Notes under the pieces: generated by a model
The model's input: the letters and a program-made list of their open reading frames with translations, nothing else
What the model was told of the DNA's origin: nothing
Databases searched by the model: none
In this document: piece after piece, positions 1 through 64,000 of the stretch
Numbering within the stretch: the stretch's first letter is position 1
How the letters are laid out: each line of letters opens with the position of its first letter
Assembly: GCF_030816155.1 (NCBI RefSeq)
Contig: NZ_JAUSXR010000001.1
Span: 1,364,001 to 1,428,000 of the forward strand
Source of the DNA: Arthrobacter woluwensis
Lineage (GTDB): Bacteria; Actinomycetota; Actinomycetes; Actinomycetales; Micrococcaceae
DNA: 64,000 bases
Reading direction: 5' to 3'
Made by a program: the position numbers and the translations under genes

Positions 1-1
1 T

Positions 2-898
2 AAGAGCGGCAGCCTGGACCTGCCGGGAATCCCGGATCTCCAGTCCATCCAGCCGGACCGTCTGCAAGGACTCAGCGTCCTGGAAGTCGTGACGGGCCGG
101 GCGTCTGCTTTGCTGGCGAAGTCGTCCGCCGCGGAGAACACCGTGCGGTCTCTCACCGACCAGGAGCAGCGCGCTGAGGCTGAGCGGCAGCGTCTGGCAG
201 ACGACGCGCGGCAGAAGCTCGGCGCCGCCCAGGCCGCGAAGACCGCCATGGACACGCAGCTCGCCCAGCAGAAGCAGCACGGCCAGGAACTCACGGCGCA
301 GCTCGCCTCGCTGAAGGGGACCACGGCGTCCGTCGAAGCCCGCTACCAGCAGGGCCAGGAGGCCCTTGCCGCCTACGAAGCGGCTCAGGCCGCCAAGCGC
401 GCCGCCGCCGAGCAGCGTGCCCGGGAACAGGCCGCGGCGGCTGCAGCGGCTGCGGAACAGGAACACGAGCGGGAGCTGGCCGCAGCCAACGCGACGCAGG
501 CAGGTTCTGCAAGCGGTCCGGCGCCCAGCACGCCTGACCCGGCGCCTCAGCCGCCCGTCGTCGTGCCGCCGGACACCGGGGGAGCCGTCAACGACCCTGC
601 CGGGGCTCAGTCCTATGCGGCCGGCCGGTTGGGATCCTACGGCTGGGGCCAGGACCAGTTCCAGTGTCTGCAACTGCTGTGGACGCAGGAGTCGAGCTGG
701 CTCACGACGGCGACGAACGCCTCCTCGGGCGCTTACGGCATCGCGCAGGCACTCCCCGCAGGCAAGTATGCCAGCGCCGGCAGCGACTGGCTCACGAACT
801 ATCGCACGCAGATCGAATGGGGCCTCGGTTACATCCGGGACCGCTACGGCTCACCGTGCGGCGCCTGGGCGCACGAAGTCTCCAACAACTGGTACTGA
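2..898 (+). CDS. Secreted lytic transglycosylase-like protein (5' end outside window)
   Basis: The reading frame is open from the first bases of the window, so the true start and any signal peptide lie upstream. The visible part begins with a long Ala/Gln/Glu-rich coiled coil (roughly the first 150 visible residues), then a Pro-rich linker, then a C-terminal lysozyme-like domain of about 90 residues. That domain contains the LWTQESSW motif, whose Glu is the expected catalytic acid, and ASSGAYGIAQALP, both typical of actinobacterial SLT domains. The family cleaves peptidoglycan glycan strands outside the membrane. A coiled coil before the SLT domain suggests a cell-wall remodelling enzyme held in an extended form. 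The next gene is convergent, with its stop 20 bp away. Confidence 0.8.
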   Translation, partial: KSGSLDLPGIPDLQSIQPDRLQGLSVLEVVTGRASALLAKSSAAENTVRSLTDQEQRAEAERQRLADDARQKLGAAQAAKTAMDTQLAQQKQHGQELTAQLASLKGTTASVEARYQQGQEALAAYEAAQAAKRAAAEQRAREQAAAAAAAAEQEHERELAAANATQAGSASGPAPSTPDPAPQPPVVVPPDTGGAVNDPAGAQSYAAGRLGSYGWGQDQFQCLQLLWTQESSWLTTATNASSGAYGIAQALPAGKYASAGSDWLTNYRTQIEWGLGYIRDRYGSPCGAWAHEVSNNWY

Positions 899-918
899 CC
901 CGGTTTCCCTACCCTGCC

Positions 919-1767
919 TCACCACTTGAGTCCGCGCCCCACGATCGCGCGGATCAGGGCGTCGCTCACTTCGGTGTTCGCCGAGGGATTCCGGATCAGG
1001 GTGAAATCCACGTCCCCCACGGGCGGCAGATCGAAGCGCCGGGTGATGACCGTCAGGTCCTCCGGGATGAGGGTCGAGGGCATGACCGCGACGCCGAGCC
1101 CGGCCCGGACGGCCGCCAGCACACCGGCGATCTGCCGGGTGGAGCACGTGACCTTCCAGCGCCGCCCCTGCGATTCCAGGGCGTCGATGGCCAGGCGCCG
1201 GCTCAGGCTCGGCGCCGGGTAGGCGACGAGCGGCACGGGGGCGTCGTCGGGCAGCACGGTCTGTTCCAGTCCGACCCACGCGAACGTGTCGTGGCGCGCC
1301 ACTTCACCTTCGGCGGTTCCCGCCACCCATTTGACGAACACGAGGTCCAGTTGCCCGGCTTTGAGACGCCGGTGCAGCTGATCGCTCTGGCCGACGGTGA
1401 GTTCCAGGTTGATCTCGGGATAGAGCTGCCGGAACTCGCGCAGGATCCTGGGCAGGCTCGTGTTCGCCAGATCGTCCGCAGCGCCGAAGCGCAGCCGCCC
1501 CCGCATGGCCGAACCGGCGAAGTATCGGGCCGCGGCATCCTGTTCCGCCAGGATGGTCCGGGCGAAGCCGGCCATCGCATCGCCGTTGTCGGTGAGGCGC
1601 ACCTCCCGGGTGTCGCGCACGATCAGGGACCTCTTCGCCGCGGCCTCGAGCTTCTGGACGTGCTGGCTGACGGTGGGCTGGGCCAGGCCGAGCCGCTGCG
1701 CGGCCTGGGTGAAGCTCAGGGTCTCGGCCACTGCCAGGAAGGACCGGAGGTGAACAGGATCGAACAT
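919..1767 (-). CDS. LysR-family transcriptional regulator
   Basis: A 282-residue LTTR of normal family length. Residues 1-60 form the winged HTH (RSFLAVAETLSFTQAAQRLG, then the QPTVSQHVQKLE recognition helix), followed by the periplasmic-binding-protein-like effector domain. I chose the ATG at 1767 because a GAGGAAGG ribosome site lies about 8 nt upstream; an in-frame ATG 84 nt further up would add a poorly conserved tail. The gene is divergent from an MFS exporter at 1935, the standard arrangement in which an LTTR controls its neighbour. The shared intergenic DNA contains overlapping inverted repeats that could be its operator. The effector is not predictable from sequence. Confidence 0.88.
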   Translation of the reverse strand: MFDPVHLRSFLAVAETLSFTQAAQRLGLAQPTVSQHVQKLEAAAKRSLIVRDTREVRLTDNGDAMAGFARTILAEQDAAARYFAGSAMRGRLRFGAADDLANTSLPRILREFRQLYPEINLELTVGQSDQLHRRLKAGQLDLVFVKWVAGTAEGEVARHDTFAWVGLEQTVLPDDAPVPLVAYPAPSLSRRLAIDALESQGRRWKVTCSTRQIAGVLAAVRAGLGVAVMPSTLIPEDLTVITRRFDLPPVGDVDFTLIRNPSANTEVSDALIRAIVGRGLKW

Positions 1768-1830
1768 GAAACGGCCTTCCTCGTGACGGTCCGTGGGAGC
1801 CGGAACCCCGTGTTCCCGGTCATCCACGAT

Positions 1831-1861
1831 CATTGCGATAGGCAATGGCACTTATAGCCAT
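1831..1861. promoter_or_regulatory. Candidate LysR operator: two overlapping inverted repeats
   Basis: CATTGCGATAGGCAATG (1831-1847) has 6-bp perfect arms and fits the T-N11-A LTTR form. It overlaps ATGGC-N7-GCCAT (1845-1861). A third half-site, GCAATG, lies at 1873-1878. The cluster sits between the divergent LysR and MFS genes, where an autoregulatory LTTR site is expected. Confidence 0.5.
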
Positions 1862-1934
1862 AATTCCCTTTTGCAATGAAACGGCGCAAGCCTACGGTGG
1901 ACTCACACTCCGAGAACCTGAACCGAGGACTTCC

Positions 1935-3302
1935 GTGACGCCCCCTCCGGCCGCCGTGCCGCCCGCCGCATCCCAGACCGCCAGCCCCGCGACCCAGCCC
2001 CTCGCCGTCGTCTCCGAAAAGCTCCCGTGGCGGCAGACCTTCAATTCGCTCTCCATCCCCAACTTCAGGATCTTCACCGCCGGGCACTTCGTGGCGGTCA
2101 TCGCGATCTGGATGCAGCGCATCGCGCAGGACTGGCTCGTGCTCCAGCTGTCCGGTTCAGTGACGGCCGTCGGCGTGACCGCGGCGCTGCAGTTCCTCCC
2201 GTCGCTCATGCTGGGACCGTGGGGCGGCGCCCTCACGGACCGGTTGCCCAAGCGGCGGATCCTCATCGCGACCCAGAGCGTTGCGGCGCTTCTGGCGGCA
2301 AGCCTCGCCGTCCTGGCGCTCAGCGGCCGCATCGAAGTGTGGCACTGCTACCTGATCGCGCTGATCCTCGGCCTGGTGACGGTCCTCGACCAGCCCGCGC
2401 GTCAGGTGTTCGTCAACGAGCTCGTGGGACCGGAGCATCTCCGGAACGCGATCAGCGTGAATTCGACCGTTTTCCAGCTCGGCGGGCTGATCGGGCCCTT
2501 CCTGGCCGGCGTGCTGCTCACCGCGGTCGGCGCCGGGTGGGCTTTCGCGATCAACGCGGTGGCGTGCTGTTGCACCGTGCTGAGCCTGACCGCCATGAAC
2601 CGCGACCGACTGCACGTCACCGCTCCGGCGCCTCGCCGGAAGGGCATGGTGCGCCAGGCGGTCCAGTACGCGCTCCGCAAGCCCACCATCCGCTGGCCCT
2701 GGCTCATGGCGGCCTTCGTGTCGCTCTTCGCCCTCAGCCTTCCCGTGCAACTGGCAGCCTTCGCGGACCGGGTGTACGACGCCGGCGCCGGCGGCTACGG
2801 CCTGCTCAATGCCATGCTCGCGCTGGGTGCGCTTCTGGGCGCCATCACCTCCACGCGCCGGCGTCGGCTCCAGGTCCGGTCCGCGGTTTTTGCCGCAGGA
2901 GCGTACGGGGTCATGCTCTGCATCGCCTCCCAGACGCCCGGGCTGGCGGCCTTCTGTGTCCTGATGGTGTGTTCAGGGTTCTGCTCGTTGCTCTTCCTGA
3001 CCGCCGCCAACCAGCTCGTGCAGACGAGTTCCAACACCGCCATCCGGGGCCGCGTGATGAGTCTGTACCTGGTGGTGCTCATGGGCGGCCAGGCGATCGG
3101 CGGGCCGATGATGGGTTCCCTCGCGGAGCACTTCGGACCCCACCTCTCGCTGTTCGTCTCCGGCCTGGTGCCCGCCGTGGCCGCGGCTGTCGTCTCGGTG
3201 GTCCTGGCACGGCAAGGGAAGCTCCGGCTCCAGGTGCGGCTGCGAGGCTACCGCCCGTCGTTCCGGATCGCAGGAGGTGCGGCGCGAGCCGCCGACAGTT
3301 GA
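1935..3302 (+). CDS. MFS transporter (drug/siderophore exporter type)
   Basis: A protein of about 455 residues with some ten to twelve predicted membrane segments. The loop after the second segment carries the MFS signature GGALTDRLPKRR. The domain layout resembles the EntS/DHA3-like exporters of the MFS_3 group. I place the start at the GTG at 1935, after GAGGA at 1925; the frame extends further upstream but runs through the intergenic operator. The N-terminal 45 residues are Pro/Ala-rich and probably cytosolic. It is divergent from the LysR regulator, which probably controls it. The substrate is unknown; export of a small toxic molecule is the likely role. Confidence 0.85.
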   Translation: MTPPPAAVPPAASQTASPATQPLAVVSEKLPWRQTFNSLSIPNFRIFTAGHFVAVIAIWMQRIAQDWLVLQLSGSVTAVGVTAALQFLPSLMLGPWGGALTDRLPKRRILIATQSVAALLAASLAVLALSGRIEVWHCYLIALILGLVTVLDQPARQVFVNELVGPEHLRNAISVNSTVFQLGGLIGPFLAGVLLTAVGAGWAFAINAVACCCTVLSLTAMNRDRLHVTAPAPRRKGMVRQAVQYALRKPTIRWPWLMAAFVSLFALSLPVQLAAFADRVYDAGAGGYGLLNAMLALGALLGAITSTRRRRLQVRSAVFAAGAYGVMLCIASQTPGLAAFCVLMVCSGFCSLLFLTAANQLVQTSSNTAIRGRVMSLYLVVLMGGQAIGGPMMGSLAEHFGPHLSLFVSGLVPAVAAAVVSVVLARQGKLRLQVRLRGYRPSFRIAGGAARAADS

Positions 3303-3374
3303 GAGAGCACTCCCGGTTGGCCCGGCCCCGGTTAGGCTGAAGGGGTTCCTCGCATCCCGATAGAAGGCAGGCCC

Positions 3375-3629
3375 ATGCAAGAGTCACCCAATCCGCTCGT
3401 GCCCAACGGCTGGGAAGTGGGTGCCGTGGTCATCGGCGCCGTCATCGTGGTGCTGGCCATCGTGGCGTGGGTCCTGCTGCTCCTGCGGAAACCGCTCACT
3501 CCGGCATACCGGCTGGTGCTGGCCCTCGCGGTCCTGATGTTCCCGGTGCTGGGCCCGCTCGCGGCGATCCTCATCTCGCTCCGGGCACCCCGTCCGGGTC
3601 AGGCTCCAGTGGCGGGGCGGCAGGACTGA
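3375..3629 (+). CDS. Small two-pass membrane protein, hypothetical
   Basis: An 84-residue protein with two hydrophobic segments (about residues 16-36 and 47-68) joined by a short RKPLTPAYR turn, ending in a short basic/polar tail. It has an ATG start preceded by GAAGG. The pattern resembles small PLDc_N-like or membrane-anchor proteins, but I cannot assign a function. A TAGGCT hexamer at 3333-3338 could be its -10 element. It is convergent with the glycosyltransferase gene that follows. Confidence 0.6.
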   Translation: MQESPNPLVPNGWEVGAVVIGAVIVVLAIVAWVLLLLRKPLTPAYRLVLALAVLMFPVLGPLAAILISLRAPRPGQAPVAGRQD

Positions 3630-3653
3630 ACCGGGGCTGATCGACCCCGGGAG

Positions 3654-4814
3654 TCACTGGCCGGCGGCGTCCTCGGCGATACGCTTCGACACCGCGGCCG
3701 GCATGGTGGAGCAGGAGTCGCCCGAGTTCCGGTCCGCCGCGTGGTCGCTGGCCAGATCGGTGATGCCGACGGTCGCCACGGTCGCCTGCCAGCCACCCAT
3801 GCCCTCGATCTGGCGCGGCACCCAGACATTGGCCGCGCCGTTGATGAGGTCCCAGGCGAGCGGATCGGCGCTCGGGCCGAGGTCGATGCCACCCTGCGGC
3901 GCGCGGCGCACCCGCTCCGGCAACGGAAGGACGCCCATGAGCTGGCCCGCCTGGTGTTCAGTCATCGCCCAGGGCGGAGTGTTGTAGTAGTACCAGCTCG
4001 CGGCGCAGATCCCGTACAGCTTCGGGGCGAACTGCGCGTAGTTGAGATAGAGCTCCAGGACCCTCTTAGCCGGAACCGTCAGACTCATCTCGGTGGCGAG
4101 ACCGGCTTCCAGAGTCTTGCGCACGGGGTCCTGGCTGGGCCAGAGATAGATGTTCTTGACCAATTGCTGGGGAATGGTCGAACCGCTGGGGTCCTTCTCG
4201 CCCTTCTGCCACGCTTCGGCCCGCTGGGTCAGTTCCTCCCAGGTAAACGCCCCGACGCGGGTGCCGAGCTGCTCGTCCTCGTGGGCGATGGTCGCGGCCA
4301 GGGCGAAGCGGCTCATGTGGTCGATCGAGACGTACTGGTACACGATCGGCTCGCCACTCTGGAACATGTACGACGTCCGCGGGGGCGTGAACCAGTTGTA
4401 GCTGAGCACCGACAGGAACTGCACCACGACGAGCACCGCGATGCTCACCATGACGCGCTTGAAGACCTTGCGGCGGCGAGGCGGCTTGGTGGATGCGCCC
4501 GGAACCGTGGATGCGCCCGGATGCAGGGTGCCGTGGGGAGCGCTGCGCCGGTCTGCGCCGGCCGACCGGGTCGGCGGGGCGACGGCGGGGGAGGGTGCGG
4601 CGCCGCGGAACCGCTTCTCCCGGCGAGGGCGTCGGCCGCGCGGCGGTGCTGCCTGTTCCGGCCGGGTCCCCTGGGCCTCCGGCCGGGTTCCCTGGCCCTC
4701 CGGCCCGCCGTGGTATCCGGAGGCGCCGGGTTCGTCGGACGGCAGGCCCCGCTGGGCCTCGATCCGCCCCGTGCGCGCGGCCTGCCAGGAGTGATTCGGT
4801 GGTTCGGAGCGCAT
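3654..4814 (-). CDS. Monofunctional peptidoglycan glycosyltransferase (GT51, MtgA-like)
   Basis: A 386-residue protein with a disordered, Pro/Arg-rich cytoplasmic tail (1-115), one membrane segment (about 121-140) and an extracytoplasmic GT51 domain. The catalytic Glu is in AHEDEQLG (Glu179), and GSTIPQQLVKN (211-221) is the conserved G-S-T-x-x-Q-Q-L-x-K-N motif. There is no transpeptidase domain, so it should polymerise lipid II into glycan strands without cross-linking. The N-terminal tail is unusually long and contains a short tandem repeat (QGTRPEA, QGTRPEQ at 41-54) and two GAST-containing repeats. The ribosome-binding site upstream of the ATG is weak, so the true start could lie further in. 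Confidence 0.82.
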   Translation of the reverse strand: MRSEPPNHSWQAARTGRIEAQRGLPSDEPGASGYHGGPEGQGTRPEAQGTRPEQAAPPRGRRPRREKRFRGAAPSPAVAPPTRSAGADRRSAPHGTLHPGASTVPGASTKPPRRRKVFKRVMVSIAVLVVVQFLSVLSYNWFTPPRTSYMFQSGEPIVYQYVSIDHMSRFALAATIAHEDEQLGTRVGAFTWEELTQRAEAWQKGEKDPSGSTIPQQLVKNIYLWPSQDPVRKTLEAGLATEMSLTVPAKRVLELYLNYAQFAPKLYGICAASWYYYNTPPWAMTEHQAGQLMGVLPLPERVRRAPQGGIDLGPSADPLAWDLINGAANVWVPRQIEGMGGWQATVATVGITDLASDHAADRNSGDSCSTMPAAVSKRIAEDAAGQ

Positions 4815-4842
4815 GGCCGCAGTGTAGAGGAGCTTCCTTGAA

Positions 4843-4882
4843 GGGCTCTGACAGCCTGGTCAGGACCGAGCCGTCAGAGCCC
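4843..4882 (-). terminator. Inverted repeat downstream of the mycoredoxin gene
   Basis: GGGCTCTGAC (4843-4852) and GTCAGAGCCC (4873-4882) form a perfect 10-bp stem with a 20-nt loop, 20 nt beyond the stop of the minus-strand gene. There is no clear U tract, so a factor-independent terminator is possible but not certain. It also lies just upstream of the GT51 gene. Confidence 0.4.
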
Positions 4883-4902
4883 CCACCCGACAGCCTGCGC
4901 TG

Positions 4903-5160
4903 TCAGACCCCGAGGCGTTCCTTGACCTCGGCGGCACTCGGGTTCGTGGCGGCGGACCCGTCCGGGAACAGCACGGTCGGGACGGTGCGGTTGCCGTTGT
5001 TGAGCTGTTCCACCAGTTCGGCCGTGCCCGGGACCTCTTCGATGTTGATCTCCTGGTAGCCGATGCCCTGGGCGTCGAGCTGCTTCTTCAGGCGCTTGCA
5101 GTAACCGCACCATTCGGTGGAGAACATGGTGATGCTGCCGGATTCGGGGGTGAAGTCCAC
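4903..5160 (-). CDS. Mycoredoxin / glutaredoxin-like protein
   Basis: An 85-residue thioredoxin-fold protein with the redox motif CGYC at residues 18-21 after FSTEW, and the cis-proline TVP motif at 59-61. Size and motifs match actinobacterial mycoredoxin-1, which reduces mycothiol mixed disulfides in the cytosol. I chose the GTG at 5160 because GAGAGGA lies 5 nt upstream and the protein then has the family length; the frame continues upstream to 5406 but with a Pro/Ala-rich sequence that is not conserved. It stands alone, divergent from the alpha/beta hydrolase. Confidence 0.85.
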   Translation of the reverse strand: MDFTPESGSITMFSTEWCGYCKRLKKQLDAQGIGYQEINIEEVPGTAELVEQLNNGNRTVPTVLFPDGSAATNPSAAEVKERLGV

Positions 5161-5249
5161 GGGTTCCTCTCGGGTCTGTCTCTGAACATCTGCAGACCAC
5201 AACAGTACGGCGTGCTGCTTTCTTCCCTGTTTTCTTCCCGTGGCGCGGA

Positions 5250-5284
5250 CGGCTGGTGCAGGAGAGGCGGCTGGTGCAGGGGAG
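5250..5284. repeat. Two-copy 18-bp-period tandem repeat
   Basis: CGGCTGGTGCAGGAGAG (5250-5266) is repeated with one change at 5268-5284, giving a period of 18 bp. It lies in the divergent intergenic region between the mycoredoxin and hydrolase genes. No function is evident. Confidence 0.55.
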
Positions 5285-5329
5285 AATCCCGGGGGTGACA
5301 TCGGACCCCGATGCGGGTAGACAAGTGAC

Positions 5330-6097
5330 ATGACCTCCTTCGTCACCTCAGCAGACGGCACCCGGATCGCGTACGAAGCCCAGGGGAGCGGACACCCGCT
5401 CCTCATCGTGGGCGGCGCCCTGAACGATAAGAACTCCGCCGCCGGCTACGTCCCGCTCCTGGAGGACGCCTTCACCGTGGTCCGCTACGACCGCCGTGGC
5501 CGCGGCGAGTCGGGGGACACCCGGCCGTGGTCCGCGGAACGCGAGATCGAGGACCTGAAAGCCGTCGCCGAGGAGTTCGACGGGCCGGTCTCAGTGTACG
5601 GGCACTCGTCAGGCGCCATCCTGAGTCTCCTCGCCGTCGCCGCCGGACTCCCGGCGCGACGCGTCGTCACCTATGAACCTCCTTTCCTGACGGAACAGAC
5701 CACGGACTGGCGCGCCTTCGCCGAGCAGCAGCGCGAGGCGGCGGCCGAGGGCCGCCCCGGTGACGCGGTGGAGAACTTCATCCGCCACGTCGGCGCGCCG
5801 TGGGACCCGTCGATGCGGCAGATGCCGTTCTGGGCGGGTCTCGAAGCCCTGGGTCACACGGTCACCTACGACCTGCAGATCGTGGGTGACAGTTCGGTCC
5901 CTGTCGAGGAGCTCGCCCGCATCGAGGCTCCGGTGCTCTCGCTGTACGGCGGCGACAGCCCGCAGTGGGCCGAGACCTCCGCGGAGGCCGTGGCTGCGGC
6001 GGTTCCTGACGGCAAGGCGCTGGCCATCCCGGGGCAGACCCACAATTCGGACCCGGCCGCGCTCGTGCCGCAGATGAGGGCGTTCCTGCTCGGCTGA
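5330..6097 (+). CDS. Alpha/beta-fold hydrolase
   Basis: A 255-residue soluble protein with the alpha/beta-hydrolase layout. The nucleophile elbow is GHSSG (Ser93), the VRYDRRGRGES segment precedes it, and the C-terminal GQTHN supplies the likely catalytic His. The acid is probably in SLYGGDSPQW. There is no signal peptide. No ribosome site is visible before the ATG; a TAGACA hexamer 6 nt upstream suggests a leaderless transcript. Members hydrolyse esters, lactones or similar substrates and the substrate cannot be predicted here. Confidence 0.82.
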   Translation: MTSFVTSADGTRIAYEAQGSGHPLLIVGGALNDKNSAAGYVPLLEDAFTVVRYDRRGRGESGDTRPWSAEREIEDLKAVAEEFDGPVSVYGHSSGAILSLLAVAAGLPARRVVTYEPPFLTEQTTDWRAFAEQQREAAAEGRPGDAVENFIRHVGAPWDPSMRQMPFWAGLEALGHTVTYDLQIVGDSSVPVEELARIEAPVLSLYGGDSPQWAETSAEAVAAAVPDGKALAIPGQTHNSDPAALVPQMRAFLLG

Positions 6098-6121
6098 CCC
6101 CCCGGGAACCACCCCATTTGC

Positions 6122-6160
6122 TGACGCATCGTCACCATCTCCCGTCAGGCCGATGCGTCA
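6122..6160. promoter_or_regulatory. Perfect 10-bp inverted repeat before the DedA-like gene
   Basis: TGACGCATCG (6122-6131) and CGATGCGTCA (6151-6160) are perfect complements with a 19-nt loop. The repeat ends 11 nt before the chosen ATG and begins 24 nt after the hydrolase stop. It could be a terminator for the hydrolase or an operator/5'-UTR hairpin for the next gene; no U tract follows it. Confidence 0.5.
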
Positions 6161-6171
6161 CACTGGAAGGG

Positions 6172-6675
6172 ATGGACTTCCTCCTCAATCTCCCGTTCCA
6201 CGTGGCGTTCCCGGTGCTGTTCGTGATCGTCATGTGCCGCGCCAACGCCACGTATTGGATCGGGCGGGGCGCGGTCAACGGGCTGGAGAAGACCAGGCTC
6301 GCGCATCGGCTGAGCGGAGCCGAGGCGGGCACCGCGAAACGCTGGATCGCGAAGTGGGGGCCAGGCGCCGTCGTCGTCTCCTTCCTCACCATCGGCATCC
6401 AGACCGCGGTGAACTTCACCGCGGGCGCGGGGCGCATGCCCCTCAAGCGCTACCTTCCCGCCGTCACCGTGGGTTCCCTCATCTGGGCCCTTCTCTACGC
6501 GACCGCGATCCTCGCGCTGATCGACACCTGGTTTGGTCTCATGGCGGGCTCGCCGTGGGCCTGGGTCGCAGCGGCGCTCGTGGTCCTGGCCGTTGTAGCG
6601 TTGGTACTTGTACGACGACGGCGACGCAGCCTGCGCGCGGCCGTCTCCCCGGTGGATGCCGACGTCAAGCCCTGA
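6172..6675 (+). CDS. DedA/VTT-like small membrane protein
   Basis: A 167-residue membrane protein with several hydrophobic segments and a polar stretch (WIGRGAVNG...AKRWIAKWGPGAVVVS) of the kind found in DedA/SNARE-associated (VTT) domains. The family acts in the membrane, probably in lipid-carrier flipping or proton-linked homeostasis. I chose ATG 6172, which follows GGAAGGG closely; an earlier in-frame ATG at 6118 lies inside the inverted repeat region and would add non-conserved residues. The protein is shorter than typical DedA proteins (about 200 residues) and ends in a basic RRRRR stretch. Confidence 0.7.
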   Translation: MDFLLNLPFHVAFPVLFVIVMCRANATYWIGRGAVNGLEKTRLAHRLSGAEAGTAKRWIAKWGPGAVVVSFLTIGIQTAVNFTAGAGRMPLKRYLPAVTVGSLIWALLYATAILALIDTWFGLMAGSPWAWVAAALVVLAVVALVLVRRRRRSLRAAVSPVDADVKP

Positions 6676-6729
6676 CCGCCTCGGCGAGCCCACCTCCACG
6701 CGCTGGGCTCCAGCGAGGAAGGACGCGGT

Positions 6730-7545
6730 GTGAACCTGCCCGAACTGGCCGGAGGGGACTCCTACTACGTCCCACTCGGCGACGGTCGATACCAGTCCAC
6801 GATTCACGCGCAGGGCGCCTGGAATCCCCACGAGCAGCACATGGCCCCGGCCAGTGGGCTCATGGTCCACGAACTGGCGAAGCATGATCCGCGGCCCGAA
6901 CTGCGCATGGCGCGGCTCTCCTTCGAGATCCTCGGCCTCATCCCCGGTGGCGAGTTCTCCATCCGCTGTCAGACGATCCGGCCCGGCAAGACCATCGAAC
7001 TGGTTCAGGCCGAACTGCTGGCGCCCGATGCCAAGGGTGTGGAGCGCGTGGCGATCCGCGCCTCCGCCTGGCGCCTCATCATGACCGACACCTCGGCCAT
7101 TGCAGCGGTCGAGGACGAACCGATGCCGTCGCTCGAGGAATGCGATCCCTTCGACGTGGCCTCGCTCTGGCCGGGCGGTTACATCGCCTCGATCGACGTC
7201 CGTGTGGCCCGGCACCACCGGCGGGGCAACGGCTGCGTCTGGGTCTCCACCCGGCACCCGCTCGTCGCAGGCGAGGACGTGCCCGAATGGGTGCGGCTCA
7301 TGGGGCTCGTGGACACCACCAACGGCATCGCCGCGCGGGAGAAGCCGGGTCCCGGTGGGTACGCCTGGCCGAACACGGATCTGCAGATCCACCTCTACCG
7401 TCAGCCCTCCGGCACGTGGCTCGGCCTGGACAACTCGGTCTCCTTCGGCGCGGACGGGATCGGCCTGACCTCCACGGTCCTGCATGACGTCCACGGCCCG
7501 TTCGGCCGGGCCGAGCAGATCCTCACCATCCGGGCCGTGGGATGA
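6730..7545 (+). CDS. Acyl-CoA thioesterase-like (double hot-dog) protein
   Basis: A 271-residue protein recognisable as a TesB/4HBT_3-type thioesterase, with two hot-dog halves. Supporting segments are QGAWNPHEQHMAPASGL near the N terminus, the RMARLSFEIL strand/helix and LGLDNSVSFGADGIGL in the C-terminal half. It probably hydrolyses acyl-CoA esters in the cytosol. The GTG start is preceded by GAGGAAGG. The stop overlaps the start of the lipoate ligase-like gene by 4 nt (ATGA), so the two are translationally coupled. Confidence 0.75.
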   Translation: MNLPELAGGDSYYVPLGDGRYQSTIHAQGAWNPHEQHMAPASGLMVHELAKHDPRPELRMARLSFEILGLIPGGEFSIRCQTIRPGKTIELVQAELLAPDAKGVERVAIRASAWRLIMTDTSAIAAVEDEPMPSLEECDPFDVASLWPGGYIASIDVRVARHHRRGNGCVWVSTRHPLVAGEDVPEWVRLMGLVDTTNGIAAREKPGPGGYAWPNTDLQIHLYRQPSGTWLGLDNSVSFGADGIGLTSTVLHDVHGPFGRAEQILTIRAVG

Positions 7546-8312
7546 CCGGTCGGCACGCGGCCGCCGTCCCGCCACTGACTGTCGCGCCCCTGACCGTGGT
7601 GCATCAGGAGCGCACCCTCGGGCCGGCGGAGGACCTGGACCTGGCGCTCCGCCTGCTCCGCCGCGCCCAGGACGGACTGATCGGCCCCACCTTGCGCCTG
7701 TACCGGCCTGAGCCGACGGTGGCCTTCGGGCAGCGGGACGCCAAACTGCCGGGGTTCGACGCCGCGGCGCAGGCCTGCCGTGACCGGGGCTTTGAGCCCC
7801 TGATCCGGAAAGCGGGCGGCCGTGCCGCGGCCTACCACCGGGGGTGCCTCGTGGTCGACCACATCGAGCCGCGCGCGGATGCGATCGCGGGGGCGAAGGC
7901 ACGGTTCTCGCACTACGGCGAGCTCCTGGCCGATGCCCTGCGGTCGCTGGGCGTGCTGGCCGCCGTCGGGGAGATCCCGGGGGAGTACTGCCCCGGGGAG
8001 TTCAGTGTCTACGGTGACGACCCCGTCTTCCCCTCGCACCAGGTCAAGCTCATCGGCACGGCGCAGCGCGTGGTCTCGGGCGCCTGGCTCTTCAGCTCGG
8101 TGATCGTGGTGGAGGACTCCGGTCCCTTGCGGGAGGTCCTGACGGACTCGTATGCGGCGCTTGGTCTCGAGTGGAGTCCCGCGACGGCGGGAAGCGTGCA
8201 GGACCTGTCGCCGGACCTGCGGGTGGAGGACGTCATGGGTGCGGTCGTTGCCCGCTACTCCCAGGAGACTCCGCTGGCCCGTGCCAGCATGGAGAGCCTG
8301 CTGGGCGACTGA
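7542..8312 (+). CDS. Lipoate-protein ligase A family protein
   Basis: A 256-residue member of the biotin/lipoate ligase (BPL_LplA_LipB) family. RKAGGRAAAYHRG (89-101) corresponds to the R-x-x-G-G-x-x-V-x-H substrate loop, and KLIGTAQR (169-176) matches the K-x-x-G-x-A-Q-R lipoyl-AMP binding motif including the catalytic Lys. It probably attaches lipoate or octanoate to E2 or H proteins. The family is broad and a salvage ligase cannot be separated from an octanoyltransferase by sequence alone. It overlaps the thioesterase gene by 4 nt; the combination suggests octanoyl/lipoyl metabolism, but that is inference. Confidence 0.78.
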   Translation: MTGRHAAAVPPLTVAPLTVVHQERTLGPAEDLDLALRLLRRAQDGLIGPTLRLYRPEPTVAFGQRDAKLPGFDAAAQACRDRGFEPLIRKAGGRAAAYHRGCLVVDHIEPRADAIAGAKARFSHYGELLADALRSLGVLAAVGEIPGEYCPGEFSVYGDDPVFPSHQVKLIGTAQRVVSGAWLFSSVIVVEDSGPLREVLTDSYAALGLEWSPATAGSVQDLSPDLRVEDVMGAVVARYSQETPLARASMESLLGD

Positions 8313-8399
8313 AGCGGCCCGCTGCCGAGTGGTCCGTCATGTCAAAGGCTCCTTTCAGAATCCCTCGATATCGGCCAGGGTCCACGATAGGCTCGGGTC

Positions 8400-9707
8400 A
8401 TGACGCAGTTGACCGGGGAATACACTGTCCAGAGCTTTGACGCCGCCACCCTTCCTGAAGACCAGATCTCCCGCTTCGCCGAGTGGTGCAAAGCCGTCAA
8501 GCTCGGGTTCCACGACTCGACGCCGGGCGACGATCTGATCGCCAAGATCCTGCGCAACGCCCGCCACGACAACCGGGTCCTCACCGGCGTGTACCAGGAG
8601 TCCACTCCGGAGTACGGTCTCGCCGCAGAATCGCCCGTGGCGACTTTCGGCACTTTCACCAAGAACCTCAATGTGGGACGCGGCCAGGAGATCCCCGCGC
8701 ATCTCATCACGGCCGTCACGGTCAGGCCCACGCACCGCCGGAAGGGCCTGCTGACCCGGCTCATGACCGAGGACCTGCGCCGCGCCCAGGAGAACGGCCT
8801 GGCCATCGCGGCGCTGACTGCCTCCGAAGGCGGGATCTACGGCCGCTTCGGCTTCGGCGTCGCCACGTATGAACGCTCCCTTACGGTGGACGTCACCTCT
8901 CGCTTCCGGCTCCGTCAGGCGCCGACCGGCCGGGTGGAACTGACCGATCCGCGCAATCTGCTCGAGCTCGCCGAAGGCATCTTCGACCGCTTCCACGCGG
9001 CGACCCCCGGTTCCATCGGCCGTGCACGCTTCTACCCGATGCTCGCCTCCGGCTTCATGGACGAGAAGGGCGAGGAGAGCAAGGACCTGCGGGCTGCCTT
9101 GCATTACGACGCCGACGGCACGCCGGACGGCTACGTCTCCTATCGCTTCAAGGGCTGGAACACCGAGCCTTACACGATGTCGGTCGTCGACTTCGTGGCT
9201 GCCACTCCGGAGGCCCATCTGGGCCTGTGGGCTTTCCTGGCGAGCCTGGATCTCGTGGAGCGCATCGAGGTGGAGTCCGCCCCGGCGCAGGACGCGCTCG
9301 AATGGGCTCTCGAGGATCCCCGCTGCGTGGAGGCCAAGGAGCCGCGGGACATGCTCTGGCTCCGCCTACTGGACGTCAAGGCCGCGCTGGAGGCGAAGCG
9401 CTACCCGTTGGACGGAAGCCTGGTCCTGCGGGTGGAGGATCCGCTGGATCTCGTGAGCGGAACTTACCGCATGGTGGTGGTCGGCGGGACCGCCACCGTC
9501 ACGGAGGTCGGGGACGACGACGTGGACGACGCCACGGTGGAGCTCACCCTGGGCGTCGCGGAGCTGAGCTCGGTGTACCTCGGCGGGGTGCCTGCGGCCA
9601 CGCTCGCGGAGGCCGGCCGGATCCAGGAACACGTGCCGGGAGCGGTGGAGCGTCTGGGGCTGTTCCTGACCCCCGAACGCCCGGTGCACTGCCATACGCA
9701 CTTCTGA
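8400..9707 (+). CDS. Eis-like GNAT N-acetyltransferase
   Basis: A 435-residue protein with an N-terminal GNAT domain carrying the acetyl-CoA loop RRKGLLTRL (113-121), a second GNAT-like domain and a C-terminal SCP2-like fold, the three-part layout of Eis. The chain ends in HTHF; in Eis proteins the terminal Phe carboxylate acts as catalytic base. Eis proteins acetylate amines on aminoglycosides, polyamines or proteins. A TAGGCT hexamer lies 6 nt before the ATG and there is no ribosome site, indicating a leaderless mRNA. It stands alone on the plus strand. Confidence 0.85.
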   Translation: MTQLTGEYTVQSFDAATLPEDQISRFAEWCKAVKLGFHDSTPGDDLIAKILRNARHDNRVLTGVYQESTPEYGLAAESPVATFGTFTKNLNVGRGQEIPAHLITAVTVRPTHRRKGLLTRLMTEDLRRAQENGLAIAALTASEGGIYGRFGFGVATYERSLTVDVTSRFRLRQAPTGRVELTDPRNLLELAEGIFDRFHAATPGSIGRARFYPMLASGFMDEKGEESKDLRAALHYDADGTPDGYVSYRFKGWNTEPYTMSVVDFVAATPEAHLGLWAFLASLDLVERIEVESAPAQDALEWALEDPRCVEAKEPRDMLWLRLLDVKAALEAKRYPLDGSLVLRVEDPLDLVSGTYRMVVVGGTATVTEVGDDDVDDATVELTLGVAELSSVYLGGVPAATLAEAGRIQEHVPGAVERLGLFLTPERPVHCHTHF

Positions 9708-9775
9708 GAAGGCGGCCCGTCTGGGAAGTGCCGCTTAACAGCGACTCGTCAGGATTCGCGGACTACACTGAGGCG

Positions 9776-10753
9776 GTGTATTCCCCGCGTCATCTCCGGG
9801 AAGGGCTCGGGGGCGGGCCTGCGGATCCCGGTCGTCGTGCCCTGTTCCTGGGCATCGCCGCCTCCCTCGGTCTCGGCCTCGTGGCCTGCGACGAGGGGGA
9901 CGCCCCCGAAACCCCGCCCCGTGGCGCGGCGGGCGGCGCCGCCGGTGCCGTGCCCGCGGCGACGCCGAGGCCCGGCGTCGCGCGTCCACGGCCCATGCCG
10001 AGCGTCGTGCCCGTGGTGACCCGCCGGGAGATCCTTGCTGAATTCGGCCGCCGGTCACCCGCGCAATGGGGCCTGGACGTCACCGGCGTGGCGCTGGGCG
10101 GCCCGAGCCGCTCGGTCGCGCTGACGTTCGACGCGTGCGGCGGTCCGGGCGGCTCCGGATTCGACCGCAAACTCATCCGCTCGCTGCGCCGTCACCAGGT
10201 CCCGGCCACCCTGTTCATCAATCTGCGCTGGGCCCGCAGGAATCCCGGTCTGCTGCGGGAACTCGCGACGGATCCGCTCTTCGAGATCGCCAATCACGGG
10301 GTGCGTCACAGTCCTCTCTCGGTCAGCGGCCGCAGCGCCTACGGGATTCCGGGGACCGCGGATCTGGGGGAGGCGTATGACGAGGTCATGGGCAATCAGG
10401 AGGGCCTGTCCGCGCTGACGGGTCGCGCACCGCTCGCGTTCCGGCCGGGCACCGCCCACTATGACGAGGTCGCGGCCGCCATGGTGCGGCGCTGCGGTCT
10501 GCTGCCCGCCAACTTCTCCGTGAACGCCGACGGCGGAGCCACCTTCACACCGGAGATGGTCGCCGGCCAGCTGGACTCGGTGAAGGGCGGGGACGTCGTG
10601 ATCTCCCACTTCAACCAGCCCAGGTCAGGCACCGGTGAGGGGTACGTGGCGGGCCTGCCCGGCATGCTCGGACGGGGACTTCATTTCGCGCATCTGAGCA
10701 CGGTGTTCGGGCTCGGAAAAGCTGCTTTGACCGGCGTTGCCGCGGGACGGTAA
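9776..10753 (+). CDS. Lipoprotein polysaccharide deacetylase (NodB fold)
   Basis: A 325-residue protein with a twin-Arg lipoprotein signal (GRRALFLGIAASLGLGL) ending in the lipobox LVAC, lipidated Cys38, then an Ala/Pro-rich linker and a NodB-type domain. The catalytic Asp is in TFDACGG (117-123) and the metal His pair is NHGVRH (H174 and H178). The usual second Asp of TFDD is Ala, a variant I recognise in many actinobacterial members. It should act on cell-surface glycans outside the membrane. I chose GTG 9776 because TACACT (9764-9769) lies 6 nt upstream, suggesting a leaderless start; GTG 9728 is an alternative. The rpsA promoter lies within its last codons. Confidence 0.78.
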   Translation: MYSPRHLREGLGGGPADPGRRALFLGIAASLGLGLVACDEGDAPETPPRGAAGGAAGAVPAATPRPGVARPRPMPSVVPVVTRREILAEFGRRSPAQWGLDVTGVALGGPSRSVALTFDACGGPGGSGFDRKLIRSLRRHQVPATLFINLRWARRNPGLLRELATDPLFEIANHGVRHSPLSVSGRSAYGIPGTADLGEAYDEVMGNQEGLSALTGRAPLAFRPGTAHYDEVAAAMVRRCGLLPANFSVNADGGATFTPEMVAGQLDSVKGGDVVISHFNQPRSGTGEGYVAGLPGMLGRGLHFAHLSTVFGLGKAALTGVAAGR

Positions 10754-10756
10754 ACT
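10727..10756 (+). promoter_or_regulatory. rpsA promoter
   Basis: TTGACC (10727-10732) and TAAACT (10751-10756) are separated by 18 nt, a near-consensus sigma-70 promoter. It overlaps the last codons of the deacetylase gene. The predicted start near 10763 gives a 5' UTR of about 118 nt before rpsA. Confidence 0.75.
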
Positions 10757-10762
10757 AGTAGG

Positions 10763-10880
10763 GCGTGCGTTACGCGTACGCGCGAATCAATCCAACACAT
10801 CAGGATGGTCCTTGTGTCCGCGCCCTGAGCGTGGCGGATCTGCCTGACCGACTAACTATCCACATCGGAGCCCCTACTAC
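10763..10880 (+). promoter_or_regulatory. Long 5' leader of rpsA
   Basis: This leader lies between the predicted transcription start and the rpsA ATG. It begins with a hairpin (GCGTGCG/CGTACGC with one G-U pair, starting near 10763). The only purine-rich element is GGAG, 12 nt before the ATG, which is weak for a ribosomal protein gene. In E. coli the rpsA leader folds into hairpins bound by S1 for autoregulation; a similar role is possible here but not shown. Confidence 0.35.
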
Positions 10881-12350
10881 ATGACCATCACCTCTACCGA
10901 GAAGTCCGGTACCCCCGTCGTCGCAGTGAACGACATCGGGTCCGAAGAGGATTTCCTCGCCGCCGTCGACGCCACCATCAAGTACTTCAACGATGGCGAT
11001 CTCGTCGAAGGCATTGTCGTCAAGGTCGACCGCGATGAGGTCCTTCTTGACATCGGATACAAGACCGAAGGTGTCATCCCCTCCCGCGAACTCTCCATCA
11101 AGCACGACGTCGACCCCGGTGACGTCGTCGCTGTTGGCGATGAGGTCGAAGCCCTCGTTCTCACCAAGGAGGACAAGGAAGGCCGCCTCATCCTCTCCAA
11201 GAAGCGCGCGCAGTACGAGCGTGCCTGGGGCGACATCGAGAAGATCAAGGAAGAGGACGGTGTCGTCACCGGTACCGTCATCGAGGTGGTCAAGGGTGGT
11301 CTCATCCTGGACATCGGCCTCCGTGGCTTCCTCCCGGCATCCCTCGTGGAGATGCGTCGCGTCCGCGACCTGGCTCCGTACATCGGTCAGCAGATCGAAG
11401 CCAAGATCATCGAGCTCGACAAGAACCGCAACAACGTGGTCCTGTCCCGCCGTGCCTGGCTCGAGCAGACCCAGTCCGAGGTCCGCTCCACCTTCCTCAA
11501 CAAGCTCGAGAAGGGCCAGGTCCGTACGGGCGTCGTGTCCTCCATCGTCAACTTCGGTGCCTTCGTGGACCTGGGTGGCGTCGACGGCCTCGTGCACGTC
11601 TCCGAGCTGTCCTGGAAGCACATCGACCACCCGTCCGAGGTTGTCGAGGTCGGCCAGGAGGTCACCGTCGAGGTTCTGCTCGTCGAGCTGGACCGCGAGC
11701 GTGTCTCCCTGTCGCTGAAGGCCACCCAGGAAGATCCGTGGCAGACCTTCGCCCGCACTCACGCGCTGGGCCAGGTCGTTCCGGGTAAGGTCACCAAGCT
11801 GGTTCCGTTCGGTGCGTTCGTTCGCGTCGAAGACGGCATCGAGGGCCTGGTGCACATCTCCGAGCTGGCCGTCCGCCACGTGGACCTCGCCGAGCAGGTC
11901 GTGTCCGTGGGCGACGAGCTGTTCGTCAAGGTCATCGACATCGATCTCGAGCGTCGCCGCATCTCCCTCTCCCTCAAGCAGGCGAACGAGGGCGTGGATC
12001 CGGAAGGCACCGAGTTCGACCCGGCGCTGTACGGCATGGCTGCCGAGTACGACGAAGAGGGCAACTACAAGTACCCGGAGGGCTTCGACCCGGAGTCCAA
12101 CGAGTGGCTCGAGGGCTACGAGACCCAGCGCGCCGCTTGGGAGCAGCAGTACGCTGACGCCCAGTCGCGTTGGGAGTCCCACAAGAAGCAGGTTGCTCAG
12201 CACCTGGCCGACGACGCTGCAGCCGCCACCACCGGCTCTGCAGACGCCGCACCGACCAGCTACTCCTCCGAGGCCCCGGCTGCCGAGTCCGGCACCCTGG
12301 CTTCCGACGAGGCCCTCGCCGCTCTGCGCGAGAAGCTGACCGGCAACTGA
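10881..12350 (+). CDS. rpsA: 30S ribosomal protein S1
   Basis: A 489-residue protein with four S1 RNA-binding domains (about residues 36-105, 123-188, 209-277 and 294-363), visible as repeated KLVPFGAFVRVEDGIEGLVH-type segments. The C-terminal tail (about 370-489) is acidic and Ala/Ser-rich, as in actinobacterial S1. The protein helps the 30S subunit bind mRNA. The gene has its own strong promoter and ends at a strong hairpin terminator, so it is monocistronic. Its codon use is strongly biased, as expected for a highly expressed gene. Confidence 0.97.
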   Translation: MTITSTEKSGTPVVAVNDIGSEEDFLAAVDATIKYFNDGDLVEGIVVKVDRDEVLLDIGYKTEGVIPSRELSIKHDVDPGDVVAVGDEVEALVLTKEDKEGRLILSKKRAQYERAWGDIEKIKEEDGVVTGTVIEVVKGGLILDIGLRGFLPASLVEMRRVRDLAPYIGQQIEAKIIELDKNRNNVVLSRRAWLEQTQSEVRSTFLNKLEKGQVRTGVVSSIVNFGAFVDLGGVDGLVHVSELSWKHIDHPSEVVEVGQEVTVEVLLVELDRERVSLSLKATQEDPWQTFARTHALGQVVPGKVTKLVPFGAFVRVEDGIEGLVHISELAVRHVDLAEQVVSVGDELFVKVIDIDLERRRISLSLKQANEGVDPEGTEFDPALYGMAAEYDEEGNYKYPEGFDPESNEWLEGYETQRAAWEQQYADAQSRWESHKKQVAQHLADDAAAATTGSADAAPTSYSSEAPAAESGTLASDEALAALREKLTGN

Positions 12351-12390
12351 TTGCCTCGTGAGACGTTCACTCCGGTGAACTGATCACGTG

Positions 12391-12426
12391 AGGAAGGCCG
12401 CCACGGGAAACCGTGGCGGCCTTCCT
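12391..12426 (+). terminator. rpsA intrinsic terminator
   Basis: A perfect 16-bp stem, AGGAAGGCCGCCACGG (12391-12406) with CCGTGGCGGCCTTCCT (12411-12426), closed by a GAAA tetraloop and followed by TGTCTT. It lies 40 nt after the rpsA stop. Confidence 0.85.
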
Positions 12427-12459
12427 TGTCTTAAACCACTCACCTTGCCTCAAAACACT

Positions 12460-12531
12460 CATCGACTGCTCCATAGGATGCCGAAATCCACCGAAATCGG
12501 GGAATTCACGCATCGTATGGAGCAGTCGATG
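12460..12531. repeat. Long 72-nt hairpin with 22-nt arms, function unknown
   Basis: CATCGACTGCTCCATA (12460-12475) is the exact complement of TATGGAGCAGTCGATG (12516-12531). After one G/G mismatch the pairing continues for five more bases (GATGC with GCATC), giving 22-nt arms and a 28-nt loop. The loop carries CCGAAATC twice. The element lies after the rpsA terminator and ends 13 nt before the next gene. It lacks a U tract. It could be a small RNA, an mRNA leader hairpin, an operator or a dispersed palindromic repeat. Confidence 0.75.
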
Positions 12532-12544
12532 GAGAATAGGGGAC

Positions 12545-12943
12545 ATGATCCCTGACAGCTGGTTCCCGGCGACGCGGCCCGACGACGGCGAGACCGTCGG
12601 TTATCTGGACATGGTGGGGGAGGATTTCCAGCCCTACGACCTCCTCGGACGCCCGCACGGCGAACCCGCCGAGTACACCGAGGCCGAGGAGCGCCTCGCC
12701 GAGCTGGGCCTGTCCTACCTGGCCCGCCGGTGGAGCTTCGCGGTGCAGGATCACCCGGAACCCATCGCCGTCGTGATCTTCGAACTGAACCGCGACGCCG
12801 TCGTGGTCCTCAGTGACGACGCGGATTACCACCGCGACTTCGGCACGCCCTTCAGCCTGCCGCTGCCCCTCGACGTGTCCGTGCTCTGGGAGAACCCGGA
12901 CGGCACGGGGCCGCGCTTCACCCAGAGCGTGCCGAACAGCTGA
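12545..12943 (+). CDS. Conserved hypothetical protein
   Basis: A 132-residue acidic soluble protein, starting at an ATG preceded by ATAGGGG; the frame upstream of this ATG runs through the 72-nt hairpin and is unlikely to be coding. It begins MIPDSWFPATRPDDGETVGYLDMVGE and shows alternating beta-strand-like segments (WSFAVQDHPEPIAVVIFEL, DAVVVLSDD). I recognise no catalytic motif or membrane segment. It resembles small conserved hypothetical proteins seen next to rpsA in related genomes, but I cannot name a function. It is convergent with the RidA gene. Confidence 0.7.
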   Translation: MIPDSWFPATRPDDGETVGYLDMVGEDFQPYDLLGRPHGEPAEYTEAEERLAELGLSYLARRWSFAVQDHPEPIAVVIFELNRDAVVVLSDDADYHRDFGTPFSLPLPLDVSVLWENPDGTGPRFTQSVPNS

Positions 12944-12996
12944 GCCCACGGCGCTCAGTGCGCGGCGCTCATCGCGGGAAGTTCAGCGCACAGTGC

Positions 12997-13395
12997 TCAG
13001 CGCACGACGGCGGCCACCGCGCTGAGCTCGATGAGGGCTCCCGGCACACCCAGCCCCGCGACGAGAGCCGCGGTGACCAGGGGAGGGGCGCCCTCCCGCG
13101 CGAGCAGCGGTGCGATCGCGCCATACGCGGCGCGCAGGTCGGCGTCGGCCTGGATCAGCACGGTCCACTGGACCACGTCGCTCAGCCCGGCGCCGGCCGC
13201 CGCGAGGGCGACCCGGGCGTTCTCCACGGCACGGAGTGACTGCTCCGCGGCATCGTCGGAGACGACACGGCCGCTCTCGTCCACCCCGTTCTGACCACCG
13301 ACGTAGATGGTGGTCGCTCCGGGCGGGACGATGGCGACATGACTGAAGGCAGGGCTCTTCACGAGGCCCTCGGGCTGCAGGGTGGTGATGTCCAT
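12997..13395 (-). CDS. RidA/YjgF/YER057c family protein
   Basis: A 132-residue RidA-fold protein. The segments IYVGGQNGVDESGRVV and LSDVVQWTVLIQADADL are characteristic, and the length matches the family. RidA proteins are trimers that hydrolyse reactive enamine/imine intermediates; this one has Ala-Leu-Ile-Glu near the C terminus in place of the Arg-containing motif of the RidA subfamily, so it may belong to another Rid group. I chose ATG 13395 because AGGA lies 7 nt upstream; the GTG two codons earlier would leave no space for it. It is downstream of the subtilisin gene but separated from it by a terminator. Confidence 0.82.
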   Translation of the reverse strand: MDITTLQPEGLVKSPAFSHVAIVPPGATTIYVGGQNGVDESGRVVSDDAAEQSLRAVENARVALAAAGAGLSDVVQWTVLIQADADLRAAYGAIAPLLAREGAPPLVTAALVAGLGVPGALIELSAVAAVVR

Positions 13396-13428
13396 GGCCA
13401 CATCCTGTCACCTGGGGCGGACAAAAGG

Positions 13429-13471
13429 GAGGCCCGGGTCCCTCGCCTCATGGGGCGGGGCCCCGGGCCTC
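13429..13471 (-). terminator. Terminator of the subtilisin gene
   Basis: GAGGCCCGGG (13429-13438) and CCCGGGCCTC (13462-13471) form a 10-bp stem. Read on the minus strand the stem is followed by CCCTTTTGTCC, a short U tract. It lies 26 nt after the protease stop and before the RidA gene. Confidence 0.7.
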
Positions 13472-13497
13472 GTGCCGTCAGCGACTGCCGGAGACCG

Positions 13498-15003
13498 TCA
13501 CTGCACCGCCTTCAGGGCGTTCACGATGCCGTAGCCGTAGAAGCTGTTCAGCGCCGTGGTGCCCACGCAGGCCGGACCGATGTTGGCCTGCGGCGCCGAG
13601 CACGGCGTCGGGGTGGCATCGGCGCGGAGCTTCGCGACCATCTGGGCCGGGGTCAGTTCAGGATGCGCGGACTTCATGAGCGCCAGCACACCGGCGACGT
13701 GCGGAGACGCCATCGAAGTACCGCTCTTCAGGCCGTACTTGCCCTTCGGGATCGTGGACAGGATGCTCGAACCCGGTGCGGCGACGTCGATCTCGCCGAG
13801 TCCGCGGTTGGAGAAGTACGAGAGCTGTCCGGTCTTCATGATCGAGGACACCGTCACGACCCCGGGCAGCTGGGACGGGATGTCCTTGCAGCCCTGGTTG
13901 ATGGTCCGCTTGGTCGGCGCCGGAGCGTCATTGGGGCTGCCATCGTCCTCAGTGTTGAGGGTGAAGTCGACGCTCGAGTTGCCGGCGGCCGCCGAGCTCA
14001 CCACGCCGCGCTTGACAGACCAGTTCACGGCGCGGGCCACGGACTCGCGGACGGCGGCCTGATCGGGCTGGTCGTCACACCAGAACTCGAACGGGTCGAT
14101 GTAGTAGCTGTTGTTGGTGACGTCCATGCCGCGCTGTGCGGCCCACATGAACCCGCAGATGGCGTATTCCGGGTAGATGAACCCGGCGTCGCTGACGACC
14201 TTGACGGCGGCAAGACGGACGTTCGGCGCGACACCGACGATGCCCTCACCGTTGCGGGCGGCCGCGATCGTGCCGGCCACATGCGTGCCGTGGTCGGAGG
14301 TGGTCGGGTACCAGCCGCCGGGCGTCTGGTCGGGGCGTCCACCGGCGGTGCAGTTGACCGAGTCCGGGACGGAGATGTTGGCGGCGAGGTCCGGATGCGT
14401 GGGATCGATGCCGGAGTCCAGGACACCCACCAGCACGTTGCGGCTGCCGTCGGTGACCTTGTTCGCCTGATCGGCCTTGATCTGGGTCATGTCCCACTGC
14501 TGGGATTCCATGGCATCCGCCGGGCCCGCGGGGACCAGGGTGGTGGGCTCGTCACCGTTGACGGGCTTGTTCTTCCCCTTGTTCCAACCGGACGATCCCG
14601 GGCCCCACGGGACCTGGGGGCCGGTGACCTTGTCGGTCACCTCGGCCGTCCGGGTCGCTCCGACGGACTGGACGGCGTTCTTGCCGGCGGCCTTGACGCG
14701 GTCGCGGAAGGCGGAACGGTCGGACTGGGCGATGACGACGCCGATCTCCGGCCAGCTCTGGACGACGACGCCGCCCGCGGCGGTGACGGCCTGCTCGACC
14801 TTGCGGGTCTGGCCGGGGTTTGCCTGCCCGGCGTTGACCACGTAGCTCATGACGGTGCCGTCCGGTGGGTTCACCGGAACGGGCGTGGACGTGTCGGTGC
14901 CGGTGGCCTGGGCGGAGACCCCGGAGCCGAGCAGGACCAGGCCGAGCGACGCGACGGCGCAGGCGACCGGGCGCAACGGCCAGCGGAAAATGTGCAACCT
15001 CAT
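13498..15003 (-). CDS. Secreted subtilisin-like serine protease (S8)
   Basis: A 501-residue preproprotein with a signal peptide (about 1-31, cleavage near VSA-QA), an inhibitor-I9-like propeptide region (about 48-125) and an S8 catalytic domain. The triad is Asp196 in GVLDSGID, His238 in DHGTHVAG and Ser430 in SGTSMASPH, with the oxyanion Asn342 in AAAGNSS. A long insert between the Asp and Ser blocks contains four Cys that could form disulfides. It is exported and probably degrades extracellular protein. I chose ATG 15003 because it starts a good signal peptide and GAGAGGA lies 9 nt upstream. It has its own terminator. Confidence 0.92.
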   Translation of the reverse strand: MRLHIFRWPLRPVACAVASLGLVLLGSGVSAQATGTDTSTPVPVNPPDGTVMSYVVNAGQANPGQTRKVEQAVTAAGGVVVQSWPEIGVVIAQSDRSAFRDRVKAAGKNAVQSVGATRTAEVTDKVTGPQVPWGPGSSGWNKGKNKPVNGDEPTTLVPAGPADAMESQQWDMTQIKADQANKVTDGSRNVLVGVLDSGIDPTHPDLAANISVPDSVNCTAGGRPDQTPGGWYPTTSDHGTHVAGTIAAARNGEGIVGVAPNVRLAAVKVVSDAGFIYPEYAICGFMWAAQRGMDVTNNSYYIDPFEFWCDDQPDQAAVRESVARAVNWSVKRGVVSSAAAGNSSVDFTLNTEDDGSPNDAPAPTKRTINQGCKDIPSQLPGVVTVSSIMKTGQLSYFSNRGLGEIDVAAPGSSILSTIPKGKYGLKSGTSMASPHVAGVLALMKSAHPELTPAQMVAKLRADATPTPCSAPQANIGPACVGTTALNSFYGYGIVNALKAVQ

Positions 15004-15090
15004 GGGTGAGGGTCCTCTCGATGAGTGGAGGCCGGACGTGCCGGCTGCAGGCGAGTGCCTTCCCTCGTTTCTAGTCGGCGTTCCCAGGGT

Positions 15091-15108
15091 TTTCAATGGT
15101 TATTGAAA
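15091..15108. promoter_or_regulatory. AT-rich perfect inverted repeat upstream of the protease gene
   Basis: TTTCAAT-GGTT-ATTGAAA forms perfect 7-bp arms in an AT-rich island between the YigZ stop and the protease start. The position, about 88 nt upstream of the protease ATG, fits an operator or promoter element. A weak terminator for the upstream gene is the alternative. Confidence 0.45.
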
Positions 15109-15142
15109 GATCCACTTCAGAAAAGTCCGGTAGAAGCCCGAT

Positions 15143-15832
15143 TCATCTCGTCAGATCGACCCATTCCGTGCCGCCGGGACGGGCATCATAAGCACCCGCA
15201 CTGAGCGAGAGGACGGTCCGCTGCACGCGGTCCAGGGTGGCCGCGTCGTCGTCGAAGGCCACCCTGAGGGTGGCATGACCCGCACCGTACCCCGTGCCGA
15301 CGACGTGGAGCCCTGCGGACCTGATCTCGTTTTCGAGCTTTCCCGCATCGGCGAAACCCACCGGAACATCCGCCAGCCGCAGGCGCTGGCGGGTCACCCA
15401 CGGCGCGCGGTCGGCGGCCTGGGACACGGAGTCGGAATAGGCGCGCACCAGCCCGCCGGCGCCCAGCAGGATTCCGCCGAAGTAGCGCACGACGACGGCG
15501 CAGACGTCGCTCAGGTCGGCCACTCCGTTCGCGGTCTCGCGGCGGTTGAGGGCTTCCAGCATCGGAATGCCCGCTGTGCCGGACGGCTCGCCGTCATCGC
15601 TCGAGCGCTGCGTCATCCGGTCGGGGCCGAGGATGAAGGCGCTGCAATGGTGCCGGGCGTCGTGGAATTCGCGGCGGAGTTCGGCGATCAGCACACGGGC
15701 CCCGTCTTCGTCCTCCACCCGGCGGAGCACCGTGATGAAGCGTGACCGCTTGATCTCGAGTTCATGGCGGAAATCCGGACCAGCGGCGAGCGTCGTGTAC
15801 CGCGTCGCGCGGCTGTCTTCGGCTTCAGGCAC
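15143..15832 (-). CDS. YigZ/IMPACT family protein
   Basis: A 229-residue protein with the UPF0029 (IMPACT) N-terminal domain followed by the DUF1949-like C-terminal domain. Diagnostic motifs are ARHHCSAF, SDDGEPSGTAG and VVRYFGGILLGAGGLVRAYS. The IMPACT family is implicated in translation and stress control, but the molecular role in bacteria is not established. The upstream region toward coaE (15833-15980) contains a GC-rich imperfect repeat and no gene. Confidence 0.88.
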   Translation of the reverse strand: MPEAEDSRATRYTTLAAGPDFRHELEIKRSRFITVLRRVEDEDGARVLIAELRREFHDARHHCSAFILGPDRMTQRSSDDGEPSGTAGIPMLEALNRRETANGVADLSDVCAVVVRYFGGILLGAGGLVRAYSDSVSQAADRAPWVTRQRLRLADVPVGFADAGKLENEIRSAGLHVVGTGYGAGHATLRVAFDDDAATLDRVQRTVLSLSAGAYDARPGGTEWVDLTR

Positions 15833-15870
15833 CAGTCCATCGTAGTCGGGCGCCGTGCGGCGGGGCCGGG

Positions 15871-15943
15871 CAGCGCCGGTCTGTGCCGGTTGCTCCGGGC
15901 TGCGCCGGGTTGCGTCGGTCTGTGCCCCGGTTGCGCCGGTCCT
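15871..15943. repeat. Imperfect short repeats between yigZ-like gene and coaE
   Basis: Degenerate repeats of the form TGCGCCGGT (GCCGGTCTGTGCCGGTTG, TGCGCCGGGTTGCGTCGG and similar) fill this stretch of the 148-bp divergent intergenic region. They look like low-complexity expansion rather than a protein-binding array, and I assign no function. Confidence 0.5.
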
Positions 15944-15980
15944 CGCTGGTGATCCCGGATGCAGCCGCTAGGGTGGTGCT

Positions 15981-16577
15981 GTGCTGAGAATCGGGTTGAC
16001 CGGCGGGATCGCCTCAGGGAAATCGGTCGTGACGGCGCGGCTCGCCGAGCTGGGAGCCGTGGTGGTCGACGCCGACGCGCTGGCCCGCGAGGTCGTGGAG
16101 CCGGGCACTCCGGGACTGGCTGCGATCCGCGAGGCCTTCGGCGACGGTGTGATCCGTCCGGACGGCTCCCTCGACCGGCCGGCCCTCGGCGCGATCGTCT
16201 TCGCCGATGAGGGCAGACGCCGGACGCTGAACGGCATCGTCCACCCCCTCGTCCGGAGTGCCGCGGCGGCGATCGTGGCGGCGGCGCCGGCCGACGCCGT
16301 CGTCGTGCAGGACATCCCTCTCCTGGTGGAGACCGGGCAGCAGGGGGATTTCGACCTGGTCGTGGTGGTTGACGCCCCCGATGATGTCCGGGTGGCCCGC
16401 ATGGTGGGGCTCCGGGGCATGTCCGAGGAGGACGCCCGGGCCCGCATCGCCGCGCAGGCAACGCGGGAGGTGCGCAACGCCGCCGCCGGCGTCATCCTGG
16501 AGAATACGGGAAGTCTGGCGGAGCTGCTCGAACAGGTCGATGCGCTCTGGGAGAACGTGGCCCGCAAAGTGTCATAG
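15981..16577 (+). CDS. coaE: Dephospho-CoA kinase
   Basis: A 198-residue P-loop kinase, with Walker A GGIASGKS at residues 8-15, DADALAREVV and the lid-type region RMVGLRGMSEEDARARI. It catalyses the last step of CoA synthesis, phosphorylating dephospho-CoA at the 3'-OH. It starts at GTG 15981, with TAGGGT (15969-15974) 6 nt upstream and no ribosome site, suggesting a leaderless transcript. The order rpsA...coaE-uvrB is conserved in actinobacteria and supports the call. Confidence 0.95.
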   Translation: MLRIGLTGGIASGKSVVTARLAELGAVVVDADALAREVVEPGTPGLAAIREAFGDGVIRPDGSLDRPALGAIVFADEGRRRTLNGIVHPLVRSAAAAIVAAAPADAVVVQDIPLLVETGQQGDFDLVVVVDAPDDVRVARMVGLRGMSEEDARARIAAQATREVRNAAAGVILENTGSLAELLEQVDALWENVARKVS

Positions 16578-16582
16578 GCGAG

Positions 16583-16598
16583 TAGTACATTTGTTCTA
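16583..16598 (+). promoter_or_regulatory. LexA-like box and -10 element at uvrB
   Basis: TAGTACATTTGTTCTA matches 9 of the 12 defined bases of the Gram-positive SOS box (TCGAAC-N4-GTTCGA) and ends on the first base of the uvrB ATG. TACATT at 16586-16591 lies 6 nt before the ATG and could be the -10 of a leaderless transcript. LexA binding here would block the promoter directly. Confidence 0.5.
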
Positions 16599-18694
16599 TG
16601 AGCCTCGCCCAGGAGATCAACCGTGTCGTGGCGCCTTTCGAGGTCGTCAGTGAATACCAGCCCGCCGGGGATCAGCCCACCGCCATCGCGGAGCTGACGG
16701 AACGCATCACCAATGGTGAGAAGGACATCGTGCTGCTCGGCGCCACCGGCACCGGCAAGAGCGCGACCACCGCCTGGCTGATCGAACAGGTCCAGCGGCC
16801 CACGCTCGTCCTGGTGCAGAACAAGACGCTGGCCGCGCAGCTCGCCAATGAGTTCCGTGAGCTGCTGCCCAACAACGCCGTCGAGTACTTCGTTTCGTAC
16901 TACGACTATTACCAGCCGGAAGCCTACGTCCCGCAGACGGACACCTTCATCGAGAAAGACTCGTCCATCAACGAGGAGGTGGAACGGCTCCGCCACTCCG
17001 CCACGAATGCGCTGCTGACGCGCCGCGACGTGGTCGTGGTGGCGACGGTCTCCTGCATCTACGGTCTGGGCACGCCGGAGGAGTATATCGCCGGCATGGT
17101 CACCCTGCGCAAGGGCATGCAGATCAACCGGGATGACCTGCTCCGACGGTTCGTCGCCATGCAGTACGCCCGCAACGACATCGACTTCCACCGCGGCACC
17201 TTCCGGGTGCGGGGCGACACCGTCGAGATCATCCCCATGTACGAGGAGCTCGCCCTCCGGATCGAGTTCTTCGGGGACGAGGTGGAGAACATCTACACCC
17301 TGCATCCCGTGACCGGCGAGATTGTCCGCGAAGAGGACGAGATGTACGTCTTCCCGGCGTCGCACTATGTAGCCGGTCCGGAGCGGATGTCCCGTGCCAT
17401 CAAGACCATCGAGGACGAGCTCGCCTCGCGGCTGTCCACCTTCGAAGCGCAGAACAAGCTGGTGGAGGCGCAGCGTCTGCGCATGCGCACCACGTACGAC
17501 CTCGAGATGATGCAGCAGATGGGCTTCTGCAACGGCATCGAGAACTACTCCCGTCACATCGACGGCCGTGAGGCGGGGTCAGCTCCACACTGCCTGCTGG
17601 ACTACTTCCCGGATGACTTCCTGCTCGTGATCGACGAATCGCATGTCACGGTGCCGCAGATCGGCGCCATGTACGAGGGCGATGCGAGCCGGAAGCGGAC
17701 CCTGGTGGAGCATGGTTTCCGTCTGCCGTCCGCCATGGACAACCGGCCGCTGAAATGGGACGAGTTCCTGGAGCGCGTCGGGCAGACCGTCTACCTCTCC
17801 GCCACCCCCGGCAAGTACGAACTGGGCAAGTCCGACGGCGTGGTGCAGCAGATCATCCGGCCGACCGGTCTGGTGGACCCCGAGATCGTGGTGAAGCCCA
17901 CCAAGGGCCAGATCGACGATCTCCTGGGGGAGATCCGCACCCGCGTGGACAAGGACGAACGTGTCCTGGTGACCACGCTGACGAAACGCATGGCCGAGGA
18001 TCTCACCGAATACCTGCTCAGCCACGGTGTAAAGGTCCAGTACCTCCACTCGGATGTGGACACGCTGCGCCGTGTGGAGCTGCTGCGGGAGCTGCGTCTG
18101 GGCGTCTTCGACGTGCTCGTCGGCATCAACCTGCTCCGTGAAGGCCTTGACCTTCCCGAAGTCTCCCTGGTCGCGATCCTGGACGCGGACAAGGAAGGCT
18201 TCCTGCGCTCGTCCACGTCGCTCATCCAGACCATCGGCCGTGCGGCCCGTAACGTCTCGGGCCAGGTCCACATGTACGCGGACCGGATCACGGACTCGAT
18301 GGCCCTGGCCATCGAGGAGACCAACCGCCGTCGTGAGATCCAGGTGGCTTACAACAAGGAGCACGGGGTCGACCCGCAGCCGCTGCGGAAGAAGATCGCG
18401 GACATCACGGACCAGCTGGCCCGCGAGGACGCGGACACTCAGGAGCTCCTCTCCGGGGCCAAGCGCAATGGCAAGGGCTCCACGGCGGCCGTGGAGAAGG
18501 CCAGTGCCACGGTGCGCAGGGACGGCCTGGCGGCCGCGCCCGCCACCGAGCTGGTGGGCCTGATCGAGCAGATGACCGAACAGATGCACGCCGCTGCGGC
18601 CGAGCTGCAGTTCGAGCTCGCCGCCCGGCTCCGTGACGAGGTGGGCGATCTGAAGAAGGAACTGCGCCAGATGCAGGCGGCAGGTCACGCGTAG
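16598..18694 (+). CDS. uvrB: UvrABC system protein B
   Basis: A 698-residue helicase-like DNA-repair protein. The Walker A motif is GATGTGKS (48-55), the beta-hairpin that locks DNA contains [12 protein letters not shown], and the C terminus carries the UVR domain ([22 protein letters not shown]) that contacts UvrC. It verifies damage delivered by UvrA and loads UvrC in nucleotide excision repair. It is intact, and uvrA and uvrC lie 9-15 kb downstream on the same strand. The start overlaps a LexA-like box. Confidence 0.97.
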
Positions 18695-18711
18695 GCGGCG
18701 TGCTAAGAGTC

Positions 18712-18763
18712 GGTCCCGCCGGGGCGGGCCGGGGCGCGGCGACCAGACAGTCCCGCCGGGACC
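18712..18763 (+). terminator. Candidate uvrB terminator hairpins
   Basis: CCCGCC-GG-GGCGGG (18715-18728) and the longer-range pair GGTCCCG (18712-18718) with CGGGACC (18757-18763) can form alternative hairpins just after the uvrB stop. No U tract is present, so the call is tentative. Confidence 0.35.
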
Positions 18764-18792
18764 GCCTCGTGGGATAGAATGATTCCCGAGTA

Positions 18793-18919
18793 GGGGAGTA
18801 TCCCGTGTGCTCAGTCCGTCAACACGTGAGGCAATGGCGCTTCGCCGGGCTGGGCAGGACCTGTTCGTCAGGCCCGGAGAGACTTATGGCAATGGTTCAT
18901 ACCCTCTGAAAGGTCTCCC
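18793..18919 (+). promoter_or_regulatory. Probable yybP-ykoY (Mn2+) riboswitch upstream of TerC
   Basis: The leader starts with GGGGAGTA (18793-18800) and ends with GGTCTCCC directly before the GTG start; GGGAG and CTCCC can pair as the closing helix. Inside are CGTGT/ACACG (804-808 with 822-826), GGCG-CTT-CGCC, and CCGGGC/GCCCGG helices, a multi-helix junction. GGCAATGG occurs twice (18830-18837, 18888-18895). The 5' GGGGAGUA box and the TerC gene partner are hallmarks of the yybP-ykoY family, which senses Mn2+. The closing helix overlaps the region between AAAGG and the start codon, so control of translation is likely. TAGAAT at 18775-18780 is a candidate -10. Confidence 0.65.
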
Positions 18920-20047
18920 GTGCCTGATCTTCCCCTCTGGTTTGAGGTCGGATCCTTCGTGGTCCTCGGCATCGTCCTCCTCATCGATCTCCTGATGGTC
19001 CTCAAGCGGCCCCACGAACCCTCCATGAAGGAGGCTGGTCTCTGGGTCGGCTTCTACGTGACGCTCGCACTCGTGTTCGCCGGACTGATGTTCGCGTTCA
19101 CCGGCCCCGAGTACGGCAGTCAGTTCGTGGCCGGCTGGGTCACCGAATACAGCCTGAGCATCGACAACCTGTTCGTCTTCATCATCATCATGGCGCGCTT
19201 CTCGGTGCCCCGGAAGTACCAGCAGGAAGCCCTCATGGTGGGCATCATCATCGCGCTGGTCCTGCGCGGCATCTTCATCCTGCTGGGCGCCGTGATCATC
19301 GAGCAGTTCTCCTGGGTGTTCTACATCTTCGGCGCCTTCCTCCTCTGGACCGCGTACAACCAGGCCAAGGACGACAGCGAGGATGACGAGGACGGCGGCG
19401 ACAACCGCCTGGTCCGCTGGTTCTCCAAGATCCTCCCGATGCACAACGAGTTCAACGGCGGCAAAGCCACCGTCAAGATCAACGGCAAGCGCCTCTTCAC
19501 CCCGATGCTCCTGGTCTTCCTGACCCTCGGCATGACGGACCTGATCTTCGCCCTGGACTCCATCCCCGCGATCTTCGGCCTCACGAAGAGCCCGTTCATC
19601 GTGTTCACGGCCAACATCTTCGCCCTCATGGGTCTGCGCCAGCTGTACTTCCTGCTGGGCGGTCTCATGGAACGGCTCATCTACCTCAAGCACGCGCTGT
19701 CGATCATCCTGGCCTTCATCGGCTTCAAGCTGATCTTCCACGCCATGCATGAGAACGAACTGCCGTTCATCAACGGCGGCCAGCACATCGAGTGGGCCCC
19801 GGACATCCCCACGTCGTTCTCGTTGATCTTCATCCTCGGCACCATCGTCCTGGCCGTGGTCGCAAGCCTGGCGGTCTCGAAGAAGCGCGAGGGCCGTGAG
19901 GCGACGGAGCACCAGATCAGCCGCACGGCTGAGCGTGTGGCGCACCAGCAGGAGGTCGTGGCACGACGCGAAGCCGAGGCGCAGGCTGTGGCACAGGCCG
20001 AGGCCGGGGAGCCGGCGGAACCCGGCAAGGCGCCCGAACAGCGCTGA
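18920..20047 (+). CDS. TerC-family integral membrane protein (Alx-like, Mn2+ exporter)
   Basis: A 375-residue membrane protein with about nine hydrophobic segments. The TerC signature residues are in TEYSLSIDNLFVF and the symmetric LIFALDSIPAIF, two acidic membrane motifs likely to bind metal. A charged loop (DDSEDDEDGGDN) lies between segments, and the cytosolic C-terminal tail is a Gln/Glu/Ala-rich helix. TerC/Alx proteins are linked to Mn2+ export and to metalation of exported proteins. The gene starts at GTG 18920 immediately after a probable Mn2+ riboswitch, which supports a manganese role. It ends at a strong bidirectional hairpin. Confidence 0.9.
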   Translation: MPDLPLWFEVGSFVVLGIVLLIDLLMVLKRPHEPSMKEAGLWVGFYVTLALVFAGLMFAFTGPEYGSQFVAGWVTEYSLSIDNLFVFIIIMARFSVPRKYQQEALMVGIIIALVLRGIFILLGAVIIEQFSWVFYIFGAFLLWTAYNQAKDDSEDDEDGGDNRLVRWFSKILPMHNEFNGGKATVKINGKRLFTPMLLVFLTLGMTDLIFALDSIPAIFGLTKSPFIVFTANIFALMGLRQLYFLLGGLMERLIYLKHALSIILAFIGFKLIFHAMHENELPFINGGQHIEWAPDIPTSFSLIFILGTIVLAVVASLAVSKKREGREATEHQISRTAERVAHQQEVVARREAEAQAVAQAEAGEPAEPGKAPEQR

Positions 20048-20076
20048 CGGCTGCCGGGGGATCGCCTCCTGACTGA

Positions 20077-20122
20077 ACGACGACGCCGGGCGGCAGCGAA
20101 AGCTGCCGCCCGGCGTCGTCGT
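20077..20122. terminator. Bidirectional terminator between terC and S33 peptidase gene
   Basis: A perfect 21-bp stem (20077-20097 with 20102-20122) closed by a GAAA loop, starting ACGACGACGCC. It lies between two convergent genes, 30 nt after the TerC stop and 18 nt before the stop of the minus-strand gene, and can serve both. Confidence 0.8.
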
Positions 20123-20140
20123 GTCCGGGGGAAACCCGCG

Positions 20141-21466
20141 TCAGGCGTCCGCGACGTCCCCGCCTCGCGCCATGGTGAGGAGGCGGCGGAAGATGGCCTC
20201 GCCGTCGTCGGCGATCCCGTCATGGTGGAAGTCCGGGGTGACCCAGGTCTTCAGCCCGCGGACGGACGCTGCCGTCTCGAGGGAGAGCTCCCGGTCCACG
20301 AAGACGTCGTCCGCGTAAACGGCGGCCGCCACGGGGACCGTGTTGGTCGCGAGGACGTCCAGGTCGAAGACGCGGGGCCAGCCCTGCTTGGCGGCCAGGA
20401 GCTCCGCGACCTCGGTGAGGGGCTGCAGGGTCGGGTCCTGTTCGAACAGCCAGGGCTGGATCATCTCGCCCGTGAGCAGGACGTCCTCGGCTTCGGGGGA
20501 GAACTGCGGGAACTCCCGCAGCACCCGCCAGGAGGACCAGTCCGTCGCCGCCTCCTGGGCGTAGATCGACTCGTGGATCACCGCATACAGCGGGTTCGGG
20601 GCGAAGTCCAGGTAGGCCGGCAGCTGGGCCAGGAACCACTGGGAGAGCCGTTCCCCTTCCGGAGTCTGGATGAAGGCCTTCTCCAGGAGGTAGTGCAGCG
20701 AATCGACCCGGGTGTTCCCGCCCAGGTACATGCCGAGCATCTGGAAGCGCTCCACGGTGAGCCGGTCACCGCGGGGCAGGAACTCCGGGACCTCACGGAG
20801 ATGCGCCGCGATCCTGTTCACCAGGGCGCGGTCCTCCGGATACCAGCCGAAGTACTCGCGGTTCCGGGCCTCCATCCGTGCGTAGGTCGCGCGGTAGACC
20901 CGGTCCGGTGAACCCTGCAGGGGAGCGAGGCCACCGGTGATGAGCACCTCGCGGAGCGACGCCGGAGCGAGCGATAGATACGCCAGGGAGCACCAGCCGC
21001 CGAAGCTCTGGCCGAAGATGCTCCAGCGCTCGATGCCGAGCACTTCACGGATCGCCTCGGCGTCGGCCACGATGGAATCATGGCGGAAATGGGTCAGGTA
21101 CTCCGCCTGGGCCGCCGCGTCACCGCGGGCGGCGAGCGTCGCCGCCTCCACCGGAGTGGAGAGACCCGTGCCGCGTTGGTCCAGCATGAGGACCCGGAAG
21201 TGCTCGGTGGCCGCCTTCGCCCAGCCGCTCAGCGCCGTCCAGCGGTTGCCGGGGAAACCGGGCCCGCCCTGGAAGAAGAGCAGCCAGGGAAGGCCGTCCC
21301 GCTGCTCATCGCTCAGACCGGACGGACCGTACTCGCGGGCGAAGACCTCCAGGGTCTCGCTGTCGGGATCCGTCGGCCGCAATGGCACGGTGAAGAAGTG
21401 GTCCGCTGTGCGGACGCCGCGGAATTCGTGGACGGCGCCTTCGCGGTGATCGGCGACGGGTGTCAT
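20141..21466 (-). CDS. Proline iminopeptidase-like alpha/beta hydrolase (S33)
   Basis: A 441-residue S33-family peptidase. The oxyanion-hole segment is FFQGGPGFPG (65-73), the nucleophile is Ser154 in GQSFGGW, MLDQRGTG precedes it, and the C-terminal DFHHDG supplies the catalytic His. A cap domain fills about residues 170-350. These cytosolic enzymes release N-terminal proline or other residues from short peptides. Its start overlaps the stop of the acetyltransferase gene by 4 nt (21463-21466), so the acetyltransferase is translated first and the pair is coupled. Confidence 0.88.
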   Translation of the reverse strand: MTPVADHREGAVHEFRGVRTADHFFTVPLRPTDPDSETLEVFAREYGPSGLSDEQRDGLPWLLFFQGGPGFPGNRWTALSGWAKAATEHFRVLMLDQRGTGLSTPVEAATLAARGDAAAQAEYLTHFRHDSIVADAEAIREVLGIERWSIFGQSFGGWCSLAYLSLAPASLREVLITGGLAPLQGSPDRVYRATYARMEARNREYFGWYPEDRALVNRIAAHLREVPEFLPRGDRLTVERFQMLGMYLGGNTRVDSLHYLLEKAFIQTPEGERLSQWFLAQLPAYLDFAPNPLYAVIHESIYAQEAATDWSSWRVLREFPQFSPEAEDVLLTGEMIQPWLFEQDPTLQPLTEVAELLAAKQGWPRVFDLDVLATNTVPVAAAVYADDVFVDRELSLETAASVRGLKTWVTPDFHHDGIADDGEAIFRRLLTMARGGDVADA

Positions 21467-21966
21467 GCGGTCACCGCCGACGCGCCCTCACCGGTCCCGA
21501 CGGCCTGCAGCGCGTCGCCGGTGAGGCGGAAGGTCGACCAGCCGTCCATGGGCACGGCGCCCAGCGAACGGTAGAAGCGGATGGACGGCTCGTTCCAGTC
21601 CAGGACGCTCCACTCCACCCGGGCGTAGCCGCGTTCCACGGCGACCGAGGCCAGGTGGGTCAGGAGGGCCTTGCCGTGGCCCTCACTTCGGGCCTCCGGC
21701 TTCACGTAAAGGTCCTCCAGGTAGATGCCGTGGACGCCTTCCCACGTGGAGTAGTTCAGGAACCAGAGCGCGAAACCGCGGGTCCGGCCGAGGTCGTCCT
21801 CCGCGATCGCGGCGTAGATGGCGGGGTGGCCGTCGAAGAGGTGCTTCTCCAGCTCCTCCGGCGTGTTGCGGACGGCGTCCGGCTCCTTCTCGTAAACGGC
21901 CAGGTCCACGATCATCTGGTGGATGTCACGGACGTCTGCGCGGGTGGCTTCTCTGATGCGGCTCAT
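21463..21966 (-). CDS. GNAT N-acetyltransferase (diamine/thialysine acetyltransferase type)
   Basis: A 167-residue single-domain GNAT protein. The segment IYLEDLYVKPEARSEGHGKALL contains the acetyl-CoA loop, and DWNEPSIRFYRSLGA is the conserved motif B. The pattern resembles spermidine/spermine or thialysine acetyltransferases (SSAT-like), so a small amine is the likely substrate. It is first in a two-gene unit with the S33 peptidase. A TAAGCTGAAATCC stretch lies directly upstream of the start, between this gene and the helicase stop. Confidence 0.82.
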   Translation of the reverse strand: MSRIREATRADVRDIHQMIVDLAVYEKEPDAVRNTPEELEKHLFDGHPAIYAAIAEDDLGRTRGFALWFLNYSTWEGVHGIYLEDLYVKPEARSEGHGKALLTHLASVAVERGYARVEWSVLDWNEPSIRFYRSLGAVPMDGWSTFRLTGDALQAVGTGEGASAVTA

Positions 21967-21998
21967 GGATTTCAGCTTAGCGCGGGCCGCCGGACCGT

Positions 21999-24524
21999 TC
22001 AGAGCCGGTTCACGTCCAGGACCTTGATCACGGCGCTGCCGGCCTCATCCGAGGCCGCCAGGTCCACCACCGCGGAGATGCCCCAGTCATGATTCCCCGC
22101 CGGATCGGCGAAGATCTGGCGGACGTCCCAGCGGTCCCGGTGCTCCGTGATGAGGAGCAGCTGGGGCCCGCGGGCGTCGGCGCCCGTGCTGATGTCGTCG
22201 TGCTCGTCGTAGTAGTCGTCCAGCACGTCCTCCCAGCGGTCGGAGTGCCAGCCGGCGTCGCCGTCGAGCTCCGCCAGGGCCCGGGAGTCCTCGTCCGCGA
22301 ACAGCTCCACGCGGCGGAACATCTCATTGCGGACCATGACCCGGAACGCGCGAACATTGTCGGTCAGACGGGGCGGCGCGGGCGGCAGCAGGGGATCCTC
22401 GGTGTGGTCGTGGGGATTGCTCAGCTCCTCCCACTCGTCCAGGAGACTGGAGTCGACCTGCCGCACCAGCTCGCCGAGCCACGCGATGAGGTCTTCGAGA
22501 TCCTCGCGCAGGGCGTCGGCGGGGACTGTCTGGCGCAGGGCCTTGATGGCATCGCTGAGATACCGCAGCACGATGCCCTCGCTGCGCGCGAGGCCGTAGT
22601 ACTGCACGAACTCACCGAAGCTCATGGCTCGTTCGTACATGTCGCGGACCACCGACTTCGGAGTCAGCTCGAAGTCACCGACCCAGGGGGCCGCCCGGCG
22701 GTAGGTGTCGAACGCCTCGAGCAGCAACTCAGCCAGGGGCTGGGGGTAGCTGACCTCTTCGAGGGCCTTCATCCGCTGCTCGTACTCCAGCCCCTCGGCC
22801 TTCATTGCCGCGACGGCGTCCGTCTTCGCCTTCTTCAGCTGGGCCGCGAGGATCTGGCGCGGCTTGTCCAGCGTGGACTCGATCACCGAGACGACATCCA
22901 GGGCGTACGACGGCGACTCCGGGTCCAGGAGGTCCAGTGCGGCCAGCGCGAAGGGGGAGAGCGGCTGGTTGAGCGCGAAGTTGTCCTGCAGGTGGACGGT
23001 GAGCCGCACGGTGCGCCCGTCCGGTCCGCGTTCAGCCTCCGGGATCCGCTCGACCACGTCGGCGGCCAGCAGCTCGCGGTAAATGCCCAGTGACTTCCGC
23101 ATCAGCTCCAGCTGACGGCCGCGGGGCTCGTGGTTCGACTCCAGGAGGTGCCGCGTGGCTGCGAACGGGTCGCCCGGACGTTCCAGCAGGTTCAGCAGCA
23201 TGGCGTGGGTGATGGTGAAGCTGGAGGAGAGGGGCTCCGGGATGGAAGCGACCAGGCGCTGGAACGTCGGCTCGCCCCAGGAGACGAAGCCCTCCGGCGG
23301 CTTCTTCTTGACGACCTGGCGGAGCTTCTTCTGGTCATCGCCGAATTTCGCCACGGCCTTGGCCATCGCCTTGGCGTTCTCGATCGTGTGCTCCGGCGCC
23401 TGGACCACCACCGTCCCGGCGGTGTCGTAGCCGGCGCGGCCCGCGCGGCCCGCGATCTGGTGGAACTCGCGTGCATTGAGCAATCGGGTGCGCACGCCGT
23501 CGAACTTGCTGAGCGCCGTGAGCACCACGGTGCGGATGGGTACGTTGATGCCGACGCCGAGCGTGTCCGTGCCGCAGATGACCTTGAGAAGGCCCGCCTG
23601 GGCGAGCTGCTCCACCAGGCGGCGGTACTTGGGCAGCATGCCTGCGTGGTGCACGCCGATTCCATGCCGGACCAGCCGGTTCAGGGTCTTGCCGAAGCCC
23701 GCGGAGAACCGGAAGCCCGCGATGAGTTCGGCGATCTTGTCCTTCTCCTCGCGCGTGCACATGTTGACGCTCATGAGGCTCTGCGCGCGCTCGATGGCCT
23801 CCAGTTGGCTGAAGTGCACCACGTAGACGGGGACTTGCCGTGTCTCCAGCAGTTCTTCCAGGGTCTCGGCCATGGGCTTCATGCCGTAGTAGAAGTGCAG
23901 CGGGATCGGCCGCTCGGCGGAGCTCACGGTCACCGAAGCGCAGCCGGTCAGGTCGGTGAGGCCTTTCTCGAAGCGGGTGACGTCGCCCAGCGTGGCGGAC
24001 ATGAGGAGGAATTGCGCCTGCGGCAGTTCCAGGAGCGGCACCTGCCAGGCCCAGCCGCGCTGGGGATCCGAGTAGAAGTGGAACTCGTCCATGATGACGG
24101 CGCCGAGCTCGGCTTGTGAGCCTTCGCGGAGCGCGACGTTGGCCAGGATCTCGGCCGTGCAGCAGATGATGGGCGCGTCAGCGTTCACGGAGGAGTCGCC
24201 GGTGACCATGCCGACGTTCTCGGCTCCGAAGATGTCGCAGAGCGCGAAGAATTTCTCGGAGACCAGGGCCTTGATCGGAGCGGTGTAGTAGCTGCGTTCG
24301 CCGCGGGACATCGCGTAGAAATGCGCGGCGATGGCGACCATCGACTTCCCGGACCCTGTGGGGGTGGCGAGGATGACGTTCGCGCCGCCCGCCAGCTCCA
24401 TGGCCGCCTCATCCTGCGCGGGGTAAAGGGACAGCCCCCGGGATTCGACCCACTCGACGAAGGCCGTGTACGCATCGTCATCGTTCAGGCGGCCGGTGGC
24501 GGGGAGACTGTCAAGGAGCTTCAC
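21999..24524 (-). CDS. Ski2-like DEAD/DEAH-box RNA helicase with DUF3516
   Basis: An 841-residue helicase. Walker A is TPTGSGKS (54-61), Walker B is DEFH (146-149), motif III is MSATLG, and motif VI is QIAGRAGRAG. The C-terminal half, after about residue 480, corresponds to the actinobacterial DUF3516 module. The closest known relatives are Ski2/Mtr4-type RNA helicases that feed RNA to exonucleases; the bacterial role is not established and RNA turnover is inference. It is divergent from tam, with the 43-bp direct repeat in between. Confidence 0.9.
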   Translation of the reverse strand: MKLLDSLPATGRLNDDDAYTAFVEWVESRGLSLYPAQDEAAMELAGGANVILATPTGSGKSMVAIAAHFYAMSRGERSYYTAPIKALVSEKFFALCDIFGAENVGMVTGDSSVNADAPIICCTAEILANVALREGSQAELGAVIMDEFHFYSDPQRGWAWQVPLLELPQAQFLLMSATLGDVTRFEKGLTDLTGCASVTVSSAERPIPLHFYYGMKPMAETLEELLETRQVPVYVVHFSQLEAIERAQSLMSVNMCTREEKDKIAELIAGFRFSAGFGKTLNRLVRHGIGVHHAGMLPKYRRLVEQLAQAGLLKVICGTDTLGVGINVPIRTVVLTALSKFDGVRTRLLNAREFHQIAGRAGRAGYDTAGTVVVQAPEHTIENAKAMAKAVAKFGDDQKKLRQVVKKKPPEGFVSWGEPTFQRLVASIPEPLSSSFTITHAMLLNLLERPGDPFAATRHLLESNHEPRGRQLELMRKSLGIYRELLAADVVERIPEAERGPDGRTVRLTVHLQDNFALNQPLSPFALAALDLLDPESPSYALDVVSVIESTLDKPRQILAAQLKKAKTDAVAAMKAEGLEYEQRMKALEEVSYPQPLAELLLEAFDTYRRAAPWVGDFELTPKSVVRDMYERAMSFGEFVQYYGLARSEGIVLRYLSDAIKALRQTVPADALREDLEDLIAWLGELVRQVDSSLLDEWEELSNPHDHTEDPLLPPAPPRLTDNVRAFRVMVRNEMFRRVELFADEDSRALAELDGDAGWHSDRWEDVLDDYYDEHDDISTGADARGPQLLLITEHRDRWDVRQIFADPAGNHDWGISAVVDLAASDEAGSAVIKVLDVNRL

Positions 24525-24533
24525 TGTCCCAGC

Positions 24534-24633
24534 CTAGCGGGCGAGGGGCCCCGCCCGACGCGGAGCGAGGGTGGGGAGCCCGGCTAGGCGCTAGCGGGCG
24601 AGGGGCCCCGCCCGACGCGGAGCGAGGGTGGGG
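24534..24633. repeat. Perfect 43-bp direct repeat
   Basis: Two identical 43-bp units (24534-24576 and 24591-24633), starting CTAGCGGGCGAGG and ending GAGCGAGGGTGGGG, are separated by 14 bp. Each contains the palindrome GGGGCCCC. They occupy nearly all of the divergent gap between the helicase and tam genes. A tandem dispersed-repeat element or a duplicated binding site are the main options. Confidence 0.9.
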
Positions 24634-24694
24634 TACTGTCGCACTGAGAGTTGCCTCACGCCGGTCCGGCGTGCTCTTCGGCGAAGGAGAAGCG

Positions 24695-25510
24695 ATGCAC
24701 CCGACCGTGGAATGGGACCCCGCGACGTACGTGAAATTCGGCGACTACCGGGACCGTCCCTTCTTCGACCTCACCCAGAGGATCCACGCCGAGTCGCCCC
24801 GGCTCGTGGTCGATCTCGGGTGTGGCCCCGGCAATCTCACTGCGACGCTCGCCGCGCGCTGGCCGGAGGCGCAGGTGGTCGGGGTGGATTCCTCGCAGGC
24901 GATGCTGGACCGCGCCGCCGTCCACGCGGAACGGTTCCCCAACCTCCGGTTCGAGCTGGGTGACATCGCGACGTGGATGCCCGGCGACGCCGACGTCGTG
25001 GTCTCCAATGCCGCGTTGCAATGGGTGCCCGGGCACGAGCGGCTGCTTCCCGTCTGGCTGGACGCCATGGCGGAGGGATCGTGGTTCGCGTTCCAGGTGC
25101 CGGGCAACTTCGGCGCACCGTCCCATGTGCTCATGCGCGAACTGGCCGACTCCCCGGCCTGGGCCGTGAAGCTCGCCGGCGTGCTGCGTCATCGCGACGC
25201 GGTGCTGGAACCGGCCGACTATCTGACCATCGCGCTCGACGCCGGCTGGCAGGCCGACGCCTGGGAGACCAGCTACCAGCAGCTCCTGCAGGGTCCCGAC
25301 CCGGTGCTCGAATGGGTGCGCGGCACCGGCCTGCGTCCCGTGCTGAGCGCTCTCGACGCCTCGGACGCCGAAGCATTCGAGCGGGATTATGCGGTGATGC
25401 TCAACGAGGCCTATCCGGCCACGCCGCACGGAACGGTGTTCCCGTTCCGGCGCCTCTTCACCGTCGCGCGCAAGGCTCCGGCCGGGGCCGCCGACGGGAC
25501 GGACGCATGA
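24695..25510 (+). CDS. tam: Trans-aconitate 2-methyltransferase
   Basis: A 271-residue class I SAM-dependent methyltransferase. Motif I is DLGCGPGN (40-47), followed by the acidic VVGVDSSQAML motif, and the N-terminal WDPATYVKFGDYRDRPFFDL block is diagnostic for Tam. The enzyme methylates trans-aconitate, a by-product that inhibits aconitase. I chose ATG 24695 for its GAAGGAG site 6 nt upstream rather than the upstream in-frame start at 24671. The last codons overlap the GntR gene (ATGA), so the regulator is co-translated. Confidence 0.9.
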   Translation: MHPTVEWDPATYVKFGDYRDRPFFDLTQRIHAESPRLVVDLGCGPGNLTATLAARWPEAQVVGVDSSQAMLDRAAVHAERFPNLRFELGDIATWMPGDADVVVSNAALQWVPGHERLLPVWLDAMAEGSWFAFQVPGNFGAPSHVLMRELADSPAWAVKLAGVLRHRDAVLEPADYLTIALDAGWQADAWETSYQQLLQGPDPVLEWVRGTGLRPVLSALDASDAEAFERDYAVMLNEAYPATPHGTVFPFRRLFTVARKAPAGAADGTDA

Positions 25511-25881
25511 GCGCCTTTCCCGGCTCCTGGCGGCCACGGGCCGACAGCTCCGTGCCGCTGTTCGAGCAGCTCCGGCTGAGGATCGTCCATCTGGTCGACG
25601 ACGGCGGCCTGCCGCCCGGGCAGCGACTGCCCGCCGTGCGAGCGCTGGCCACGGAACTCGACGTCGCGCCGCACACGGTGGCGCGCGCCTACAAGGAACT
25701 GGAAGCGGCGGCGATCGTGGAGACGAGAGGCCGCAACGGCACCGTCATCCTGCCGCGCGACGACCGCCAGAAGAGCCTGGGCGACGCCGCCTCGGCCTAT
25801 GCCGAGGCGGCCCGCGCGAGCGGCGTCAGTCTCGCCGAGGCCGTGCGGCTCCTCACGGCCGCTTACCGCGACCAGGCCTGA
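25507..25881 (+). CDS. GntR-family regulator (YtrA type)
   Basis: A 124-residue regulator with an N-terminal GntR winged HTH (PLFEQLRLRIVHLVDDGGLPPGQRLPAVRALATELDVAP) and a short C-terminal helical region of about 45 residues, the size of the YtrA subfamily, which lacks a large effector domain. It overlaps the tam stop codon, a coupling that suggests it senses or controls the same function; its target is not visible. It is convergent with the GH20 gene, whose stop lies 2 bp away, leaving no room for a terminator. Confidence 0.88.
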   Translation: MSAFPGSWRPRADSSVPLFEQLRLRIVHLVDDGGLPPGQRLPAVRALATELDVAPHTVARAYKELEAAAIVETRGRNGTVILPRDDRQKSLGDAASAYAEAARASGVSLAEAVRLLTAAYRDQA

Positions 25882-25883
25882 GC

Positions 25884-27578
25884 TCACTCGCCCGGCGTCG
25901 CGTCCTCCTCGGCGAGGGTGTGCCCGCTCGGTGCGTGCTCCGCCCGGAAGCGGGCCACATCGGGCCGGGCGCGCCACGGCTCGGGTCCCTCCAGGGGGCG
26001 GAATCCGACTCCGGCCGCCTTCAGGCGCGCGAGATGCCCGGGGATCTCCGGATCCCCGGTGAGCCGGGCGAGGAAGTCCTCAAAGCCGGGTTTCCGGGTG
26101 CACCAGCCCACCTCCGCGAACGCGCACAGCCGTGGGAACGCGTGGAAGTCGCGGATCCTCTGGTCCACCAGGTATTCGCTCCAGAGCTGGGCCTGGACCC
26201 CCGCCACCGCGCCGCCGTGCTCGCGCTCGAGGGCCGCGATCCAGTCCGGGACGGGGTCGAAGCCGTGCACCTTTTCGAGTGGCAGCACCGGCCAGAAAGC
26301 GCTCGGTTCATCGGGATGGTCGCTTTCCCGGTAGTCCAGGTAGGTGAACTCGTGCTGCGAGATCACCGTGCGGTGGCCCTGTTCGAGGCTGAGTTCCACC
26401 GTGTCCACCCCCAGCCAGGCGTTGACGATCGCGCTCTGCGGCAGCGCCTCGCCGATCGCCTCGTGCCAGACACCCGTCTGCCGGCCGTGGCTGGCCAGGT
26501 GATCCGCCAGGCGGCCGAGGAACCAGCCGTGCAGGGAGGCCACGGAGGCCAGGCCGAGCTCCTGGGCCCGGGCGACGATCTCCGGCGACTGTTCCCAACG
26601 CGTGTACGGCACCTCGTCCCCGCCCAGGTGGATGGTGGGCGAAGGGAAGACGGAGACGAGCTCATCGAGCACGGTCCGGTAGAAGTCCAGGGTCCGTTCG
26701 GAGGGGTCCAGGATGCAGTCGCTGACGCCCCAGCGGGTGCTCACCTCGACGTCGGGCTGGTCGTCGGGCTGATCGACGCCGAGGAACGGGTAGGCGGCGA
26801 TCGCGGCGACGCTGTGCCCGGGCAGGTCGATCTCCGGGACGATCGTGATGCCCCGCTCCGCCGCGTAGGCGACCGCTTCTCGGAGCTGCGCCTGCGTGTA
26901 GAAGCCGCCGTGCGGGTGCCCGGCCATGAGGGCGTGTCCCAGAGCCGGGGTGTCATAGGCGACGGGGGTGTCCCGACGCCAGGAGGCGAGCTCGGTGAGC
27001 CGGGGGAAGGCCTTCACCTCGAACCGCCACCCCTGATCGTCACTCAGATGCAGGTGCAGCACGTTGAGCTTGTGCGCGGCGAGGAGGTCGATGAACCGCA
27101 GGAGTTCGCTGAAGGGCATGAAGTGGCGGGCCACGTCCAGGAGGACACCGCGATGCGCGAAACGGGGCGCGTCGGTCAGCCGCAGGCGGGGGAGCGAGTG
27201 CACGGTGCGTCCATCCGCACGACGGCGGGCCGACCCCTGCGGGACGAAGGCCTCGGGCCCGCTGAGCTGGCGGAGTGTCTGCCAGGCATGGCGTACGCCA
27301 TCCAGATCCGCGGCTTCCACGCGGATGAGACCGTCGATCTCCAGCCGGTACGCGCCGGGGGCCAAGGACGGGTCGGTGCTCACGAGCAGCAGGGCGTCCT
27401 CGGGGGCCGCGTCGTGGAGCCGGACCCCGAGCCAGTCCTCCGCCTGATGGCGCAGCAGGGCCCAGCCGGGATCATCGCTGTCGCCGTCCGTGGCGAAGGT
27501 CAACTGAGAAGGGACCGGCAGGTGACCGGACAGGAGTTCCAGGGACTCCGGTGCCGGGACCAGCGGGGGAATGCGCAT
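25884..27578 (-). CDS. Beta-N-acetylhexosaminidase (GH20)
   Basis: A 564-residue GH20 enzyme. The N-terminal GH20b-like domain spans about residues 1-135, followed by a TIM barrel in which HLGGDEVP carries the catalytic Asp321-Glu322 pair. The segments HLHLSDDQGWRFE and PEIDLPGHS are also family markers. It removes terminal GlcNAc or GalNAc from chitin or glycoconjugate fragments. There is no signal peptide, so a cytosolic enzyme acting on imported oligosaccharides is likely. I chose ATG 27578, with AGAGG 6 nt upstream; the reading frame upstream of that is the complement of uvrA and not real. It is divergent from uvrA. Confidence 0.93.
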   Translation of the reverse strand: MRIPPLVPAPESLELLSGHLPVPSQLTFATDGDSDDPGWALLRHQAEDWLGVRLHDAAPEDALLLVSTDPSLAPGAYRLEIDGLIRVEAADLDGVRHAWQTLRQLSGPEAFVPQGSARRRADGRTVHSLPRLRLTDAPRFAHRGVLLDVARHFMPFSELLRFIDLLAAHKLNVLHLHLSDDQGWRFEVKAFPRLTELASWRRDTPVAYDTPALGHALMAGHPHGGFYTQAQLREAVAYAAERGITIVPEIDLPGHSVAAIAAYPFLGVDQPDDQPDVEVSTRWGVSDCILDPSERTLDFYRTVLDELVSVFPSPTIHLGGDEVPYTRWEQSPEIVARAQELGLASVASLHGWFLGRLADHLASHGRQTGVWHEAIGEALPQSAIVNAWLGVDTVELSLEQGHRTVISQHEFTYLDYRESDHPDEPSAFWPVLPLEKVHGFDPVPDWIAALEREHGGAVAGVQAQLWSEYLVDQRIRDFHAFPRLCAFAEVGWCTRKPGFEDFLARLTGDPEIPGHLARLKAAGVGFRPLEGPEPWRARPDVARFRAEHAPSGHTLAEEDATPGE

Positions 27579-27645
27579 GGAGAACCTCTTCGCGAGTAGG
27601 GGTCTGTGTGGACACCAGCCTGCCACACGAGGCCGACATGGAAAT

Positions 27646-27661
27646 TCGAACAGGTTTTCGA
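27646..27661 (+). promoter_or_regulatory. LexA (SOS) box at uvrA
   Basis: TCGAACAGGTTTTCGA matches 11 of 12 defined bases of the Gram-positive SOS box TCGAAC-N4-GTTCGA. It lies 2 nt upstream of the TAGCAT -10 (27663-27668), so LexA would block RNA polymerase. Confidence 0.8.
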
Positions 27662-27662
27662 T

Positions 27663-27668
27663 TAGCAT
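27663..27668 (+). promoter_or_regulatory. uvrA -10 element, leaderless start
   Basis: TAGCAT lies 6 nt before the uvrA GTG at 27675 and there is no ribosome site, indicating transcription starts at the start codon. Confidence 0.6.
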
Positions 27669-27674
27669 GGCTAG

Positions 27675-30633
27675 GTGCCTCATGTCAGCGGTGAACAAGT
27701 CCTGTCTCCTGAACAGCTCAACCACAACCATGGCGCGGCCCGCCTGAACGGCGCCGGCTCGCCTGGCCATGCCCCGTCGTCGCGCCTGGTGGTGAAGGGC
27801 GCCCGCGAGCATAATCTGCGCAACGTGGACCTGGATCTGCCCCGGGACGCCATGATTGTCTTCACCGGCCTCTCCGGCTCCGGGAAGTCCTCGCTCGCTT
27901 TCGACACGATCTTCGCCGAGGGCCAGCGCCGCTACGTGGAATCGCTGTCCGCGTATGCCCGCCAGTTCCTCGGGCAGGTGGACAAGCCCGACGTCGACTT
28001 CATCGAAGGTCTGTCGCCGGCCGTGTCGATCGACCAGAAGTCGACCAGCAAGAATCCCCGGTCCACGGTGGGCACCATCACTGAGATCTACGACTACATG
28101 CGTCTGCTCTGGGCGCGTGTGGGCCGCCCGCATTGCCCGATCTGTGGCGAAGAGGTGGCCCGTCAGACCCCGCAGCAGATCGTCGATCAGCTGCTGGAGC
28201 TCCCCGAGGGCACCCGCTTCCAGGTGCTCGCGCCCGTGGTGCGCGGCCGTAAGGGCGAGTTCGTGGACCTGTTCAAGGAACTCGGCGCCAAGGGGTTCGC
28301 CCGGGCCCGGGTGGACGGCGAGCAGATCCAGTTGACGGACCCGCCCAAGCTGGGCAAGCAGTACAAGCACACCATCGAAGTGGTGGTGGACCGTCTGGTG
28401 GTCAAGGACGGCATCCGCCAGCGTCTCACCGATTCGGTCGAGACCGCCCTGGGGCTGGCTGAAGGCCGCGTGCTTGCCGACTTCGTGGACCTCGACGCCG
28501 AGGACCCGGGCCGGGTGCGTGCGTTCTCCGAGAACCTGGCGTGCCCGAATGAGCACCCGCTGGCGATCGATGAGATCGAACCGCGGTCCTTCTCATTCAA
28601 CAACCCGTTCGGAGCCTGCCCTGAATGCACGGGCATCGGCACCAAGCTCGAAGTGGACGAAGAGCTCGTGGTCCCCAACCCGGAGCTGAGCCTGAACGAA
28701 GGCGCCATCGCCCCGTGGTCCCTGGGCGCCGCCACCCAGGAGTACTGGAACCACTTGCTGTCCGGCCTCGCGGACGAGCTCGGCTTCTCGATGGACACGC
28801 CGTGGGAGAAGCTCGGCAAGTCCGTCCGTGAGACCGTTCTGCACGGCAAGGACCACAAGGTGGTGGTCCAGTACCGCAACCGTTTCGGCCGCGAACGCAA
28901 GTACAGCACCGGCTTCGAAGGCGTGGTCCAGTACGTGCACCGCAAGCACGGCGAAACCGAGTCGGACTTCGCCCGTGACCGGTACGAGGAGTACATGCGG
29001 CAGATCCCGTGCCCCGCCTGCAACGGCGCACGGCTCAACCCGGCGTCTCTGTCCGTGCTGATCAACGGAAAGTCGATTGCGGCCGTCTGCGCCATGCCCA
29101 TGCGGGACTGCGTCGAATTCCTGGGCAGCCTCGAGCTGTCCCCGCGCGAGGCGCAGATCGCCGCCCAGGTGCTCAAGGAGATCCACGCCCGCCTGACCTT
29201 CCTGCTCGACGTCGGGCTGGATTACCTGAATCTGGAACGCCCGTCCGGGACCCTGTCCGGTGGCGAGGCTCAGCGCATCCGTCTGGCGACCCAGATCGGT
29301 TCCGGGCTGGTCGGCGTGCTGTACGTGCTCGACGAGCCGTCCATCGGTCTGCATCAGCGCGACAACCGCCGTCTGATCGAGACCCTGACCCGCTTGCGCG
29401 GGCTGGGGAACACCCTGATCGTGGTCGAGCATGACGAGGACACCATCCGCGAGGCCGACTGGATCGTGGACATCGGTCCGGGCCGCCGGCGAACACGGCG
29501 GCAAGGTCGTCCACTCGGGCACCTACAAGGAACTCCTGGCCAACACGGAGTCGCTCACGGGCGACTACCTCTCCGGCCGCAAGGGGATCGACGTGCCGGC
29601 CAAGCGCCGCCCGTACGACCGTAAGCGTGAGCTCGTGGTGGTGGGGGCCCGTGAGAACAACCTCAACAACGTCACGGCGCGCTTCCCTCTGGGTGTGCTC
29701 ACCGCCGTGACCGGAGTGAGCGGCTCCGGCAAGTCCACGCTGGTCAACGAGATCCTGTACAAGGTGCTGGCCAACAAGCTCAACGGCGCCCGCCAGGTGG
29801 CCGGCCGCCACAAGACCGTGGAAGGCCTGGAGCACCTGGACAAGGTGGTCCATGTGGACCAGAGCCCGATCGGGCGCACCCCGCGGTCCAACCCCGCCAC
29901 GTACACCGGCGTGTTCGACAACATCCGGAAGCTTTTCGCGGAGACCAACGAGGCGAAGGTCCGCGGGTATCTGCCGGGCCGGTTCTCCTTCAACGTCAAG
30001 GGCGGCCGCTGCGAGGCGTGCTCGGGTGACGGCACCCTGAAGATCGAGATGAACTTCCTCCCGGACGTCTACGTGCCCTGCGAGGTCTGCCATGGCGCCC
30101 GGTACAACCGGGAGACCCTGGAGGTCCATTACAAGGGCAAGACCATCGCGGACGTGCTCAACATGCCCATCGAGGAAGGGGCCGAGTTCTTCTCCGCCTT
30201 CACCCCGATCGCCCGGCACTTGAACACCCTGGTGGATGTCGGCCTCGGTTACGTCCGCCTGGGGCAGCCGGCCACGACCCTCTCCGGCGGTGAGGCGCAG
30301 CGCGTCAAGCTCGCCGCGGAGCTGCAGAAGCGTTCCAACGGCCGCAGCATCTACGTGCTCGACGAGCCCACCACGGGCCTGCACTTCGAGGACATCCGGA
30401 AGCTGCTGCTGGTGCTCCAGGGGCTGGTGGACAAGGGCAACACGGTCATCACGATCGAACACAATCTGGACGTCATCAAGAGTGCCGACTGGATCGTGGA
30501 TCTCGGACCCAACGGCGGCTCGGGTGGCGGACGCATCATCGCCACGGGAACCCCCGAGCAGGTCGCGGCCACCGAGGGCTCGTTCACGGGTGAATTCCTG
30601 GCCGAGATCCTCGAGGGAACCCCGGTCAAGTAG
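27675..30633 (+). pseudogene. uvrA: UvrABC system protein A, interrupted by a +1 frameshift
   Basis: As read, the gene is split: frame 1 from the GTG at 27675 carries the first ABC module and frame 2 carries the second up to 30633. The frame breaks at 29483-29484, where GGGCCGCCGG should read GGGCGCCGG; removing one C restores [14 protein letters not shown] and a 985-residue protein. Both Walker A sites ([18 protein letters not shown]), two LSGGEAQR signatures and the CxxC zinc modules (CPIC, CPEC, CPAC, CEAC, CEVC) are intact. UvrA finds DNA damage and loads UvrB. A sequencing error is the most likely explanation; if real, the strain should be UV-sensitive. Confidence 0.93.
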
Positions 30634-30720
30634 TCGCGTGACGGCATACATCGACTCGAAGCATGCCGTGCGGTGTATGGGTGTTTTCTGTCCGTGCGCC
30701 CGGCATGAGAAACTACCTCG

Positions 30721-31515
30721 GTGACTCTCGCTCAAGCTGCCGTGCTCTTCGACCTGGACGGGACCCTCATCGATCCCGCAGGGGGGATCACCGGCGGAAT
30801 CGCCGCGGCTCTCCACGAGGCCGGCCTCCCCATACCCCCCGATCAGGCGCTGCAGGCGATGGTCGGTCCCCGCCTGAGCCATGCTCTGCAGGAGTTCGCC
30901 GGCGTGCCGGAAGAGCGGGTCGATGAGGTCATCGCCCTGTACCGGCGCCATTACCGGACCACGGGAATGGCGGCCAGCCGGGTGTACCCCGGCATCCGCG
31001 AGGCCCTGGCGGAACTGCGCGCACGGGGATACGCCCTGGCGGTGGCCACGCAGAAGCCCCGCACTCTGGCGCTTGAACTGCTGGGCCTGCACGGCCTGGT
31101 GGAGGCCTTCGACGCAGTGCAGGGCTCCTCGGATGATGAGAGTGCTCAGGGCCCCGGCCACGGCGTGCCTCTCGGCAAGCAACAGATCATCGCGGCGGCG
31201 CTCCAGGACCTCGGTGCCCCGGCCTCCGCGGTGATGGTGGGAGACCGGTACCAGGACGTCGAAGGCGCGACGGCGAATCAGCTGCCGTGCATCGGCGTCG
31301 CGTGGGGTTTCGCCGTGGACGGTGAGCTGGAACGCGCCGGAGCGATTTCGGTGGTCTCGTCCACCGACGAACTGCTCCGTGGACTGCCGGGCCCTGCCGG
31401 TGCACAGTCGGGCGGGTCAGGGCTCGCCGCAGGGGAAGCGGTGGCCACGGTGGCCGCCGTCGGGGGAGCAGTGGTTGATGGAGCAGCGGAGGAAGAACAC
31501 CATGGCCGTATTTGA
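30721..31515 (+). CDS. HAD-family phosphatase (phosphoglycolate phosphatase-like)
   Basis: A 264-residue HAD hydrolase. FDLDGTLIDP (Asp11 nucleophile, Asp13 acid) starts the domain, VATQKP is motif II, and MVGDRYQDVEGA is the metal-binding motif IV; the alpha-helical cap lies between. The most similar families are phosphoglycolate phosphatase (Gph) and related sugar phosphatases. The last 40 residues are Gly/Ala-rich and overlap the acyltransferase gene by 14 nt, so the tail may be non-functional. It starts at GTG 30721 with no obvious ribosome site. It is the first gene of a run with the acyltransferase and uvrC. Confidence 0.82.
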   Translation: MTLAQAAVLFDLDGTLIDPAGGITGGIAAALHEAGLPIPPDQALQAMVGPRLSHALQEFAGVPEERVDEVIALYRRHYRTTGMAASRVYPGIREALAELRARGYALAVATQKPRTLALELLGLHGLVEAFDAVQGSSDDESAQGPGHGVPLGKQQIIAAALQDLGAPASAVMVGDRYQDVEGATANQLPCIGVAWGFAVDGELERAGAISVVSSTDELLRGLPGPAGAQSGGSGLAAGEAVATVAAVGGAVVDGAAEEEHHGRI

Positions 31516-32170
31516 CGCAGTCCGCTTCACCACCCGGACCCTCATCAAGGGCACGTGCCGTCCGACGGTCACCGGCCTGGAGAACGTCCCCACGGACGGC
31601 CCCTTCATCGTGGCGCCGAATCACCTGTCGTTCTTCGACAGTGTGATCGTTCAGGCTCTCATGCCCCGCCCGGTGGCCTTCTTCGCCAAGGCGGAGTACT
31701 TCACCGGAACCGGTGTGAAGGGCAAGGCCATGAAGGCGTTCTTCGAGTCCGTGGGATCCATTCCGGTGGAACGCGGCGAGCAGGCTGCCAGCGTCCAGGC
31801 GCTCAAGACCCTCCTGGACATCCTGGAGAACGGCAACGGTGTGGGCATTTACCCGGAGGGCACGCGCTCCCGCGACGGCCTGCTGTACCGCGGCCGGACC
31901 GGCGTCGGCTGGCTCGCCCTGACCACGGGAGCCCCCGTGGTGCCCGTCGGACTGATCGGCACGGACAAGCTCCAGCCGGCCGGCAAGAACACGCTCAAGC
32001 CGCAGCACTTCACCATGGTGGTGGGCGAGCCGCTGTACTTCGAGAAGACCGGGCCGGACCATTCGCTGCCCGCACGCCGGCAGGCGACGGATCGCATCAT
32101 GGACGCCATCGCGGCGCTGAGCGGTCAGGAACGGGCCAGCGGGTACAACCAGGTGCGCACCAGTGAGTGA
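31502..32170 (+). CDS. Lysophospholipid/1-acyl-glycerol-3-phosphate acyltransferase (PlsC-like)
   Basis: A 222-residue LPLAT-family acyltransferase. The catalytic H-x4-D is in NHLSFFD (His41, Asp46), and YPEGTRSRDG is the glycerophosphate-binding motif. It transfers an acyl chain to lysophosphatidate or a related lipid in the membrane. I chose ATG 31502, which follows GGAGGAAG; this overlaps the HAD gene by 14 nt. The gene lies 20 nt upstream of uvrC, a neighbourhood that is conserved without an evident functional link. Confidence 0.88.
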   Translation: MAVFDAVRFTTRTLIKGTCRPTVTGLENVPTDGPFIVAPNHLSFFDSVIVQALMPRPVAFFAKAEYFTGTGVKGKAMKAFFESVGSIPVERGEQAASVQALKTLLDILENGNGVGIYPEGTRSRDGLLYRGRTGVGWLALTTGAPVVPVGLIGTDKLQPAGKNTLKPQHFTMVVGEPLYFEKTGPDHSLPARRQATDRIMDAIAALSGQERASGYNQVRTSE

Positions 32171-32190
32171 TCTAGAGAAGCGGAGGAGCC

Positions 32191-34248
32191 ATGGCGGATC
32201 CGGCGAGCTATCGGCCCAGGACAGGGGAGATCCCCACCGAACCCGGGGTGTACCGCTTCCGTGACCAGCACGGACGGGTCATCTACGTGGGCAAGGCGAA
32301 GAGCCTCCGTTCGCGCCTGAACTCGTACTTCGCCAAGCCCGCCGGCCTCACTCCGAAGACCTATGCGATGGTCCACGCCGCGTCGAGCGTCGAATGGACC
32401 GTGGTGGGCAGTGAACTCGAATCCCTCCAGCTCGAGTACACCTGGATCAAGGAGTTCAAGCCTCGCTACAACGTCGTGTTCCGCGACGACAAGAGCTACC
32501 CCTACCTGGCCGTGACGATGGGGGAGAAGTTCCCCCGGGTGCAGGTGATGCGCGGTGAACGGCGGAAGGGCGCCAAGTACTTCGGCCCCTACACGGCCGG
32601 GGCCATCCGCGAGACCATGGACACGCTGCTGCGGGTGTTCCCGGTCCGCAGTTGCAGCGCCGGGGTGTTCCGGCGCGCCGAGGCCAGTGGCCGGCCCTGC
32701 CTGCTCGGGTACATCGACAAGTGCTCGGCGCCGTGCGTCGGGCGGATCAGCGAAGAGGACCACCGGGCCCTCGCGGAGGACTTCTGCTCTTTCATGGGCG
32801 GTGAGGCCGGACGCTTCCTCCGGCGCCTCGAGCGTGAGATGAAGGACGCCGTGGCGGAGCTCAACTACGAGCAGGCCGCACGGATCCGTGACGACATCGC
32901 CGCCATGCGCAAGGTGTTCGAACGCAATGCCGTCGTCCTGGCCGACACCACCGACGCGGACCTCTTCGCCATCCATGAGGATGAACTCGAGGCGTCCGTC
33001 CAGGTGTTCCGTGTCCGTGGTGGCCGCATCCGGTCGCAGCAGGGCTGGGTGGTGGAAAAGGTCGAGGACACCACTCCCGCGGACCTGATCGAGCACCTCC
33101 TTCAGCAGGCGTACGGCGAGGAGGCCGGCAACACGGATCGGATCCCGCGGGAGGTCCTCGTCCCCGTCCTGCCGCCGGATCCGGGGCAGCTCGGTGAATG
33201 GCTGAGCGGACTGCGGGGGAGCCGGGTCGAGATCCGGGTCCCTCAACGGGGTGACAAGGCCCAGCTCATGGAGACCGTGCGGACCAACGCGGAGCAGGCC
33301 CTCAAGCTGCACAAGACCCGTCGCGCGGGGGACATCACGACCCGTTCACTCGCGATCCAGGAGCTCCAGGAGGCGCTGGAACTCGATGAGCCGCCGCTGC
33401 GCATCGAGTGCTTCGACATCTCCCACGTCCAGGGCACCAATGTCGTGGGCTCCATGGTGGTGGTCGAGGACGGCCTGCCACGCAAGAGCGAGTACCGGAA
33501 GTTCACCATCACCGGCGCCGCGGCTCACGATGACACCGCCGCCATGGACGACGTGCTGACGCGGCGCTTCAAGGCGTACCTGCGGGACCGCGTCCACGTG
33601 CCGGAGACTCTGGGCCGGGCCGACGACGGCGGTGAGGCGGGAAGCGCTGCGCCTGAAGGCGATGCGCCGAACACCGCAGTGCCTCAAAGTCCAGTGCCCG
33701 AAAGTGCTGCCCCTGCGGAGGCCGTGATCGGCGCCCCCGTGCAGCCCGGCAAGTTCGCATATCCGCCGAACCTCGTCGTCGTCGACGGCGGCAAGCCCCA
33801 GGTGGCCGCCGCCCAGCGGGCACTCGACGCCCTCGACATCACGGAGGTGCGGGTGGTCGGACTGGCGAAGCGCCTCGAGGAGGTCTGGCTGCCGGACAGC
33901 GACTTCCCCGTGATCCTGCCGCGCGCCTCGCAGGGGCTCTACCTGCTCCAGCGGATCCGCGACGAAGCCCACCGTTTCGCCATCACATTCCACCGCCAGC
34001 GGCGCGGCAAGGCGATGACGGCGTCCGCACTGGACGGCGTCCCAGGGCTGGGGGAGAGCAAGCGGAAGGCGCTGCTGTCCCACTTCGGGTCGGTCAAGAA
34101 GATGCGGGCCGCCACGGTCGAGGAGCTGTGCGAGGTCAAGGGGATCGGCACGGTCCTGGCGACCGCCATCCACGCCCACCTCACCCGTGACAGCGCCGAC
34201 GAGGTCCCCGCCGTCAACTACACCACCGGCGAGATCCTCGAGCCCTGA
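32191..34248 (+). CDS. uvrC: UvrABC system protein C
   Basis: A 685-residue excision nuclease with an N-terminal GIY-YIG domain ([21 protein letters not shown] near 15-35), a UVR domain ([21 protein letters not shown]), a C-terminal RNase H-like domain ([28 protein letters not shown]) and a tandem helix-hairpin-helix ([21 protein letters not shown]). It cuts both sides of the lesion in excision repair. The start has GGAGGAG upstream. An Ala/Pro/Glu-rich linker (about residues 470-517) interrupts the nuclease domain between conserved blocks and makes the protein a little longer than usual. Confidence 0.97.
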
Positions 34249-34334
34249 GCGCCAGGAAAGTTCGCTACGCTTGAGGCAGCCGCGTCGCCGGGCCGGCGGT
34301 GCCGCCCGCACTGATCCAAGGAGCAGGAACCCCC

Positions 34335-35264
34335 ATGTCGGACGCAGAAGTGACCAGTCCCGCCCCCGAGGGTGCGGCCCCGGAACACCCGGCCCAGGAG
34401 CACAACGCCGAGCTGCTGATCATCACCGGCATGTCCGGAGCGGGCCGCAGCACGGCCGCGGACGCGCTGGAGGACCACGGCTGGTACGTGGTGGACAACA
34501 TCCCGCCGAAGATGCTCAACATGCTGACCGAGATCGTCTCCCATGCCGGGCCGGCGATCCCCAAGCTGGCGGCCGTCGTCGACCTGCGCAGCAAGGGCCT
34601 GTCCGCGAACATCCTGGAGTCCCTCACCAACCTCTCGGCCAGCGGCATCAAGTACCAGGTCCTGTTCCTGGACGCCTCCGACGAAGTGCTCGTCCGGCGT
34701 TTCGAGCAGGGGCGCCGACCGCACCCGCTGCAGAACGGCGGCCGGATCCTGGACGGGATCGCCGCGGAGCGCGAACTGCTCAAGGACCTCCGGCACAAGG
34801 CCGACATCGTGCTGGACACCTCCTCGCTGAATGTCCACGGCCTGGCCAGCGCGGTCACCGACCTCTTCACCGACTCGGGTCCCGTGGTCCTGCGGCTGAA
34901 CGTCATGAGCTTCGGGTTCAAGTACGGCCTGCCCGTGGACGCCAACTACGTCGCCGACGTGCGTTTCCTCCCGAATCCGCACTGGATCCCCGAGCTGCGC
35001 CCGCACACGGGACAGGACGAGGACGTCCGGGACTACGTCCTGGCCGCGTCCGGCGCCGAGGAGTTCCTGGGGAACTACGTCAAGGCCCTCGAGCCCGTGC
35101 TGGCTGGCTACCGCCGCGAGAACAAGCACTATGCCACGATCGCCGTCGGCTGCACCGGCGGCAAGCACCGGTCCGTGGCCATGTCCGAGGAGCTCTCCAA
35201 GCGCCTCGCCCAGTTGCCCAATGTCACGGTCAACACGAGCCACCGAGACCTGGGGCGCGAGTAG
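34335..35264 (+). CDS. rapZ: RNase adapter RapZ / nucleotide-binding protein
   Basis: A 309-residue protein of the RapZ (YvcJ) family. GMSGAGRST (32-40) is the P-loop, with Arg where E. coli RapZ has Lys, as is common in actinobacteria. [15 protein letters not shown] and the C-terminal [13 protein letters not shown] block are further markers. In E. coli RapZ directs RNase E cleavage of a small RNA; in Gram-positives it is a nucleotide-binding protein of uncertain role. I chose ATG 34335, with a purine-rich AGGAA 6 nt upstream. The stop overlaps the start of yvcK (TAGTG). Confidence 0.93.
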
Positions 35265-36281
35265 TGACGATCTTCACCGGCCAGCTTCCGCTGGTCCCGC
35301 CCGGCGGGCGGGCCGCAGCGCAGGAGGGCGCGGGCCCCGCCGTGGTGGCGCTCGGCGGAGGTCATGGGCTGTCCGCCACCCTGAGCGCGCTGCGGCTGCT
35401 CACCACTTCGTTGACGGCCGTCGTGACCGTGGCCGACGACGGCGGGTCCTCCGGGCGTCTGCGCCAGGACTTCGGCGTCCTCCACACCCGGTGACCTGCG
35501 CATGGCGCTGGCGGCGCTCTGCGATGACACGGACTGGGGACGCACATGGCGTGACGTCATGCAGCACCGCTTCCGGGGCCGCCCCGGGGGCAGTGGAGCC
35601 CTCGACGAGCATGCCATGGGCAATCTCCTGATCATCACGCTCTGGGAACTGCTGGGCAATCCGGTGGACGGTCTCAAATGGGCCGGAGCCCTGCTGGGCG
35701 CCCGCGGGCAGGTGCTGCCGATGTCCACCGTCCCGCTCACGATCGAGGGCGAGGCGAAGATCGCCGGCGAGGACGGTGAGACTGGTTCCCGGACCATCCG
35801 CGGCCAGGCCCAGTGTGCTGTGGCCGGGGAACTCGAGAACGTCCGGCTGATCCCGCAGGACGCCCCGGCGTGCGCTGAGGCCCTGAGCGCCATCGAGCTC
35901 GCGGACTGGGTCGTTCTCGGACCGGGGTCCTGGTACACCTCGGTGCTGCCGCATCTGCTGCTGCCGGAGATGCGGTCCGCGCTGGCGAGCACCCCCGCCC
36001 GGCGTGCTCTGGCCATGAACCTGACCACCGAGACCCAGGAGACGGTGGGCATGAACGCGGCCGATCACCTGCGGGTGCTGCGGGAATACGCGCCCGAGGT
36101 CGGTTTCGACGTGGTCATCGCCGACCCGGATTCCGTGGGCGACCGCGAGGAATTCATCGCCGAGGCCGGCCGTCTGGGGGCCGAAGTCCATCTGGCCACC
36201 GTGCGGAGCCCCCGCTCCGCCGCGGTGCACGACCCGCTGCGGCTGGCCACCGCCTATCACGAAGTTTTCAACAGGAAATAG
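35264..36281 (+). pseudogene. yvcK: YvcK/CofD-like gluconeogenesis factor, interrupted by +1 frameshift
   Basis: Frame 1 starts at GTG 35264 and stops at 35494, and frame 2 resumes at about 35484 to 36281. CTCCACACCCGGTGAC should be CTCCACCCGGTGAC or similar: removing one A near 35484 restores the conserved DFGVLPPGDLRMALAAL reading and a 338-residue protein. VALGGGHGLSATLSAL and VVTVADDGGSSGRLR are intact in frame 1. YvcK binds UDP-GlcNAc and controls carbon flow and peptidoglycan enzyme placement. The rapZ-yvcK-whiA order is conserved in Gram-positives. I believe the frameshift is a sequencing error. Confidence 0.9.
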
Positions 36282-36289
36282 GAGCACGT

Positions 36290-37270
36290 GTGGCGCTGAC
36301 CGCATCCGTCAAGGAAGAACTGTCCCGGCTGGACGTGAAGAAGGTTTCCGAGCGCAAGGCCGAGGTCTCCGCTCTGCTGCGCTTCGCCGGGGGATTGCAC
36401 ATCATCTCCGGCAGGATCGTGATCGAGGCCGAAGTGGACCTCGCCGCCACTGCGCGCCGGCTGCGGGCCGCGATCTTCGAGGTGTACGGCCATCAGAGCG
36501 AGATCATCGTGGTGTCCGGCGGTGGCCTGCGCCGGGGTTCGCGATACGTGGTCCGGGTGGTGGTGGACGGTGAATCGCTCGCCCGCCAGACCGGGCTGCT
36601 CGATTCGCGCGGCCGCCCGGTCCGAGGGCTGCCGCCCGTCGTCGTCAACGGTTCCGCCGCGGACGCCGAAGCCGTCTGGCGCGGCGCGTTCCTCGCCCAC
36701 GGCTCGCTCACGGAACCGGGACGGTCGTCCGCACTGGAGATCACCTGCCCCGGGCCGGAGGCCGCCCTCGCCCTGGTGGGCGCGGCACGCCGTCTGGGCC
36801 TGGCCGCGAAAGCGCGCGAAGTGCGCGGAGTGGACCGCGTCGTGATCCGCGACGGCGACACCATCGCCGCTCTGCTCACCCGCATGGGCGCGCACGACGC
36901 CCTCATGGTCTGGGAGGAACGCCGCATGCGGAAGGAGGTCCGCGCCACCGCGAACCGCCTCGCGAACTTCGATGACGCGAACCTCCGCCGTTCGGCGCAG
37001 GCCGCCGTCGCCGCCGGCGCACGCGTGGAGCGGGCCCTCCACATCCTGGGGGAAGACGTGCCGGACCACCTCAAGTACGCTGGTGAATTGAGGGTGGCCC
37101 ACAAGAACGCGAGTCTGGACGAGCTCGGCCGACTGGCCGACCCGCCCATGACGAAGGACGCGATCGCCGGGCGCATCAGGCGTCTGCTGGCCATGGCGGA
37201 CAAGCGCGCCGCCGAACTCGGGATCCCGAGTACGGAGGCCAATGTGACAGCCGAGATGCTGGACGAGTAG
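36290..37270 (+). CDS. whiA: DNA-binding protein WhiA
   Basis: A 326-residue WhiA protein. It has two LAGLIDADG-like N-terminal domains (KEELSRLDV...[27 protein letters not shown]) and a C-terminal HTH ([24 protein letters not shown]). In actinobacteria it controls cell division and sporulation genes with WhiB. It starts at GTG 36290 with AGGAG upstream, 8 nt after the yvcK stop, so it is co-transcribed. Its stop is followed by 159 nt with no gene before sodA; a CCGGGGA/TTCCCGG inverted repeat lies at 37362-37379. Confidence 0.95.
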
Positions 37271-37429
37271 ACAAAAGGCCTGGTCGTCACATGAAGTAGT
37301 GCGTGGAATGCCCGGGCTGGGCGCGGTGTTGTGCCAGCCAGGGGCCATGCCTCAGAGATTTCCGGGGAGCGATTCCCGGATTGACAACAAGTCACCACAG
37401 GACCCGTGTCCTAACGTTTGGAGGAATCA

Positions 37430-38056
37430 GTGTCTGAGTACGTACTCCCGGAACTGGGCTACGACTACGCGGCGCTCGAGCCGTACATCTCGGCTCGCAT
37501 CATGGAGCTGCACCACGATAAGCACCACGCCGCCTACGTCGCTGGGGCCAACGCCGCACTGGCCGGTCTCGCCGAAGCCCGTGAAAAGAACGACTTCGCC
37601 AACATCAACCGTCTCTCCAAGGACCTGGCCTTCCACACCGGTGGCCACACCAACCACTCCGTGTTCTGGAAGAACCTCTCCCCGGACGGAGGCGACAAGC
37701 CCGAAGGTGAGCTGGCCGCCGCGATCGATGACGCCTTCGGCTCCTTCGACGCCTTCCGCGCTCAGTTCACCGCCGCGGCTCTGGCCCTGCAGGGTTCCGG
37801 CTGGGCCTTCCTGGCGTACGAGCCCATCGGTGGCAACCTCCTGATCGAGCAGCTCTACGATCAGCAGGGCAACGTCGCCGTCGGCACCACTCCGCTGCTC
37901 ATGCTCGACATGTGGGAGCACGCCTTCTACCTCGACTACGTGAACGTGAAGGCCGACTACGTCAAGGCATTCTGGAACATCGTGAACTGGGCCGATGTGG
38001 CCGAGCGCTTCGAGGCCGCCCGCAACGGCGCCTCCAAGCTGATCACCCTGTCCTGA
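37430..38056 (+). CDS. sodA: Superoxide dismutase (Fe/Mn type)
   Basis: A 208-residue Fe/Mn SOD. Metal ligands are His28 (ELHHDKHH), His76 (HTNHSVFW) and the Asp/His in [11 protein letters not shown]. The segment LQGSGWAFL and YDQQGNV fit the second half; the Gln at the latter position is the residue I would expect in Mn enzymes, so Mn is likely but not proven. It dismutes superoxide in the cytosol. I chose GTG 37430 for the GGAGGA site 7 nt upstream. It ends at a strong terminator. Confidence 0.95.
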
Positions 38057-38073
38057 TCAGCCCGCGGAATGAC

Positions 38074-38104
38074 GCCCCGTCCGGCCTGCCGGGCGGGGCT
38101 TTTC
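38074..38104 (+). terminator. sodA intrinsic terminator
   Basis: GCCCCGTCCGGC (38074-38085) pairs with GCCGGGCGGGGC (38088-38099) with one G-U pair, followed by TTTTCC. It lies 18 nt after the sodA stop and is the clearest GC-stem/U-tract terminator in the window. Confidence 0.85.
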
Positions 38105-38119
38105 CGTGCCGTAATATAG

Positions 38120-39343
<1,224 letters not shown>

Positions 39344-39353
39344 GCTCTAAATC

Positions 39354-40580
39354 ATGACGTCTCACACCCTCAACGAGCTCCTCGCTGAAGGTGTCCGCGG
39401 GCGGTACGTTCTGGTCCGAAGTGACCTGAACGTGCCGCTCGACGGCTCTTCAGTGACAGACGACGGCCGCATCCGCGCCTCTCTCCCGGTCCTTCAGAAG
39501 CTGGTCGACGGCGGCGCCCGCGTCCTCGTCTCCGCTCACCTCGGACGCCCCAAGGGCGCTCCCGAGGAGAAGTACTCCCTCAAGCCGGCAGTGGACCGCC
39601 TGGCCGAGCTGGCCGGCTTCCCGGTCAGCCTCGCCGCGGACACCGTGGGCGCTTCGGCGCAAGACCTGTCCGCGAAGCTCGCGGACGGCGAGGTCCTGGT
39701 GCTGGAGAACGTGCGCTTCGATCCGCGCGAGACCAGCAAGGACGACGCCGAGCGCCAGGCCTTCGCAGCCGAACTCGCCGCACTGACCGGCGACAACGGC
39801 GCGTATGTGGACGATGCCTTCGGCGCCGTGCACCGTAAGCACGCCAGCGTCTACGACATCGCCACGATCCTCCCGTCCTACCAGGGTGACCTGGTCAAGA
39901 CCGAGGTGGACGTCCTGCAGAAGCTGACCGCTTCCCCGGAGCGCCCCTACGTGGTGGTTCTTGGCGGTTCCAAGGTCTCGGACAAGCTGGCGGTCATCGA
40001 CAACCTCATCGGCAAGGCCGACACGCTCCTGGTGGGTGGCGGCATGCTCTTCACCTTCCTCGCGGCGGCGGGACACAAGGTCGGATCCAGCCTCCTGGAG
40101 GAGGACCAGATCCCGGTGGTCCAGGATTACCTGGCCCGCGCCGAAGCGGCGGGCAGCCGCTTCGTGGTGCCGACCGACGTCGTGGTGGCGAGCCGCTTCG
40201 CCGCCGACGCCGAGCATGAGGTCGTCCCCGCGAGTGCCATCGAGGAGAGCGCGTTCGGCGCCTCCGGCATCGGTCTGGACATCGGGCCGGACACCGCGGC
40301 TGCTTTCGCCGAGCACATCCGTGGGGCCAAGACGGTCTTCTGGAACGGTCCCATGGGCGTCTTCGAGTTCGAGGCGTTCTCCCAGGGCACCCGGGCGATC
40401 GCCCAGGCCCTCACGGAGACTGACGGCTTCACGGTGGTCGGCGGTGGCGACTCCGCCGCGGCCGTCCGCACCCTCGGCTTCGCCGACGAGCAGTTCGGCC
40501 ACATCTCCACCGGCGGTGGCGCGAGCCTGGAGTACCTTGAAGGCAAGGAACTTCCCGGTCTGAGCGTTCTGGACCGCTGA
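39354..40580 (+). CDS. pgk: Phosphoglycerate kinase
   Basis: A 408-residue kinase. [28 protein letters not shown] and the C-terminal [11 protein letters not shown] are family signatures, and length is normal. It makes ATP from 1,3-bisphosphoglycerate. It begins 10 nt after gap without a visible ribosome site; TAAGCT (39341-39346), partly the gap stop codon, could act as a -10 for a separate leaderless transcript. It ends before a strong hairpin, so tpiA may be less coupled to it than gap is. Confidence 0.97.
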
Positions 40581-40586
40581 GGAACC

Positions 40587-40619
40587 GGAAAGGCCGCGGC
40601 GCCGAGCCGCGGCCTTTCC
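40587..40619 (+). terminator. Terminator/attenuator between pgk and tpiA
   Basis: GGAAAGGCCGCGGC (40587-40600) pairs perfectly with GCCGCGGCCTTTCC (40606-40619) around a 5-nt loop, 6 nt after the pgk stop. It lies within the gap-pgk-tpiA run and may reduce tpiA transcription. Confidence 0.75.
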
Positions 40620-40661
40620 CGTCCCACCCACTTCATCCCCTCGACAGTCACGGAGGCCATT

Positions 40662-41462
40662 GTGACCACCACCCCCGAGCGCACGCCGCTCATCGCCGGC
40701 AACTGGAAGATGAACATGGACCACCTGCAGGGCATCGCGCTCCTGCAGAAGCTGTCCTGGACCCTGGAGGACAAGAAGCACGACTACCAGCGTGTCGAGG
40801 TGGCCGTGTTCCCACCGTTCACCGATCTGCGCGGCGTGCAGACCCTGGTGCAGGGTGATGACCTGGACATCGCGTACGGCGGCCAGGACCTCTCGCAGTA
40901 CGACTCGGGCGCCTACACCGGCGACATCTCCGGTGACTTCCTGAACAAGCTGGGCTGCCGTTACGTCCTGGTGGGCCACAGTGAGCGCCGCACCATCCAC
41001 GGTGAAATCGACGAGGTGCTCAACGCCAAGGTGCAGGCCGCCTACCGCCACTCGCTCGTGCCGGTGCTCTGCGTGGGCGAAGGGCTCGAGATCCGCCAGG
41101 CCGGCACGCACGTGGAGCACACGCTGACGCAGCTCCGCGCCGACGTCGCGGGTCTCAGCGCCGAGCAGGCCGCCGAGCTCGTGGTCGCGTACGAGCCCGT
41201 CTGGGCCATCGGAACCGGCGAGGTCGCCGGCCCCGAGGATGCTCAGGAGATGTGCCAGGCGATCCGTGCCGAGCTCACCGAGCTCTTCGGCGCGGACGTG
41301 GCTGCCAAGACCCGTCTGCTGTACGGCGGTTCGGTGAAGGCCGCCAACGCCGCCGCGATCCTCGGCCAGGCCGACGTCGACGGCGTGTTGGTCGGCGGTG
41401 CCAGCCTGGATGCAGCTGAGTTTGCTAACATTGTCAGGTTCGAGGAGCACGCCGGCGCCTAG
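40662..41462 (+). CDS. tpiA: Triosephosphate isomerase
   Basis: A 266-residue TIM barrel. Lys in GNWKMN, catalytic His in GHSERR and the Glu in [11 protein letters not shown] are present. It interconverts dihydroxyacetone phosphate and glyceraldehyde-3-phosphate. GTG 40662 is preceded by GGAGG. It is followed by secG after 40 nt. Confidence 0.97.
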
Positions 41463-41502
41463 CCGGCAGCGTTCCTCACCTCATCGACGCAGAAAGGCCG
41501 TT

Positions 41503-41757
41503 GTGGGCGTTCTCCAAGTCATCCTGCAGATCCTCCTGGGAGTGACGAGCTTCCTCCTCACTCTCCTGATCCTCCTGCACAAGGGCCGCGGTGGCGGTCT
41601 GTCCGACATGTTCGGCGGCGGTATGACTTCCGGCCTGAACTCTTCCGGTGTCGCCGAGCGGAACCTCAACCGCTTCACGGTGATCCTGGGCGTGACCTGG
41701 GCCGTGGTGATCATCGGCCTCGGCCTGATCATGAAGTTCAACGGCGCTGCCAGCTGA
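41503..41757 (+). CDS. secG: Preprotein translocase subunit SecG
   Basis: An 84-residue two-pass membrane protein. The first segment is about 3-22, followed by HKGRGGGLSDMFGGG, the classic SecG cytoplasmic loop, and a second segment near the C terminus. It is the small SecYEG subunit that assists protein export. I chose GTG 41503 after AGAAAGG; upstream in-frame sequence belongs to the tpiA antiparallel frame. tpiA-secG linkage is conserved in actinobacteria. Confidence 0.95.
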   Translation: MGVLQVILQILLGVTSFLLTLLILLHKGRGGGLSDMFGGGMTSGLNSSGVAERNLNRFTVILGVTWAVVIIGLGLIMKFNGAAS

Positions 41758-41774
41758 TCGGTTGCAGCGACTCG

Positions 41775-41805
41775 GAAGGCCCCCGGCATGATGCCGGGGG
41801 CCTTC
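41775..41805 (+). terminator. secG terminator
   Basis: GAAGGCCCCCGGCAT (41775-41789) and ATGCCGGGGGCCTTC (41791-41805) are perfect 15-bp arms around a single base, 18 nt after the secG stop. It probably also shields the opposing operon. Confidence 0.75.
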
Positions 41806-41847
41806 GTCGTTCCGGAGGTCGTGCAGTCTGCCGGGCCCGGCAACGAC

Positions 41848-41881
41848 GAAGGGGTGGCGAGCCACAGCTCGCCACCCCTTC
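41848..41881 (-). terminator. pgl operon terminator
   Basis: GAAGGGGTGGCGAGC (41848-41862) pairs perfectly with GCTCGCCACCCCTTC (41867-41881) around CACA. It lies 18 nt after the pgl stop on the minus strand and faces the secG terminator. Confidence 0.75.
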
Positions 41882-41898
41882 CTCGTCTCCGCCGTGCG

Positions 41899-42717
41899 TC
41901 AGAGCCCGCGGGGCTCCTTGTGCACCAGGTTCTCGGGAACCTTGGCGGCGGCCGCCTCGTCGATCAGCCACAGGGTGCGGTTCCGGCCCCGGGGACCTGC
42001 TGCCGGGACCTGCACGGTGCCGGCTCCGGCCAGGGCGAGACCGACGGCTCCGGCCTTGTCATCGCCGGCCACGACCATCCAGACCTCATCCGCCGTGTTG
42101 ATGGCGGGCAGGGTCAGGGAGATCCGCTGCGGCGGCGGCTTGGGGGAGTCCTGGACACCCACCACGAGGGCCTCCTTCTCGCGGATGCCGGCCATCTCCG
42201 GGAAGAGCGACGCGACGTGCGCGTCAGGGCCGACGCCGAGCAGAAGGACGTCGAAACGGGGGAGTGCGGGCGGGACATCCGGACGCTGATCCGAATAGTC
42301 CGCGGCGTGCTCAGCCTCGGCCGCCTCGGCCAGGCGGCGCGCGTAGTCCGCGGCGGCGTCGTCCACCGAGGCGAACTCATCCGAAGAGCCCGGCACGTGC
42401 ACACGGGCGGGATCCAGATCCAGGCTGTCCAGGAGCGCCTTGTGCGCCTGAACAGCATTGCGGTCCGAGTCCTCGGCGCCCACGAAACGCTCGTCACCCC
42501 ACCAGAAGTTGACCCGGCGCCAGTTGACGGCCGGGGCGGCCGCCGACTCGGCGACGGCGCGCAGCGTGCCGATGCCCACGGTGCCGCCCGTGAGGACGAC
42601 CGTGGCCTCCCCGAACCGGTCCTGGGCATCGACCAGTTTGGTGACCAGACGAGCGGCGATGGCCGCCATCAGGACCTGTGAGTCGGGATGGACGCTCACC
42701 CGTGGTTCGTGGGTCAT
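41899..42717 (-). CDS. pgl: 6-phosphogluconolactonase
   Basis: A 272-residue member of the glucosamine-6-phosphate isomerase/6-phosphogluconolactonase (NagB-like) fold. TGGTVGIG, WWGDERFVGAEDSDRNAVQAHKAL and LLLGVGPDAHVASLFP are the family markers. It hydrolyses 6-phosphogluconolactone made by Zwf. The start overlaps the opcA stop by 4 nt. I chose ATG 42717 because the frame before it runs through opcA. It is the last gene of the operon. Confidence 0.93.
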   Translation of the reverse strand: MTHEPRVSVHPDSQVLMAAIAARLVTKLVDAQDRFGEATVVLTGGTVGIGTLRAVAESAAAPAVNWRRVNFWWGDERFVGAEDSDRNAVQAHKALLDSLDLDPARVHVPGSSDEFASVDDAAADYARRLAEAAEAEHAADYSDQRPDVPPALPRFDVLLLGVGPDAHVASLFPEMAGIREKEALVVGVQDSPKPPPQRISLTLPAINTADEVWMVVAGDDKAGAVGLALAGAGTVQVPAAGPRGRNRTLWLIDEAAAAKVPENLVHKEPRGL

Positions 42718-43646
42718 CTCAGGCACTCCTTTTGCGCGATTCGAGGCAATCCTTCGGTCAATACTTCCCCGAAGACCTCGTCCGGGTCCAGCCGGCGCAG
42801 TTCCTCGGCGAGGCAGTCCTGAAGGCCACGGCGCGGAAGGGAGATCCGCTGCAGAGGCTGATCGGGCTGGCTCAGCTCCGCGACGGTGGTGCCCGGGCGG
42901 TGCAGCTGGACATCGCCGGACGGGCGGCGGATCAGCACACGGCGGATGCCGGTGCCTGCGGGGTCCTCGATGATCTTCACGGGGACGTCGAAGGCCAGGG
43001 CGAGCCACGAGGCGAGCAGGAGGGTGCTCGCGGAGTCGCTGGCGCCCTCCACCTCGACCTCGGTGACCGGAGTGTCGTCGACCTGGTCGAAGGCCGCCGC
43101 GAGCTGGATGCGCCAGTTGGTCAGACGCGTCCACGCCAGGTCGGTGTCGCCCGCCTGGTAGGTGCGCCGGATGTTGTCCAGTGCCGCCACCGGATCGGCC
43201 TCGTTCGCCGAATCGGTGATCCGGCGGTGGGCGATACGGCCGATGGACGTCCCGGAGGCGTCCTCCGGGGCTCCGTGCGGCCACCAGGCGACGATCGGGG
43301 CGTCCGGCAGCAGGAGAGCGGACACCAGGGACTCGCTCTCCTCAGAGAGGCGTCCGTAGCCGCGCAGCACGATCACCTCGGAAGCGCCGGCGTCGCCGCC
43401 GACCCGGATCTCCGCGTCCAGGCGGTCCGGCTCCTCGGCGCCCGCATCCGCGAGCACGATGATGCGGCACGGATGTTCGCGGCTGGCCTCGTTGGCGGCC
43501 TGGATGGCCTCGTCCTCGAGCCCGTTGCGGGTGAGGACCACCAGGGTGAGCACGCGGCCGAGGGCGATGACGCCGCCCTGCTCCCGCAGCTTGGTGATCT
43601 CCTTGGAGATCTTGGACGTGGTGGTGTTGGGAAGTTCGACGATCAT
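42714..43646 (-). CDS. opcA: Glucose-6-phosphate dehydrogenase assembly protein OpcA
   Basis: A 310-residue OpcA protein; the gene lies directly between zwf and pgl, as is standard in actinobacteria and cyanobacteria. Markers include the N-terminal helical segment TTSKISKEITKLREQGG and RIIVLADAGAEEPD. OpcA is an allosteric activator and assembly factor for Zwf. Both ends overlap its neighbours by 4 nt (zwf stop at 43643, pgl start at 42717), so translation is coupled. Confidence 0.93.
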   Translation of the reverse strand: MIVELPNTTTSKISKEITKLREQGGVIALGRVLTLVVLTRNGLEDEAIQAANEASREHPCRIIVLADAGAEEPDRLDAEIRVGGDAGASEVIVLRGYGRLSEESESLVSALLLPDAPIVAWWPHGAPEDASGTSIGRIAHRRITDSANEADPVAALDNIRRTYQAGDTDLAWTRLTNWRIQLAAAFDQVDDTPVTEVEVEGASDSASTLLLASWLALAFDVPVKIIEDPAGTGIRRVLIRRPSGDVQLHRPGTTVAELSQPDQPLQRISLPRRGLQDCLAEELRRLDPDEVFGEVLTEGLPRIAQKECLR

Positions 43647-45200
43647 GGCCTTCTCCAGGTGCGTCCGTCACGGGCGAGGAGCTCGTCCGCGGAGGACGGA
43701 CCCCAGCTGCCCGGGGCATACGGTTCGGGTTGTTCCTCCAGGCTTGCCCAGTACTCCTCGAACGGATCGAGGATCTTCCAGGACAGCTCCACTTCCTGGT
43801 GGCGCGGGAAGAGCGGCGGCTCGCCCAGCAGGACGTCCAGGATGAGGCGCTCGTACGCCTCGGGGCTGGACTCGGTGAAGGAGTGACCGTAGCCGAAGTC
43901 CATCGAGACGTCGCGGACCTCCATCTGCGTCCCCGGAACCTTGGAACCGAAGCGGATGGTGGCGCCCTCATCGGGCTGGACGCGGATCACCACGGCGTTC
44001 TGGCCGAAGTCCTCGTCACCGTTCTCGCGGAACAGGAGGTTCGGGGCCTTCTTGAAGACGACGGCGATCTCGGTCACGCGGCGCCCCAGACGCTTGCCCG
44101 TGCGCAGGTAGAACGGCGCGCCGGCCCAGCGACGGGTGTTGATGTCCACGCGGATCGCGGCGAAGGTCTCCGTGGTGGAGTCCGCCGGGATGCCTTCCTC
44201 CTCCAGGTAGCCGAGGACTTCCTCGCCGCCCTGGAGCCCGCCGGAGAACTGGCCCCGGGCGGAGTGCGTGGACAGGTCATCCGGCAGCTTGACGGCCGCC
44301 AGGACCTTCTCCTTCTCCGCGCGGAGGTCTTCGGCGTTGAAGGAGATGGGCTCTTCCATGGCCGTCAGCGCGAGGAGCTGCAGGAGGTGGTTCTGGATGA
44401 CGTCGCGGGCCGCGCCCACGCCGTCGTAGTAGCCCGCACGGCCACCGGTGCCGATGTCCTCGGCCATGGTGATCTGCACGTGGTCCACATAGTTGGCGTT
44501 CCAGATCGGCTCGAAGAGCTGATTGGCGAAGCGGAGGGCCAGGATGTTCTGGACGGTCTCCTTGCCGAGGTAGTGGTCGATGCGGAACACCGAGTCCGGG
44601 GGGAACACGGATTCGACGATGTCGTTCAGCGCGCGGGCCGACTCGAGGTCGTGGCCGAAGGGCTTTTCGATGACCACTCGGCGCCAGGTGCCCGGCTCGG
44701 CCTGGGCCAGGCCGTGCTTGGACAACTGGGTGCAGACGAGCTCGAAGGCCTTCGGCGGGATGGAGAGGTAGAACGCGTGGTTTCCGCGCGTGCCCCGTTC
44801 CCTGTCGAGTTCTTCGATGGTGGCCTTGAGACGTTCGAAGGCCTCGTCGTCGTCGAATTCACCCTGCACGAAGCGGATGCCCAGGGACAGCTGGTCCCAG
44901 ACCCGCTGATCGAAGGGCGTGCGGCAGTGCTGCTTGACGGATTCGAGGACCTCCGCGGCGAAATCCTCGTTCTCCCACTGCCGCGCGGGCGAAGCCCACC
45001 AGGGCGAAGCTGGGAGGGAGGAGCCCACGGTTGGCCAGGTCGTACACGGCCGGCATGAGCTTCTTACGGGCGAGGTCACCCGTGACACCGAAGAGGACAA
45101 GGGAGGACGGACCGGCAATCCGGCTCAGACGGCGGTCCCGCGGATCCCGCAAGGGGTTCCGGAGACCGCCGTTCTGGGCGCCAGGTTCACGTGTTGGCAT
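43643..45200 (-). pseudogene. zwf: Glucose-6-phosphate 1-dehydrogenase, interrupted by +1 frameshift
   Basis: The first part runs from ATG 45200 and the rest is in another frame to 43643. At about 44984 (plus-strand CCACTGCCGCGCGGGC) one extra base breaks the reading. Removing it restores FALVGFARRQWENEDFAAEV and a 518-residue protein. GPSSLVLFGVTGDLARKKLMP is the NADP site and RIDHYLGKE the catalytic region (HYLGKE). Zwf is the first enzyme of the pentose phosphate pathway. It lies 44 nt after pgi and overlaps opcA by 4 nt. A sequencing error is much more likely than real loss, since the rest is intact. Confidence 0.93.
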
Positions 45201-45244
45201 TGTGCTTGAGGAGCCTTAGCGATATGGAGGGATGGGTGCTGGGC

Positions 45245-46867
45245 TCAGCGGCCCAGGTTGTTGACGATGTCCAGGAGCTGACGCACACCGGCCGCGCGGT
45301 CGGTGAGGTGCAGCCGGAGGACCGGGACGCCGTGGTCAGTGAGGACCTGGGCGTCGCCAGCGGCCTGAGCCGAGATCAGCTGTCCGAAGGTGAACGGCCT
45401 CTCCGGGATGACCACGTCCGTGGAGCTGTCCGCCGTGATCTGGAGGAACACGCCTTCGGCGGGGCCGCCCTTGTGGAACTGGCCGGTGGAGTGCAGGAAG
45501 CGCGGACCCCAGCCGAACGTCACGGGACGCCCGGTCACGGCCACGAGCGGATTGCGCACCGACTCGAGCTGCGGATAGGCGAGACGGTCCAGGTAGGCCT
45601 GGACGCTCACGTACCCGCGGTCACCCAGACGGCCCAGCAGGGCCTTGAGGGCGGACTCGACGGTCTCGTTGACCTCCGCCTCGGCCAGCCACTCGCCGCC
45701 GCGCACCTCGATGGCGCCGTCGGTGAAGTCTGCGGGAACCGGCTCCGGGCGGGCGTCGAGCAGACCGCGTGCGGCGACCTTGGCGGCCTCCACATCGGGC
45801 TGGTCGTACGGGTTGATGCCGAGGAGGCGACCCGCGACGGCGACCGCGAACTCCCAGACGACCATCTGCGCAGCCAGCCCACCGGCGATCTCGACCTCGT
45901 TGCCGGTGGCGGCCGCGTCGTCGTCATCGGGGGAGACGAGGCGGACCACCAGGACGTCAGGCGCGTCCAGGGACAGCTCCGGGGCATCCGCGGGGGCGAC
46001 GACGGGCAGCAGGCCCTTGCCGCTCTTGCCGGTGGACTCGGCGATCAGCTGCTCCGCCCAATCGGCGAAACCGACGATCCCGGAACCGTTGTCCACGATC
46101 ACGATCTTGTTCCGGAGCGGGTCGGTGCCGCCGAGGGCGGCGCCGAGCGCGAGACCGATGTTGTCCGTGTCGTCCTCGTTGAGGATCTCGAGGGTGTCCT
46201 CGGCCTCATCCAGGAGCGCCGCGATGTCCACGCCGGCCAGACCCGACGGCACCAGGCCGAAGGCGGTCAGCGCGGAGAAGCGGCCGCCGACGTTCGGGTC
46301 CGCGTTGAAGACGGCGCGGTAGCCCGCGGCACGCGCGGCCTCGTCCAGGGGCGATCCCGGATCGGTCACGATCACCACGCGGCTCTTCGGATCGATGCCG
46401 GCCGCCTCGAACGCCGCCTCGAAAGCGCGGCGCTGCGAGTCGGTCTCCACCGTGGAACCGGACTTGGAGGACACGACGACGACGGTCCGCTCCAAGCGGT
46501 CGGCGAGGGCCGCGGCGACCTGCTCCGGGTCGGTGCTGTCCAGCACAGTGAGCTCGACACCGGCCGTCGCGGTGATCACCTCGGGGGCCAGCGAGGAGCC
46601 GCCCATGCCGCAGAGGACGACATGGTCGACCCCTTCGGCGTGAAGCTCTTCGCGCAGGCTGACGATCCCGTCCACGAGCGGACGGGAGACCGCCGGGGCC
46701 TCCACCCAGCCGAGGCGGATGGAGGATTCGGACTCGGCGTCGGGACCCCACAGGGTGGCGTCCTTGGCGATGATCCGTGTGGCGACGTGGTCTTCGACCA
46801 GCTGGTCGATGTGACGGGTCTTGGCGTCGGCGGCCGCGCCGGCGGCGTCGTAGCTCAGGGTGCTCAT
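45245..46867 (-). CDS. pgi: Glucose-6-phosphate isomerase
   Basis: A 540-residue protein of the actinobacterial Pgi type. CGMGGSSLAPEV and SSKSGSTVETDS are the sugar-phosphate isomerase (SIS) motifs and NVGGRFSALTAFG follows. It interconverts glucose-6-phosphate and fructose-6-phosphate. The start at ATG 46867 lies 7 nt after the tal stop, with AAGGAAGG about 11 nt upstream. The in-frame extension upstream of it is the tal antisense frame. It joins the pentose phosphate genes to glycolysis. Confidence 0.93.
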   Translation of the reverse strand: MSTLSYDAAGAAADAKTRHIDQLVEDHVATRIIAKDATLWGPDAESESSIRLGWVEAPAVSRPLVDGIVSLREELHAEGVDHVVLCGMGGSSLAPEVITATAGVELTVLDSTDPEQVAAALADRLERTVVVVSSKSGSTVETDSQRRAFEAAFEAAGIDPKSRVVIVTDPGSPLDEAARAAGYRAVFNADPNVGGRFSALTAFGLVPSGLAGVDIAALLDEAEDTLEILNEDDTDNIGLALGAALGGTDPLRNKIVIVDNGSGIVGFADWAEQLIAESTGKSGKGLLPVVAPADAPELSLDAPDVLVVRLVSPDDDDAAATGNEVEIAGGLAAQMVVWEFAVAVAGRLLGINPYDQPDVEAAKVAARGLLDARPEPVPADFTDGAIEVRGGEWLAEAEVNETVESALKALLGRLGDRGYVSVQAYLDRLAYPQLESVRNPLVAVTGRPVTFGWGPRFLHSTGQFHKGGPAEGVFLQITADSSTDVVIPERPFTFGQLISAQAAGDAQVLTDHGVPVLRLHLTDRAAGVRQLLDIVNNLGR

Positions 46868-46874
46868 GGAGGTG

Positions 46875-47990
46875 TCAGCCTTCCTTGGATGCGGTGTCGA
46901 GAGCGGCCTGGACGTCGGCCAGCAGTTCCTTCCAGCTGGCCACGAACTTGTCGAGACCTTCGGTCTCGAGCTTGGCGACGACGTCGTTGTAGGAGACGCC
47001 GATCTTCTCGAGCGCGTCCAGGACCTCGTTCGATTCGGCGTACGTGCCGGTGATGGTGTCACCGGTGACGTCGCCGTGGTCGAAGACGGCGTCGAGGGTC
47101 TTCTCCGGCATGGTGTTCACCACGCCCTGCGCGACGAGCCCCGTGACGTACAGGGTGTCCGGGTACGCCGGGTCCTTCACGCCGGTGGAGGCCCAGAGCG
47201 GGCGCTGCGGGCGGGCGCCTGCGGCGGCCAGAACGTTCCAGCGCTCGGTGGAGAAGAGCTCCTCGAAGACCTGGTAGGCGAGGCGGGCGTTCGCGACGCC
47301 GGCCTTGCCCTTGAGGGCCGCGGCCTCGTCGGTGCCCAGCGTGTTCAGGCGCTTGTCGATCTCGGTGTCCACGCGGGAGACGAAGAAGGAAGCGACCGAG
47401 TGGATCTTGGAGAGGTCCAGGCCCTTTGCCTTGGCCTGCTCCAGACCGTTCAGGTAGGCGTTGATGACCGCGCGGTAGCGCTCCAGGGAGAAGATCAGGG
47501 TCACGTTGACGCTGATGCCCTCGGCGATGGTGGCCGTGATGGCCTCCAGGCCTTCCTGGGTGGCGGGGATCTTGATGTGGACGTTGTCCTTGCCGACCTT
47601 GGCGTGCAGCTCCTTCGCCTCGGCGATGGTGCCCTCGGTGTCCCAGGCCTTGCGGGGATCGACCTCGATGGAGACACGGCCGTCGACACCGTCGGAGGCC
47701 TTGGCCACCTCGGCGAAGACGTCGCAGGCGTCCGCGACGTCGGACGTGGTGATCTCGAAGACGGCCTTCTCGGCGTCGGCCCCGGCGGCGGCCAGTTCCT
47801 TGATCTGCGCGGCGTAGTCCTGGCCGCCCGTGATGGCGGCCTGGAAGATGCTCGGGTTGGTGGTCACACCGACCACGTTCTTCTCGGCGATGAGCTCCTG
47901 AAGGTTGCCCGTGTTCAGGCGCTTGCGGGAGAGGTCGTCAAGCCAGATGGAGACACCGGCGTTGGACAGTTCTGCAGTGGGAGTGCTCAT
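46875..47990 (-). CDS. tal: Transaldolase
   Basis: A 371-residue transaldolase of the larger actinobacterial type. [14 protein letters not shown] at about 40-53 and [13 protein letters not shown] carry family motifs, with the Schiff-base Lys in the latter. It moves a dihydroxyacetone unit between sugar phosphates. GAGGAA lies 8 nt upstream of the ATG. It is the second gene of the operon, between tkt and pgi. Confidence 0.95.
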
Positions 47991-48049
47991 GTTTCAAATT
48001 CCTCGGTTCTGTACCTTGTTGCTCTGTACTGGCGTTGCTCGGTGCCGGC

Positions 48050-50179
48050 TCAGGCGGTGGCCAGCGAGTCCAAGGAGTCCTTCGCGGCGGCGACCACTGC
48101 TTCGGTGGTGATGCCGAACTCCTGGAAGAGACGCTTGTAGTCGGCGGAGGCGCCGAAGTGCTCGAGCGAGATGGAGCGGCCGGCGTCGCCGACGAACTCG
48201 CGCCAGGTCAGGGCGAGACCCGCCTCGACGGAGACGCGCGCGGTCACGGCGGCCGGAAGGACGGCTTCCTGGTAGGCGGCGTCCTGCTTCTTGAACCACT
48301 CGACACACGGCATGGACACGACGCGGGTCGGGATGCCGTCGGCCTGGAGCGACTCGCGGGCCTCGACGGCCAGCTGGACCTCGGAACCGGTGGCGATGAG
48401 GATGACCTCCGGCGTGACGGAGGCGCCGTCGCGGCTGGCCTCGGCCAGGACGTAACCACCGCGGGCGGTGCCGGCCGCGGAGCCGAAGACGTCACCGGAG
48501 GCCTCGCCTTCGCCGCGGGCGTAGGTCGGGATGTTCTGGCGGGTCAGGACGATGCCTGCCGGGTTCTCGTGGTTCTCCAGCATGGTGTGCCAGGCCACGG
48601 CGACCTCGTTGGCGTCGCCCGGACGGACGACGTCGAGACCGGGGATGGCGCGCAGGGACGCGAGCTGCTCCACGGGCTGGTGGGTGGGGCCGTCCTCGCC
48701 GAGGCCGATGGAGTCGTGCGTCCACACGTACAGGGACGGCACGCCCATCAGGGCGCCGAGGCGGATGGCGGGGCGCTGGTAGTCCGAGAAGATCAGGAAG
48801 GTCCCGGAGAAGGCGCGGGTGTTTCCGGAGAGCGTGATGCCGTTCACGATCGACGCGGCGGCGTGCTCACGGATGCCGAAGTGCAGGACGCGGCCGTACG
48901 GGTTGCCCTTCCACGCGTTGGTGGAGCGGCCCACGGGGATGAACGACGGCTCACCTTCCAGCGTGGTGTTGTTGGACTCGGCGAGGTCGGCGGAGCCGCC
49001 CCACAGTTCCGGCATGACCGGGCCGATGGCGTTGAGCACCTTGCCGGACGCGGCACGGGTGGAGACGTCCTTGCCGGCCTCGAACACGGGGAGCGCGCCC
49101 GAGAGTTCCGAAGGCAGCTCGTGGGCCTCGAGGCGCTTGAGGAGGGCGGCGCCCTCCGGGTTCGCGGCGGCCCAGGCGTCGAACTTCTCCTGCCAGGCCT
49201 GGTGGGCGGCGGCGCCGCGCTCCACGACTTCGCGGGCGTGGGCCAGGACCTCGGGGTCCACCTGGAAGGACTTCTCGGGGTCGAAGCCGAGGACCTCCTT
49301 GAGGGCGGCGACCTCGCCGGCGCCGAGGGCGGAGCCGTGGATCTTGCCGGTGTTCTGCTTGGTGGGGGCCGGGTAGCCGATGATGGTGCGCAGGGAGATG
49401 ATGGACGGCTTGCCCGTCTCCGCCTTGGCCGCCTGGAGGGCGTTGTACAGCTCGTGGACGTCCTCGACGTACTCGCCGGTCTTGGTCCAGTCGACGCGCT
49501 GGGTGTGCCAGCCGTACGCCTCGTAGCGCTTGAGGACATCCTCGGTGAACGCGATGTCGGTGTCGTCCTCGATCGAGATGTGGTTCTCGTCGTACAGCAC
49601 GACCAGGTTGCCGAGCTCCTGCAGGCCGGCCAGCGAGGAGGCCTCGGAGGTCACGCCTTCCTGGAGGTCGCCGTCGGAGGCGATGACCCAGATGGTGTGG
49701 TCGAACGGCGACTCGCCCGCGGGGGCGTCGGCGTCGAACAGGCCCCGCTCGCGGCGGCCGGAGTAGGCGAAGCCGACGGAGGAGGCGAGACCCTGGCCGA
49801 GCGGGCCCGTGGTGATCTCGACACCGGCGGTGTGCTTGTACTCAGGGTGGCCCGGGGTCAGCGAGCCCCAGGTGCGGAGTGCCTCGAGGTCTTCGAGCGC
49901 CAGGCCGTAGCCGGAGAGGAAGAGCTGGATGTACAGGGTCAGCGACGTGTGACCGGGGGAGAGGATGAAGCGGTCGCGGCCCACCCAGTCCGGGTTCTTC
50001 GGATCGTGCCGCATCAGTTTCTGGAAGAGCAGGTAGGCGGCCGGGGCGAGGCTCATCGCCGTCCCGGGGTGTCCGTTGCCGACCTTCTCCACCGCATCTG
50101 CGGCCAGAACGCGAATGGTGTCTACCGCACGCTGGTCGAGATCAGTCCAGGACAGTTGCTGTTCTTCCACTTGTGACAC
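48050..50179 (-). CDS. tkt: Transketolase
   Basis: A 709-residue thiamine-diphosphate enzyme. [16 protein letters not shown], the TPP motif ASDGDLQEG...YDENHI and the transketolase signature [17 protein letters not shown] are present. It transfers two-carbon units in the pentose phosphate pathway. I chose GTG 50179 ([11 protein letters not shown]), as in related proteins, with AGAAGGGG upstream; the frame extends 23 codons further without conservation. It is the first gene of the operon, divergent from ctaB across 468 bp. Confidence 0.96.
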
Positions 50180-50647
50180 GGAAACCGGGCCCCTTCTCTT
50201 GTGTGTTTTCGAGAGTGCGGCCACCCTGCGGTCCCGTGCCCGGGGCACAGCTGTGGCGCCCGCAGCGAGTTCTCCGCGCTCTCGTTCACCATTGAATAAC
50301 CACCGGCCTGCGCACCCTGTTCCCTCGCATCATCGGGGAGTCCGGGGCCGCCAAGCCGAGCTGTGTTCAGCTTAGCCCGATTCGCGGGGGTTCTGGTGGC
50401 ACCCTCTGGTTTAAGTGTGATTTATGTCAAAGATGAACCCGCTCGAGAGCGGCCTCCCGTTTACCTGCGGCGATGCTCCGGCGCCGGGTGTCCGCGGAGG
50501 GCGGACGCGAAGGTCCGCCTGCCCGGCCCAGGGAGGAGCTGGCGGTAGAATGAAACGGGCCGGTCCATGCGCGGATCGCGGGATTCACCCGCGCCGCAGG
50601 ACGGGCCGGTCATCAGTCGCGCAGCAGAAACTAAGGTCATCGTCGCC
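50180..50647. other. 468-bp divergent intergenic region, tkt/ctaB
   Basis: No convincing gene is present; an open frame from 50424 has no recognisable protein features. The region holds the promoters for tkt and ctaB, a CRP-like site at 50416-50431, and a candidate ctaB -10, TAGAAT, at 50546-50551. A second TANNNT (TAAGGT, 50632-50637) lies 10 nt before the ctaB start. The GC-rich part near 50480-50540 can form hairpins (GTCCGC, GCGGAC). Confidence 0.6.
50416..50431. promoter_or_regulatory. CRP/GlxR-like binding site
   Basis: TGTGATTTATGTCAAA matches TGTGA-N6-TCACA at 9 of 10 defined positions and fits the GlxR form with TA in the spacer. It lies between divergent tkt and ctaB, in an AT-rich island, so it may control carbon or respiratory genes in response to cAMP. 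Confidence 0.55.
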
Positions 50648-51601
50648 GTGAGCACTTCAGAATCCGCCCTCCGCACGCCGTCATTGCCGCAGGGAGGCGG
50701 TTTCTCCCGCAAGCTGAAGGCGTATGTCGCCCTGACCAAGCCGCGAGTGATCGAGCTGCTGCTGGTGAGCACCCTGCCGACCATGATCTTCGCCCAGCGC
50801 GGATTCCCGTCGATCGGCCTCATGGTCGCCACCATGGTGGGCGGCGCGTTCGCCGCCGGCAGCGCCGGAGCCTTCAACTGCTACATCGACCGTGACATCG
50901 ACAAGGTGATGAAACGCACCAAGAACCGGCCCCTCGTCACGGGTGAGGTCACGCCCCGGGAGGCGCTGGTCTTCGCGACGCTGCTGGGCATCGCGTCCAT
51001 CCTGATCCTCTGGGTCGGCGCGAACGGCCTCTCGGCCCTGCTGGGCCTCGGCGCGATCTTCTTCTACGTCGTCATCTACACGCTGATCCTCAAGCGCCGC
51101 ACCGCGCAGAACATCGTCTGGGGCGGGGCGGCCGGCTGCTTCCCGGTGCTGATCGCCTGGGCCGCCGTGCGGGACACCGTCGAGTGGCCCGCGCTCGTCC
51201 TCTTCATGGTGATCTTCCTCTGGACCCCGCCGCACTACTGGCCGCTGTCCATGAAGTACGGCGAGGACTACCGCAAGGCCGAGGTGCCGATGCTCGGGGC
51301 CATCGCGGGCGCCAAGGTGGTCTCCGTCCAGGTCGTCCTGTACGCGTGGGCCATGGTGGCCTGCTCGTTGCTCCTGATCCCGGTGGGCGGCGCCGGCTGG
51401 GTCTACTCGATCGCGGCCGTCCTCTCCGGCGCCTGGTTCCTCTGGGAATCCCACAGCCTGTACAACCAGGCCCAGGGGGAGAACGTGGACAACAAGCGCG
51501 CCATGAAGGTCTTCCACGGCTCCATCAGCTACCTGACCGTGCTGTTCCTGGCTCTCGCAGTGGACCCGTTCGTCGGCGGCCCCCTCATGGCCGGCTTCTG
51601 A
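50648..51601 (+). CDS. ctaB: Protoheme IX farnesyltransferase (haem O synthase)
   Basis: A 317-residue UbiA-family prenyltransferase with about eight or nine membrane segments. [19 protein letters not shown] is the prenyl-diphosphate (Asp-rich) motif, and [31 protein letters not shown] is the haem O synthase signature. It adds farnesyl to haem B. It starts at GTG 50648 with only a distant AAGG; the upstream frame has no conserved residues. Haem A synthase lies just downstream on the opposite strand, as is common. Confidence 0.93.
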
Positions 51602-51630
51602 CCAGGCAGGCTCAGAACTTTCCTGTATGA

Positions 51631-51660
51631 CGGAGGCCCGGCCGAATGGCCGGGCCTCCG
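51631..51660 (+). terminator. ctaB terminator
   Basis: CGGAGGCCCGGCC (51631-51643) and GGCCGGGCCTCCG (51648-51660) form a perfect 13-bp stem around GAAT, 29 nt after the ctaB stop. Confidence 0.75.
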
Positions 51661-51740
51661 TCGTGTCCGGGCTGCCGCGGTGCCGGACGGGTGGCGCGGA
51701 GGGGTGGCGCGGACGTGAGACAGCGCATCAGGGGAGTGCG

Positions 51741-51763
51741 ACGGCGGGAGTCCGGCCCGCCGT
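51741..51763. repeat. Hairpin in the ctaB/ctaA gap
   Basis: ACGGCGGG (51741-51748) pairs with CCCGCCGT (51756-51763) around seven bases in a 249-bp gap that otherwise holds two terminators. It could be an extra terminator stem. Confidence 0.45.
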
Positions 51764-51811
51764 CGTCGTGCGCCTACCGAGAGGCCCGACTCGGCCCTGC
51801 CCGGGATACGA

Positions 51812-51840
51812 CGAAGGCCCCGCCGGTGGCGGGGCCTTCG
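51812..51840 (-). terminator. ctaA terminator
   Basis: CGAAGGCCCCGCC (51812-51824) and GGCGGGGCCTTCG (51828-51840) form a perfect 13-bp stem around GGT, 10 nt beyond the ctaA stop on the minus strand. Confidence 0.75.
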
Positions 51841-51850
51841 AAGGTGAGAA

Positions 51851-52795
51851 TCAGGCCTTGGGGCTCCAGCGGCTCACGTCCGCGAGGTTCGTGGCGGCGG
51901 CCATGAGCAGCGCGCCGACGACCATGTGCGAGCCCACCAGGAGCGGCGGGATGCCGTTGTAGTACTGGATGAAGCCGATCGCCGCCTGGAGGAGCGTGAC
52001 GCCGAACAGGGTCAGTGCGGCGGAGCGGAACAGACCCTGGATCCGGTGACGGAAGGCCAGCACCACGGCCACGAGCACGCCGGCGGTCACGAGATAGGCG
52101 GGCACGGCGTGGAAGTGGCTGACCACGTCCCAGTCGAGACCGTTGCGCGGGGCGTTGGCGTCGCCGGCGTGCGGGCCGGCGCCGGTCACCACCACGCCGA
52201 GCACGACGGCGAGGGCGGCGAAGAAGGCCACGGCGGCGGTAAGTGGCGCGGCGATGCCCGGGAGAGCCTCGAGCGTGCGGTTCATGAAGCGACCGGTGCG
52301 GCCGTAGGCGCGGTTCACGAGCAGCATGGCGAAGATGACCAACGCCATGGACACGAGGAAGTGCAGGCCGACCACCCACGGGTTCAGCCCGGAGAGCACG
52401 GTGATGCCTCCGATGATCGCCTGAGCCGGGATGCTGGCGAGCAGGCCGAGCGCCAGGACGAAGAGGTCGCGGCGTTCCTTGCGGATCCGCCACAGCGCCA
52501 CGAGCATCAGGAGCGCGACGGCGGCCAGCAGGAAGGTCAGCGTGCGGTTGCCGAATTCGATGATGCCGTGGACGCCCATCTCCGGGGTGTTGACGAGCGA
52601 CTCGCTCGTGCAGCGCGGCCAGGTGGGGCAGCCAAGACCGGAGGAGGTGAGGCGGACCGCGCCGCCGGTCCCGATGAGGATGATCTGACCGACCAGCGAG
52701 GCGATGGACAGCTTGCGCACGCGGCCGTCGACCTCGGTGGGAAGCCGTTCCACGAGACGGTTGATCCGTTCACCCAGAGGGGTGCTGGCATTCAT
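51851..52795 (-). CDS. ctaA: Haem A synthase (COX15/CtaA family)
   Basis: A 314-residue protein with eight predicted membrane segments. Conserved His residues expected to bind haem are in VVGLHFLVS, SHFHAVPAYL and VGSHMVVG; the extracytoplasmic pair in GLGCPTWPRC matches the Cys pair of Bacillus CtaA. It oxidises haem O to haem A for cytochrome aa3. It is the third gene of a minus-strand unit after the ABC ATPase and permease, 31 nt after the permease stop, so the exporter may serve the same process. Confidence 0.9.
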   Translation of the reverse strand: MNASTPLGERINRLVERLPTEVDGRVRKLSIASLVGQIILIGTGGAVRLTSSGLGCPTWPRCTSESLVNTPEMGVHGIIEFGNRTLTFLLAAVALLMLVALWRIRKERRDLFVLALGLLASIPAQAIIGGITVLSGLNPWVVGLHFLVSMALVIFAMLLVNRAYGRTGRFMNRTLEALPGIAAPLTAAVAFFAALAVVLGVVVTGAGPHAGDANAPRNGLDWDVVSHFHAVPAYLVTAGVLVAVVLAFRHRIQGLFRSAALTLFGVTLLQAAIGFIQYYNGIPPLLVGSHMVVGALLMAAATNLADVSRWSPKA

Positions 52796-52826
52796 ACAGG
52801 TACCTCATCCATCGTTACTCGCATCA

Positions 52827-53639
52827 TCAATTCCACTTGAACCATTTCACGGCCAGGACCCCGGCCACCCCGGCCCACAGGACCAGGATGACGACGGCGG
52901 CCACGTCCACCGTGCCGTGCAGCAGCGCCGCGCGCAGGGCGTCGCCCAGGGCGCCGGACGGGAGGAACGGCGCCACCTCGCCGATCAGGCCGGGCAGACG
53001 CCCCGGAGGGACCACGACGCCGCCGAGGGCGCCGAGCAGGATCCACAGCAGGTTCGTCAGGGCCAGGGTGGCCTCGGGCCGCACCGTGCCCGCCACGAGG
53101 AGGCCAAGCGCGGTGAAGGCCGCGGCGCCCAGGATCAGCAGCGGGATAGCCGGCAGGAGGCCCACTCCGTTCGGCTGCCAGCCGAGAAACAGGCCCGCCA
53201 CGGAGATCACCACGGTCTGGATCGCCAGCACGGAGAGAACGGCGAGGATCTTGCCGGCGATCAGTCCGCCGCGCCCCAGCGGCGTGGTGGACAGGAAGCG
53301 GAGGACGCCGTAGCGCCGGTCGAAGCCCGTGGAGATGCCCTGTCCCGTGAAGGCCGTGGACATGGTGCAGAGGGCGAGTACCCCGGGGACGGCGATGTCC
53401 ACGCGGGCGCCCTGGAGATCATCCAGAAGAGGAGTGAAGCGCAGGGCGAAGAGCGCCATGAGCGGCAGGACGATGGCGAGCACGAGCTGCTCGCCGTTGC
53501 GGAGCATCGTCAGGGTCTCATAGCGTCCCTGGGCGAGCACGCGCTGCACGGTGGAGGCGGGACGCTGAGCGGGGAGTCCGGGATTGCCCGGGCGCACGCT
53601 GGACCCCGTGCCAGGGGAGGGGGTGCTGCTGGCCGTCAT
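52827..53639 (-). CDS. ABC transporter permease (ABC-2 type)
   Basis: A 270-residue ABC-2 type permease with about six membrane segments (LVLAIVLPLMALFAL, AVLSVLAIQTVVISVAGLFL and others). I chose the start at 53639, which overlaps the ATPase stop by 4 nt, so the subunits are coupled. The substrate is unknown; lipid or drug export is typical. The N-terminal 35 residues are Ser/Pro-rich and cytosolic. Its neighbour ctaA suggests a link to cytochrome oxidase assembly, but that is only positional. Confidence 0.82.
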   Translation of the reverse strand: MTASSTPSPGTGSSVRPGNPGLPAQRPASTVQRVLAQGRYETLTMLRNGEQLVLAIVLPLMALFALRFTPLLDDLQGARVDIAVPGVLALCTMSTAFTGQGISTGFDRRYGVLRFLSTTPLGRGGLIAGKILAVLSVLAIQTVVISVAGLFLGWQPNGVGLLPAIPLLILGAAAFTALGLLVAGTVRPEATLALTNLLWILLGALGGVVVPPGRLPGLIGEVAPFLPSGALGDALRAALLHGTVDVAAVVILVLWAGVAGVLAVKWFKWN

Positions 53640-54676
53640 TCCCGGCCTCCGTTCGGGGCGTCGTTCGTCAGGGAGGTGTCCGGCAGGGAGGCCCGCGCGG
53701 AGCCGCCGTCGTCCTGGGACTGCTCCGCGCTGCGGGCGGCGATGTCGAGGAAGACGTCCTCCAGGGTGGAGGAGGACATCGAGAGGCTGCGCGGGAAGAC
53801 GCCGCCGTCCTCCCAGGCGGTGGCGATGGCGCGCAGGTGCGCCGGGGTGCTGATGCCCTCCACGGCGTAGGAGCCGGCCCGTGTCTCGGCCACGTCGAGG
53901 CCGTCGGGAAGGGCGAAGGTGAGCCCGGGATCGGCGTCGAAGGTCAGGGTGCGGTTCTCGGGGCCGGCGTCGTCGCGGTGCGCGAGCAGCGAGGCGACGG
54001 TGCCCTCCGCGACGATCCGCCCCGCGTCGACGATGTAGACGTAGTCCGCCAGGCGCTCGGCGTCGTCCATGAGATGGGTGGTCAGCACGATGCCCATGCC
54101 CGAATCGCGGAGCTCCTGGATCAGGGTGAAGACCAGCTGCCGCGACTGCGGATCCATGCCGGCGCTCGGTTCGTCCAGGAAGAGGACCTCGGGGCGGCCG
54201 ATGAGGGCGGCGGCGAGGGCGAGGCGCTGCTTCTGGCCGCCGGAGAGCCTGCGCACGGAGGTGCGGGCGAACTCGGAGATGGAAAGACGCTCCACCAGAT
54301 CGTCCACGGGCCAGGGATCCTGGTACATGCGGGCGATGTGCTGGAGCAGCGGGATCGGATGCGCGGAGGGCGGCAGGCCGCCGTCCTGCAGCATGACGCC
54401 CACTCGGGCACGGAGCTCGGGACCCGCGATGTCGGGGTCCTGGCCGAGCAGCTCGACGCGCCCGTCCGTCCGGTGCTGGAGGCCCTGGGCGCATTCGAGG
54501 GTGGTGGTCTTCCCGGCGCCGTTGACGCCGAGCAGGGCGGTCACCTCGCCGGCGTGGGCGGTCAGGGAGAGGCCGGCGACGACGCGCATCATGCGGCCGT
54601 CGAGGGCCGTGACCGGACCGACATCCTTGACGAGGGAATCGATCACGAGGACTGGGGGAGCAGCGGAACGCACCAT
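53636..54676 (-). CDS. ABC transporter ATP-binding protein
   Basis: A 346-residue ATPase of the ABC-2 exporter (CcmA/DRA) type. Walker A is GVNGAGKTT, the ABC signature LSGGQKQR and Walker B VLFLDEPSAGMDP. After about residue 240 there is a C-terminal extension with a Ser/Asp-rich tail. It is first in the unit ATPase-permease-ctaA. It is divergent from the suf operon, and the sufR iron box lies in the shared gap, so iron control of this unit is possible. Confidence 0.85.
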   Translation of the reverse strand: MVRSAAPPVLVIDSLVKDVGPVTALDGRMMRVVAGLSLTAHAGEVTALLGVNGAGKTTTLECAQGLQHRTDGRVELLGQDPDIAGPELRARVGVMLQDGGLPPSAHPIPLLQHIARMYQDPWPVDDLVERLSISEFARTSVRRLSGGQKQRLALAAALIGRPEVLFLDEPSAGMDPQSRQLVFTLIQELRDSGMGIVLTTHLMDDAERLADYVYIVDAGRIVAEGTVASLLAHRDDAGPENRTLTFDADPGLTFALPDGLDVAETRAGSYAVEGISTPAHLRAIATAWEDGGVFPRSLSMSSSTLEDVFLDIAARSAEQSQDDGGSARASLPDTSLTNDAPNGGRE

Positions 54677-54807
54677 AGCATTCTACGCGAGGTAGAAGGT
54701 GCCCGGAGCGGCCCGGAAGGCGGCGTTCCCGTCGGAGTCCAGCGGGCCGGAACGCCCGCTGATCCGGCCCCGGCGAACGATGTGATGGTGGTCTCTGGTC
54801 ACAATCG

Positions 54808-54826
54808 ACAGGTCAGCCTAGCCTTA
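54808..54826. promoter_or_regulatory. DtxR/IdeR-like iron box upstream of sufR
   Basis: The 19-nt stretch AC-AGGTCAGCCTAGCC-TTA matches 14 of 19 bases of the palindromic DtxR/IdeR consensus (TTAGGTTAGGCTAACCTAA, either strand). It lies 46 nt before the sufR start and in the shared gap with the ABC unit. Confidence 0.55.
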
Positions 54827-54871
54827 GTGGAAGGCGGGAAGTTATTTAGTGATGATTGTGTTGTGTATTCC

Positions 54872-55723
54872 ATGGACACCTCTACGAACAGGCCGGTCGA
54901 CAGCCTGAATCCGGGGGCCCAGCAGGGCGCTCCGGGTTCAGTCGTGCCCGCGCCCCGTGAGGTCCCGTCCCGCGAGGTCCAGACCCGTGCTGCCTCGTCC
55001 CGTGCAGTCTCGCGTGGCTCTCTCGTGGAGCCCGAGGACCGCACGCGGGACAAGGTGCGGGCCGCCGTGCTGGAGCACGGTCCCATCAGCGCCGCTGAAC
55101 TCGGCAAGCTCCTCGGCTACACGCCCGCCGCGGTCCGCCGTCACCTGGACCAGCTTGAGCGCGGAGGCGTGATCGAGGTCAAGCGCATGGTCAAGGCCGG
55201 CGCAGGAGCGGGGCGCCCGGCGCGGCGCTACGTCATCAGTTCCCAGGGTCAGCAGCACTGGGGCGACGACTACCTGGACATCGCCAGCAAGGCGCTGCAC
55301 GAACTTGCGGCGCTGGGCGGCGAGCAGGCGGTCGAGGCTTTCGCCGAACGCCGTTTCGCCGGCATGGCGGAGCGCTACGCCGACGAGGTGAACGCCGCAG
55401 GGTCCGACGTCGAGGCCCGCGCCATGGCGCTCGTCGCGGCGCTCAATCGCGACGGCTTCGTCGCCAACGCCAATGTCCTGCGCATCCATCCGGTGAGCAA
55501 GAAGCCCTTGCCGCCGCAGCTCACAGCCATCCAGCTGTGCCAGGGGCATTGCCCCATCCAGAACCTGGCCGCCGAATTCCCGGTCTTCTGTGACAAGGAG
55601 ACCGAGGTGTTCGAACGGCTTCTCGGTGTGGACGTCCGTCGTCTTTCCACGCTGGCCAACGGCGGCCACGTCTGCACCACGCACATTCCTACCGGACGCA
55701 ACCACCAGCAAGAAAGGCCGTGA
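54872..55723 (+). CDS. sufR: SufR-type Fe-S regulator
   Basis: A 283-residue ArsR/MarR-like regulator. A winged HTH (ISAAELGKLLGYTPAAVRRHLDQLERGGVIEV) occupies about residues 70-110, and the C-terminal domain has the Cys cluster CQGHCPIQ...FCDKE and VCTTHIP that would bind a Fe-S cluster. It represses the suf operon when clusters are sufficient. The N-terminal 45 residues are Pro/Arg-rich and probably disordered, with a short repeat (SREV, SRAV). I chose ATG 54872; the stop overlaps the sufB start (TGATG). Confidence 0.9.
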   Translation: MDTSTNRPVDSLNPGAQQGAPGSVVPAPREVPSREVQTRAASSRAVSRGSLVEPEDRTRDKVRAAVLEHGPISAAELGKLLGYTPAAVRRHLDQLERGGVIEVKRMVKAGAGAGRPARRYVISSQGQQHWGDDYLDIASKALHELAALGGEQAVEAFAERRFAGMAERYADEVNAAGSDVEARAMALVAALNRDGFVANANVLRIHPVSKKPLPPQLTAIQLCQGHCPIQNLAAEFPVFCDKETEVFERLLGVDVRRLSTLANGGHVCTTHIPTGRNHQQERP

Positions 55724-57187
55724 TGACGGACCAACTAGCAGAAAAGCCAGTGGCTGAGGGTACGGTGATCTCCGAGATTCTGGAAAAGAACCCGGAGCTC
55801 CACGGTATCGGCAACTACGAGTACGGCTGGGCAGACAAGGACGACGCCGGCGCCAACGCGCGCCGCGGCCTGAACGAGGACGTCGTCCGGGACATCTCCA
55901 CCAAGAAGAGCGAACCCCAGTGGATGCTTGACCTGCGTCTGAAGGGCCTCAAGTACTTCGACCGGAAGCCCATGCCCGCCTGGGCGCGCGGACCTCTCCG
56001 GCATCGACTTCGACAACATCAAGTACTTCGTGCGCTCCACGGAGAAGCAGGCCGGTTCCTGGGAAGAGCTTCCCGAGGACATCCGGACCACTTACGAAAA
56101 GCTCGGCATCCCGGAAGCGGAGCGCAGCCGCCTCGTGGCCGGCGTCGCGGCTCAGTACGAGTCCGAGGTCGTCTACCACCAGATCCGTGAGGACCTGGAG
56201 CAGCAGGGCGTCATCTTCCTCGACACCGACACCGCGCTGAAGGAACACCCGGAGATCTTCCAGGAGTACTTCGGCACCGTGATCCCGGTGGGCGACAACA
56301 AGTTCGCCTCCCTGAACACGGCCGTGTGGTCCGGCGGCTCCTTCGTCTACGTCCCCAAGGGCGTTCACGTGGAGATCCCGCTGCAGGCCTACTTCCGCAT
56401 CAACACGGAGAACATGGGCCAGTTCGAGCGCACCCTCATCATCGCCGATGAGGACTCCTACGTGCACTACATCGAGGGCTGCACCGCCCCGATCTACAGC
56501 TCGGACTCGCTGCACTCCGCCGTGGTCGAGATCGTGGTCAAGAAGGGCGCCCGCGTCCGCTACACCACCATCCAGAACTGGTCCAACAACGTGTACAACC
56601 TGGTGACCAAGCGCGCGATCTGCGAAGAGGGCGCCACCATGGAGTGGATCGATGGCAACATCGGCTCCAAGGTCACCATGAAGTACCCGGCCGTCTACCT
56701 CGTGGGCGAGCACGCCAAGGGTGAGACCCTGTCCATCGCCTTCGCCGGCGAGGGCCAGCACCAGGACACCGGCTCCAAGATGGTGCACATCGCTCCCAAC
56801 ACCAAGAGCTCCATCATCTCCAAGTCGGTGGCCCGCAACGGCGGCCGTGCCGCGTACCGTGGCCTGGTCCAGGTCCGCGAAGGCGCCAAGCACTCCGCCA
56901 ACACCGTCCGCTGTGACGCCCTGTTGGTGGACACCATCTCCCGCTCGGACACCTACCCGTACATCGACATCCGCGAGGACGATGTGCAGCTGGGTCACGA
57001 GGCCACGGTCTCCCGTGTCTCCGAGGAGCAGCTGTTCTACCTGATGTCCCGCGGCATGCCCGAGGACGAGGCCATGGCCATGATCGTGCGCGGCTTCATC
57101 GAGCCGATCGCCCGTGAGCTCCCCATGGAGTACGCGCTCGAGCTCAACCGCCTCATCGAACTCCAGATGGAAGGATCCGTCGGTTAA
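55723..57187 (+). pseudogene. sufB: Fe-S assembly protein SufB, interrupted by +1 frameshift
   Basis: Frame 1 runs from ATG 55723 (AAAGG upstream) to about 55984 and frame 2 from there to 57187. GCCTGGGCGCGCGGAC should be GCCTGGGGCGCGGAC; removing one C near 55985 restores the conserved [17 protein letters not shown]. The rest has the beta-helix core, with [19 protein letters not shown] and [10 protein letters not shown] intact. SufB is the scaffold subunit of the SufBCD complex. SufB is essential in most actinobacteria, so I regard this as a sequencing error. Confidence 0.92.
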
Positions 57188-58425
57188 TGACTGCCGAAGC
57201 AACTGAGAAGGCCCGCATCGGCGCCCCGTCGATCGCCGGTTTCACCGAAGAGGGCGAGCAGCTGGTCTCCAGCAAGGTCGACCACAAGCACAATGACGGC
57301 ACCACCGTCATGTCCTCCCGCGCCGAGCGTCTGACCAGCCACAACGTGGCCGATTTCGCCCTGCCAGACGGCCGTGAGGAGGAGTGGCGCTTCACCCCGG
57401 TGCGCGAGCTCCAGCCGCTGCTGCAGGACGGCGCGAACGACGACGGCGCCACGACGGTCTCCGTCGAGGCTCCGGAAGGCTACGTGTCCGCTCCGCTGGC
57501 CATCGGTCAGGCGCCCCGCGCCACCGCGCTGGTGCCGGCCGACCGTGCCGCCGCCGTGGCCTCCGCCAACGCGCCCGAGGCGCTGCACGTCGTCGTGCCC
57601 GAAGGCGCGCAGCCCGAGGAACCCGTGCGGATCCTGCTGTCCGGCCAGGGCGCCGGCAAGCGCTCCAACAGCCACCTCGTCCTCGAGGCGGGCGCCAACT
57701 CCAAGTCGGTCGTCATCCTCGAGCACGACGGTTCCGCCAACCACAACGGCAACGTTGAGATCTTCGTCGGCGAGGCCGCCGAGCTCACCGTCGTCTCCGT
57801 GCAGCTCTGGGAGGATGACGCCATCCACCTGGCCCAGCACGACGCCGTCGTGGCCAAGGAAGGCGTGTACAAGCACATCGCCGTGACGCTGGGCGGCAAG
57901 ATCGTCCGCCTGAACTCCAATGTGCGTTTCTCCGGCGAACAGGCCGAGGCCGAGCTCCTGGGGCTCTACTTCGCCGACGCCGGCCAGCACCTGGAGCACC
58001 GTTCGTTCGTGGATCACAACGTGCCGAACTGCACCTCCAACGTCCTCTACAAGGGTGCGCTGCAGGGCAAGGGCGCTCACACGGTGTGGGTGGGTGACTG
58101 CCTCATTCAGAAGCAGGCCGTTGGCACCGACTCGTACGAGAAGAACCAGAACCTGGTCCTGACCGACGGCTGCCGCGCGGACTCCGTGCCCAACCTGGAG
58201 ATCGAGACCGGCCTCATCGCCGGCGCCGGTCACGCGTCCTCGACCGGCCGTTTCGATGACGAGCACCTGTTCTACCTCATGGCCCGCGGCATCCCGGAGG
58301 ATGTGGCCCGCCGTCTGGTGGTCCGAGGCTTCCTGAACGAGATCATTCAGAAGATCAAGGTCCCGGCCCTCGAGGAACGTCTCACCGAGGCCGTGGAACG
58401 CGAACTGACCGCAGGCGAGTACTAG
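57187..58425 (+). CDS. sufD: Fe-S assembly protein SufD
   Basis: A 412-residue SufB/SufD-family protein. SFVDHNVPNCTSN and the C-terminal RGIPEDVARRLVVRGF are family signatures. It pairs with SufB in the SufBCD scaffold complex. The start overlaps the sufB stop (TAATG). It is followed by the Rieske gene after 11 nt. Confidence 0.93.
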   Translation: MTAEATEKARIGAPSIAGFTEEGEQLVSSKVDHKHNDGTTVMSSRAERLTSHNVADFALPDGREEEWRFTPVRELQPLLQDGANDDGATTVSVEAPEGYVSAPLAIGQAPRATALVPADRAAAVASANAPEALHVVVPEGAQPEEPVRILLSGQGAGKRSNSHLVLEAGANSKSVVILEHDGSANHNGNVEIFVGEAAELTVVSVQLWEDDAIHLAQHDAVVAKEGVYKHIAVTLGGKIVRLNSNVRFSGEQAEAELLGLYFADAGQHLEHRSFVDHNVPNCTSNVLYKGALQGKGAHTVWVGDCLIQKQAVGTDSYEKNQNLVLTDGCRADSVPNLEIETGLIAGAGHASSTGRFDDEHLFYLMARGIPEDVARRLVVRGFLNEIIQKIKVPALEERLTEAVERELTAGEY

Positions 58426-58436
58426 AAGGAGCGGAC

Positions 58437-58787
58437 GTGCCGGAAACGCCACAGGGCACCTTGGTGTGCAAGAGCACCGAGATCTCGCCCAAGCAGGCCC
58501 TCAGGGTTCTCCTCGAGGGATACCCCGTCGCCGTGGTGAAGGACTCCATGGGGGAGATCCACGCCATCGGTGACACCTGCTCGCACGCGGACGTCTCCCT
58601 CTCCGAGGGCGACGTCGAGGGTTGCGCGATCGAGTGCTGGGGACATGGTTCCCAGTTCGATCTGCGGTCCGGTCAGCCGCTCCAGCTCCCCGCCTATGAT
58701 CCCGTTCCCGTCTTCGCCGTGGAGATCCACGGCGACGACGTGTACGTCGACACCAGCAACGTTGTGAACGGCGCCCGGGTCTTCTGA
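58437..58787 (+). CDS. Rieske 2Fe-2S ferredoxin-like protein in the suf operon
   Basis: A 116-residue Rieske protein. CSH and CWGH (in TCSHADVSLSEGD and IECWGHGSQFDL) form the Cys-x-His and Cys-x2-His ligand pairs. It has the size of dioxygenase-type ferredoxins. Its place between sufD and sufC is typical of Micrococcaceae and other actinobacteria; it probably supplies electrons or a cluster during assembly, but the role is not established. AAGGAG precedes the GTG start. Confidence 0.9.
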   Translation: MPETPQGTLVCKSTEISPKQALRVLLEGYPVAVVKDSMGEIHAIGDTCSHADVSLSEGDVEGCAIECWGHGSQFDLRSGQPLQLPAYDPVPVFAVEIHGDDVYVDTSNVVNGARVF

Positions 58788-58829
58788 GCCCCGGCCGCAC
58801 CAAACAGACTTAGGACAAGAAAGAACAGC

Positions 58830-59612
58830 ATGTCTACTCTTGAAATCAAGGACCTGCACGTCAGCATCGAGACAGAGCAGGGCGAGAAGGAAATCCTCAA
58901 GGGCGTCTCCCTGGTCATCAAGACCGGCGAGACCCACGCCATCATGGGCCCCAACGGCTCCGGCAAGTCCACCCTGGCCTCCACGATCGCCGGTCACCCG
59001 CGCTACACCGTGACCAGCGGCTCCATCACCCTGGATGGTGAAGACGTCCTGGAGATGAGCGTGGACGAGCGTGCCCGCGCCGGCCTCTTCCTCGCCATGC
59101 AGTACCCGGTCGAGGTTCCCGGCGTGACCATGACCAACTTCCTCCGCACCGCCAAGACCGCCATCGACGGCGAGGCCCCCTCGCTGCGCACCTGGACCAA
59201 GGATGTCAAGGCGGCCATGGAGCAGTTGCGCATCGACGCCGACTTCGCCCAGCGCAACGTCAACGAAGGCTTCTCCGGCGGTGAGAAGAAGCGCGTGGAG
59301 ATCCTCCAGCTCGAGCTCTTCAAGCCGAAGTTCGCCATCCTCGACGAGACCGACTCCGGCCTGGACGTCGACGCTCTGAAGGTCGTCTCCGAGGGCGTCA
59401 ACCGCGCTCACGCCGGCGGCGGGATGGGCACCCTGCTCATCACCCACTACACGCGCATCCTGCGCTACATCAAGCCGGACTTCGTCCACGTCTTCGTCGA
59501 CGGCAAGGTCGTCGAGCAGGGCGGCCCGGAGCTGGCCGACCGCCTCGAAGACGAGGGCTACGACCGCTACGTGGCCGGCGCCGGCACGGCCTCCGAGCCG
59601 GCAGCGGTCTGA
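58830..59612 (+). CDS. sufC: Fe-S assembly ATPase SufC
   Basis: A 260-residue ABC-type ATPase. Walker A GPNGSGKST, the signature FSGGEKKR and Walker B FAILDETDSGLD are present. It provides energy for SufBCD. It has its own start 42 nt after the Rieske gene and is followed by the SufT-like gene after 34 nt. Confidence 0.95.
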   Translation: MSTLEIKDLHVSIETEQGEKEILKGVSLVIKTGETHAIMGPNGSGKSTLASTIAGHPRYTVTSGSITLDGEDVLEMSVDERARAGLFLAMQYPVEVPGVTMTNFLRTAKTAIDGEAPSLRTWTKDVKAAMEQLRIDADFAQRNVNEGFSGGEKKRVEILQLELFKPKFAILDETDSGLDVDALKVVSEGVNRAHAGGGMGTLLITHYTRILRYIKPDFVHVFVDGKVVEQGGPELADRLEDEGYDRYVAGAGTASEPAAV

Positions 59613-59646
59613 GCGACTCGACTGACAACCCGGGAGGGGACAGAAG

Positions 59647-59979
59647 ATGACCGAAGTGAATGCGGCCAGGACAAGTCTTGAGGACGTCGAAGAGGCGCTC
59701 AAGGACGTCATCGACCCCGAGCTCGGCGTCAACGTGGTGGACCTGGGCCTGCTGTACGGGCTCAAGTACTCCGACGAGGACGGCGCGCTCCTGATCGACA
59801 TGACCCTGACCACGGCGGCCTGCCCGCTCACCGACGTGCTCGAGGAGCAGGTGGGCAAGGCCCTGGACGGTGTCGTCGACGACTGGCGCCTCAACTGGGT
59901 GTGGATGCCGCCGTGGGGTCCCGAGCGGATCACCGATGACGGCAAGGACCAGATGCGGGCCCTCGGCTTCAACATCTGA
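59647..59979 (+). CDS. sufT: SufT / MIP18-family metal-sulfur cluster assembly protein
   Basis: A 110-residue DUF59 protein with VIDPELGVNVVDLGLLY and the Thr/Cys segment LTTAACPLTD, the conserved Cys being a probable ligand. It helps mature Fe-S proteins. It closes the operon, 34 nt after sufC. The gene pair sufS-sufU, present after sufC in many actinobacteria, is absent here, so the cysteine desulfurase must be encoded elsewhere. Confidence 0.87.
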   Translation: MTEVNAARTSLEDVEEALKDVIDPELGVNVVDLGLLYGLKYSDEDGALLIDMTLTTAACPLTDVLEEQVGKALDGVVDDWRLNWVWMPPWGPERITDDGKDQMRALGFNI

Positions 59980-60009
59980 TCCAGCCGCACGGCTGAGCGC
60001 GGCTCAACG

Positions 60010-60051
60010 ACGACGGCGGCGGCCGGGAGAAATCCCGGCCGCCGCCGTCGT
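60010..60051. terminator. Bidirectional terminator between sufT and proS
   Basis: A perfect 19-bp stem (60010-60028 with 60033-60051), starting ACGACGGCGG, closed by GAAA. It lies between the convergent sufT and proS genes and can stop both. Confidence 0.8.
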
Positions 60052-60076
60052 GCGTGGGAGTCGGTCCCGGGCCGGG

Positions 60077-61498
60077 TCAGTAGCTCCTGCCCACGACCGC
60101 GAAGAGTTCCTCGGGACGCGCGTCCGGGGCCGGGAGTCCGCCGTCCTCGGTCTGCAGGCAGCGCACGGTGATGGCCGAGGCGTTGAGCGTCCTCTCGCCG
60201 GATTCGCCGAGGAGGTCCCAGCGGATCCGGGCGAATCCTGTCTGAGCTGCTTGCTCGGCCTCGCCGGGATCGGTCGTCTCGAGGGTGTGGTCCGTCAGCC
60301 GCCGCTTGGCCTCCTGGAACATCGCGGCCTGGATCTCCGTCAGCAGGCCGGGGATCAGCGCGGCCGTCTCAGCGAGCGGCACCGGTTCCTTGCTGCCCGT
60401 GTCCCGGCGGACGAGGGTCGCCACGCCCTGGTCCAGGTCGCGCGGACCGATCTCGATCCGGAGCGGAACTCCCTTGAGCTCCCACTCCGTCACGCGGCGT
60501 CCGAAGCCGGTCGTGAGCCGTTCGTCGACCTTCACCCGGACGCCCGCCTGCTCCAGCTCTTCGCGGAGGCGTGCCGCGGCGGCGAGGACGCGGCCGTCGT
60601 CGCGCACCGGAACGATCACCAGCTGGACCGGCGCGATGGCCGGAGGGAGGCGGAGCCCCGTGTTGTCGCCGTGGGACATGATCAGCCCGCCCAGCATCCG
60701 GGTGCTCGATCCCCAGGACGTGGTCCAGCAGTCCTGCGCGGCGCCGTCCGCGTCCGTGAAGCCGATGCCGAAGGCCTTGGCGAAGTTCTGGCCGAGTTCG
60801 TGGCTCGTGGCCATCTGGAGAGCTTTGCCGTCGACCATCATGGCCTCGCAGGTCATCGTGTTGACGGCGCCCGCGAACCGCTCCGCCGGGGACTTGTCAC
60901 CCACCAGGACGGGGATGGCCAGGACGTCTTCCAGGAACGAGCGGTACACCTCGAGGTGGATGCGGCGCGCGTACGCCGCCGCCTCCTCGCGCGTCGCGTG
61001 GGCCGTGTGGCCTTCCTGCCACAGGAATTCGCTGGTCCGCAGGAACGTCCGGGGCCGCATCTCCCAGCGCACGACGTTGGCCCACTGATTCAGCAGGAGC
61101 GGCAGATCGCGGTAGGACTGGACCCACTTGGCCATGAGCTCGCCGAAGATGGTCTCGCTGGTGGGCCTCACGACCACGGGCTCGCTGAGTTCCTTGCCTC
61201 CGGCGTGCGTGACCACGGCGAGCTCCGGGCTGAACCCGTCCACATGCTCGGCTTCCCGTTCCAGGTAGGACTGCGGGATGAAGAGGGGGAGGTAGACGTT
61301 CTCGGCGCCGGCAGCTTTGATGCGGCCGTCGACGGCGGCCTGCATCCGCTCCCAGATGCCGTAGGCGTACGGGCGGATGACCATGGTCCCGCGCACCGGG
61401 CCGTTGTCGGCCAGCTGGGCCTTGTCCAGAACGTCCTGGTACCAGCGGGGGAAGTCCTCGGTTTGATCGGCGAGGACGGAAGCGTGTGCTTTCACCAT
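60077..61498 (-). CDS. proS: Prolyl-tRNA synthetase (archaeal/eukaryotic type)
   Basis: A 473-residue class II synthetase of the shorter ProS type: RPTSETIFG and TSEFLWQEGHTAHAT are motifs 2 regions, and there is no bacterial editing (INS) domain between motifs 2 and 3. The C terminus has the CLQTEDG type extension. It charges tRNA-Pro. The type is typical of archaea and eukaryotes and found sporadically in bacteria. It is downstream of the AhpD-like gene, on the same strand. Confidence 0.93.
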   Translation of the reverse strand: MVKAHASVLADQTEDFPRWYQDVLDKAQLADNGPVRGTMVIRPYAYGIWERMQAAVDGRIKAAGAENVYLPLFIPQSYLEREAEHVDGFSPELAVVTHAGGKELSEPVVVRPTSETIFGELMAKWVQSYRDLPLLLNQWANVVRWEMRPRTFLRTSEFLWQEGHTAHATREEAAAYARRIHLEVYRSFLEDVLAIPVLVGDKSPAERFAGAVNTMTCEAMMVDGKALQMATSHELGQNFAKAFGIGFTDADGAAQDCWTTSWGSSTRMLGGLIMSHGDNTGLRLPPAIAPVQLVIVPVRDDGRVLAAAARLREELEQAGVRVKVDERLTTGFGRRVTEWELKGVPLRIEIGPRDLDQGVATLVRRDTGSKEPVPLAETAALIPGLLTEIQAAMFQEAKRRLTDHTLETTDPGEAEQAAQTGFARIRWDLLGESGERTLNASAITVRCLQTEDGGLPAPDARPEELFAVVGRSY

Positions 61499-61543
61499 GG
61501 CCCGACCCTACCGGACGGTTGGGTCGCTGTGGGCCCGACCGAT

Positions 61544-61996
61544 TCAGGGCTTGACGGTGTAGTGGCTCGTGATGGCGACGCGGTTGTAGGCGTTGATCGT
61601 GATGGCGAGCCAGGAGACCGCCGAGATCTGGTCCTCCGTGAGGACCTGGGACACCGGCACGTAGACCTCGTCCGGGACCTGGTGATCGGACACGAGGGTG
61701 ATGGCTTCGGTCAGGGCCAGGGCGGCGCGTTCGACGGCGGTGAAGTACTCGCTCTCCCGCCAGGCCGGCAGCACGGCGAGGCGGTCCTGCGTCTCACCCA
61801 GCTTGACCGCGTCCTTGGTGTGCAGCCGCAGGCAGTAAGCGCAGCCATTGATCTGTGAGGCTCGGATCTTGAGGAGCTCGCAGAGCAGGGGGCTGATGTC
61901 CGCGGCGGCAGCGGCCTCGGTGGCGGCCTTGCTCAGCTTCCCCAGCGCTTTGAAGGTGTCGGAATGGGCTTTGCTGATGTTCACTCGACGGTTCAT
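61544..61996 (-). CDS. AhpD-like carboxymuconolactone decarboxylase-family protein
   Basis: A 150-residue AhpD-core protein. The CxxC motif is in NGCAYCLRLHTKDA, with the family His two residues after it and the EREAALALTEAIT-like helix in ERAALALTEAITLV. Such proteins act as peroxidases or disulfide reductases. I chose ATG 61996; the upstream in-frame residues are not conserved. It is 45 nt upstream of proS on the same strand, and the MFS exporter lies upstream. Confidence 0.85.
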   Translation of the reverse strand: MNRRVNISKAHSDTFKALGKLSKAATEAAAAADISPLLCELLKIRASQINGCAYCLRLHTKDAVKLGETQDRLAVLPAWRESEYFTAVERAALALTEAITLVSDHQVPDEVYVPVSQVLTEDQISAVSWLAITINAYNRVAITSHYTVKP

Positions 61997-62044
61997 GTCT
62001 GCATGGTAGCCGTGGCCGGTGTGCCGGGACATCCCCCGACCGGA

Positions 62045-63482
62045 TTATTCATGAGCCGTTCGACGGCGGTTCAGCCGGAGCGCCAGAAGCACCACGATCA
62101 GGGCGATCCCGAGGTCCAGGAACGTTCCCGCGGCGAACTCGGCCTGTCCCGTCAGGCCCGCTGCGGTGCCGATCCCGCCGATCAGAATGACGCCCAGGGA
62201 GAGCGCGAGCTGCTGGACGGTGCCGAACAGCCCGCCGGACAGGCCGGCCGCCTCCACCGGGATCTCGCGCACCACCGCCTGGGTGAGCGGGGAGAAGATC
62301 ATCGCCTGCCCGGCGCCCAGGAGCACCAGGCTCGGCTGCAGCAGCAGGGGAAGAGCCGGAGTCCAGGCCAGCAGCACTGTCGCGGCGATCAGGACGAGCG
62401 CCGCGCCCTGGAGCGTGACGCCCCAGAACAGCGTGCGGTCGCCGAGCCACCGCTGGATCCTGGACAGGCTGAGGGACACGGCCGTGAAGACCAGGGCGAA
62501 GGGAAGCAGGAGGAGACCCGCATCGAGGGGCGTCAGGCCGAGCCCGTGTTCCAGGGCGCGGGGGATGACGTAGAGGATCGCCCCATACCCGGCGAAGAAG
62601 AGGCCAGCGGCGAGCAGCCCGGTCTGGAGAGCCGGCAGACGCAGGATGCTGGGCGGCAGCAGAGGCACGCGGCCCGACCGTTCGATCCGGTTCTGATGCC
62701 GCCACAGTGCGAGCAGCAGGACCGCGGCCACCACGAGCGCGACCGGCACGGGCCACGGCCAGCCGAGCGAGGGCCCGAACGTCAGCCCGGCGGCCAGCAG
62801 CAGGACGCCGCCGCCGAGCTGGAGCGTGCCCGCGACGTCGATGTCCACGGCCTCGTGGGCTGTGCTGCGGGGCGCGAAGCGGCCGAGCACGACGGCGGCC
62901 GCCGCGATCGCCGCGGCGAGCCAGTAGACGGCACGCCATCCGGAGAGCGGGCCGAATGTGACGCTCGCCAGCGCCCCGCCGGCGACCCTGACCGAGCGCC
63001 GCGCCGATCCCGCCGCTGGCCCCGAAGGCGGAGATGGCACGCACGCGGGCCGCGCCGTCGCTCGTCGCCTGGATCGTGGCGAGCACCTGGGGCGTGCAGA
63101 GCGCGGCGCCGAGCCCTTGCGCGATCCGCGCTGCTATCAGCACGCCGAGGTTCGGCGCGAAGGAACACGCCAGGGCCGCCGCGAGGAACACGATCATTCC
63201 GAGGGTGAACATGCGGTGCCTGCCATACCGGTCACCGAGGCGCCCGCCCAGGATCAGCAGCGTGGCGAAGGGGATCCCGTAGCCGGCGACGACGAGTTCC
63301 AACCCGGCGTCGGACGCTGCGAACTCCGTGTGCAGCTGCGAGAGGGAGACTGTGACGGCGTTGAAGGCGTAGGACCCGACGCCGGGTGCCAGGACGAGGC
63401 CGAGATAGCGCCAGATCGGCACGGCGGCCGGTGGGACCGGGTGGAGCGTCGTCACGGGTGGGGCGGCTGGTGCGGTGGTCAT
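62045..63482 (-). pseudogene. MFS exporter (DHA2-like), interrupted by +1 frameshift
   Basis: Frame 1 starts at ATG 63482; frame 2 ends at 62045. At 62986-62988 (plus-strand GACCCTGAC) one extra base breaks the reading; dropping it restores GASGGIGAALGQVAGGALASV and a 478-residue protein with about 12-14 membrane segments. GGRLGDRYGRHRMF is the MFS motif. Multidrug export is likely. It is divergent from an XRE-family regulator, which is the probable controller. A sequencing error is the most likely cause, as in the other four genes. Confidence 0.85.
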
Positions 63483-63503
63483 GGGACCACTCTGCTCCGC
63501 CTC

Positions 63504-63536
63504 TTATCCTGGTGCCAGGAGCCTGTTTATCCTGGT
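63504..63536. promoter_or_regulatory. Candidate operator: repeats between MFS and XRE genes
   Basis: TTATCCTGGT occurs twice (63504-63513 and 63527-63536), 23 bp apart, about two helical turns. The first copy starts the palindrome TCCTGG-TG-CCAGGA (63507-63520). It lies in the divergent gap, 22 nt from the MFS start. Confidence 0.55.
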
Positions 63537-63604
63537 AGTGACAGCACCCGGTCCAGCGGCTCGCGGCCGCCCACGGACGTGAGAGGATCGCTGCAGGAGG
63601 AGAC

Positions 63605-64000
63605 ATGTCCGCTTCGGCACGCCGCGAGGAATTCGCGGAATTTCTGAGTTCCCGTAGGGCGCGGCTGCGGCCCGAGGACGTGGGTCTGCCACGGGGCGCG
63701 CGGCGGCGTGTCGCGGGCCTCCGGCGCGAGGAAGTGGCCCAGCTGGCCGGCGTCGGCCTCACCTGGTACACGTGGCTCGAGCAGGGCCGTCCCATCGCCG
63801 CGTCGGAGCAGGTGCTGACGTCGATCGCGCGGGCGCTCCTGCTCAGCGACGACGAGCGCGATCACCTCTTCGCCCTGGCCGGCGCCGCGATCCCCGAGCG
63901 TGCCCCGATGAGCTGTCTGAACGACGCGCACCATGAGCTCCTCGCCAAGCTCATGCCGTATCCGGCGGCCGCCCAGACCGCTCGCTTCGACATCGTCGCC
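63605..64000 (+). CDS. XRE-family regulator with MmyB-like domain (3' end outside window)
   Basis: The first 132 residues are visible, starting at ATG 63605 after GGAGGAG. GLPRGARRRVAGLRREEVAQLAGVGLTWYTWLEQGR is the typical HTH of the MmyB-like XRE group, and the segment starting with AHHELLAKLMPYPAAAQ begins the ligand-binding domain. The frame is open to the window edge. It is divergent from the MFS exporter and probably represses or activates it. Confidence 0.85.
   Translation, partial: MSASARREEFAEFLSSRRARLRPEDVGLPRGARRRVAGLRREEVAQLAGVGLTWYTWLEQGRPIAASEQVLTSIARALLLSDDERDHLFALAGAAIPERAPMSCLNDAHHELLAKLMPYPAAAQTARFDIVA

Follow-up and report, generated by a model that had tools for sequence, protein, structure and literature searches.

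The window (the whole stretch of 64,000 bases that was analysed) corresponds to bases 1,364,001-1,428,000 of a genome present as a single contig of 3,508,095 bases, with a completeness of 95.43%. Five of its genes are interrupted by a change of reading frame, and a sixth extra base lies apart from them. The genes and sites are listed below, with positions counted from the first base of the window, the corresponding genome coordinate and its remainder (phase) modulo 500, followed by the basis of each call.

27675..30633, + strand, uvrA; frame change at about 29,483 (genome 1,393,483; 483 modulo 500); relatives and NCBIfam UvrA.
35253..36281 (start approximate, read from the translation), + strand, yvcK; frame change at about 35,484 (genome 1,399,484; 484 modulo 500); relatives and NCBIfam YvcK/CofD-related.
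43643..45215, - strand, zwf; frame change at about 44,984 (genome 1,408,984; 484 modulo 500); relatives and NCBIfam zwf.
55594..57187 (the low coordinate marks the limit of the matched open frame and is not a start codon), + strand, sufB; frame change at about 55,985 (genome 1,419,985; 485 modulo 500); relatives and NCBIfam sufB.
62049..63482, - strand, DHA2/EmrB-like MFS exporter; frame change at about 62,986 (genome 1,426,986; 486 modulo 500); relatives, with NCBIfam matches under their cut-offs.
21,982, no strand, an extra base, apparently intergenic (genome 1,385,982; 482 modulo 500); three-way alignment.

Three relatives of the same genus were used for comparison: G002, a single contig of 99% completeness with 96-97% identity in uvrA and zwf; G003, in nine contigs, with 95-97% identity in the same two genes; and G001, in thirty contigs, with 87-88% identity. 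The window aligns with G003 in one piece over its full length and with G002 in three pieces that cover almost all of it; G001 aligned at four of the five genes and is unmapped at the MFS gene. A reading made from the sequence alone had claimed exactly one extra nucleotide in each of the five genes, and the alignments bear this out: each gene has a net gain of one base vis-à-vis both G002 and G003, in which the genes are whole and one base shorter per site. A step of 80 bases across each break is 79 bases long in G002 and G003, and also in G001 at the four genes. In G002, the stop-to-stop frames spanning the breaks count 985 (uvrA), 493 (yvcK), 523 (zwf), 530 (sufB) and 604 (MFS exporter) codons.

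The pieces on either side of each break match the corresponding G003 protein in two frames, with identities of 99.7 and 99.2% for uvrA, 92 and 91% for zwf, 98 and 99% for sufB, 94 and 99% for the MFS exporter, and 83 and 98% for yvcK, whose first piece includes upstream sequence. The intact G002 copies of UvrA, YvcK and Zwf, as well as the window's own C-terminal piece of SufB, score over the NCBIfam cut-offs. The G002 copy of the MFS exporter is DHA2/EmrB-like and stays under the cut-off of every family among the matches listed (25 of 47). SufB reaches its family cut-off in 196 of the 197 genomes of the family sample, this genome included, and the C-terminal part found in the window is 98% identical to that of Arthrobacter sp. 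SW1 and 97% to that of Paenarthrobacter nicotinovorans. Arthrobacter and Paenarthrobacter are the closest genera, which makes this genome a member of the Micrococcaceae.

Since each gene resumes in another frame after a shift of one base, programmed +1 ribosomal frameshifting in all five genes could be envisaged. G002 and G003, however, read all five in one frame without the extra base, no common sequence is visible by eye at the sites, and these follow a lattice of coordinates, so that the chance of such a mechanism is negligible. As for the list of five sites, it was incomplete: the base at 21,982, which falls on the same lattice, had been missed. Two other one-base insertions specific to this genome, at positions 42730 and 61524 of the window, are not on the lattice, lie outside genes or at their edges, and resemble ordinary variation.

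The five gene sites fall at genome coordinates 483-486 modulo 500. The extent of this regularity was analysed by a three-way comparison covering the window and 15 of the first 20 stretches (the other five missing one or both relatives), for a total of 290,390 aligned columns. Only indels of 1-2 bases were retained, provided that their flanks (up to 20 columns on either side) were free of further gaps and had a three-way identity of 70% or more; 13 one-base insertions and 8 one-base deletions of this genome were dropped from the count as messy. Among the 19 clean insertions specific to this genome, 15 lie at 482-494 modulo 500 (p = 5.9e-21), including the five gene sites and position 21,982. 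The remaining four insertions, as well as eight of the nine deletions specific to this genome, have other phases, and these four were scored as non-coding or sit right at the border of an open frame. No 500-base phase was found in the short indels specific to the relatives, taken in their own coordinates, although their numbers are small (7 for G002 and 22 for G003).

A band of phases from 475 to 499 was then fixed for coding breaks before 18 new stretches were fetched, as well as further G002 sequence for two earlier stretches. Of these 20, sixteen could be aligned to G002 (255,332 bases). For this set and for the pooled run, indels of at most 2 bases were kept if their flanks, up to 25 columns long, contained no further gap and were at least 80% identical. 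Throughout, the coding label was given mechanically, from codon log-odds trained on the genes of this window, with possible errors at gene edges. Nine new coding breaks specific to this genome were obtained, all of them insertions, and seven fall inside the pre-set band (p = 2.6e-8), the two misses being at 1,933,014 and 2,801,471. Four of the 20 other insertions of this set are also in the band (p = 0.016).

The pooled pairwise run comprised 39 stretches including the window, 35 of which had coverage, with 659,524 bases of this genome aligned to a relative and reaching to about 3.075 Mb of the 3.51-Mb genome; stretches L133, L134, L225 and L226 had no coverage by a relative, and L113 and L114 stood outside the analysis. 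In this run, 28 distinct breaks of coding sequence proved specific to this genome, consisting of 28 insertions and no deletion; in one alignment it was the relative that had a break. The earlier statement that all interruptions are +1 thus holds at a larger scale. The band of 25 phases modulo 500 contains 24 of the 28 breaks (p = 1e-27). When integer periods from 20 to 3000 were scanned with all 28 breaks kept (an earlier scan had left out four off-band insertions), the strongest was 500, with harmonics at 250, 125 and 100.

The phase is not strictly constant along the record: it is 498-499 around 0.3 Mb and has dropped to 479-481 by about 3 Mb. For the 24 in-band events it follows the line 497.9 - 6.68 per Mb (r = -0.92, standard error of the intercept 1.0). 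By extrapolation to 497.9 at coordinate 0, the origin of the lattice is close to the first base of the record. For the eight pairs of neighbours less than 20 kb apart, the offset from a multiple of 500 is +1 in four cases, 0 in three and -1 in one, as expected if every extra base displaces the joins after it by about one. At a distance of up to 7 bases from the fitted line, the 659,524 sampled bases hold 32 short insertions and a single deletion, vs. 67 insertions and 67 deletions elsewhere. This contrast tells the artefact, made up of insertions, from ordinary variation, in which the two signs are balanced and most events do not count as coding breaks. The coding events scored here had also served to fit the line; the independent part of this result consists of the other events and the test with the pre-set band. 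Non-coding DNA is also affected, with eight further insertions on the lattice that were not scored as coding breaks, some of which may lie in genes.

An excess of +1 indels at the lattice is also seen in the sampled parts of the rest of the genome. The sequence-only reading had suspected a systematic artefact in this part of the record: the artefact is supported by the 500-base lattice, the insertion-only sign and the intact genes of the relatives, but it is not confined to this part, the lattice breaks spanning 0.27 to 3.06 Mb. The five coding breaks of the window, packed in 34 kb, are a local cluster inside this genome-wide pattern.

These results also bear on whether the strain truly carries the frameshifts, either through gene decay or as a mutator lineage. 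The breaks are indeed specific to this genome, and the few lying off the lattice could be real. Their positions, however, track the coordinates of the record; 28 insertions without a deletion in genes stand against the balanced indels found off the lattice; the pieces at four of the five breaks are still 91-99.7% identical to G003 (those of yvcK less evenly so, its first piece being joined to upstream sequence); and uvrA, zwf and sufB would have to have been lost jointly. True frameshifts are accordingly an extremely improbable explanation of the pattern.

Likewise, a fault in file handling, adding a character at the end of fixed blocks (e.g. of 500 letters) of the finished sequence, would produce only insertions, on a 500-base lattice counted from base 1. 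Against it, pure additions should raise the phase by one per site, whereas the observed phase falls by about 6.7 per Mb, and the inserted letters vary and match their context in part only. We regard such a fault as highly unlikely.

The local sequence at the 24 on-lattice coding sites was analysed as well. The longest single-base run within 3 bases of a site is 1-4 bases, and the inserted base copies a neighbour at 16 sites and differs from both neighbours at the eight others, which does not fit a plain duplication of the base at the join. It is the 500-base lattice, tied to the record, and not the local sequence that determines where the errors fall. Given on the + strand, the inserted bases are C at eight sites, G at eight, A at six, GG at one and CG at one, and never T; the absence of T might reflect the chemistry of the reads, the number being small and the genome GC-rich.

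Generic long-read error, i.e. random or homopolymer-length miscalls left by poor polishing, irrespective of window edges, does account for many frame breaks of one sign and for a low completeness, and at the off-lattice break at 2,801,471 a run of G has been lengthened. It leaves unexplained the phase shared modulo 500 by 24 of the 28 breaks, and a longest run of only four bases at these 24 sites argues against homopolymer error. This makes it a very unlikely origin of the lattice.

Cells have no knowledge of the coordinates of a record, and the extra bases are almost certainly errors of the consensus at window boundaries: we put at about 0.93 the probability that they arose at the cuts made when the assembly was divided, for polishing, into successive windows of 500 bases. 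A process bound to coordinates, with a step of 500 and a slight change in length, is a windowed consensus. The draft contig would have been polished window by window from the first base of the record, with one surplus base, occasionally two, left in the consensus at some 2% of the joins. If the record was not rotated later, the joins would remain near multiples of 500, with a slow drift as polishing altered the length; the drift of -6.7 bases per Mb implies that some bases of the draft were also dropped from the consensus. The source of the errors would be the polishing program, probably of the Racon or PacBio Quiver/Arrow type, for which 500 bases is the default size of the window or chunk. 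Insertion-rich raw reads, such as early PacBio ones, may lie behind the +1 sign, and polishing was presumably followed by no accurate correction.

Some observations count against window boundaries as the cause: four of the 28 coding breaks are off the lattice, and the joins show no errors but insertions, a restriction not required of a generic boundary fault. No excess of substitutions specific to this genome was found at the joins (130 of 4956, i.e. 2.6%, vs. 2.4%; p = 0.33), raised substitutions not being a necessary feature of a boundary artefact of polishing windows.

Concerning known systems, Racon is described, in the passages of PMC11232133 drawn on here, as dividing contigs into non-overlapping windows, each solved apart, and VeChat, in those of PMC9636371, as using non-overlapping 500-bp windows on the target read. 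The likeness of the present case to windowed polishing, by Racon or PacBio Quiver/Arrow, would lie in a contig being solved in separate windows, but the same passages of the two papers do not describe a lattice of one-base insertions at the joins. A search of the literature, by title and start of abstract, for insertions at 500-base boundaries found no paper, which is not to claim absence from print. With unpolished long-read-only genomes, this record shares many frameshifted conserved genes, a lower completeness and intact relatives. The errors that usually remain in nanopore genomes are tied to homopolymers, which make up 76% of the residual errors after recategorising in the best pipelines (PMC11232133, same passages), whereas those found here are positioned by the lattice and lie in short runs.

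In terms of scale, the 32 on-lattice insertions in 659,524 bases represent about 2.4% of the window joins. Extrapolation from the 24 on-lattice coding breaks in the same bases gives roughly 130 coding breaks for the whole genome, which agrees with its low completeness, the 42 other single-contig genomes of the family among those listed having 98-100%. The genes broken on the lattice, sufB, uvrA and zwf among them, are very probably broken in the record only, and studies of gene loss, essentiality or pseudogenes using this record would be misled.

The five breaks are no biological feature; as quality control, they provide a sharp and reusable test. What is new with respect to the sequence-only reading is the proof based on coordinates and the likely cause of the artefact. 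Taking frame breaks modulo the window length is simple, sign-specific and independent of reads, and is applicable to any genome with a close relative. A 500-base lattice of one-base insertions may even be a general mark of windowed polishing that has seldom been described and that many public genomes built from long reads only would carry, although we consider this somewhat less than an even chance. If true, comparing frame breaks with the coordinate modulo the window length could automatically flag false "pseudogenes" and "missing essential genes" without raw reads.

As for the four coding breaks off the lattice, those at 1,838,533 (L125), 1,933,014 (L218) and 2,801,471 (L223) may be genuine frameshifts, errors of another kind or places where a gene edge was misjudged. 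The fourth, at 1,427,456, was called only vis-à-vis G002, is apparently in frame vis-à-vis G003 and may be no break at all; it was kept among the 28. Finally, the one short deletion found no more than 7 bases from the fitted lattice, at genome position 1,836,989 (L125), is a shortened run of G and may be there by chance.
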